Notes under the pieces: generated by a model | Told to the model about the DNA's origin: nothing | What the model saw: the letters and a program-made list of their open reading frames with translations, nothing else | Database searches by the model: none | Shown: positions 1-37,487 of the stretch, piece by piece | How positions within the stretch are numbered: the stretch's first letter is position 1 | How the letters are laid out: each line of letters begins with the position of its first letter | DNA from: a virus | Strand: one strand, 5' to 3' | DNA: 37,487 bases | Virus record (IMG/VR): IMGVR_UViG_3300037189_000586 | Coordinates: 1 to 37,487 of that record | Program-made: the position numbers and the translations under genes

Positions 1-1353
1 CATCGTGTGCCAGTGTTATACGGTGATCCAGATCGTCAGGTAGCCAGTATTATGACGCAGAACAGTGCTTCGACGCTGCCTAGTGCTCCAAGAATAGCAG
101 TTTACATAACTGGATTAGAATTAGATACAAATAGACTGGCTGATCAAACATTTGTAGGAAAAATGCATATTAGAGAACGCGATGTAGACCCAGCAAGTTC
201 TACATATACGCACGGTCAAGGTCGTAATTATACCGTTGAACGCTTAATGCCTACTCCCTTTAAATTAACAATGAAGGTAGATATTTGGTCTACAAGTACT
301 GAACAGAAATTACAGATATTGGAGCAGATATTAGTGTTGTTTAATCCTAGTTTAGAGATACAAACAACCGATAACTATGTTGATTGGACTAGTTTAAGTG
401 TACTCAATCTTACACAAACTAATTGGTCCAGCAGAAGTGTTCCTGTTGGCACTGATAGTCCTATAGATATTGCTTCATTAACATTAACTGCACCTATCTT
501 TATTAGTCCTCCAGTTAAGGTTAAGCACTTAGGTGTTATTACAAAAATTATTACCAGCATTTATAGCCATGCAGAAACAGATAATAATACTTACATAGAA
601 GGTTTAGGTCAGCCGTTAACTAGTCCTGGTACCACTTTTAGTGATCTGCTAGACAGACAAGTCGTTACAATAACAGATTATCAGATACAGGTCTTTAACA
701 ACCAGGCATTGCTAATGGCTCCAAGCGAAAATACTATTCCACAGGAACCTAGTCTAGAACCTACAGTAAAATTAGGACCTAGTATAAACTGGGACACTGT
801 GCTCAATCGTTATCCTGGAAAATATATTGCAGGTTCTAGTACAATATATCTATTACAACCTAGTGGTAGTTATATAGTCGGAACTGTAGCAGTTAATCCT
901 ACAGATAATACTGTGTTACAAATTGCTTGGGATTTGACAACCTTGCCCAGTGATACACTAATCGACAGTAATGGCCTAATGTATCCAGACCCAGATTACG
1001 GCGCTGGTACACAATACAGATCAAGTCCTGGAAATTTTGATGCTATCATTAATCCGTACAATGTATATCCAGGGCATGGAATGACTGATATAGAAGCGGG
1101 TGATCGATTCTTAATTGTAGAAGATATTCCTTCAAATGGTTCTGCTTGGGATGGATTCGTGGCCCTAGCAAACGATATTATCGAATATACTGGTTCTGAA
1201 TGGCATGTAGTTTTTGCCAGCAGTCAGATTACAGACATGATTGTCTATCAGACTAATATATACACTGGGATACAGTACATCTGGAATGGTGTAACTTGGT
1301 CCAAGAGTTACGAAGGTGAATATAAGGCTGGTCAATGGCAACTGGAACTGTAA
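1..1353 (+). CDS. 15: gp15-like tail sheath stabiliser / tail completion protein (5' end outside window)
   Basis: In T4, gp15 forms a hexameric ring that caps the contracted or extended tail sheath and joins the tail to the head neck. About 450 residues are visible. The frame is open from base 1, and the first residues (HRVPVLYGD) match the R-V-P-x-x-YG segment that sits some 40 residues into the homologues, so the true start lies upstream; the GTG at base 7 is not taken as the start. Family-like segments are PTPFKLTMKVDIWS, the EQILVLFNP motif (T4 EQILPYFQP) and WSSRSVPVGTD followed by a beta segment ending in FISPPVKVKH (about residues 85-180). Beyond about residue 235 there is a C-terminal extension of some 215 residues not present in T4 gp15 (272 aa), with W/Y-rich short beta-like segments near the end. 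The gene overlaps the next one by 19 bases. The gp15 assignment is by recalled similarity; the function of the extension is unknown. Confidence 0.82.
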   Translation, partial: HRVPVLYGDPDRQVASIMTQNSASTLPSAPRIAVYITGLELDTNRLADQTFVGKMHIRERDVDPASSTYTHGQGRNYTVERLMPTPFKLTMKVDIWSTSTEQKLQILEQILVLFNPSLEIQTTDNYVDWTSLSVLNLTQTNWSSRSVPVGTDSPIDIASLTLTAPIFISPPVKVKHLGVITKIITSIYSHAETDNNTYIEGLGQPLTSPGTTFSDLLDRQVVTITDYQIQVFNNQALLMAPSENTIPQEPSLEPTVKLGPSINWDTVLNRYPGKYIAGSSTIYLLQPSGSYIVGTVAVNPTDNTVLQIAWDLTTLPSDTLIDSNGLMYPDPDYGAGTQYRSSPGNFDAIINPYNVYPGHGMTDIEAGDRFLIVEDIPSNGSAWDGFVALANDIIEYTGSEWHVVFASSQITDMIVYQTNIYTGIQYIWNGVTWSKSYEGEYKAGQWQLEL

Positions 1354-1784
1354 CAGATAGAATAGTTTGTAGTGGTGCATTATTTTATGCAAAAACAACT
1401 AAACGAGTTTTATTACTGCAAAAGTCTGCAGGTAAACATCAAGGAACTTGGGGCTTAGTTGGGGGCACAAACATCGAAGGAGAAACTGCTTGGCAAGGGT
1501 TACTTCGAGAAGTTCAAGAAGAAATTGGACAAGTTCCTAAAATTATTAAAACTATTCCTTTAGAAACATTTGTTAGTGGAGACAGGGTGTTTCACTTTCA
1601 CACATATCTCTGCGTTATTTCCGATGAATTTGTTCCTATACTTAGCGACGAACACATGGGCTGGGCGTGGGCTAGTTTAAATCATGTGCCTAAACCATTA
1701 CATCAAGGACTGAAAAATAGCTTTACTAATAAGATTATCAAAACAAAACTTCAAACGATTTTTGATATGCTAGAACTAATCTAG
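1335..1784 (+). CDS. Nudix hydrolase
   Basis: This is a 149-residue protein of the usual size for a single-domain Nudix enzyme, which hydrolyses nucleoside diphosphates linked to another moiety. The Nudix box is visible at about residues 43-66: GGTNIEGET, then seven residues, then REVQEEIGQ, fitting G-x5-E-x7-R-E-U-x-E-E-x-G. The metal-binding glutamates are intact; only the last, normally hydrophobic, position is Gln. The ATG at 1335 lies inside the end of the gp15 gene in another frame, so the two are probably translationally coupled. Its stop codon (1782-1784) lies in the right arm of a hairpin that ends the transcript. The substrate cannot be read from sequence; ADP-ribose, NAD-type or oxidised nucleotide are all possible. 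Its place beside a late tail gene is unusual for a metabolic enzyme. Confidence 0.88.
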   Translation: MATGTVTDRIVCSGALFYAKTTKRVLLLQKSAGKHQGTWGLVGGTNIEGETAWQGLLREVQEEIGQVPKIIKTIPLETFVSGDRVFHFHTYLCVISDEFVPILSDEHMGWAWASLNHVPKPLHQGLKNSFTNKIIKTKLQTIFDMLELI

Positions 1785-1794
1785 CATATCAAAA
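1760..1794. terminator. Bidirectional terminator hairpin between convergent genes
   Basis: A perfect 14-bp inverted repeat has arms at 1760-1773 and 1781-1794 and a 7-base loop (aactaat). Both arms begin or end in four A/T pairs, giving a T-tract after the stem on either strand. It contains the Nudix stop codon in its right arm and abuts the minus-strand stop codon at 1795-1797. It can therefore terminate both converging transcription units. Confidence 0.72.
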
Positions 1795-4700
1795 TTATGC
1801 AGTTGGAAATAATGTTCTTGGCAATGCAGGTCTATCTGTGCCAATGTGTGTCATAACTGCAAGGCTAACTGACTGTGTAGTTCCAGTTATAGAAGTTAAG
1901 TTAGCTTGACTACCAGTTGCAATGGCTGCTGCACCAACAGACGCGGATACAGTCATCGAATATCCATCTAGTGTTTTAATATAGTAAGTAGTACCGCCTC
2001 CTACACTACCAAATCCGCCGCTAAAACTAATAGGCTGATTTGGATGCAATCTTGTTAGATCACCAGTAAAATAAATTATATAAGTGTCTGAACTTACTAG
2101 TGTAATGGTATAAGGATCAAACTGTACCGCTCTAGTTTCATATCGCGGAAACATTGTAAATCTAAAATCGTGTAAATGTCCGGTCCAACCAGTAACTACA
2201 GATTGTGTATAATCTGCCCCTATTGTAAAGTCAGCAGTAGCATAATCTAAATCTCCATTTTCAGTAGTTGGGCCTTGTCCGCCTGGATAAGTTCCAGTTC
2301 TAGTAGTTGGAAATGCATTGACATATATACCATTAATAAACCAGTAGAATATACCACCTTTACGCATCATACAAATGTAATCCATAGCTTTGCTAGTAAC
2401 TGTACTGACTAGATATGTGCTAGGATTATAGTCAAAATATCCTTGAGTATTAGTGCTAGCTAATCCTGTACCGCCACCAGAAGCTTGCCTAAATCTCCAG
2501 TAACCTGTGGGATTAATCTGTGCTGCCATGTTGTTTGCATAGAGCCAAAGCACATTACCTACGGAAGCATTAATAGCACGACCTCCTGCTGTAGTGTCCA
2601 TATGATTAACCCAACATTCGACAGTAAAATCTTGATATCGTGTATCTGGCCTGAATGCTTGATATTCTTGAGCTGTGAATATTATGTAGTCGGTCTGAAC
2701 AGTAGTATCATAATTCATAAATGTCATAGTAGAATTAGCACCATATCGCTTGGTTCTGTAGTTAGGTCTGCCAGCAGAGCCATAACTATAGTGCGGCCAT
2801 CTATGACATGCATCGGCAAATGGAAAATGATGATTAACTAACTGTACACTATACTGATCATAAGCCCAAAAAGCGGTAGGAATTGTATATGTTGTAGAAT
2901 CATTATTATATCTAGCTATATTGCTTATTCGGGCTGGGCCTGTTCTGCTGTCACTGGCAAGTCGATACGTCTGCCAAGTCTTCTGCCCAGGTGTTAGTGT
3001 TGTTGCAGTAGCAACTCTGTATCCATTAATAAACATGGCTATCTTATTAGTCCTAGTTGGATCCCACACTACAGCTATATGATTGAAGCAATGACTCTTC
3101 CAATAGCTAGTCGCATATCCTGTAGTATAAATTCTTTGAACACCGCTGTTATGTGCAGTCCAAAATTCAAATGTAACATCATTCCAACTATTGCTAGCAT
3201 TACTACGATCTCTGATAATCCTAAATCCTTCGTGACCTGCTGATGTAGCTGTATATAAGATTTGAATAGTTTCTGTCGGACTAGCAGGATTACTTATACT
3301 AGACCATATCCACATTTCCGCAGTCCATGCGCTGCTCAGTCTAGTTATAAAACTAAGTTCGTGATATACGCTGTCATTTTGTACAGGACCTGTACTATAC
3401 CATTCAGAACCGCTGCTAGTAGACCCGTATGCATGTGCATTATAGTCAAATGGAATGCCACTGTATGGACTCCAAGACTGTATATATGGATTCCAAGCAC
3501 TGGTGAAATTACCATCAGTTCGTCCGCCTGTATCTATATAATTATTAGCAGGACTAGCGTCTCTATAGGTCGGATATTGGGCTGACCATAAACAAACAGT
3601 ACTAGATGTAACTGGTAAAAATGTTGTAGGTACTTGAAAATATTCTGGATTAGATGAGCTAGTTCCCGGTCCAGACGCAGTATAAGAACCGTATGCTGCG
3701 GTTGTCTTACATACTCTAAAATCGCAGAAAGCGCCATTAAATCGTCTGCTATAGTCTGTACCTGAGTATTGATCGTTGCCTATGACAATTCTACTATTTT
3801 GTGGAGCAGCAAGACTTGCAGTAAATACAACTTCGCTACGCTTACGACCATTTACATAGAACGCTAGCATTCCATTGACTCGTTGTAGACAAATGTGTGT
3901 CCATACAAAGTGTCGAAGTAATGTGTAATTGTCGAGCAATATTATTCTACCAGCATACCAAACTTCAAGTTTACCTTGATAGTTCTGTCTAATAGCAAAT
4001 TGAGTATCTGTATAGCCAGATCTTAAAGACAGTAGATAATTATATGTGGTTGTAAAATATTGAAATTCGTTGAAATTTCTATTGTAACACCAAAATTCCA
4101 TACTAAAATCGCCAGTACCGAATGTAAAGTTAGTGCCGCTATCAACAATACTAATTTTATCTTGACTACTATCTCTATACATAAGTCCACTATGACCGTG
4201 GCGATGTGTAGGAGAACCTATTCCGGTACGCAATTCATTGTTTGCACGACGTGGAAATACATATCGTGTAGTTCCATAATCGATAAGATAATCAAAAATT
4301 CCAGCTGGTAAAGTTGCACCGTTATTGGCAGTAGTTCCAAACATCATCCAAGTGTTTGCATCTACGGTCATACTAGTATCTAAGAATGTAACAGCACCAC
4401 TACTAGGTTCTACAGTTGTACCAAATGGAGTACCTGGCGTATATCTTGCTGTTCCAGAAACTCTAAGCCCTGCATAATACATGTAAGAGTTAAACTGTGC
4501 ATTTCTGCTGTTAAGAATGATAGCGTAATCTGTGTTGTTATAGTTAGTGCTTACTGTACCGGTATATGCAACTGCACCATTTACCCACATACCAAATCCG
4601 CTGGCTAGTGTGTTAACTCTGGCAGCTGCCACATGATACCAAGCACCTTGTGTCATTGAATTATTAGGGCTTGAGTTAAGACTGGCGTTAACATCCGACC

Positions 4701-5988
4701 AGCGTAAATATCCGCTGCTATCAATCCAAAAACTCCAACCAGTACCAGATGTATCATTACCAGTACCCTTGCCCATAATTCCACGATTGCTACCGTCATT
4801 GACAATCAGATAAACCCAACATTCAACTGTAAATTGACCTGTGCCGAACTGTAGATTTCTTGCCGGATTAACATCATATACTCTATAATATGGATTACCT
4901 TCTTGATGGGGAGCTAAACTATAAGCACCATTACCAGTTAATTTTGCAGTATTGACTAGGAACGGACTATCAATGATTCGACGAATATACGTTCCGCCTC
5001 TTGTAATGGTCAATCCCTGTAATTGATTAGTTACTATAGTATCATGATGCGGTTTCAACATGCTTATGCATAATACCGTACCTGTTAATGTCTGACTTAG
5101 TGCGGCGGTCGGTGCTGTGAATATACTAGCGCCAACAGTTACACTAGCTGTTGAATATACTGCAGTATTATTGATTCTAATATCAGTTAGTAATCCCCAG
5201 AAACCAGTGGCTGCAGTTCGATCAGCACCTATATATAATGTTTCTGTTGAAGTATAGTTACCTGAACTTGTACCTACGCCATCTAATACACCATTAATAA
5301 AGATACGAAGACCGTTAGTAGCGGTGCTACTACGAACGATAGCTACGTGATACCATGTGTCTCTAGATAATGCAGTCGCACCCGTAGTAGTTGTATTGCC
5401 TTGTGCATCGTAGTAAAACATGAAATAACCGGAAGTTAGCCCAATTACCCATCCATTACCAGAAGTTACGCCTGCTTGATTGCCTTTACCCATAACATAG
5501 TGTTGGGTAGCATCTTGTCGCAATCCTTTGTACCAAAATTCTATCGTGAAATTGCTAGTACCTAGGCGTAAGTTTGCAGTATCAGTTACGTTATAATAGT
5601 CGCCTTCATGAAATTTACTAGCCCAGTCTCTGTAGCGTGGACCAAAATATGTTGTACTTGGATTACGATTATTTGCTTGGGTTGCTAGATATACATCCCA
5701 GAAGTTACCTGACTGATCATGTAGTAAACTAGAGTTATACTGTGAATCAGTTAAATGAACTAACGTCATGTTTATATACGGGTCTGTTAAACCTGTAGTC
5801 TTAGGATCCGTAACACCGCCTACTCTGTTCCACTGTGGTCTAGGAACCTCGTATCCGTTAGTTGTATACGATACTTCTGCATCTAGTTTTGACAACATGA
5901 CGTCGTCGCTGGTATATACGCCACTTCGACTGTAGCTTCTTTGAGCTAATCTTTTACCAACAACTCCACCGTTTCTTCTTGTACGCAT
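1795..5988 (-). CDS. LamG/concanavalin A-like repeat adhesin (copy 2)
   Basis: This 1397-residue protein is built mainly of five LamG-type (concanavalin A-like, jelly-roll) modules at about residues 75-310, 345-555, 600-770, 845-1040 and 1075-1285. Each shows the family pattern: F-T-(I/V)-E-(F/C)-W near the start, W-Y-H-(V/I)-A in the middle, then (F/V)-(I/V)-N-G and an (I/L)-G strand. LamG domains bind glycans or proteins, so a host-surface adhesin (tail fibre or capsid fibre) is the best reading. Residues 1300-1375 form one TTYY(I/V) module, followed by a short tail ending LFPTA. The N-terminus (MRTRRNGG, then SGVYTSDDVMLSKLD) is shared with the upstream paralogue and may be the virion-attachment end. 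The ATG is 3 bases after the stop of the 128-aa gene, and an AGGA ribosome site overlaps that stop. No protease or glycosidase motif was seen. Attachment site and receptor are unknown. Confidence 0.8.
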   Translation of the reverse strand: MRTRRNGGVVGKRLAQRSYSRSGVYTSDDVMLSKLDAEVSYTTNGYEVPRPQWNRVGGVTDPKTTGLTDPYINMTLVHLTDSQYNSSLLHDQSGNFWDVYLATQANNRNPSTTYFGPRYRDWASKFHEGDYYNVTDTANLRLGTSNFTIEFWYKGLRQDATQHYVMGKGNQAGVTSGNGWVIGLTSGYFMFYYDAQGNTTTTGATALSRDTWYHVAIVRSSTATNGLRIFINGVLDGVGTSSGNYTSTETLYIGADRTAATGFWGLLTDIRINNTAVYSTASVTVGASIFTAPTAALSQTLTGTVLCISMLKPHHDTIVTNQLQGLTITRGGTYIRRIIDSPFLVNTAKLTGNGAYSLAPHQEGNPYYRVYDVNPARNLQFGTGQFTVECWVYLIVNDGSNRGIMGKGTGNDTSGTGWSFWIDSSGYLRWSDVNASLNSSPNNSMTQGAWYHVAAARVNTLASGFGMWVNGAVAYTGTVSTNYNNTDYAIILNSRNAQFNSYMYYAGLRVSGTARYTPGTPFGTTVEPSSGAVTFLDTSMTVDANTWMMFGTTANNGATLPAGIFDYLIDYGTTRYVFPRRANNELRTGIGSPTHRHGHSGLMYRDSSQDKISIVDSGTNFTFGTGDFSMEFWCYNRNFNEFQYFTTTYNYLLSLRSGYTDTQFAIRQNYQGKLEVWYAGRIILLDNYTLLRHFVWTHICLQRVNGMLAFYVNGRKRSEVVFTASLAAPQNSRIVIGNDQYSGTDYSRRFNGAFCDFRVCKTTAAYGSYTASGPGTSSSNPEYFQVPTTFLPVTSSTVCLWSAQYPTYRDASPANNYIDTGGRTDGNFTSAWNPYIQSWSPYSGIPFDYNAHAYGSTSSGSEWYSTGPVQNDSVYHELSFITRLSSAWTAEMWIWSSISNPASPTETIQILYTATSAGHEGFRIIRDRSNASNSWNDVTFEFWTAHNSGVQRIYTTGYATSYWKSHCFNHIAVVWDPTRTNKIAMFINGYRVATATTLTPGQKTWQTYRLASDSRTGPARISNIARYNNDSTTYTIPTAFWAYDQYSVQLVNHHFPFADACHRWPHYSYGSAGRPNYRTKRYGANSTMTFMNYDTTVQTDYIIFTAQEYQAFRPDTRYQDFTVECWVNHMDTTAGGRAINASVGNVLWLYANNMAAQINPTGYWRFRQASGGGTGLASTNTQGYFDYNPSTYLVSTVTSKAMDYICMMRKGGIFYWFINGIYVNAFPTTRTGTYPGGQGPTTENGDLDYATADFTIGADYTQSVVTGWTGHLHDFRFTMFPRYETRAVQFDPYTITLVSSDTYIIYFTGDLTRLHPNQPISFSGGFGSVGGGTTYYIKTLDGYSMTVSASVGAAAIATGSQANLTSITGTTQSVSLAVMTHIGTDRPALPRTLFPTA

Positions 5989-5991
5989 TGT

Positions 5992-6378
5992 TTATCCTAT
6001 AATATCATATGTGCAGGTAACAGTAATGGCATTATTTACTGACGATTGTATTTGAAATGAGTCACCTTCTTGCAACCATATTTGAATGTCTCGAGCTATC
6101 AAGTTAGCTATACTACCATAAGGAATAGTCACAGTATTAAACATAGTGTAAGTCCCAGCTGTACTTAGCGGGGGTGTAGCTGAGTTGTTGGCTCGAACTA
6201 GATATATGGTTACATCTGAACTTGCTGTAGAAGTATTTGTAGCAAACATGGAGTTTACTTTATACACTCGATTTGAGCCGGAACTATTTGAAAGAAAAGT
6301 AGCAGCACTACTAGTAGCTACTTGGGGTAGTGTTCCTGAATAAATTATAGTGCTTAAAACTGTGTTCGGTGCTGACAT
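5992..6378 (-). CDS. Small beta-rich virion protein paired with LamG adhesin (copy 2)
   Basis: This 128-residue protein of no recognised family is clearly a paralogue of the 134-aa protein at 10556-10960. Shared features are M-x-A-P-N at the start, a central (I/L)-x-LVR segment, the block IWLQEGDSFQI (IYLQEGDSLQV in the other) and a C-terminal (V/A)TC(T/S)Y(D/E)II. Thr/Ser-rich, alternating hydrophobic sequence suggests an all-beta fold. The conserved position directly before a LamG giant, with only 3 bases between the two genes and the same order in both copies, suggests the products work together, perhaps as adaptor or trimerising partner; that is inference. A TATAAATA element lies 15 bases upstream of the ATG and an AGGA ribosome site is present. 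Confidence 0.75.
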   Translation of the reverse strand: MSAPNTVLSTIIYSGTLPQVATSSAATFLSNSSGSNRVYKVNSMFATNTSTASSDVTIYLVRANNSATPPLSTAGTYTMFNTVTIPYGSIANLIARDIQIWLQEGDSFQIQSSVNNAITVTCTYDIIG

Positions 6379-6393
6379 GACATTTCCTAAACT

Positions 6394-6401
6394 TATTTAT
6401 A
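6394..6401 (-). promoter_or_regulatory. Late promoter (TATAAATA) for the 6378-1795 cassette
   Basis: The minus strand reads TATAAATA, the exact T4 late-promoter consensus, in the 25-base gap between the stop of the upstream LamG gene and the ATG at 6378. The distance to the ATG is 15 bases, so the leader would be very short. Confidence 0.6.
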
Positions 6402-6403
6402 AA

Positions 6404-9400
6404 TTAGTAACTTGGGAACAACGCGGTAGGTAATGCAAAGGTATCTGTTTGTGCATGACACATTGCACTTACTGTTTTATCTTGTGTTGTTGCTACAATC
6501 GATTGACCAGTAGTTGTACCTACCTGTACTGGAACTCCGCCTATAGTTGTAGCCACAGTTAAATTATTATCAAACACATTAGTTATGTAATATGTTGTAC
6601 TACTTACAATATTACCAAAGTTACTAGCAAAAGTAACAGGTTGAGTCATTACACACAGATTATTCAAACTAGTAGTTGTTGTTATAATTGCACCACTACT
6701 GCTTGACACAGTAAATGTGATAGGAGTAAATCGCTTGGCTCTAGTTTCATAACGTGCAATTGCACTTACACGGAAATCTTGTATAAATCCTGCCCAGCTA
6801 ATACCACTTTGACTGTAAGTATCATGAGCAATGTTTATAGTAGTAGTTCCTGGACTGCTGACATAGTCTGGATGACCTTGATCACCAGTTGTCTGCATAC
6901 CTGTTCCGAACATGATAAATGCTTCAATACCATTGATATAAAAATACCATTCGCCGCCTCGACGCATTAGTACTAAATGATCAAATGTTCCACTAGTAGT
7001 AGTACTTGCATAGTATGTGCTAGGATTGTAATCATATCCAGTACTATATGCAGAGTTACCGCTAAATGTTCCATTAGCTGGGTTAGTAGAGTTGCCGTTT
7101 AAAAATCTCCAATAGCCGCTGCTGTTAATCATAACAATAAGATTGTTACTATATTGCCACAATGCTCGACCTTGAGCACCGGTACCAGGTCCGCCAGCTG
7201 TGCTGTCCCAGTACATAGCCCAGCATTCCATAGTACAGTCGTTAATGCGGAAGTCCATTAAATAATTGTATTGACCCCAGTGCTGTGCTAAAATGCGTTC
7301 GCATAATAGGGAAGGATTCTTTTGGCCAAATTTCATACTAGCATTGCCAAATCGCTTGTATTTGTAACTTGGAAGTACTCCATATTGCATTACACCAACT
7401 GCTGCACCTGCTTTGTTAGCAAAAGGTTCATCTACATCAATCAATGAATAGGTATACTGATCGTAAGCCCATCGTGTAGTTGGCATTGTATAAGTGCCTG
7501 AATCGTTATTATATCGCGCAGTTGTACTAATACGTACTGGGCCTGTGCCTTGACCAGAGTGCTGCAGTCTGTAGGTATTCCACATTTTTTGCCCTTGTGT
7601 AAATGTACCACTAGTAGCAACACGGTATCCGTTAACGAATATAGCTAGCTTAGAACCTTTAGTATTATCCCAACATACAGCAATATGCCACCATGCATAG
7701 CCACTAGCGATATTACGCAGATAGTTACTGCTTGAATACATTCTCTGAACACCACTATTGTGAGCAGTCCACCATTCAAATGTAATATCACAATAGCTAG
7801 CACTGGTATTCGATTGATGAACTATGATACGCCACCCTTCGTGGCCGCCTGACGTAGCCGTATATAACGAGGCATAGTTATTACCTGGGCCTGGTGCACC
7901 AATCTGTGTCATATACACCCAGTGCCAGCATTCAATAGTCCATGGATTATGATTAGTTAATCGCGTTATCCAGCTGTAATCGGGGTATGTACTATCACCA
8001 CGCACTGGACCGTATGCATCCATTCCTCGAGCTGTATCTACAGCCTGTCCAAACATCTGCTTTGTTCTGTCCCAGTCTTGTATGCCTTGATATGGGCCAT
8101 AAGAAACTGAGTAAATTTCAAAACTGTATGGGTTAGCTGGATCATTAGGTCCACCTGGTTCTACACGTTGTTGTTGACCTGAAGCATCATAAAATCCGGA
8201 GTTTAATGCACTTATTAATAATGTACAATTACTGACAGCAGTTAACGGATTTCTAGGAACTTCTATATAGTTAGGATTATAGTTGCCGGATGCATATGGT
8301 GCAGAACCGTTAACTACCCGAATATCGGAAAATCCGGTAGTTGCTCCACTGTCAGTTCTATGATTAGAACTATAACAGTTACCAATATAGAATCTACCAG
8401 ACGGGCAAGTGATAGTTGTTGTATAAATGGTCTCTGCTCGTTTACGACCGTTGACATAAATTGCTAGATTACCGTTTACTCGTTGAACAAGAATGTGATT
8501 CCAAATATTTGAACCGGAAAAATCTTCCCAAGTTGCTATAATAATATTATTGTTTCCGTGCAGTTCATAACTTTTACGAAAACTTCTTCTTAACCATAAG
8601 CCTGCATCACTATAAGCGGCCTGTGTACACCAAAGTGTTCTAAATGTAGTATTATCCTGATCTAACCAGTGTGGCATGATCCACATTTCTACGCTAAAGT
8701 TATTAGTACTGAATGCAAAATTTGAACCATTCTGTGTAACTACTAACTTAGTATTAGTATCTCTGTTTGGAAATGCACTGTGGCCCGTTCTACTGTAAGG
8801 ATTGTAATTAGTTATAATCTCGCTACTATGTCTTACTGGGGCACACCCCGACTGACCTGCATCTCGATAGTGCGATCCTCCATTGGCTGGATCTTGCGTA
8901 CCAGTTGTTCCGATAAGATAGACGGTATTGGCATCTACAGCCATGCTACTGTCTTTAAATGTGGACAATTCAACGTTATATGGCGATCCGGAACCGCTGT
9001 AGCGACCAGTGTTACTAAGTCTTAAACCGCAAATATATCCATTCCAGTTAGAGTACTGATTATTTCTGCTATTGCCGATAACCATTGTCTCAGTTCCGGA
9101 ATAGTCAGTGCTGACTGTACCTTGATAAGTTAAGTTACCATTAACATAAATGTAAAACTGATTAGCGGCAGTACCTACTCTACTAGCAGCAATGTGATAC
9201 CACCCACCGAATCTAATAGGATTATTAGGGCTGCAATTAATTGCCTGCGAGGCATCGTCCCAACGAACATATCCGCTACTATCGACCCATAGACTCCACC
9301 CACTACCGCTGCTAGTATTACCACTACCTTTTCCAATAATTCCGTTATTCTGTCCCTGTTGCAATGAGCTAGTTGATCCGTACACCCAACATTCAACCGT

Positions 9401-10552
9401 AAATCCGCCAGTACCAAATCGTAAACTAGTATTACCAGTCTGTACATCCCATACCTGCATATAGGCATCTACGTTCCAGAAATTTAAGCTGTGTGCGCCG
9501 TTGCCGGTTAATAAAGTTGTTTGATTACTAACGATAGGTGTGGCAGTTCTGTCTACATACAAGAAAGGACCGTCACGATATCTGAACACATTATTGTTAG
9601 TAACAACAGTTCTATTGCCGCCTGCGTTGAATGGAATATCGTCGTGATGCGGTTTCCCACCACTTTGATAAAATACTGTGTTTGCATCTGAACCAATTGG
9701 TCCGCTTGGCATACTAACAGTGCCAGCTACACCTGTTCTAATTCTAAGATCGTATATACGTCCTTGGAAAGACACTGTAGCACCAGTTGCTGCTGATCGA
9801 TCTACGCCAACATATAATGGGTTAGTATCTGCAAAGTTTTGACCCGAAGTACCGGTAATATAGTTTGCACCGCTAGTGACATTATTGCCACAATACAGTG
9901 TAGTGCCCGATCGATAAATGTGAATAAAATACCAACGATCACGTTCTAAAACGGTACCGTTAGTAGTTGTGCTTCCAGTACCGTTAGCATCAAAAAAGAA
10001 TAGTTGATAAGACGTATTAATACCAATAACCCAACCGGTATTATTACCTGCTGTTACGCCAGTACCGGATCCTTTGCCCATAACGTAATACTGATTAGCA
10101 TCTTGTTTACGTAGTTTGATCCAAAAAGAAATGTCGAAGTTACCACTGCCAAAGCGTAAGGCAGCTGCATCACTTACAGTGTAGTAACCATTTTCATAAA
10201 AATCACTACACCAGTCAGTATACCGTGGACCAAAATGTGTTGCAATCGGCGCTCGTTGATAAGCATTGATCGTTGTATAAGTGTCCCAGTTATTACCAGA
10301 CTGATCTTTTATTAAATGATTTGCAACATCCGAATCCTGTAGATGAACTCTAACAGTATTATAATAAGGATCTGTATTTCTAGCCTGAGGCCACGTCATT
10401 GGTGGAGTATACTTATGAAATGCATCAACGATCGAGCCTTCATCAAGTTTACTGCCGACTACATCATCTAGGTTATTAGTTCCAGATCTATTATAGTTCT
10501 TAAGATTTAATTTACGTCCAATCAGGCCGCTATTTCTTCTAGTTCTTGACAT
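6404..10552 (-). CDS. LamG/concanavalin A-like repeat adhesin (copy 1)
   Basis: This 1382-residue protein is a paralogue of the 1397-aa protein just downstream, with the same order of parts. It has an Arg-rich start (SRTRRNSGLIG) with RSGTNNLDDVVGSKLD; five LamG-type modules at about residues 65-305, 350-560, 590-765, 835-1030 and 1067-1270; one TTYY(I) module at about 1295-1350; and a C-terminal ALPTALFPSY. Recognisable pairs include GHEGWRII and WTAHNSGVQR in module 4 and FDYNPSTY-type sequence in module 5, present at the same places in both copies. The predicted role is glycan- or protein-binding on the host surface. It starts 3 bases after the 134-aa gene. No clear Shine-Dalgarno sequence precedes the ATG, so translation probably depends on coupling to that gene. 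Confidence 0.8.
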   Translation of the reverse strand: MSRTRRNSGLIGRKLNLKNYNRSGTNNLDDVVGSKLDEGSIVDAFHKYTPPMTWPQARNTDPYYNTVRVHLQDSDVANHLIKDQSGNNWDTYTTINAYQRAPIATHFGPRYTDWCSDFYENGYYTVSDAAALRFGSGNFDISFWIKLRKQDANQYYVMGKGSGTGVTAGNNTGWVIGINTSYQLFFFDANGTGSTTTNGTVLERDRWYFIHIYRSGTTLYCGNNVTSGANYITGTSGQNFADTNPLYVGVDRSAATGATVSFQGRIYDLRIRTGVAGTVSMPSGPIGSDANTVFYQSGGKPHHDDIPFNAGGNRTVVTNNNVFRYRDGPFLYVDRTATPIVSNQTTLLTGNGAHSLNFWNVDAYMQVWDVQTGNTSLRFGTGGFTVECWVYGSTSSLQQGQNNGIIGKGSGNTSSGSGWSLWVDSSGYVRWDDASQAINCSPNNPIRFGGWYHIAASRVGTAANQFYIYVNGNLTYQGTVSTDYSGTETMVIGNSRNNQYSNWNGYICGLRLSNTGRYSGSGSPYNVELSTFKDSSMAVDANTVYLIGTTGTQDPANGGSHYRDAGQSGCAPVRHSSEIITNYNPYSRTGHSAFPNRDTNTKLVVTQNGSNFAFSTNNFSVEMWIMPHWLDQDNTTFRTLWCTQAAYSDAGLWLRRSFRKSYELHGNNNIIIATWEDFSGSNIWNHILVQRVNGNLAIYVNGRKRAETIYTTTITCPSGRFYIGNCYSSNHRTDSGATTGFSDIRVVNGSAPYASGNYNPNYIEVPRNPLTAVSNCTLLISALNSGFYDASGQQQRVEPGGPNDPANPYSFEIYSVSYGPYQGIQDWDRTKQMFGQAVDTARGMDAYGPVRGDSTYPDYSWITRLTNHNPWTIECWHWVYMTQIGAPGPGNNYASLYTATSGGHEGWRIIVHQSNTSASYCDITFEWWTAHNSGVQRMYSSSNYLRNIASGYAWWHIAVCWDNTKGSKLAIFVNGYRVATSGTFTQGQKMWNTYRLQHSGQGTGPVRISTTARYNNDSGTYTMPTTRWAYDQYTYSLIDVDEPFANKAGAAVGVMQYGVLPSYKYKRFGNASMKFGQKNPSLLCERILAQHWGQYNYLMDFRINDCTMECWAMYWDSTAGGPGTGAQGRALWQYSNNLIVMINSSGYWRFLNGNSTNPANGTFSGNSAYSTGYDYNPSTYYASTTTSGTFDHLVLMRRGGEWYFYINGIEAFIMFGTGMQTTGDQGHPDYVSSPGTTTINIAHDTYSQSGISWAGFIQDFRVSAIARYETRAKRFTPITFTVSSSSGAIITTTTSLNNLCVMTQPVTFASNFGNIVSSTTYYITNVFDNNLTVATTIGGVPVQVGTTTGQSIVATTQDKTVSAMCHAQTDTFALPTALFPSY

Positions 10553-10555
10553 ATA

Positions 10556-10960
10556 TTATGGTAGTGTTGTAGCTTGTGTGATAATTTCGTATGAGCAAGT
10601 AGCTTGTAGTGTACTGTTGTTGCTAGCAATTACTTGCAATGAATCGCCTTCTTGCAGATAGATCGTAGTATCTTTACCAATTAAAATCAACGTTGATTTT
10701 TCTGGAACAGTAACAGTATATGCAAGTGCATAAGTACCTGTTGTACTAGCCGGAGGACCTGCTGTAGTAACAGTTCTTACCAAGTTTAATGTAATATCAT
10801 TTGCGTATGCTGAAATGTTAGCTATCATTACCATGTTTACTTTGACAAGATAACCCGTAGTTGAACCGTTTGATAAAAGTGTTGCACCGCCTGTTGTAGC
10901 TGCTATTGTTTGCGTACCAGCTGTGATTAGGCCAACACTAATAATATTTGGAGCTGCCAT
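10556..10960 (-). CDS. Small beta-rich virion protein paired with LamG adhesin (copy 1)
   Basis: This 134-residue paralogue of the 128-aa protein at 5992-6378 shares the MxAPN start, LLSNGST-type turn, NLVRT, IYLQEGDSLQV and CSYEII. No enzyme motif or transmembrane segment is visible. It is followed after 3 bases by a LamG adhesin gene. An ATAAATA element 23 bases upstream and an AAGGA ribosome site support the ATG at 10960. The two small-plus-large pairs form a tandem cassette duplication. The exact role is unknown; a structural adaptor is a guess from context. Confidence 0.75.
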   Translation of the reverse strand: MAAPNIISVGLITAGTQTIAATTGGATLLSNGSTTGYLVKVNMVMIANISAYANDITLNLVRTVTTAGPPASTTGTYALAYTVTVPEKSTLILIGKDTTIYLQEGDSLQVIASNNSTLQATCSYEIITQATTLP

Positions 10961-10983
10961 GTTTTAATTCCTTTAATCTGTAA

Positions 10984-10990
10984 TATTTAT
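10984..10990 (-). promoter_or_regulatory. Late promoter (ATAAATA) for the 10960-6404 cassette
   Basis: ATAAATA on the minus strand overlaps the stop codon of the 245-aa gene and lies 23 bases before the ATG at 10960. It matches the cyanophage-type late-promoter core. Confidence 0.55.
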
Positions 10991-11724
10991 CCGCCGAAAA
11001 CTAACGCCATCGCAATTGCTTTACCGATAGATGTTAATCGACTTGTATTTTCCCAAATTTGGGTACCATAAATTGCACCGTTTGCAGCAATACCTCCGCC
11101 TACCACTAACGCACCAGTTGTTGTGTTAGTTGCGGCCTTAGTACTAGCAATTGTGAAAACAGCAGCACTTGAGTTACTGCCCATGCTAATCGCAGTTGCG
11201 GCACCAAATGCATTCACAGTTGTTGCTGTTGTATTGTAAAGCGTTTGAGTTGCACTGTTACCGACTACAGTGGGATTGTTTAAAGTTAACGTACCAGAAG
11301 TTGCACCAATGTTTAGTGTAGTAGCTGCTGTAAATGCACTAATGCTAGTAGCGGTTGCAGTTAACAAATTGAAACTAGTATTACTAGTAACTAATTGATC
11401 TACGTATGCATTAACACTGCTGCTAATAATATAGTTAGTACCATCTGATGAAAATGTTATACTTGCCAAACTAGGAACAACTTGTAGAGTTGTTCCGCTG
11501 GAGCCTGGACCGACAAAAACACCGCTTGGGGTTTGGAAAGTTACGTTTCCTCCCGCCGCATTGTAAAATGTCTGCGGAATACCACTATAAAGTGCCGGAC
11601 TTGGCAAATTAACTTGGTAAGGAGCCGTTCCAGATAACGTCGTTAAAAGCCCCTGTGTTGGAGCGGAAATTGTTTGCGCTCCAGAAATTGATGTTGTTCC
11701 TACAACGGTATTATATCGTGCCAT
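10987..11724 (-). CDS. Short tail-fibre-like protein
   Basis: This 245-residue protein resembles, from memory, N-terminal parts of longer fibre proteins in marine T4-like phages. Residues 1-110 form a beta-rich segment (QGLLTTLSGTAPYQVNLPSP, then SGIPQTFYNAAGG and ITFSSDGTNYII). Residues 115-195 are short repeats of the type TxxNIGATSGTLTLNNPTV. A TNTTTGALVVGGGIA block (about 200-215) is a recurrent phage fibre motif. The end, GKAIAMALVFGG, looks like a conserved C-terminal signature. Homologues with this block often continue into a longer adhesin domain, whereas this one ends soon after. Upstream are an AGAGAG ribosome site and a GTAAATA element. Likely a structural fibre part; partner unknown. 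Confidence 0.6.
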   Translation of the reverse strand: MARYNTVVGTTSISGAQTISAPTQGLLTTLSGTAPYQVNLPSPALYSGIPQTFYNAAGGNVTFQTPSGVFVGPGSSGTTLQVVPSLASITFSSDGTNYIISSSVNAYVDQLVTSNTSFNLLTATATSISAFTAATTLNIGATSGTLTLNNPTVVGNSATQTLYNTTATTVNAFGAATAISMGSNSSAAVFTIASTKAATNTTTGALVVGGGIAANGAIYGTQIWENTSRLTSIGKAIAMALVFGG

Positions 11725-11753
11725 AGTTTCTCTCTTTTTACACTATCTTAAGT

Positions 11754-11760
11754 TATTTAC
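11754..11760 (-). promoter_or_regulatory. Candidate late promoter (GTAAATA) for the 245-aa gene
   Basis: GTAAATA on the minus strand lies in the 39-base gap, 29 bases before the ATG at 11724. It is weaker than the ATAAATA copies but placed like them. Confidence 0.4.
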
Positions 11761-11763
11761 CAA

Positions 11764-12105
11764 TTACGCTGTGCTGGTTTCTATACCATAGACTGTGACA
11801 TTAATGCCACTAGCCACGCTGGCTTGAACCCACACGTAAGGTGCGCTGGCTGCACTGGTAACTAGACCAGTTCTTTCAAATACACCTTTGGCCTGTAATA
11901 CAGTATCGTACTCGATGTATTCTGCTGTTGCTACACCGCCTGCTGTACTTGCTGTACTAATCGCCACCCTAAATGTTACGCTGCTAGTGGTAGTATTTGT
12001 TATACTAACATTGAACACAGAATAATAACCAGATGGTGATGTATAAACCAAATTGTTTGTGTTGTTTGTAGCTAAAGCTACGTTTCCTAATCTTCCTGTT
12101 GCCAT
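11764..12105 (-). CDS. Small conserved virion structural protein
   Basis: A 113-residue, Thr/Ser/Ala-rich, alternating hydrophobic protein, presumably all-beta. The blocks MATGRLGNVAL, TFRVAIS, AEYIEYDTVL, FERTGLV and the C-terminal INVTVYGIETSTA recall a small protein of unknown role in marine T4-like phages that is generally classed as virion-associated. It follows the 2918-aa giant by 15 bases with a GGAG ribosome site in the gap, and so is probably on the same transcript. It shares the general style of the 105-aa protein (33825-34142) and the C-terminal half of the 194-aa protein, but clear homology between them is not demonstrable by eye. Confidence 0.6.
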   Translation of the reverse strand: MATGRLGNVALATNNTNNLVYTSPSGYYSVFNVSITNTTTSSVTFRVAISTASTAGGVATAEYIEYDTVLQAKGVFERTGLVTSAASAPYVWVQASVASGINVTVYGIETSTA

Positions 12106-12120
12106 AGTTTTATTTCTCCA

Positions 12121-15100
12121 TTATCGTTGCATAAAGAATCCCATAGCGACCGGTGCCCCGTCAATACCGCCTGTGAAATTCATCTTAGCTGTTACTTTTA
12201 TTTGTCCACCAGATGTAGTACTGATGGTATTACCTGCTACATATATAACACCTGCTGTTAACGTGTTAACATTCAATTGACTTTGACCGCCACCAATCTG
12301 CGATGTAATATAACTCTTAATTGCCTTTTGTGTTGGAACAATATTATCACTGTTAGCAGTAAAATACGGATCTGTTGAGAACTGTGTAATTACTGCACTG
12401 GCAACGCCAACACTAACACTACCAAGTTGCAAGCTCTGTAGTCCTGATAAGTTAAACGCACTAGCGTTCAATGTAGCAGTACCTGTAGCCTGTTGTACTC
12501 CAAATAAGTTACCAACGTTGAAGTTACCATCTTGGTCAGTACTTGTAAAGAATACTCGTCCACCGACATTTGCATAAGTCTGATTTGCAGTGATAGCGGT
12601 AGTTGTATCTACATTCGGATAGTTAGTTGTTACTTGATTACCAGTTCCAATATATAAGAAATCGTGACCTGTTAATCGAACTTGACTATATTTTAATCTT
12701 GTTGTAATTGTATCACCATGCGCTGGAGCATTTGCTACACTTAAACTTGGATTAATTTGGAATGTAGCTGTATAATTTCCTAAACTTCCTAAAAGATTTG
12801 TAACTGATACTAGTTTAAACCAAGTATTTGGAATACTAGCAAACTGCACATTTGCACCTGCAGTCGGCTGTGAATATAAACCAGATATTGATATAAACGT
12901 ACTTGGTTGATACAAATCTGAATAACCGTCACCGGATACACTAGCAACTGCAGCAGTATTAGCTGTTCCTCGATTACTAAATGTTGGATTAGCTAATGCG
13001 CCGACACCCATTCTAACTCTTGTTGATGCTGTTTTAACTTTGTTAGGATCAGTTTGAGTTATAATCGGGCCTGCTCTATAACTAGCTGTCAGCCCAGTTC
13101 CTGTTGATAATGAAACTGCTGTTGCACTTCCTGCAGTTGCAGATACTTTAAAACTTGTATTAGTAACGATAGTTGATCCAATAACATAATACGTAGTATT
13201 AGTAATTAAACCATATGAATCTAAACCAGTAAATTCAATTGGTTGAGAATCTGCTAAATTTCGTGTACTTGATGTTGTAATAACATTTGTACTGGTAGTA
13301 GTTGCTGTAATACTGCCGTAAGGATAACCAGAACCAGGTTCAATCATTCTGATTTCAGTAATTGCTCCAGATGCAGCTTTCATTCTACCTTGTGCAGTTG
13401 CTCCAGTAAATATGCTAGTTGCCGCTGTTCCACTAGTATTTGCTACACTTGCCCACATTGGATAATTGCTAATACTACCAAATACAATGCCTTTCCAGTT
13501 GATGCTTCCAGAAAGTGTTCTTAATGTCCAGTTAATTCCGTCTGGGCTAGTAGCACAGGTACTTGTGCCTTGGGCAATTGCTATGAACAGTCCTTGTCCA
13601 TATGCAACTCTTGTCCATGTTAAACTTGATGAAAGGATACTTGTTGTTGCGCCGCTACATGATGGAGCAGCAGTCCATGTTGCGCCTGCACCGTCGATAC
13701 TGTATGCAACAGCACCACTAGCAGCAAGAGCTACAAATCTTCCATTGCCGTAAGCAATGCTGGTCCAAGTTGTACTGGTAGGCATATTTCCACCTGCAGC
13801 CCAAACACCTGCGGTATATACTGCGGTAGTCTGAGATCCAGTTGCTACAGCAACAAATATACTGTTACCAAATGCAACACCGGACCATGTGCCTGCACCT
13901 AATGATGTAATTGCTGTAGTAGTCCAAGTATTACCATTAGCTGTAATTGATGCTGTTCCTGCACCGCCTACTGCCATCCAAACTGGACCGCCGCCTTGAA
14001 CACCGAATGTAATATCTGCATAAGTTCCTGCAGGTACGTTACCTGAACCTGTTGACCAACTACTTCCTAGGTTTGCCAGTGTTTGATATGATGCTGCTGC
14101 TCCGCCGCTGGCAGGAACAGCTATGAACTTTGCATTTGTATCTACAATAGTTACTGTAGGTTGCGATGTATAACCAGTTCCGCCGTTGTTGCCGACTGCA
14201 ATACTGGCAACACCATTATTACTTAATGTAGCTGTTGCTGTTGCTTGATTGCTAGATCCACCGCCTGACACGGTAACTGTAGGTGCAGTTGTGTAATTTT
14301 TACCATAAGTGTTAACAGTAATTGATGTAATGATATCGGTTCTTGCAGCCACAGTTGGTGCTACACCGTACGAGGAACCACCGACAGTTACAGTAACTTG
14401 TGTAATTGCACCGTTAAGAACAACGGCTGTTGCTGTGGCACCCGATCCACCGCTTACTGCTGTGAATGCGATTGACGGTGATGTTGTATAACCAGCACCG
14501 CCGTTAACAACTGTTACGCTAACAACTTGTCCTGCTGTTGCACCACTGCCTAATACTGCTGTGAGAACAGCACCACTTCCGCCTAAACCGCCAACAACTG
14601 CGGTTGCTGTTGCGCCTTCACCGCCGCCATATTGTATACCCATCCATGTAGTATTAGTTACTGCGCCTGCACTACCCCAAGATGTACCATTAGTACTGTA
14701 TGCGGTAACTGTACCGCTAGTATTAATAGCAACGTATGCACCAGCACCAAAAGTTACATCTGTATAAGCTGCACTTGGTACAGTTAATGCTGTACTAGTA
14801 AATCCTGGACCTGTATATGTAATACGTGGTTCAATTAAGTATGTTGTAGTTAAATCTAATGTAGCAGATATTGTAGTTCCAGGAACAACATGATCCCATC
14901 CAGCTGCATAGAATGTTACTGACTGAGCCGTAGTAGTTGTAATTGCAGTAGTTAACGCAGCACCACCACTAGTTGCAGATACATTAAATGTAGTTGCACT
15001 AGCAATTGCCTGAACATAATACACTACCCCTGCTGTTAATCCACCTACAGTGGTTGCTACATAGAATGGCATAGTTACATACAATGTTGCAGTGCTTGCT

Positions 15101-18100
15101 ACTGTCACTGTACTTGGGCTACCTTGTGTTGTTGCTGTAATTGTTAATGTAGTAAATGATTCTTTATAAACTGTAGCTACTTTACTACCGTTGCTATATG
15201 TTAGTATTGCAGCAGTCTGTCCTACACCTGTACCAGCTGTAATGTTGATTCGCATGCCAACATAAGCTGTACTTAATGATGTATCTGCAGCACTAACTGT
15301 AATACTCACTCTGTCACCAGTCTGTGCTGTACTCGCAGCGGTAACATAACTTGTACCGCCTACGCTAGTTGTAGTAGCATCACCGTTGTCAGTAAGTCTT
15401 GTTTCAAACACTGCATTATCACGGAATTCATCGCCGATGGCCGCGGCATTGTAGCCCGTGCCACTGATAGTATATGCAGCGTTGGAGTAATTAGTACCTG
15501 CATTTTGATACTCAAGTCTTAATACTTTATTAGAGCCATCTGTGAATACGTTGGTTATGTATGCCTGACTTGCATGATTATTTAATGTTGCATAGATCGG
15601 TGTTTCTGTACTATCAACACCTTCGGCGATAACACCATATGTACCATATGAGCTATTACCATTAGTAGCACGAATACGTCCACCTAATTCTGCTAGATAT
15701 CCTGCGTAATTATAGTACGAGAATACAGAAACAGCTTCTACTAATGAGTTGTGACCAGTACACCATATACCGATACCATCACTGATAATTGTTGTATAGT
15801 CATTAGATACGATACTTCTGTTTCCACCGGCGTGTAATGCACCGTCTATCTTTTGTCCTATACAACCTGTTCCAAATACAGAAAGATTTTGAGCATAAGG
15901 ACTTCTTGCGTAAATCCATGCATTGCTATCGTTTGGTCCAAATCCTGGATCTAAGCTTGCGTAAGCACCAGCTGTTGGACGCTTTGTACCATAACTGTTT
16001 GCAGCACTCAATGATCCTGTTAATCCACTTAAGGTCATATTTCTTAAACCAGTAGCATTTCTTAACAAGAACATGTTGCTTAACAATGATCCGTTTATAT
16101 CGTTTAAATATAAATCTGCAGTACGTAGACTTCTATAGTTACCTGGATACTGCATGTCGTAAACAATAGCATCGACCCAGTCTCGTATGTACTGTCGACA
16201 GGTTGTTCCACTAAATGAATAACGTACAGTTAGACTTGGACTTGAAACATTAGATGTAATTGTTACAGCAGTCGTTGATCCTTGCGTTGCAGTTACTGAA
16301 AATGCTGTACTTGCTAAATTTGCTGCTAACACGTAGTAAGTTGTACCTGTTGTAATACCGCCAGCACTAGTACCTGTGAATACTACAGGATCGCCTGCAA
16401 CAAAATTATGTGCAGAACTAGTGTTAATTAAATTATTTGTTATCGCTAAACTACTAACAGTACCACCATAACTTTGAGTGATATAAGCAGATGCTTCATA
16501 TGCTAAAAATTCTTTATTAGCACGAATAATTTCGGCACCTTTAGTTGTACTTAATGATGTTGAATAAGTTAATGTACCTGCATACTGAACATTTTGTCCA
16601 GATATAAATTGTGTACCGTTAGCATAATAAATGATGTCGTCAATAATTGAACTAGCTCTAGCTACTGCTCCTACACCTGCAATTGGTTTGATCTTATTCA
16701 ATAAGAAATTAATCATACCTAATTCAGCAGTTTTTTGACTTGAAATTACAGTCTGTGCAGAAGTATTAGTAAATCCTACAGAGTATGCATAGTATCTTCT
16801 TGCTGCGATTGCACTGGCAGCATTACTGCTATAGGTCAAATCGTTTGCAATTGCAGTTGCAATATATCCAACGTCTCTGCTACAGGTAGCGGAGTTAAAT
16901 GACAAACTTGGATAATATTTTTGAACCCAAACAACACCATCGGACTGAATTTCTGACAAACGTTCTACTACTGCAGCGTATGCCGTATTAAGTAATGTAG
17001 TTGCTCCAGCAGAATAAAATGCAACTGCTGTATCGGCTGTACCGTTGTTAATCCAGTTGACAACATTCGTAACACGATCTTGTGCAAAACTTGCTGCGTT
17101 TGCACTACCAGCTGTACCGCCTGTTACTTGTGTATATGTAACCTGTCCTGCAGGTGCTGACACAGAGCCTTTTGTAATAACAGTGCTAATTTCGGATTTT
17201 AATTCATTGTACATTGCAGCCATTGCTGTTTTACACTGCGCTGCAGTTTGACTTGTGACTTGAATTGTGAATACTGTATAAGAATAATATTCACTACCTG
17301 CAATGTTACTTTGGCTGTTACCACCGTAAATCATGTCATAAACAATACCGTCTAAAACACGACCAACCATTGCTTTTACATTAGTTGATGTCAATGCTGT
17401 TCTAATAGTGCTGTAGTTATTTGATAGATACTGATCACAGTTAGCTTGTAAGAAATTATAGTTTTGTATAACTTGTTGTGCGCCATATCCATAGCCAGTT
17501 GATACACCAGTAGCATTACCAGTAGTTGTGTAAGCAGTGTTTGTTACACTAGATGTGTTATAACCAACAGGCCAAGGCATTACTAAACTTGGAACTGAAC
17601 CAAGTCCACTGTTAACAATGTTGTACATTACTGTTGAATTATTAACAGTACTAGCAACTGCGCTGTAGCCATAAGTTACAGTTAGTGTACCGCCAGTTTG
17701 ACTCGTTAACGTTACTGCTGTACTAGCATCAGCAACTGGTGTTGCTGTCGTAATGCTAAATGTTCCGCTACTTATTATAGTTTTAACATAGTAAGTAGTT
17801 CCCATAGTTATACCAGCACCCGTTGCCATTGTGCCAGTGCCAGAAAATACTACAGGCATACCAACAGTCAATGCTGAAGTGTCTGCAACTGTAATATATC
17901 CAGGGGATCCTGCTGTTACTGCAGATGCACTAAAACTTGGTGATGCATAACTTCCAGTATCACCTGCTGCTAGTGTTTTAATCTGTGTTTGCGTATTACC
18001 GGTTGTTGGAGTAACTGTTGAGTTACTAATTAAATTAGTTAATACAGATTGAATGCGTGTTAACGAGGCCACAGTCTTTGCTTTATCATTAACTAATGCA

Positions 18101-20877
18101 CTGTTTGCTGTTTTTGGTCGAACAACTGTGCTACGTAATTCGTCACCAATAACTGCTGTATATGCTGGAACAACCACAGGAAGAACTTCATCATAAGTTC
18201 CAGTTTTAACAAATACCGATGTATTCGGTGTAGTTGCCGTAGGAATTGCAGCCGTAGAACCTTTACTTAGCCCTGTTGTTACAATTGAGACTAACGATTG
18301 TGCTAATGTAGTTGATCCAGTTTCTGCTGTATAACTTGTATTAATCTGTTGATATGCTGTATTACCTGCACTAACACCATTTAATGATTGATAATTTACT
18401 GGTGCAGTATTTGCAAGCACGTTACCAATAATTATTGATAGATAATTTAATGCACCAATAAATTGTGTAACTTGATAACCAACATTGGTATTAACATACG
18501 TAGTTCCAGTTGAATCAAAATAAGCGATTGCTGCAGTTACAGTTTTATAGTTACCATTGTGTCCAATGTCCCAAATTACTGCATCAAGTACTAGTCCTGC
18601 ATCTCTGGCTATTTCGTTACTTAATGATGTATAGAATGATACTGTTGCAGTACCAGTGCCGCCGGCTGTTACTGCTGACCCACCATAACTAGCTGCTACT
18701 GTAAAACTAGTATCTGGGGAAATTGTTTTTATATAATAAGTTACTGAATTACTAATAGGATTGCCATTGATTGTTAAACTACCAGTTTGTGAACTAAATC
18801 TTACTGGCATACCTACGTTAAGTCCTGCTGTGCTTGCTGTAGTAAACGAACTACCACTAGTTCCTGTAACAGATGCTTTATATGTATACGTTACATAGTT
18901 ATAAGTTTCCTGCATTAAAAACTGTTTATTAATTTTTAATAAAAATTGTGCTTGAGGGTTTAAATAGCCATCTTCAACTTGTTTTAATGCATATTTTAAT
19001 GTTGCCCATGGAACATCAATCGTTGCTCCATTAGTTGGATAAGGGCTATCTGTTCCGGTAGGGCCTACGAATACTACATCATTAATAAATCCATAATTAC
19101 CCCATACTGGATATCCGTTAGATACACGTAAAATTTGACCATTTGTGCCTACTGGAAGTCTTGTAGGACCAGTTGGACCATAATACACCATATCGCCTTG
19201 TGTAGTTAAAGTCGATGTCTCTGCTCCTGCTGACAGTAGATTCCAATAGAATCCTACAGTGTCATTATCTGGACGATTTGCAGTGATAGATAAGTGTGCT
19301 CGTTGACTTATGTAACTGTTAACACCAAATGTTGCAATATCGCCTTGAACATAGTTTATGCCAGTTGACCAAGTTGCACTGATACCACTGTAAGTAAACA
19401 AATTAACAGCACTACCTGATACAGAAGAAACTGTAATAGTAATATCATTTGCAGGACTTAGGCCACCGACGTCTGTACCAAGAATCTTGATAATATCATT
19501 AGCTGAATAGTTAGATCCATTACTAGTTTTTGTTAATGTATATGTAGTTCCTGATCTTAATACAGTAAACTGAACACCACTAGCAGCGACGTTGCCTACA
19601 GTAACATTAGTAGTAGATACACCTGTGTATGTTTGAGGACTATTGACCCACTGCAAACCAGAATTTAATCTTGCCCACACAGTGCTCTTAGGAGGAGCAT
19701 ACTGTGCATAAGTTGCAATTGTTTGCCCGCTTAATGTTGATGAAATATCTAATACAGATCCGCCTATTGTTGTGCTTATCTGTATTGTTCCGGATCCAGA
19801 AGATCCTGTGACAGCAGTAATATAATAATTAGTTGATCCAGCTACACCAGCAAAACTTGATGCAAATTGTATCATCATGTCTGCTGCTAGTCCTGATACT
19901 TCACTAACTGTAATAGTGTCTGCAGATGAATTAGTCGCTGTTGCAGTTATACTATAAGCAGTTGAGTCTAATATAGAAACATAAGTGTAACCGTGTAAAT
20001 TAACTACTTTTCCTACGGTATAACTAGTCTGTATGCTCCATTCACCTGAATATAACAATCCTTGTGTTAATACAGCCCATTTACTTGTGTCTGTAGGCAG
20101 ATAGTTTAGATTGTTACTTTTAGCAATGTAAGTATTTCCACCGTATGTAACAACATCGCCTTGAATATAGTTCGATGAATTATTCCATTGATTTGCGTAT
20201 TCAATACCATTAGTGAATATAGCAAACTTGGCTGCATCTATTGTTGTGCCGGTAGATGTATGATATGTTGTACAAATCCATAAATTCGCACCGTATTTGA
20301 CAACATCATTGAGTCTATATCTAACCGATGATCCACTCCAAGCCCCAGCATAATAGACACCAGCATTAAAAACTGTCCAACTTCCTATATCGGATTCTAA
20401 ACCCGATGCAATTGTTGCAGCAGAAGTATGATAAGTTGAGCAATAGTAACTGATACCACCGTAGGTTACTATATCTCCTAGATGATAAATGGTGCTTGGT
20501 TGCCAATCTCCGGTGTTATAAAATCCTTCTACAAATGTATTCCATTTATCTGAATCATCTTCTAGACCTAATGTAGTTGTTGTAGCCGAAGTATGAGCGG
20601 TATTACAATAATAAATTATACCGTCATTTTTGACTATATCACCAAAGTTATATAGTGTTGTAGGTGTCCAATCGCCCCGCCATTGAATACCATCCGAAAT
20701 AATGCTCCATTTATTAAGATTGAAATCAGTAATGAACAATCCCGCAGCAACATGACTAATTCTACAAATATAAGTCTTGCCGCCATTAGTAACAACATCA
20801 TCTACAAGATATTGATTACTTGCAGTCCAATTTCCTTGATATACAAACTTAATTCTACCTAATAAAAACTCTGCCAT
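12121..20877 (-). CDS. Giant multidomain virion adhesin, 2918 aa
   Basis: Probably a baseplate- or fibre-associated receptor-binding protein. Domains in order: six CBM5/12-like (chitin-binding type) repeats at 14-390 with the pattern Y-x-x-x-DVVxYGGxxYxCxxxHTS; a GSGY-type module near 410-480; a seventh repeat near 500-550; a fibre-type GDMVYYGPTGPTRLP block (about 555); a beta-helix-like region starting DVPWATLKYA and including VFVKTGTYDEVLPVVVPAY and GDELRSTVVRP; an inserted array of about 670 residues with helical repeats; the beta-helix resuming at NMFLLRNATGLRNMTLSG; a beta-propeller of W-x-x-(I/V)-x-(Y/F)G-x-G-x-(F/W)-(V/I)-A blades (about 2030-2490) split by GSGY repeats; and a conserved C-terminal region with YSQVRLTGHDFL, DQDGNFNVGNLFGVQQATG and GGIDGAPVAMGFF. 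Six TTYY(V/I) modules are scattered through it (near 305, 665, 980, 1475, 1910 and 2520). Paralogue of the 2626-aa protein upstream. ATG at 20877 has AAAGGAA upstream. Confidence 0.8.
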   Translation of the reverse strand: MAEFLLGRIKFVYQGNWTASNQYLVDDVVTNGGKTYICRISHVAAGLFITDFNLNKWSIISDGIQWRGDWTPTTLYNFGDIVKNDGIIYYCNTAHTSATTTTLGLEDDSDKWNTFVEGFYNTGDWQPSTIYHLGDIVTYGGISYYCSTYHTSAATIASGLESDIGSWTVFNAGVYYAGAWSGSSVRYRLNDVVKYGANLWICTTYHTSTGTTIDAAKFAIFTNGIEYANQWNNSSNYIQGDVVTYGGNTYIAKSNNLNYLPTDTSKWAVLTQGLLYSGEWSIQTSYTVGKVVNLHGYTYVSILDSTAYSITATATNSSADTITVSEVSGLAADMMIQFASSFAGVAGSTNYYITAVTGSSGSGTIQISTTIGGSVLDISSTLSGQTIATYAQYAPPKSTVWARLNSGLQWVNSPQTYTGVSTTNVTVGNVAASGVQFTVLRSGTTYTLTKTSNGSNYSANDIIKILGTDVGGLSPANDITITVSSVSGSAVNLFTYSGISATWSTGINYVQGDIATFGVNSYISQRAHLSITANRPDNDTVGFYWNLLSAGAETSTLTTQGDMVYYGPTGPTRLPVGTNGQILRVSNGYPVWGNYGFINDVVFVGPTGTDSPYPTNGATIDVPWATLKYALKQVEDGYLNPQAQFLLKINKQFLMQETYNYVTYTYKASVTGTSGSSFTTASTAGLNVGMPVRFSSQTGSLTINGNPISNSVTYYIKTISPDTSFTVAASYGGSAVTAGGTGTATVSFYTSLSNEIARDAGLVLDAVIWDIGHNGNYKTVTAAIAYFDSTGTTYVNTNVGYQVTQFIGALNYLSIIIGNVLANTAPVNYQSLNGVSAGNTAYQQINTSYTAETGSTTLAQSLVSIVTTGLSKGSTAAIPTATTPNTSVFVKTGTYDEVLPVVVPAYTAVIGDELRSTVVRPKTANSALVNDKAKTVASLTRIQSVLTNLISNSTVTPTTGNTQTQIKTLAAGDTGSYASPSFSASAVTAGSPGYITVADTSALTVGMPVVFSGTGTMATGAGITMGTTYYVKTIISSGTFSITTATPVADASTAVTLTSQTGGTLTVTYGYSAVASTVNNSTVMYNIVNSGLGSVPSLVMPWPVGYNTSSVTNTAYTTTGNATGVSTGYGYGAQQVIQNYNFLQANCDQYLSNNYSTIRTALTSTNVKAMVGRVLDGIVYDMIYGGNSQSNIAGSEYYSYTVFTIQVTSQTAAQCKTAMAAMYNELKSEISTVITKGSVSAPAGQVTYTQVTGGTAGSANAASFAQDRVTNVVNWINNGTADTAVAFYSAGATTLLNTAYAAVVERLSEIQSDGVVWVQKYYPSLSFNSATCSRDVGYIATAIANDLTYSSNAASAIAARRYYAYSVGFTNTSAQTVISSQKTAELGMINFLLNKIKPIAGVGAVARASSIIDDIIYYANGTQFISGQNVQYAGTLTYSTSLSTTKGAEIIRANKEFLAYEASAYITQSYGGTVSSLAITNNLINTSSAHNFVAGDPVVFTGTSAGGITTGTTYYVLAANLASTAFSVTATQGSTTAVTITSNVSSPSLTVRYSFSGTTCRQYIRDWVDAIVYDMQYPGNYRSLRTADLYLNDINGSLLSNMFLLRNATGLRNMTLSGLTGSLSAANSYGTKRPTAGAYASLDPGFGPNDSNAWIYARSPYAQNLSVFGTGCIGQKIDGALHAGGNRSIVSNDYTTIISDGIGIWCTGHNSLVEAVSVFSYYNYAGYLAELGGRIRATNGNSSYGTYGVIAEGVDSTETPIYATLNNHASQAYITNVFTDGSNKVLRLEYQNAGTNYSNAAYTISGTGYNAAAIGDEFRDNAVFETRLTDNGDATTTSVGGTSYVTAASTAQTGDRVSITVSAADTSLSTAYVGMRINITAGTGVGQTAAILTYSNGSKVATVYKESFTTLTITATTQGSPSTVTVASTATLYVTMPFYVATTVGGLTAGVVYYVQAIASATTFNVSATSGGAALTTAITTTTAQSVTFYAAGWDHVVPGTTISATLDLTTTYLIEPRITYTGPGFTSTALTVPSAAYTDVTFGAGAYVAINTSGTVTAYSTNGTSWGSAGAVTNTTWMGIQYGGGEGATATAVVGGLGGSGAVLTAVLGSGATAGQVVSVTVVNGGAGYTTSPSIAFTAVSGGSGATATAVVLNGAITQVTVTVGGSSYGVAPTVAARTDIITSITVNTYGKNYTTAPTVTVSGGGSSNQATATATLSNNGVASIAVGNNGGTGYTSQPTVTIVDTNAKFIAVPASGGAAASYQTLANLGSSWSTGSGNVPAGTYADITFGVQGGGPVWMAVGGAGTASITANGNTWTTTAITSLGAGTWSGVAFGNSIFVAVATGSQTTAVYTAGVWAAGGNMPTSTTWTSIAYGNGRFVALAASGAVAYSIDGAGATWTAAPSCSGATTSILSSSLTWTRVAYGQGLFIAIAQGTSTCATSPDGINWTLRTLSGSINWKGIVFGSISNYPMWASVANTSGTAATSIFTGATAQGRMKAASGAITEIRMIEPGSGYPYGSITATTTSTNVITTSSTRNLADSQPIEFTGLDSYGLITNTTYYVIGSTIVTNTSFKVSATAGSATAVSLSTGTGLTASYRAGPIITQTDPNKVKTASTRVRMGVGALANPTFSNRGTANTAAVASVSGDGYSDLYQPSTFISISGLYSQPTAGANVQFASIPNTWFKLVSVTNLLGSLGNYTATFQINPSLSVANAPAHGDTITTRLKYSQVRLTGHDFLYIGTGNQVTTNYPNVDTTTAITANQTYANVGGRVFFTSTDQDGNFNVGNLFGVQQATGTATLNASAFNLSGLQSLQLGSVSVGVASAVITQFSTDPYFTANSDNIVPTQKAIKSYITSQIGGGQSQLNVNTLTAGVIYVAGNTISTTSGGQIKVTAKMNFTGGIDGAPVAMGFFMQR
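15620..15684. repeat. 65-bp near-identical segment, copy in the 2918-aa gene
   Basis: This differs at one base from 26315-26379 in the paralogous 2626-aa gene. It encodes the conserved beta-helix segment GGRIRATNGNSSYGTYGVIA followed by EG. Flanking DNA is clearly more diverged. Confidence 0.8.
16080..18950 (-). repeat. Helical repeat array with embedded TTYY modules inside the 2918-aa protein
   Basis: Four degenerate repeats are visible. They follow the pattern NK-x-FL-x-x-E...Y, then C-x-RD...(L/V)DAI(V/W)(Y/W)D(M/I)...GN-x-x-(S/T)...Y(Y/F/L). Approximate positions are 18950-18500, 17480-17270, 16980-16790 and 16540-16080. The first and last are interrupted between their two halves by a TTYY(V/I) module; the third is continuous. 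The second to fourth repeats lie inside a beta-helix that is much shorter at this point in the 2626-aa paralogue; the first lies before the GDELRSTVVRP block. Confidence 0.6.
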
Positions 20878-20900
20878 TTTATTTTATTCCTTTGATTTAA

Positions 20901-20907
20901 TATTTAC
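20901..20907 (-). promoter_or_regulatory. Candidate late promoter (GTAAATA) for the 2918-aa gene
   Basis: GTAAATA on the minus strand is in the 51-base gap between the two giant genes, 23 bases before the ATG at 20877. An A-rich stretch precedes it. No terminator hairpin is visible in the gap, so read-through from the 2626-aa gene is also likely. Confidence 0.45.
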
Positions 20908-20928
20908 CGTAAATCACTTTTTTTGTTT

Positions 20929-23900
20929 TTAACGATGGAACCAGTGCTTAGTAAAATATAGCCACGATGATTCATTACCGTCTACTCCTCCAGCTGCTCC
21001 TTCAATTGACACTTTATTGGCCATTTTTACCGAACTTCCTGGAATTCCTTGTGTAACTGTGCTGGTTATAAGATTCTGACCGCCTAATACCACAGTACCT
21101 GCGCTTACTTGATTAGTCACCACATTCGATCCGCCTTGACTTAATCTATTAGCAATATATGTTCTAATAGCCTTTTGAGTGACAATAACACTGTCACTAT
21201 TAGCAATTAAGGTAGGATCAGTGCTAATTTGGCTGATAACTACACTTTGACTACCTACTGCAATACCGCCTAATGTTAACGATGTTAAACCAGTTAAACC
21301 AAATTGGCTGGCACTTAGTGTTACAATACCCGTAGCCTGTTGTACTCCAAAGAAACTACCAACTTTGAAGTTACCATCTTGGTCTGTACTAGTGTAAAAC
21401 ACTCGTCCATAATTTATTTCAACCGTTTGATTCTGTGCTTGCAAACTAGTGTCAGCTGGAACATCTGGGTAGCCTGATTGGTATTGATCGCCATACCCTA
21501 TGTTTAAGAAATCATGTCCAGTTAAGCGAACTTGACTATACTTCTGTCTAATTACTACACTAATAGCATTTGTAGGAGCTAATGCTGTACTTAATGCTGG
21601 ATTCAAACCAATTATAGCGGTAACATTCGGTGCTGTACTGTTATTTAAAACAGTAACACTAGTAATTTTATAAATGTTACTGTTACCATTAATAACTAAA
21701 TCACTACCAACGGATGGCTGGTACGTCATATTTGATAATATTAAGTTATAGGAATTTTGATAATCTTCGGAATAGCCAGCACCTGAAGTTGTTATAGTTG
21801 TAGTGTTTACATTATAACCTACACCTCTGCTTAAGAATATTGGATTTGCTAATGAGCCGTTGCCAATAAGCTGAGATGTCACTGCACTCTGTGTAGAGTT
21901 TGTATCATATAATGTTAGAGTTGGGGCTGAAGTATAACCTGATCCTGGTTCCCATGAGGTAAATCCTGTTACAATACCACTTGTTATTGTTGGTCTAGAT
22001 TTAGGTTTTGCTCCTGCACTGATGTTAGTTACATAATTGTTGCCACCTACTGTAACAAATAATCCAGTATATGAATCGTGACCTAACGTGTATGTCATTA
22101 CAGGAGTTAAAATTGCTGTAGTTCCTGATAAACTATCAGTTACAACAATAGTTGGAGTTTCTGTATATCCAACTCCAGCACCTGTTAATGAGAATCCGCT
22201 AACCTGACCGCTTGGATTAATAGTTACCGTAGCCGTTGCCTGTTGTGTTACAAAAGGACCTCCTCCTGTAAATCTCAATGTAGGTGCTACACTATAGCCC
22301 GATCCTGAACTGGTTATAGTTATACCTGTTACAGTTCCATAGTTAACTGCAGTGTAACCAAACGCCATTGCAGTATAAGTAAACCCAGTTACAGATCTTT
22401 GTTTCCATACAATACCGTCTTCGGTGGTATATGCTAAAATATTTGCATCACGGATTGCAACAAATACACCTTGCCCGTATTCGATGCTAGTTGCCCTGAC
22501 AACATACGGTGATTGGACCCATGTAATTCCATCTAAGCTATATGCAGGTTTTGCATTTGCACCTGATGATACAGCAACAAATCTGCCATTACCATAAGAC
22601 ACACTAGACCAAGTTGTGCTAGATGGTAAACCATTACTAGCGACCCACGTTTGTCCATCTGTACTATATGCCGATGTTGTTCCACCTGATGCAATAGCTA
22701 CAAAAGTACCTGCGCCAAACGCTAAACTAGTCCAAGTTGTGCTAGATGGTAAACTAGCAGCAGACCAAGATTGACCAAAGTTAGTGCTGTATGCAGCTTT
22801 ATTACTTGACGCAGCATTATCGATTACAACAAACACACCATTACCATATTCTACACTGCCCCAAGTTGCTTGACTAGGTAGTGTAGTTTGTCTCCAACTA
22901 TCTGTTGGTAATGTTGTATAAAGAGCGGTTGAATTTCCTACACCACCACTACTTACTAATACCCAATAACCATTGCCGTAGGCTATTCCAGTCCATGTTG
23001 CCACTACTGGAAGAGTGATTGACGACCATGTTTCTGCATCTGTTGAACCAACCAAGTAGCCTATGCCACTCGGAACACCAATCCAATAACCGTCTCCATA
23101 TCCAATAGCTGTCATCCCAGCACCTTGTGTTGGAAAACTAGGCAGTGTCTGTGAGAACGAAGGAGCAGAATAAATCGGTCTTGGTTCAACGTAATACGTT
23201 GTGGTAGTGTCTAATAACGTAGCAGCAGTGGTTCCTGGAGTAATATGATCCCACCCTGATACAACCATCTGCATACTATCGCCGGATGTCCCTACTGAAA
23301 CTGCCGTTGATCCGCCTGCCGTTGATGCTAGTGTAATTGTGTTTGTTCCACCTAATGTAACAGTCTTAATATAATAAGTAGTGCCTGCCGTAATACCGGA
23401 TATGTAGGATGAATTAAACAATGCTGTAGCAGATCCTTTCGATGACACTAACAACGTCTTATTAGGAGTTGTAGTAACAGTCATCGATCCACTGCCTGTA
23501 GTTAATGTCAAATCACTACCAGTAGTTTCGACATTTAGATAACCAGTTGCTGTTGATAACGTAGCTACTGTACCTGTAGTAACTGTTTTTCCTGTCAATG
23601 TTCCTGAAGTTTGTGTTGTTAAAGTTACATCGGAACCTGTAGTGTTTACGGTTACTATAGAACTAGTATTTGCAGTGACTAATGGTAAATCACCGCCGCC
23701 TGATGTAGCACTAATCTTGATTGTAGTCGGAGTTAGTATAGCAGAAATATAGTATACAGTTCCCGAAACAATGTTACCAACAGTTTCACCGTAGAATATA
23801 ATAGGATTGTTTAGTACAAAATTCAAGGAAGACAGGACAGTGATTATATTAGTACCAGAAGTTGTACCAGTCATTTGTGTTGATAAAATACTTGTACTAA

Positions 23901-26900
23901 CTGTAAATGTTGATCCTGAAGGAATCTTACTTATGTAATACTGTGTAGTTGTTGACAATCCACTACCTACTAATCCTGTACCACTAAATGTGATAGGATA
24001 CAAAGGAACTAAACTAGTAGTTGTACTAGTAATATAGTTTGTTGTACTAGCGGTTGCAGTACAAGTAATATTTAATATGGCGCTACTTGTTGCAACTTGG
24101 AATTGGGTAGAGTTAGGAATGTTAGACACATAATAAATTGTATCTACAGATAGACCTCCCATTGTAATTCCTACAAACTTCACAGGATTACCTATAACAA
24201 ATCCGCTAGTTGATGTACATGTAATTAAGTTTGCACCTACTAGTGTTGCTGAGGCTATTGTCTGATTTAATGTATTACTAATTGTAATATGTGAACTGTC
24301 AGGAATCAAACTAATATAATATTTTGTGTTTAATTGTAAGCCGCCTATCGCAGTACCTGTAAAAATAATCGGAAATAACGAAACTATGCCAGCTGTCGTT
24401 GTTACCGTTAACTGATTACTTACGGCAGTTGTTGCCGAAGCTGTAGTAGTTGTTGTACCTGACGATATTGTAAAATAATGACTATCCTTTATGTCATTAA
24501 CATAATAAATTGTTCCTGCGCTAGTTCCGCCTAACGCTGCACCTGTAAACTGAATTTGCATGTTAGGTTTCATGTATGTCGTAGAATCTGCATACATGTA
24601 GCTAGTCCCGGAAACTACATTCATTATCATACTGCCAGTGCCTGTGACTAAAAATACAGGAGTTCCGTATATCGATGTCGAAACTTGGAAAGTATTTCCT
24701 GATATGTTTGTAATATAATAGGTAAAATTGTTAATAACACCGCCATACAGTCCGCTATATTCGAACGTGACTGGCATGTTTTGATACAACTGAGTGATAT
24801 TAGTAGTTGTCATTGTGTTAGTCTGACCACCCGTAACCGAAGTAATTACAACGGTTGCTTTGGAAGTAGACGTAACTGTTGCTGAATATACTGTTGGATA
24901 GAATGATACCGGCATGTCTGTATACAACAGATTAGTATCAGCCGAACTATCTAAATATAATTCATTTGTTGACGATGTGCTACCAGTAATTTTTACTGGA
25001 TCATATGATTCTTTAGCGACGTAAGCATATCCATTCACATCATCGTAATAGGAAATTAGTCCGTATTGACCTACTCCTGTACCACTAGTTAAAAATACTC
25101 GCAAACCTAAATATGTGCTACTTGCAGCCGTTTCCGATCCGGCCAACGTGACATACGATGTGTTTCCGCCTTGTGCATTGTTGCTGCTAGTTTTGTAACC
25201 GGCACCACCAACTTGATCTCCTGTACCTGGATCAATAATTCTACTTTGATAAACTGCACCTGATCTAATTTCATTAGCAACACTTGATACACCGCTACCT
25301 GATCCTGTTACTAGAAAGTCTGCGTATGCGCTGTATTTTTGAGTATCAGTGCGTAGATAAAACTTAGGTGTTGTTTGATACGGATTATGTTCAATTTGTG
25401 GACCATACACATAGTTATATGCAGATACTGCAGTTGCATATCCTGCAACATAGACGTAGAAGGTACATAAATTATTAAGACCTGATACATCGTAAGTGGT
25501 GAAGTAAAGTCTATTCCAACTGTTATTACCTTTAATAATCCCAACATTTAACGGAGTTATTGCACCGGTTAAGGTAGTTGTATAAGTTAAAGCACTTAGA
25601 TTGTAATCAATTCTTGTTGTGTTAGAACTTACTCCGCTGAATACAGTTGACAAAGAAACTGTTGATGCTGTACCGGCTTTAACATAAACACTAAATGTGT
25701 ATTTTTGTTTAACTGTGTTTGGAACTGTCCCTGTTGCACTAGCAACTGTAATTGCTCCTGAAACTGCAGTATCTACGTTAATTGTAATATCATGCAGACC
25801 TAATAATCCGCCAACTGTATTACCACTAATTAATATCTTATCGCCAGTATTGTAACCTGAGCCGCCAACTGGACTTCCTGTAATTGCACTAACTACATAC
25901 CCTGCTGCTGTTACAGAGATAGTAAACGTAGCACCATTGCCTGTACCAATAATATTAGAACCACTACGCCCTGTATAAACGTTACCTGAAGGAGTAATGT
26001 TGATTGCTTGGTAAATTGATCCAGAGTTGGCTGCTACATTAGTTTTGGTCAATTGCCATGCATATAGTCCACCAAATGGATCTGTACTATTTTGTAAGTA
26101 TGTTACATATGAATCGTCGGCCCAACCAGTTGATGTTAAATTGTTACTGTTCTTTAATAGATTAAGTACTTGCTGATTGTAAAACTTACCGTTGTTAGAA
26201 AACTGATATTTTAAAACTTGAGCACTTAGCCCTTGTACTGTTTGTAAAGTTGGAGTAACACCGTAGTATCTATTATACGTCACAGCAGTAATTGGTGTTT
26301 CGTTAACGTCAAATCCTTCGGCGATAACACCATATGTACCATATGAGCTGTTACCATTAGTAGCACGAATACGTCCACCATTTTCTGCAAAATAACCAGC
26401 ATAACCAAAGTAACTGAAAATACTAACAAGTTCAGTTAATGCACCGGTATTAGTACACCATGCACCGATACCATCATTTATAATATGAGTATAGTCGTTA
26501 GCAACAATAGATTTATTACCGCCGTTATGTAAACTACCATCAATTTTTAATCCTGTGCATCCTTGACCAAATGAACTTACATTTTGAATGTAAGGAGATT
26601 TATAAGAGATCCATACAGTAGTATCAGCTGGTCCTGTTCCTGGATCTAAACTTACAAATGCACCGCCAGTTGGACGTTGTGTGCCTAACGAGTTAGTAGT
26701 TCCTAACGTGCCTAGTAATCCAGACATTGTCATGTTGCGAATGCCGCTGCCATTTCTCACATAAAACATATTTGAAATAGCATCGCCGCCTATGACTTGA
26801 ATAAGTCCACTGCCGCCGAGTAATGTCGATGCTGAACCATTTGGGGTTGTACTAATTTTAAATTCTGTATTTGAATCGATACTGACAACATAGTAGGTCG

Positions 26901-28809
26901 TTCCTACAGCTATATTACTAGTTTCAAATGGAACTAATGTCGAAGAAACATTATTATTTGAAAGTATAAACTGTATAGGTGCATTTAAGTACATGCCTGC
27001 AGTAGTGTCGCAGGTAAATTTACTTGTGGCAGCATCGGACGAAAAAACAAAAGTATTAATTACTCTACTAGGCCTGACTACAGTACTTCTTAATTCATCT
27101 CCTACTAATGCAATACTTGCTGGTACAGTTATAGGAAGTTCTTCGTTGTATGTTCCTGTTTTGATAAAAATAGTAGCAGGTGCTACAGCATTTGCACAAG
27201 CATACTTGATAGTACGCCATGGTTGATCCCATGTAACGCCAAATGTTGGAGTATCTGTTCCTGTTAACGCTACATAATAGACATTAGGACTAGTTAAGAT
27301 TCTTTGCCAAGAAGGAGTAGTACCGACAGATTGTAATTGATATGTTTCAGAACCAATTGCTAATGATGTTCTATTATCTGAACCTGTGGTAGAATTATAA
27401 AATAAATCACCCTGACTGCGCAGAGCATTTTGTCTTGCATGTAACGTATAAACAGTCCAGTAATTATGACTAGTATCTAAATCAGGCGCAGTTGGTGCGG
27501 ATGAAGTATGTGGGGCTATGCACATGTAACTGGCATTTTGCCATGTAACTACATCACCAGCTGTATATGTTGTATTTGTTAGCCAGAAATTTTTATGATA
27601 AGCGCCAGGTACTAACAATGACCAGTATGTAGAATTAATTCCTGAAAATGCAATAGTTTGACCATCAGTTAATGCACCGTCAGGCGCTTTGTCTAATATT
27701 ACTGTATCGGTACTGACAAGTTGCGATATTTTTTGTCCGCCGGCAAAATTAGTACTGCCGCCGGCTATAAACATACCTGCTGCTAAACTTGTATTATTAG
27801 AAAGTTTGATAGTTGTTCCGCTACTACCGGTTGCAGTGTATGTTTTTGTTATTGTAGTATTATTCGAAGGATTCTGTCCGGTATTATTTGCAATAGCTCT
27901 AAACAATCTTCCATTATAATATACGGTATCGCCTACTCTATAAGAATAACTTTGACTCCAATTTGAGGTTATAACATTGAAACCAGGTAGTACTACAGTC
28001 CAGTTAGCAGAATTATAATCGGGATCAAATCCTAAATTATTATTAATGCTGCTTTTCCAAATGTTACCACCGTATGAAACTAAATCATCTAATTGATATT
28101 TTGTAGAAATACTCCATGCACCTTCAAATTGTTGAGCAGGAAGCCAAAGGCTCCATTTTGCTGTTTCGAAAGTACCAATCGACGTATGATGTGTTGTACA
28201 AATATATAAATCTGAGTTTAATTTTACAACATCATTTGCTTTATATCTTGTGCCGCTGCTAACAAAGTCGCCTTTGTAATCGATACCGTCATAAATTGAA
28301 GTCCATTTACCGATGTCTGTTTCAAGCCCGTAAGTAATGCTAACATCGCTAGTATGAGTAGTATTACATTGATATACAATACCGCCATATCTTACTACAT
28401 CGCCCACGCCGTACGCATGATTAGTTTGCCAGCTAGCATGCCATTTATATCCTTCAACTAGTAATGTAAATTTTGCTACATCTATTACAGTTGAACTAAC
28501 ATGATAGGTATTACAGACATAAACAGCTCCACCGTATTTTACAACATTACCTGGATTATATTGCTGCCCAACATCCCAATCATACTTGTATTGTGTGCCT
28601 GCAATGATTTTTTCCCAGTAGTAGAAGTCTACTGCATCAATAGTACCTATAGTAATTAAATCAGTACTAAACACACCGGATGTATGTGCAAATTGACATA
28701 CAAACGCTTGTCCTTCAAATTCTACAACTGTGTCAATAGCATAGAAAGTGTCGGTTGCCCATGATCCAACATAATTATATCTTAAACTGCTTATTCTAAA
28801 CTCAGCCAT
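20929..28809 (-). CDS. Giant multidomain virion adhesin, 2626 aa
   Basis: Paralogue of the 2918-aa protein, and like it probably a receptor-binding or baseplate protein. Domains in order: seven CBM5/12-like repeats (about 8-455; for example DVVRYGGIVYQCNTTHTS); a fibre-type linker; a beta-helix-like region from GTDTPTFGVTWDQPWRTIKY through IFIKTGTYNEELPITVPAS and GDELRSTVVRPS to AEGFDVNETP (about 510-835), interrupted by one TTYY module; a carbohydrate-binding-like module (about 880-1155) beginning LLKNSNNLTSTGW and with YTFSVYVKAGT and YGPQIEHN; a tandem array of about seven TTYY(V/I) modules (about 1320-1850); a beta-propeller (about 1905-2155); GSGYxxxPT repeats (about 2156-2300); and the conserved C-terminal region (YSQVRLTGHDFL, DQDGNFKVGSFFGVQQATG, GGVDG). 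The ATG at 28809 has an AGGAAA site and follows the 120-aa gene by 15 bases. Confidence 0.8.
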   Translation of the reverse strand: MAEFRISSLRYNYVGSWATDTFYAIDTVVEFEGQAFVCQFAHTSGVFSTDLITIGTIDAVDFYYWEKIIAGTQYKYDWDVGQQYNPGNVVKYGGAVYVCNTYHVSSTVIDVAKFTLLVEGYKWHASWQTNHAYGVGDVVRYGGIVYQCNTTHTSDVSITYGLETDIGKWTSIYDGIDYKGDFVSSGTRYKANDVVKLNSDLYICTTHHTSIGTFETAKWSLWLPAQQFEGAWSISTKYQLDDLVSYGGNIWKSSINNNLGFDPDYNSANWTVVLPGFNVITSNWSQSYSYRVGDTVYYNGRLFRAIANNTGQNPSNNTTITKTYTATGSSGTTIKLSNNTSLAAGMFIAGGSTNFAGGQKISQLVSTDTVILDKAPDGALTDGQTIAFSGINSTYWSLLVPGAYHKNFWLTNTTYTAGDVVTWQNASYMCIAPHTSSAPTAPDLDTSHNYWTVYTLHARQNALRSQGDLFYNSTTGSDNRTSLAIGSETYQLQSVGTTPSWQRILTSPNVYYVALTGTDTPTFGVTWDQPWRTIKYACANAVAPATIFIKTGTYNEELPITVPASIALVGDELRSTVVRPSRVINTFVFSSDAATSKFTCDTTAGMYLNAPIQFILSNNNVSSTLVPFETSNIAVGTTYYVVSIDSNTEFKISTTPNGSASTLLGGSGLIQVIGGDAISNMFYVRNGSGIRNMTMSGLLGTLGTTNSLGTQRPTGGAFVSLDPGTGPADTTVWISYKSPYIQNVSSFGQGCTGLKIDGSLHNGGNKSIVANDYTHIINDGIGAWCTNTGALTELVSIFSYFGYAGYFAENGGRIRATNGNSSYGTYGVIAEGFDVNETPITAVTYNRYYGVTPTLQTVQGLSAQVLKYQFSNNGKFYNQQVLNLLKNSNNLTSTGWADDSYVTYLQNSTDPFGGLYAWQLTKTNVAANSGSIYQAINITPSGNVYTGRSGSNIIGTGNGATFTISVTAAGYVVSAITGSPVGGSGYNTGDKILISGNTVGGLLGLHDITINVDTAVSGAITVASATGTVPNTVKQKYTFSVYVKAGTASTVSLSTVFSGVSSNTTRIDYNLSALTYTTTLTGAITPLNVGIIKGNNSWNRLYFTTYDVSGLNNLCTFYVYVAGYATAVSAYNYVYGPQIEHNPYQTTPKFYLRTDTQKYSAYADFLVTGSGSGVSSVANEIRSGAVYQSRIIDPGTGDQVGGAGYKTSSNNAQGGNTSYVTLAGSETAASSTYLGLRVFLTSGTGVGQYGLISYYDDVNGYAYVAKESYDPVKITGSTSSTNELYLDSSADTNLLYTDMPVSFYPTVYSATVTSTSKATVVITSVTGGQTNTMTTTNITQLYQNMPVTFEYSGLYGGVINNFTYYITNISGNTFQVSTSIYGTPVFLVTGTGSMIMNVVSGTSYMYADSTTYMKPNMQIQFTGAALGGTSAGTIYYVNDIKDSHYFTISSGTTTTTASATTAVSNQLTVTTTAGIVSLFPIIFTGTAIGGLQLNTKYYISLIPDSSHITISNTLNQTIASATLVGANLITCTSTSGFVIGNPVKFVGITMGGLSVDTIYYVSNIPNSTQFQVATSSAILNITCTATASTTNYITSTTTSLVPLYPITFSGTGLVGSGLSTTTQYYISKIPSGSTFTVSTSILSTQMTGTTSGTNIITVLSSLNFVLNNPIIFYGETVGNIVSGTVYYISAILTPTTIKISATSGGGDLPLVTANTSSIVTVNTTGSDVTLTTQTSGTLTGKTVTTGTVATLSTATGYLNVETTGSDLTLTTGSGSMTVTTTPNKTLLVSSKGSATALFNSSYISGITAGTTYYIKTVTLGGTNTITLASTAGGSTAVSVGTSGDSMQMVVSGWDHITPGTTAATLLDTTTTYYVEPRPIYSAPSFSQTLPSFPTQGAGMTAIGYGDGYWIGVPSGIGYLVGSTDAETWSSITLPVVATWTGIAYGNGYWVLVSSGGVGNSTALYTTLPTDSWRQTTLPSQATWGSVEYGNGVFVVIDNAASSNKAAYSTNFGQSWSAASLPSSTTWTSLAFGAGTFVAIASGGTTSAYSTDGQTWVASNGLPSSTTWSSVSYGNGRFVAVSSGANAKPAYSLDGITWVQSPYVVRATSIEYGQGVFVAIRDANILAYTTEDGIVWKQRSVTGFTYTAMAFGYTAVNYGTVTGITITSSGSGYSVAPTLRFTGGGPFVTQQATATVTINPSGQVSGFSLTGAGVGYTETPTIVVTDSLSGTTAILTPVMTYTLGHDSYTGLFVTVGGNNYVTNISAGAKPKSRPTITSGIVTGFTSWEPGSGYTSAPTLTLYDTNSTQSAVTSQLIGNGSLANPIFLSRGVGYNVNTTTITTSGAGYSEDYQNSYNLILSNMTYQPSVGSDLVINGNSNIYKITSVTVLNNSTAPNVTAIIGLNPALSTALAPTNAISVVIRQKYSQVRLTGHDFLNIGYGDQYQSGYPDVPADTSLQAQNQTVEINYGRVFYTSTDQDGNFKVGSFFGVQQATGIVTLSASQFGLTGLTSLTLGGIAVGSQSVVISQISTDPTLIANSDSVIVTQKAIRTYIANRLSQGGSNVVTNQVSAGTVVLGGQNLITSTVTQGIPGSSVKMANKVSIEGAAGGVDGNESSWLYFTKHWFHR
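23260..24840 (-). repeat. Tandem array of TTYY(V/I) modules inside the 2626-aa protein
   Basis: About seven head-to-tail copies of a 55-75-residue unit. Each has a (M/N)P(V/I)xF(S/T/V)G segment, a G-G-(L/I) turn, a core TxYY(I/V), then (S/N)-(T/S)-x-(F/I)-x-(V/I)-(S/A) and a Thr-rich strand. Adjacent copies differ widely, so this is an old or fast-diverging expansion rather than a recent one. Near the end (about 23480-23660) is a shorter Thr-rich repeat with TTGSD(V/L)TLTT twice. Confidence 0.65.
26315..26379. repeat. 65-bp near-identical segment, copy in the 2626-aa gene
   Basis: Partner of 15620-15684, with 64 of 65 bases identical and in the same orientation and reading frame within the paralogous giant genes. 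Confidence 0.8.
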
Positions 28810-28824
28810 TCTATTTTCCTATGC

Positions 28825-29187
28825 TTAACTAGTATAATTGTAAGTTTGATTTATTCTTGCAACTAATTGACCTTGAGTGTTAACATAATAGTAAACACTT
28901 CTGTTGTCCCACCGCCATTGATCAAAATTCAGATTTGGATTAGGTCTGGTATGGTCAGTGTCTAATCTGCCATCTAAGAAGTCAACGCCCCATTCAAAAT
29001 TGGCAAAATTATTAGCAGCTACGCCTGCTTTATTTACTGTAACTAGGTCTTGTGAGGTTAGCTGATCGAGACGTGTAAAATATAAATTTCCGCTACTGTC
29101 TCGACGCATTGCATAAAAGTATCTAGGAACTCCGTCCCCTAATACTGTGTTTTGATCCAATAAGCCTGCATAAAATGGTGTGGCCAT
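28825..29187 (-). CDS. Small conserved virion structural protein
   Basis: 120 residues. The pattern DQNTVLGDGVPRYFYAMRRD, LYFTRLDQL, FEWGVDFLDG and W(R)WDNRSVYYYVNTQGQLV followed by NQTYNY recalls a small protein found, from memory, near structural genes of marine T4-like phages; its precise role is not established there. It is acidic and aromatic-rich in the C-terminal half, unlike the Thr/Ser-rich neighbours. An AAGGAAAG ribosome site lies just before the ATG, 9 bases after the 194-aa gene. The 2626-aa giant follows after 15 bases, so the two are probably cotranscribed. Confidence 0.65.
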   Translation of the reverse strand: MATPFYAGLLDQNTVLGDGVPRYFYAMRRDSSGNLYFTRLDQLTSQDLVTVNKAGVAANNFANFEWGVDFLDGRLDTDHTRPNPNLNFDQWRWDNRSVYYYVNTQGQLVARINQTYNYTS

Positions 29188-29196
29188 AATCTTTCC

Positions 29197-29781
29197 TTAT
29201 ACGATTTCTACATAACTTACAACAGCGTCTAAACCACCGGACCCGTAACTATATACATTAATTGTAGTGCTAGTTCCTAATACCATACGCTCACCACCAT
29301 TGACTAATTTTAATACTTGATTCTGAGGTATAATCATTTTATATGCATAATAAGCAGATGTATTTGAATTTGCATTATCAACTAGTTGTACGTTAACTAC
29401 TTGTAAATCATCTGTACAGTTAACTAGTGCTAGACCTACAACTGTTATCTTTGCATTACTTGGACTAGTAAGTAAACTAGTAGTTTTGTTTATAATTCCT
29501 GTCATGTTGCCTCCATTGCCTGTTCCAACATTAAACGGAGGACCGCCTAGACTAGTACTTATAGTAATTTCAGTAGAACTTTCAACAGTAATAATGTAAT
29601 AAGTTCCTGCAATTAAATTTCCAATAGTTGTGCCCAGTACAATAAGTTCCATTCCTACAGCTAAACCTGTAGTAGAATCAACAGTTACAATATTTCCTAC
29701 TTGATTAGTATCTGTAATTGTAATTTCTAAACCAGTAGCACCGATATTTGAACTTAATGCATTTTTAAACGTAGTTGCCAT
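29197..29781 (-). CDS. Small virion protein with an inserted TTYY-type module
   Basis: 194 residues. The first about 15 residues (MATTFKNALSSNIG) and the part after residue 105 (ITVVGLALVNCTDDLQVVNV, then MIIPQNQVLKLVNGGERMVL and AVVSYVEIV) read as one small beta-rich protein like those common in marine T4-like phages. Residues 22-98 between them are a TTYY-family module (VDSTTGLAVGMELIVLG, GTYYIITVESSTEITIST, GGPPF). The module therefore appears to be inserted in the N-terminal part of a pre-existing about 120-aa protein. The gene starts 4 bases after the 500-aa gene, with its AGGA site overlapping that gene's end. Function beyond a structural role is unknown. Confidence 0.65.
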   Translation of the reverse strand: MATTFKNALSSNIGATGLEITITDTNQVGNIVTVDSTTGLAVGMELIVLGTTIGNLIAGTYYIITVESSTEITISTSLGGPPFNVGTGNGGNMTGIINKTTSLLTSPSNAKITVVGLALVNCTDDLQVVNVQLVDNANSNTSAYYAYKMIIPQNQVLKLVNGGERMVLGTSTTINVYSYGSGGLDAVVSYVEIV

Positions 29782-29785
29782 TTTT

Positions 29786-31288
29786 TTATCCTAACATTAG
29801 TGCCGATTGGACACCGATATCTTGTAATAGTGTTGCGTCGACATTACCTCCGCCGCCGCCTCCAGAACCACTACCAACGCCGGTCCATGCAAGCCCATTC
29901 CACACTTCCATTTGTTGGATATCTGTGTTAAAACGAGTCATACCAAGTTCATATATACTTGGTCGATCTGCATTTCCGCCTGCAGGTAATACTACACCAT
30001 TTTTGCCACCAATTTTAAAGTAGCCGTCGCCGGTACCAGAAATAGTAGTTATTCCGTCTGTAACTACATTAGTGATAGTGTTGTTATAAAACCTTAAATT
30101 ACCAATCTTAACTCCGGCATTTCCGCTGGTATTAAATAATAAATCATCACCCGATGTTATAGTTGTTATAGTATTGTCGGTAATTCTAATACCGGCTGTT
30201 TCAAAAACGGATGTATAAAATTTGCCAGTATCAATGTAGGCCATTACTACATTATTAGAATAGAATCTAATTGTATTATCTCCGGCGCCCGGATATAATT
30301 CTGGAGTTATGTAAGTATTTCCAGCAACATCCCCAACTCCGCCTAATTGTATCCAGTAAGATCCATTGTAACCTTCATAACGAGACATCTCGCTATTATA
30401 TCGTATCATACCGTAACTGGCTGGATCAGGACGTTGCAGTGTAATACCTACAGGAACTTTAAAGCTAGTAGTAGAATTAATAACTACGCTGCCTGTGCCT
30501 TGAGGTTGTAACACAATGTCTTGATCGGGCTGTGTGCTGCTTATTGTATTGTTGTTAACTTTTAGTTGTTCTAAAATAATACTTCCAGAACCATTTGCAG
30601 TAAGAACTATGTTTCCGTTAGTATTTGTACTGATAATACTGTTGCCGACAATACCGATATTCCCAGTGTAAAAACTAGAAGTAATAATATTATTTGCATA
30701 TAAGGTATTCCAACGAAGAGTGTTAGAACCTAAACTATAGACGTTATCCTGGCTAGGAATAATATCACTAGCTATTTCTGCTGTAAAAACTACATTGTCA
30801 GTTGTTTGATTGCCTAACTGAATATCACCATCTGCGGTAATATCGCCTGTTGCATGTAAACTACCGTTTATTAACGTATCACTTTGAACTTTAAATTGAC
30901 CAGTTCCTGTAGGATTAATACTAATATCAGTGTTTGTTCCAGATACTTCTAACGTGCTATCGTAAATATTCCAAAGTCCTACTTGTAAGCGACCTTGATA
31001 TACAACAGGATTTGCACCAGACGGAGTTAAATTGATAGTTCCGCTAGTGCTTGAAATTGTGTTATTGAGAAATGTGAAACTGGATAATGTTGCTTGTGTC
31101 GTAACATTAAGATTTGTAGTTCTGGTAGTGCCGTTGACATCTAGGTCGTATTGAGGAGTTGATGTCTTAATTCCGACACGCAGATTATTAACGTCAAGAT
31201 AAAGAAGGTCGTCCTCAAAGGCAAGATCTACACCATCACGAAGTAGATTCGCTTTTAAGAGCGGACCTGTAATACGACCAACAGCCAT
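29786..31288 (-). CDS. Tail-fibre-like structural protein, 500 aa (paralogue of the 533-aa protein)
   Basis: The start MAVGRITGPLLKANLLRDGV and DLAFEDDLLYLDVNNLRVGI matches the 533-aa protein upstream (GRISGPLLAANLVRNNVDLA). The body is a series of short beta-repeats of the type NNTISS...IVLxPxGTGxVxI, as in fibre shafts (about residues 70-280). Two copies of the fibre motif R-P-x5-G-(M)-x-R-(F/Y)-N-(T/S)...E-x-(Y/W)-N-G-x-x-W occur at about 290-320 and 445-475. A Gly-rich linker (GSGSGGGGGG) precedes a C-terminal tail. It starts with a strong AAGGAG site about 100 bases downstream of an ATAAATA element. Likely a trimeric fibre or baseplate-attached structural protein; the exact position in the virion is unknown. 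Confidence 0.7.
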   Translation of the reverse strand: MAVGRITGPLLKANLLRDGVDLAFEDDLLYLDVNNLRVGIKTSTPQYDLDVNGTTRTTNLNVTTQATLSSFTFLNNTISSTSGTINLTPSGANPVVYQGRLQVGLWNIYDSTLEVSGTNTDISINPTGTGQFKVQSDTLINGSLHATGDITADGDIQLGNQTTDNVVFTAEIASDIIPSQDNVYSLGSNTLRWNTLYANNIITSSFYTGNIGIVGNSIISTNTNGNIVLTANGSGSIILEQLKVNNNTISSTQPDQDIVLQPQGTGSVVINSTTSFKVPVGITLQRPDPASYGMIRYNSEMSRYEGYNGSYWIQLGGVGDVAGNTYITPELYPGAGDNTIRFYSNNVVMAYIDTGKFYTSVFETAGIRITDNTITTITSGDDLLFNTSGNAGVKIGNLRFYNNTITNVVTDGITTISGTGDGYFKIGGKNGVVLPAGGNADRPSIYELGMTRFNTDIQQMEVWNGLAWTGVGSGSGGGGGGNVDATLLQDIGVQSALMLG

Positions 31289-31390
31289 CTGCTCTCCTTA
31301 ATACCCCGTGTTTCACGGTTAACCACCTTGCATTGCGGGTTTACCACAGTTTAATATCGCAAAATCTTGGTCTGATTTTTGCTGTAATAT
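31289..31390 (-). promoter_or_regulatory. Leader region of the 500-aa gene with hairpins
   Basis: This makes up most of the 131-base non-coding gap between the two fibre-like genes. It holds an imperfect stem at 31359-31382 (8 pairs with one extra base), a GGTTAACC palindrome at 31317-31324, and a small hairpin at 31306-31318 (ccgtg, loop ttt, cacgg). No T-tract follows the first stem on the minus strand, so it does not look like a standard terminator. Confidence 0.35.
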
Positions 31391-31397
31391 TATTTAT
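31391..31397 (-). promoter_or_regulatory. Late promoter (ATAAATA) for the 500-aa gene
   Basis: The minus strand reads TGATAAATAAT just after the 533-aa gene and about 102 bases before the ATG at 31288. It matches the late-promoter core seen at 6394 and 10984. Confidence 0.55.
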
Positions 31398-31419
31398 CAG
31401 AATCGGAATTTACTGTTGA

Positions 31420-33021
31420 TTACAGGTTGAAAATGAGTGCCCATTCGGTCATAGTAGAATAGGCAACTACTTCGTCAACTCCTCCACCACCGCCACCACC
31501 GCCCATAGTTACCCAAGAATTAGTTTTGGTACTGTAAGCTTCGCCGGATCCAGTTTCGGTATTAAAACGATATTCCCCATTTTCTGGTGTAAGAGGACGC
31601 TCTAATGTTGTTCCAAATGGTAAAACAACACCTTTGCCTGAAAATTTTAAATAACCTCGATTGGTGCTGTTAAAAGTTAATGGTTGTGATGTGACACTTA
31701 TCGTATCGTCTGAAATTGAAACTCCGGATACTATTGTATTTCCAGCAGGTGTGCTAATAGCAGTATCTGTAGTATTACTAACTATACGTCCAGTAAATGT
31801 AGGTCCGCCTAGTTTAGCAGTTATACTATAAAACTTAGTTGTATCAATGTATGTTTTTACTACATTATTTGTAGCAAATCGAATAGTGTTATCTCCGACA
31901 TTTACAGTTAATTCTGGTGTAATATACGTGGCACTATTGCTGCTGTAGACATTGTTTAGACTTACTAGTTGTCCGGCAGGAACATAACCTTCATATCTGT
32001 GATAGGTACTATTAAAACGTAACTGCCCGTATTCAGTTAACAGTAAGTTTGAATTGTTACCTGAAGGTAATTTTACAGATGCAGTTGAATCTACCACAGT
32101 TGAACCAGCACCTCTTGGAGAAAGAATTATACTTTTTTCTGTATTATTAGCAGGAGAAGCGGCTACATTAGTAATAGTATTTTGATTGAATTTTAAATTA
32201 AGAGCAACTATACTGCCGCTGCCATTAGGCGCAAGAATTAAATCTTGTCCGGCTGTTTTAGTTTGGATAGTATTTGCAACAATTGAAATGTCCGGAAATG
32301 TAGTAGTAAAGAAATTAGATACATTTACAGTTAATGATTTCCAACGTAAACTAGGAGAACCAATGTCATAACTAGGAAGATTTACACCATCGCTGCTGTA
32401 TTCTTGAGAATCTTCCGTGATAAAAACGATTCCATCTGCCGCAGCAAGTGTGCCTGCAGTAACAGGCGCCGGTAACATATTACTAGCTACATGTCCGTTA
32501 ATTGTAACAGTATCAGTAGTTTCATTTCCAAAATAGATGTTACCATCTAATGTAATGTTACCTGTAGCATGAACACCACCAGTAACATACATATCAGAAT
32601 TTACAATTAATTTTCCAGTACCCGGAGGATCAAAAGTAATGTCAGTATCTGCAGTTGTGGCTGAGAAATAATTATCACCGATCTCTAAATTGCCAACTCT
32701 TACAGCACCTGTAACTGCTATTGTAGGATTACTTGTTTGATCTGGTCTGATGTATATCTTACCAGAAAGATGCTGAATTGTATTCGAAGATACAACGAAG
32801 TTTCCTATAGTAGTAGTTGTATTTGTAGTTAAGGAATCGGATCTAGTAGTACCGTTTACAAATAATTCTGATGTAGGTGCTGCTGTTTTGATACCTACAT
32901 AGTTAGGAGTACTGTTGACTTTTAGATAAACAAGATCCGTCTCGAAAGCTAGATCTACATTATTTCTAACAAGATTTGCGGCTAGTAGTGGGCCACTAAT
33001 ACGCCCTAGTTCGGCGCCCAT
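31420..33021 (-). CDS. Tail-fibre-like structural protein, 533 aa
   Basis: The N-terminus, GRISGPLLAANLVRNNVDLA then FETDLVYL and GIKTAAPTSELFVNGTTRS, is shared with the 500-aa paralogue downstream. It contains shaft-like repeats of the type NTIxxxxxGQDLILAPNGSG. Fibre motifs G-x-x-RFN(S/T)...E-(G/A)-Y occur twice (about 330-350 and 480-505). A run of glycines (GGGGGGG) precedes the C-terminal hydrophobic tail. A TPELTVNVGDNTIRFATNNV segment has a direct counterpart in the 500-aa protein (TPELYPGAGDNTIRFYSNNV). It lies 9 bases after the 264-aa gene with an AAGGA site. Role: probable fibre or baseplate-attached structural protein. Confidence 0.7.
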   Translation of the reverse strand: MGAELGRISGPLLAANLVRNNVDLAFETDLVYLKVNSTPNYVGIKTAAPTSELFVNGTTRSDSLTTNTTTTIGNFVVSSNTIQHLSGKIYIRPDQTSNPTIAVTGAVRVGNLEIGDNYFSATTADTDITFDPPGTGKLIVNSDMYVTGGVHATGNITLDGNIYFGNETTDTVTINGHVASNMLPAPVTAGTLAAADGIVFITEDSQEYSSDGVNLPSYDIGSPSLRWKSLTVNVSNFFTTTFPDISIVANTIQTKTAGQDLILAPNGSGSIVALNLKFNQNTITNVAASPANNTEKSIILSPRGAGSTVVDSTASVKLPSGNNSNLLLTEYGQLRFNSTYHRYEGYVPAGQLVSLNNVYSSNSATYITPELTVNVGDNTIRFATNNVVKTYIDTTKFYSITAKLGGPTFTGRIVSNTTDTAISTPAGNTIVSGVSISDDTISVTSQPLTFNSTNRGYLKFSGKGVVLPFGTTLERPLTPENGEYRFNTETGSGEAYSTKTNSWVTMGGGGGGGGVDEVVAYSTMTEWALIFNL

Positions 33022-33030
33022 TGACTGTCC

Positions 33031-33825
33031 TTATTTGTCAAACCCGTGTAAAACTACTACAGGTTTACCTAAAGGAACTGCGGAACTAAATTTAACAAAA
33101 TATCCAGATCCCGTATTTGTAGAATCTGTTATAGTTAACATTGTTCCAGAAGAAATTGATGACGTAATAGTTGGCTTATTGATAGTAATACTAGTCAACT
33201 GCCCGCTTGTGTTTGTTGTATATGTTAAAATTGCTGTGTTTGATTGTAAGTATGCACTGCCTGTAACAATTGCACCGGTAATGTCAACTGCAGGATATAC
33301 AATATATCCTGTAGCAGTTGGATCAAAATTAATAGTAGTTGCACCAGAACTAGTAATGCCGCTAGTTTTAGGTGTGTATACTTCTCCTGCAATACTAGGG
33401 TTTTGTTCAATAGTATAGTTAGTTGTAAATAATTGAATAACATTTTCAACTAATACAATTAAATTTGCACCAGACCAAGATGTTCCGCTTTGAACAACAG
33501 TAGGAGGAGCAGGATTAAGTGGTCCAAAATAAACAGTACTAGCATCGCCATAGCCAAGTAATTGTTGTGTAATCGGTGTAGCCTCTTTGAATCGTATGGC
33601 CCGCCATGTAGCACTACCTAACGTTGTACCTTGATAAATTTCTACCTCAGCTGTACCTGTATTGTATCTCATTTGTCCTAAACTTGGGCTGCTAATAGCT
33701 GCCGAACTGTTAGGTAACACCAAACTGTTAGTCGTGTTCATTAGAACATCATTGTCAGTGGTTATAGCTACTCGCTTGTCGTAGATCATTCTACGATTTA
33801 AAGTTAATGTTTTTAAATATCTCAT
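33031..33825 (-). CDS. Virion structural protein with fibre-type motif
   Basis: 264 residues. The region near 45-80 (SSPSLGQMRYNTGTAEVEIY, then WRAIRFKE) is the same type of short motif seen at the C-terminal ends of the 500- and 533-aa proteins. It is followed by NLIVLVENVIQLFTTNYTIE (about 125-145), which recalls a repeated unit in marine T4-like phage structural proteins, and a beta-rich C-terminal third ending VVVLHGFDK. The ATG overlaps the stop of the 105-aa gene by one base (TAATG), and no good ribosome site is seen, so translation is probably coupled. Function is otherwise unknown. Confidence 0.65.
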   Translation of the reverse strand: MRYLKTLTLNRRMIYDKRVAITTDNDVLMNTTNSLVLPNSSAAISSPSLGQMRYNTGTAEVEIYQGTTLGSATWRAIRFKEATPITQQLLGYGDASTVYFGPLNPAPPTVVQSGTSWSGANLIVLVENVIQLFTTNYTIEQNPSIAGEVYTPKTSGITSSGATTINFDPTATGYIVYPAVDITGAIVTGSAYLQSNTAILTYTTNTSGQLTSITINKPTITSSISSGTMLTITDSTNTGSGYFVKFSSAVPLGKPVVVLHGFDK

Positions 33826-34142
33826 TAGACTGTCAATGTGCTAACTGTTGCAGATAAACCTGTAGTAGAACCAACTGCTACGATTGTATCATTATTAGCT
33901 AGTACCATTTTTTCTTGGTCAAAACTAACTGTATCCCCAGCTGGTACTGATAATGCGCTTACAATCATGTTGCTTGTACCTGGAGTTCCAACAGCTCCTG
34001 CATTATTTGATACTGCATACATAGTTAAATTTACATCCGACACAGAAGTATTGCAAACAATTATAGTTGTTATTGCATTATTTCCTGCACTGGTATAAAT
34101 TGTTGTGTTGGTTGCTAAAATTGCTGTATTCTTAATTGCCAT
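33825..34142 (-). CDS. Small conserved virion structural protein
   Basis: 105 residues. MAIKNTAILATNTTIYTSAG, then TTIIVCNTSVSDVNLTMYAV and VPAGDTVSFDQEKMVLANND are strongly reminiscent of a small protein seen near capsid and fibre genes of marine T4-like phages. It is all-beta in appearance, with no catalytic motif. An AAGGA site overlaps the end of the 401-aa gene. Its stop overlaps the start of the 264-aa gene. A decoration, adaptor or fibre-associated role is plausible but not shown. Confidence 0.65.
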   Translation of the reverse strand: MAIKNTAILATNTTIYTSAGNNAITTIIVCNTSVSDVNLTMYAVSNNAGAVGTPGTSNMIVSALSVPAGDTVSFDQEKMVLANNDTIVAVGSTTGLSATVSTLTV

Positions 34143-34151
34143 TTTACGTCC

Positions 34152-35357
34152 TTAAAATAATACACTAAACAGCAATGCTCTATTTTTTGAAATTAATTCG
34201 TCGCTAGTAATTAGATTAGCAAAAAATATTCCGGTCTTTCCTGTTCCTGTATAAGTCCCTGTATTACTAGCAGACCAAATTTTTGTTGTGCCACTGATAC
34301 CTGCACCACCTGCATTATCATCTAATCTTAAAACAGAGTTTACTTCTACATCACCGCTAGTACTAGTTAAAATTAGATTATTGCTTGTAGAATTTTTTAC
34401 AGTATTTCCAAATATATTTACATTGTCAACATCTAATCCTGCCGATGTTATAGTTGCTCTTTGAGTTTCGCTAATATAAAATGTAGTACTAGTATTGTTA
34501 GTAGTTACTCTTGATTTTATTGTACCATTTATATAATAGATCGTAGATACGTCTGCTATACCAGTAGCGTAACTACCAGCAGCAACATATTGTTCAGTCC
34601 ATTGTTTTGTAACAAGTGTATTTGGATCTACAATATTAGCTGCATATGATGAGGAATTTGTAATTCTTACAACACTAGCAGAATCTTGCATATCTAATAA
34701 CAGATCACTTCCACCAGAAGTTATAGTTTCTAATTCTAATCCGCTTAGTACTTCGTCAGCTGTTTTAAATACCCATGAACCATATACTTCTATATAGTTA
34801 ACAGTTGCAGTCATCGATCCGCTGCCATTAGAAACATGGAATACAGAACCGCCTAAAATTGTGCTTACTTGTATTTTACTATTGACGCTGTCTATACTTT
34901 TAACATAATAAGTTGCACCATTGACTACACTACCGAAAACTGTTCCCGTAAACACTATAGTACTACCTGCACTGATTGCAGCAACACTGTTTAGTGTAAT
35001 CCAATAACCAGTAGCAGTTGTTGCAGTAGCAGTATATGCAGTGGTAGCTAAATGTGTATGAGGTATAGTTTCTTTAAAAAATAACTGGGCGTTAGAATAA
35101 TCACCGCGATCGACTTCTATACCCGATTGATAGTTTAAAATTGCACTTATACCGGGACCAATCTGTCCATTATTAAGTGTGAATATATTATTGCTAATAT
35201 TGATATTAGTAGATTCAACATTTGTTGACACACCTTTAACATCAAGATTACCAAGAATATAAACTGTTCCACCATAGTGCAGATCCAACGTGATGTTGCC
35301 ATCAGGCTGGACCTGTATTCTATAGTTGTCGTCGTCGACTTTTAAAACTCTTGTCAT
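34152..35357 (-). CDS. Fibre-like structural protein with inserted TTYY module
   Basis: 401 residues. The N-terminal 100 residues (VLKVDDDNYRIQVQPDGNIT, GNLDVKGVSTNVESTNINIS, SGIEVDRGDYSNAQLFFKE) recall a conserved structural protein of marine T4-like phages. Residues about 100-195 are a TTYY(V) module (GSTIVFTGTVFG, GATYYVKSIDS, GGSVFHVSNGSGSM). After it the conserved protein resumes with GSWVFKTADEVLSGLE. The C-terminal half has a VTKQWTEQYVA segment and shaft-like repeats (NIFGNTVKNSTSNNLILTST). The module appears inserted between FFKETIPH and WVFKT. No Shine-Dalgarno sequence is obvious before the ATG at 35357, which lies 6 bases after the upstream stop. ATG is followed by TRVLKVDDD, the expected N-terminus for the family as remembered. 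Confidence 0.65.
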   Translation of the reverse strand: MTRVLKVDDDNYRIQVQPDGNITLDLHYGGTVYILGNLDVKGVSTNVESTNINISNNIFTLNNGQIGPGISAILNYQSGIEVDRGDYSNAQLFFKETIPHTHLATTAYTATATTATGYWITLNSVAAISAGSTIVFTGTVFGSVVNGATYYVKSIDSVNSKIQVSTILGGSVFHVSNGSGSMTATVNYIEVYGSWVFKTADEVLSGLELETITSGGSDLLLDMQDSASVVRITNSSSYAANIVDPNTLVTKQWTEQYVAAGSYATGIADVSTIYYINGTIKSRVTTNNTSTTFYISETQRATITSAGLDVDNVNIFGNTVKNSTSNNLILTSTSGDVEVNSVLRLDDNAGGAGISGTTKIWSASNTGTYTGTGKTGIFFANLITSDELISKNRALLFSVLF

Positions 35358-35363
35358 TGTATA

Positions 35364-36656
35364 TTATTGACTTTGTGTAGTTTCTAAACGAACACCGGCT
35401 GAATTACTGTCTGGACGGGGAATCTCAGCACCACTGTTACCCCATCTTACTAATTGTCCGCGTGGGTACACATTTGGATCAGCAAATATTCCTAGACTTG
35501 GATTTTTACGAACTACTATGCACTTATGTGCTGTAACTTTAGTTACCCAGTATTCGTGATCGTCATCGTCCCAAGCTGTTAAACTTGCTTGACCTAGTGC
35601 TGCAGGAGCGTGTGCATATAATCTTGCACTGACTACACTACCAACAGCAGCTTTTAAAATATATGTTCGTGTACCACGTTGTCTAATAACATCAGTATCT
35701 CGAACTTGGCCGTTAATATATGATTTGAATAACAAAGTATATCTTGAACTAGAGCTGCCACCGACATTAGTATCAGTAGTATTCCAATCAAACCCATCGA
35801 TCGATGCGTTACCTGTTGCAAATGCAATAGTAGTATCTTGGCGTACATAACCACGATTACGATTTGCACCTGTTCCATTTAATACATCAATGCTTAATAC
35901 TCTATATGTTGTGTTGACTGTTAAACCTGTACCTTCTGTAGAAGTTGTTACAACTGATGTAATATCTCCTGGCAATGCTGTGTAGTTACCACGATTTGTA
36001 ATGTTAAGTGTTTTAGCAGTCCACTGACCATCTAAATTAATAGTTAACCCTGCTGCTGCTCCACTGTTTGTAGTTGTTAGTATACCTGTTGGCAATACTG
36101 TATAACTACCTGCGTTAGATAATGTTAATTGTGTTACACGGCCATAAGGAGCAGTTGTACCACCTGCACCAACATTAAGACCTGTTACTGTAAAAACAGC
36201 AGCTTGACTAAACGTACCGCCTTGTACTGTGATTGTGTCGCCGATACCATAACCTTGTGCGCCAGTTCCACCAACGACTACAATGCCTACACCGCCTGGC
36301 GTTGAGTATGCACCGTCAAATGTTGTGCTGTTGTTGCCATGTACACCTGCTGTTGCAAGAGTATATGTAGCTTGTATTCCTGTTCCACCAGTAGCTGTGA
36401 TAATGCTAGACATGGTGTAACCTTTGCTGTTTACCTGTTCTTGTGGAGCTGCTGCGCTAACTTCCATGTGTACACGATAAGTTGCTGCTACCCCAGCTGG
36501 CAATTGTGGAGCTGTTATGTTTAGTGCTGGAATAGCAGTATAACCGCTACCTTTACTGTCGACATAAATGTCAGTGATTGTAATGCCGCCTTCGTTTGGT
36601 AATACACCGTTTTCGTTTCTATTACCAAAGTATAATGATTTAATTGGACGTCCCAT
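35364..36656 (-). CDS. GSGY-repeat virion protein, 430 aa
   Basis: Start chosen at 36656 (MGRPIKSLYFGNRNENGV), which has an AAGGAG site 9 bases upstream. An in-frame ATG at 36725 would add 23 residues but would have to be translated through the hairpin-filled leader and the ribosome site, so it is rejected. The N-terminal half carries repeats of the type G-(S/N)-Y-T-x-(I/L)-P (SKGSGYTAIPALNIT near 35; LSNAGSYTVLP near 200; ITNRGNYTALP near 245) and a GYGIGDTITVQGG segment. The C-terminal part (about 330-420) has WDDDDHEYWVTKVTAHKCIV and RGQLVRWGNSGAEIPRP, which resemble a structural protein family in marine T4-like phages. First gene of the late unit following gp23. Confidence 0.7.
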   Translation of the reverse strand: MGRPIKSLYFGNRNENGVLPNEGGITITDIYVDSKGSGYTAIPALNITAPQLPAGVAATYRVHMEVSAAAPQEQVNSKGYTMSSIITATGGTGIQATYTLATAGVHGNNSTTFDGAYSTPGGVGIVVVGGTGAQGYGIGDTITVQGGTFSQAAVFTVTGLNVGAGGTTAPYGRVTQLTLSNAGSYTVLPTGILTTTNSGAAAGLTINLDGQWTAKTLNITNRGNYTALPGDITSVVTTSTEGTGLTVNTTYRVLSIDVLNGTGANRNRGYVRQDTTIAFATGNASIDGFDWNTTDTNVGGSSSSRYTLLFKSYINGQVRDTDVIRQRGTRTYILKAAVGSVVSARLYAHAPAALGQASLTAWDDDDHEYWVTKVTAHKCIVVRKNPSLGIFADPNVYPRGQLVRWGNSGAEIPRPDSNSAGVRLETTQSQ

Positions 36657-36679
36657 TTTGTTTTTCTCCTTAAGAAATA

Positions 36680-36736
36680 ATGGCGTTCTAGGCCATACGC
36701 GGTTGGATTTCCGCATAAAACTCACACCATGTGAGT
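36680..36736 (-). promoter_or_regulatory. Structured 5' leader: three consecutive hairpins
   Basis: Three stems fill the leader between the promoter and the ribosome site. The first is at 36720-36736 (7 bp, loop of 3). The second is at 36697-36716 (6 bp including one G-U on the minus-strand RNA, loop of 8). The third is at 36680-36696 (5 bp, loop of 7). They directly adjoin or are 3 bases apart. The AAGGAG site (36666-36671) stays outside. Confidence 0.45.
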
Positions 36737-36746
36737 CGTTACTATG

Positions 36747-36753
36747 TATTTAG
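36747..36753 (-). promoter_or_regulatory. Late promoter (CTAAATA) for the unit after gp23
   Basis: The minus strand reads CTAAATA, identical to a late-promoter core described for T4-like cyanophages. It lies just after the gp23 terminator and 90 bases before the ATG at 36656. Confidence 0.55.
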
Positions 36754-36761
36754 CTGAGATT

Positions 36762-36786
36762 AAAAAAGGGCACCGAAGTGCCCTTT
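36762..36786 (-). terminator. Rho-independent terminator of gene 23
   Basis: A perfect 9-bp stem (36765-36773 with 36778-36786) has a loop that reads TTCG on the minus strand, closed by C-G, the very stable UUCG tetraloop. It is followed by a T-run on the minus strand down to 36762. It lies 25 bases after the gp23 stop. Confidence 0.88.
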
Positions 36787-36811
36787 GAATTGTTTACAAA
36801 CAAGTAATAAA

Positions 36812-37487
36812 TTACTTGAAAGAAACGTTTTGAATTGCAACTTTACCTAGGTAGTCAGCTGCGTTACCTAGAGAAGAAGCTGTGTTTGACAACTCAACAT
36901 AACCATAACGTGTCATGAATGATACGACTGGTTCGAAAGTTGACGGATCTAAAACAACACCACTGCTCATTAATGGAATGTATGGGCAATAGAATGCTGC
37001 TGCATCGCTCTCACTAGCACCTTTGTAACCGATTAGAACATCGGAACCATCTGAGCTATATGTGTTAACGTAGATCTTCATTGCACTGTTCAATGTACCA
37101 ACAAACTTAGTGTTTGTTGGAGCTTCGAAAGTACCTTCAGTTGTACGAGCAAATGCTGATGTTGTTGCGCTCTGTAGAATGGTTAAAGCAAATGGACTTA
37201 CAACTGCCCAGTTACCTGCGCCACGACGAGTACGTTGAGCGATTAGGTTAGATACACGATTGATCTGAACAGCTAATGCAGCGTGTTCGTCACCAACGAA
37301 TGTAGCAGTACCAGAAACTTGAGTTTGGTCAAAAGTTTCAATTGCTGTACCAGCCAAGCTACTTAGACTTGCTAAGATTTCTTGATCGATTTCAGCAGTA
37401 ATTTCTTGTGCCAAAGCAGCCATAACTTCTGCTTCGATGTCAATACCTTGTTGGGCTTGTGCATCTTGAGCAGCCTCGAATGTCCAA
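36812..37487 (-). CDS. 23: gp23-like major capsid protein (C-terminal part; 5' end outside window)
   Basis: In T4, gp23 forms the hexamers of the capsid after cleavage by the gp21 protease. About 224 C-terminal residues are present; the frame is open to the window edge, beginning WTFEAAQDAQAQQGIDIEAE. Conserved family segments are visible: RRGAGNWAVVSP, NTKFVGTL, VLIGYKGASESDAAAFYCPY, PLMSSGVVLDP and FEPVVSFMTRYGYVEL. The methionine at 37423 is internal, not the start. The end (YLGKVAIQNVSF K) is normal for the family. The gene ends with its own strong terminator, so it is insulated from the adhesin block downstream. Confidence 0.95.
   Translation of the reverse strand, partial: WTFEAAQDAQAQQGIDIEAEVMAALAQEITAEIDQEILASLSSLAGTAIETFDQTQVSGTATFVGDEHAALAVQINRVSNLIAQRTRRGAGNWAVVSPFALTILQSATTSAFARTTEGTFEAPTNTKFVGTLNSAMKIYVNTYSSDGSDVLIGYKGASESDAAAFYCPYIPLMSSGVVLDPSTFEPVVSFMTRYGYVELSNTASSLGNAADYLGKVAIQNVSFK

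Follow-up and report, generated by a model that had tools for sequence, protein, structure and literature searches.

A recurrent TTYY(V/I) module as a probable plug-in domain of adhesion proteins in T4-like phages

The phage DNA analysed here (the window; the whole stretch of 37,487 bases) raises the question whether a small unit with a TTYY(V/I) core, which recurs in most of its adhesin genes, is a mobile intragenic cassette as proposed by a sequence-only reading, an integral part of the proteins carrying it, or an inserted domain. The window represents a T4-like structural region in which a minus-strand run of fibre-like proteins lies between the end of a major head protein (phrog_138) and a tail sheath or sheath-stabiliser-like protein (phrog_11196, phrog_227). 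The ORFs of the adhesin genes are as first described. The 2918-aa and the 2626-aa protein match the tail-fibre family phrog_9851 and CBM5/12 units, and the 1382-aa and the 1397-aa protein match LamG domains. The locus is generally rich in Thr/Ser/Gly-rich beta sequence. The same phage is also represented by a 141,855-bp IMG/VR record.

The module as a sequence family

Using a profile HMM seeded with 14 hand-picked copies, we detected 18 significant copies of 60-90 residues each in six proteins of the window, six in the 2918-aa, eight in the 2626-aa and one each in the 401-, 194-, 1382- and 1397-aa protein, which agrees with the number and distribution claimed from the sequence alone. A nineteenth copy is encoded outside the window in a 443-aa ORF of the 141,855-bp record. 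The copies of the window, including one weak partial copy, are located as follows:

1873..2115, minus strand: module near the C-terminus of the 1397-aa LamG protein, residues 1292-1372 (HMM, leave-one-out)
6482..6724, minus strand: module in the 1382-aa LamG protein, site as in the 1397-aa paralogue, residues 1277-1357 (HMM, leave-one-out)
13075..13320, minus strand: module in the 2918-aa fibre, residues 2520-2601, filled in 48/48 of its group (HMM)
14902..15150, minus strand: module in the 2918-aa fibre, residues 1910-1992, filled in 47/48 (HMM)
16216..16467, minus strand: module in the 2918-aa fibre, residues 1471-1554, filled in 47/48 (HMM)
17668..17931, minus strand: module in the 2918-aa fibre, residues 983-1070, sporadic, 2/24 (HMM)
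18625..18885, minus strand: module in the 2918-aa fibre, residues 665-751, filled in 47/47 (HMM)
19702..19953, minus strand: module within a CBM5/12-type unit of the 2918-aa fibre, residues 309-392, sporadic, 16/47 (HMM)
23257..23517, minus strand: tandem copy 7 of the 2626-aa fibre, residues 1765-1851 (HMM, leave-one-out, model)
23638..23883, minus strand: tandem copy 6 of the 2626-aa fibre, residues 1643-1724 (HMM, leave-one-out, model)
23860..24072, minus strand: tandem copy 5 of the 2626-aa fibre, residues 1580-1650 (HMM, leave-one-out, model)
24076..24264, minus strand: tandem copy 4 of the 2626-aa fibre, residues 1516-1578 (HMM, leave-one-out, model)
24241..24456, minus strand: tandem copy 3 of the 2626-aa fibre, residues 1452-1523 (HMM, leave-one-out, model)
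24427..24627, minus strand: tandem copy 2 of the 2626-aa fibre, residues 1395-1461 (HMM, leave-one-out, model)
24610..24852, minus strand: tandem copy 1 of the 2626-aa fibre, residues 1320-1400 (HMM, leave-one-out, model)
24862..24996, minus strand: weak partial copy ahead of the 2626-aa tandem run, residues 1272-1316 (HMM E 0.014 and 0.093 in two rounds, below threshold)
26788..27057, minus strand: module in the 2626-aa fibre, residues 585-674, flanked by two conserved stretches, beta-helix-like by eye (HMM)
29488..29727, minus strand: module in the 194-aa protein, residues 19-98, loop insert-free in 33/38 family members (HMM, model)
34797..35039, minus strand: module in the 401-aa protein, residues 107-187, missing here in six other relatives compared (alignment)

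Left out of the profile in turn, each of the 18 copies was recovered with the remaining 17 as the seed (E <= 1.3e-5 at Z=1000, 21.0-56.3 bits); 200 shuffles per copy gave a top score of 8.6 bits, and none of 380 shuffled whole proteins reached 20 bits (highest 12.3). The pairwise identity of the window copies has a median of 26% and reaches 40% in the closest pair. The proposed TTYY(V/I) outline is confirmed. In an alignment of 633 distinct copies, drawn from the window and the related loci collected, the first Tyr column holds Y in 99% and the second Y in 88%, F in 7% and W in 5%. Judged by these profile comparisons, the module is one sequence family.

For 12 of the 18 copies, nothing convincing was found in Pfam (best E 0.086) or NCBIfam (best E 0.007, a single member), and a search of PDB chain sequences gave no significant match (best E 0.1). 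PHROGs yielded only weak matches for 12 copies (best E 2.5e-5, 3/12 members, a nameless family). A profile now exists for an adhesin building block that went unrecognised in the Pfam and NCBIfam libraries searched; the phages concerned are mainly known through metagenomes. Ig-like and similar small beta-domains are optional components scattered across unrelated phage virion proteins. The module is likewise scattered, but no Ig-like Pfam family matched the 12 of 18 copies scanned, nor any of 15 whole proteins including all six module carriers. No description of the TTYY module was found among the open-licence papers listed. Domain mosaicism in phage proteins is treated mainly for terminal and enzymatic domains in the sections consulted of one study, which describe no plug-in barrel that shares loop sockets (Smug et al. 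2023, PMC10684548).

Predicted fold and putative role

The AlphaFold model of the 194-aa protein's copy, based on an alignment of 12 window copies, comprises six strands (pLDDT 90.6), and that of the seven-copy tandem run of the 2626-aa protein, for which 31 relatives were aligned in addition, reached a pLDDT of 81 and a pTM of 0.67. Neither model has a match in the PDB at E <= 0.001 according to Foldseek. VIA-align, which re-aligns Foldseek's own candidates and for which a Z of 7-8.5 is near the stated background of models without clear relatives, aligned the 194-aa copy with the FCWL1 head-tail protein (Z 7.4, 73 aligned, 2.7 A), the FCCH domain of UBA6 (Z 7.2, 70 aligned, 2.4 A), the P22 coat protein (Z 7.1), the phi92 endosialidase (Z 6.7), the T1 tail tube (Z 6.7) and residues 425-506 of the endosialidases K1F and NF (Z 5.3-5.7). 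By the same measure, tandem copy 1 was aligned over 74 residues both with the Mystique tail tube (Z 8.5) and with UBA6 (Z 8.3), and the region of tandem copy 6 was aligned with Uba1 of S. pombe (Z 8.1), while EF-Tu rows were close (Z 7.3) and a phi92 row of Z 7.3 covered more than one copy. E1 enzymes accounted for 32/50 (194-aa copy) and 39/50 (tandem run) of the listed rows in a hand count. In a viral structure library three matches passed E 0.001, which are parts of two uncultured Caudovirales phage proteins.

Copies from two different proteins are predicted to fold alike: structure prediction, suggested earlier as a check, gave two models resembling the same solved barrels. The module presumably is an independently folding all-beta barrel of about 80 residues of the E1-FCCH or endosialidase-barrel type, a fold that thus has precedent.

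The E1 FCCH domain (PF16190) appears in the structure comparison as a similar small beta-barrel, with best Z values of 7.2 and 8.3 that are near background and close to the EF-Tu rows, and it is likewise an inserted domain in its host E1 enzyme. However, the PF16190 profile is not matched by the module, and a shared function is not expected; the profile had no match in the window and exceeded its cut-off in none of 11 related records, three of which gave sub-threshold matches (best E 0.0086). The endosialidase barrel of phi92, K1F and NF (Z 5.3-6.7) sits in a tailspike, yet the matches show just a single barrel in a single type of protein, and there is no significant sequence match to the module, which occurs in 18 copies in six proteins. 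The FCCH-like domains of the T1, FCWL1 and Mystique tail-tube or head-tail proteins and part of the P22 coat (Z 6.7-8.5) likewise represent one stretch of one protein per match and have no sequence match to the module.

In the tandem model most neighbouring copies are bridged by one strand at a spacing of about 57-64 residues, the junction of copies 4 and 5 being of low confidence. Single strands of 5-10 residues (126-135, 189-197, 255-259, 377-386) fall at the overlaps of neighbouring copies according to DSSP only, so that one strand appears to serve two neighbouring copies.

As the best explanation, which we consider rather probable as a whole, we propose that in a clade of T4-like phages this barrel has entered the surface loops of many adhesion proteins of the virion as an add-on spacer and weak glycan-binding unit, and that it is gained by rare insertion and then inherited vertically. 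Phage genes recombining in the ordinary way would bring about the insertion, without any element belonging to the module itself, and vertical inheritance with tandem duplication and loss would follow. The strands bridging most neighbours in tandem runs are predicted to give a stiff rod. An accessory contact or spacer role is suggested since a self-contained barrel is found in adhesin loops, beside CBM5/12, LamG and beta-helix-like parts, and sometimes in rods. We infer that the module most likely serves to bind glycans or to space the fibres; longer fibres and more avidity may result, and the host-gripping fibres are probably lengthened and made stickier by the module. The near-invariant aromatic pair is a candidate ligand-stacking or packing pair. 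The only functional lead is structural, and it hints at a glycan role by analogy: the barrel of the K1F endosialidase binds polysialic acid, and the K1F/NF match region 425-506 takes in S460, S468 and G504, which are assigned to that barrel (PMC12632334).

The barrels might instead just lengthen or stiffen the fibres without any binding, and the bridging strands together with the copy number of 4-7 would suit such a length-setting role. However, single copies in a protein of about 110 aa or in a CBM5/12 unit give no obvious length, and the aromatic pair is conserved in the 633 distinct copies, although packing could explain this. We regard a pure spacer as possible rather than probable.

Distribution and insertion sites

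The earlier expectation that similar sequences exist in other marine T4-like phages, for which a profile search had been suggested, held only weakly. A search of whole records detected the module in 7/12 records, all from IMG/VR and one of them representing this phage, with 11-22 copies each. In Cyanophage S-TIM66 one copy lies within its tail fibre (29.2 bits; E 3.4e-11 when this sequence was searched singly). When 50,697 named phage records were searched with the module, S-TIM66 was the only match, itself at E 1. The expectation failed for the isolates P-SSM2, Mosig EXVC030M, S-CAM3, S-SSM7 and S-CAM1, none of which has a copy at E <= 0.001 in its whole record. A broader profile applied to parts of these five genomes gave a marginal 14.5-bit match, without the TTYY core, in a 469-aa ORF of S-CAM3. 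The fibre orthologues of the isolates comprise 1092-1482 aa, and P-SSM2, Mosig, S-CAM3 and S-CAM1 have other sequence between the conserved stretches which flank the module at residues 585-674 of the 2626-aa protein. No match at E 1e-3 was obtained in named phages for the C-terminus of the 1382-aa protein, the 401-aa or the 194-aa protein, and a profile search of genome contigs with the alignment of the 194-aa family found no relative.

Host homologues with and without the module at the same point do exist, which makes it an insertable domain. Among the 38 distinct members counted in the family of the 194-aa protein, the window's included (L097, L098 and L102 from a search seeded with that protein, the rest picked via the 2918-aa protein; the best 80 of 346 relatives, a set favouring insert-free ones, are left out), 27 are insert-free, two carry the module in an N-terminal loop (the window and L051), three have a different insert in the same loop (L056, L067, L070) and six have a third kind of insert at another loop (L097, L098 and L102 among them). 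The modules of the two filled members are identical in 30/80 positions, and in the tree each has another copy as its nearest neighbour. This speaks against a simple history, and either one or two insertions may have occurred at that loop.

In the family of the 401-aa protein the site at residues 107-187 is empty in 5/5 other relatives and also in L188, a relative from the phage of L051. L188 holds its own module near residues 259-338 (HMM envelope 231-338), where the 401-aa protein and the five relatives are contiguous in the alignment; the two modules are identical in 26/78 positions. These alignments show that the same host protein carries the module at different points in different phages. 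Furthermore, a CBM5/12 unit contains the module just before its last conserved Trp in L061, L062, L071 and L081, and the same site is empty in L022, L056, L063 and L068 (flank identity 66-77%). At the DNA level an empty site of this unit revealed a clean junction and no target duplication beyond about a codon. The module also occurs in the 443-aa protein encoded elsewhere by this phage, in a 623-aa protein that combines pectate-lyase-like and Mtd_N domains and in a giant 5190-aa ORF. No module-free relative of the 1382-aa protein was found.

The claim of a cassette inserted between or within unrelated domains is thus supported by the empty sites in the families of the 194-aa and the 401-aa protein and in the CBM5/12 unit, the different site in another 401-aa relative and the other hosts. 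An automatic count found empty sites for 358/366 arrays; it allowed paralogous repeats and loose alignments, the best flank identity being in the range of 30-49% for 270/358, and therefore insertability rests on the hand-checked cases. Natural pairs of the same protein with and without the module make it directly testable how phages re-tool host attachment.

The occupation of the 194-aa family, in which the N-terminal loop holds the TTYY barrel (two members) or a different insert (three) and a second loop the third kind (six; n=38), led us to the tentative idea of a socket system, which we would hesitate to call likely: a few adhesin loops may take any of several small sequence-unrelated beta-modules, which would be exchanged between proteins and phages as interchangeable contact pads, and the TTYY barrel may also polymerise via shared strands into rods of adjustable length. 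If so, domain-tolerating loop positions would be readable from alignments. A profile comparison of the module with the second, third and fifth insert kinds indicated no relation (best probability 19% for the fifth; E 0.0013). An insert at 318-402 in a CBM5/12 unit of the 2626-aa protein was considered as a further case of the third kind and dropped (E 1.4).

Inheritance and mobility

Among ORFs of at least 2000 aa, non-redundant at 90% identity, the 2918-aa group comprises 48 members, and its sites 665, 1471, 1910 and 2520 are filled in 47/47, 47/48, 47/48 and 48/48. At these four fixed or nearly fixed sites the module could be an integral part. The other sites are sporadic (16/47, 2/24, 32/40); site A0 is filled in 4/50, with some misgrouped ORFs counted, and its span-test figure of 4/4 is an artefact. 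In the 2626-aa group all 42 members have the tandem run, with 4-7 copies. In a tree of 507 copies the nearest neighbour of 471/489 main-site copies is at the same site in another genome, compared with a mean of 95 and a highest value of 123 in 200 label shuffles.

These fixed sites, the presence of the tandem run in its whole group and the same-site neighbours speak for the alternative that the fibre proteins inherited the module as an integral structural element and lost it in the sporadic cases. This reading is already weakened by the two p401 relatives (family of the 401-aa protein) holding the module at different sites and by the 194-aa family, where 27/38 members are insert-free and two other insert kinds, sequence-unrelated to the module, occur, one at the same loop. 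Taking furthermore into account that dissimilar other hosts carry the module and that 0/5 named isolate genomes have a copy at E <= 0.001, we consider it unlikely. The tree and the site counts rather describe the plug-in domain proposed above as old and mostly vertically inherited, with occasional gain, loss and tandem expansion.

The term mobile, used in the sequence-only reading, is appropriate insofar as the module is insertable and has been gained and lost; active mobility is not shown by these sequences, given the 471/489 same-site neighbours, several fixed sites and the lack of boundary repeats. A cassette spreading in the genome at present, via a dedicated mechanism or gene conversion, would account for the number of different hosts within a single genome, the record of which contains 19 copies. 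It would also fit the copy in the 623-aa pectate-lyase-like protein, the nearest copies of which (tree distance 0.91-0.98) are at one fibre site, the closest in its own genome (parent node support 0.93). However, the window copies share a median identity of only 26% (closest pair 40%), and the nearest neighbour lies within the same locus for only 3/507 copies. Shared boundary words were no longer than in the control (mean 5.9 vs 6.2; 13/18 copies), and no signs of a mobile element, neither boundary repeats nor target duplication, were detected in these 13 copies and the one empty site analysed at the DNA level, the best such site lacking a target duplication beyond about a codon. Active spreading therefore seems very improbable. 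Finally, a chance resemblance of Thr/Ser/Gly-rich beta sequences, for which the abundance of such sequence in the locus might speak, is refuted by the leave-one-out and shuffle results, with the AlphaFold models also against it, and is practically negligible.

Two fibres of common descent

The two tail-fibre-like proteins of 2918 and 2626 residues encoded at window 12121-28809 (p2918 and p2626) are paralogues. Fibres of the two types adjoin each other in several related loci, and at the p2626 site occupied by the TTYY module, a predicted beta-barrel of 60-90 residues (residues 585-674), p2918 carries about 660 residues between the same two conserved stretches.

A further short repeat family with the motif G.GY..GD.I.I.. 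was also observed in p2918 (residues 434-484) and p2626 (residues 959-1013); the scan of the loci fetched for comparison detected 166 copies of it in 132 ORFs.

Inserts and hosts in related loci

In the family of the window's 194-aa protein (p194), the N-terminal loop that houses the TTYY module is also home to an insert unlike it (L056:1596-2147, L067:2937-3488 and L070:1318-1890), which is characterised by the motif SITVSG..GYNGTYTVT..TVTY. The fetched loci encode this insert 49 times, spread over 34 ORFs. A third kind of insert, with the motif TGTGIPA.T.I..F, occupies another loop of this family (L018:1791-2345, L020:1865-2419, L050:2250-2804, L097, L098 and L102).

The TTYY module was furthermore detected in a protein of 623 residues (L191:433-2301) that combines an Mtd_N domain with a pectate-lyase-like one. 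In another phage, Mtd is diversified by a diversity-generating retroelement.

The fibre orthologues of the isolates P-SSM2 and S-SSM7 contain a repeated insert with the motifs HSL..S..I.I....TFTC and HTYPRP, of which the scan revealed three copies in two ORFs.

Features outside the fibre genes

The 149-aa ORF at window 1335-1784 reads by eye like a putative Nudix hydrolase. Between two converging genes, a near-palindrome (window 1760-1794) matches its own other strand at 86% and is perhaps a two-way terminator.
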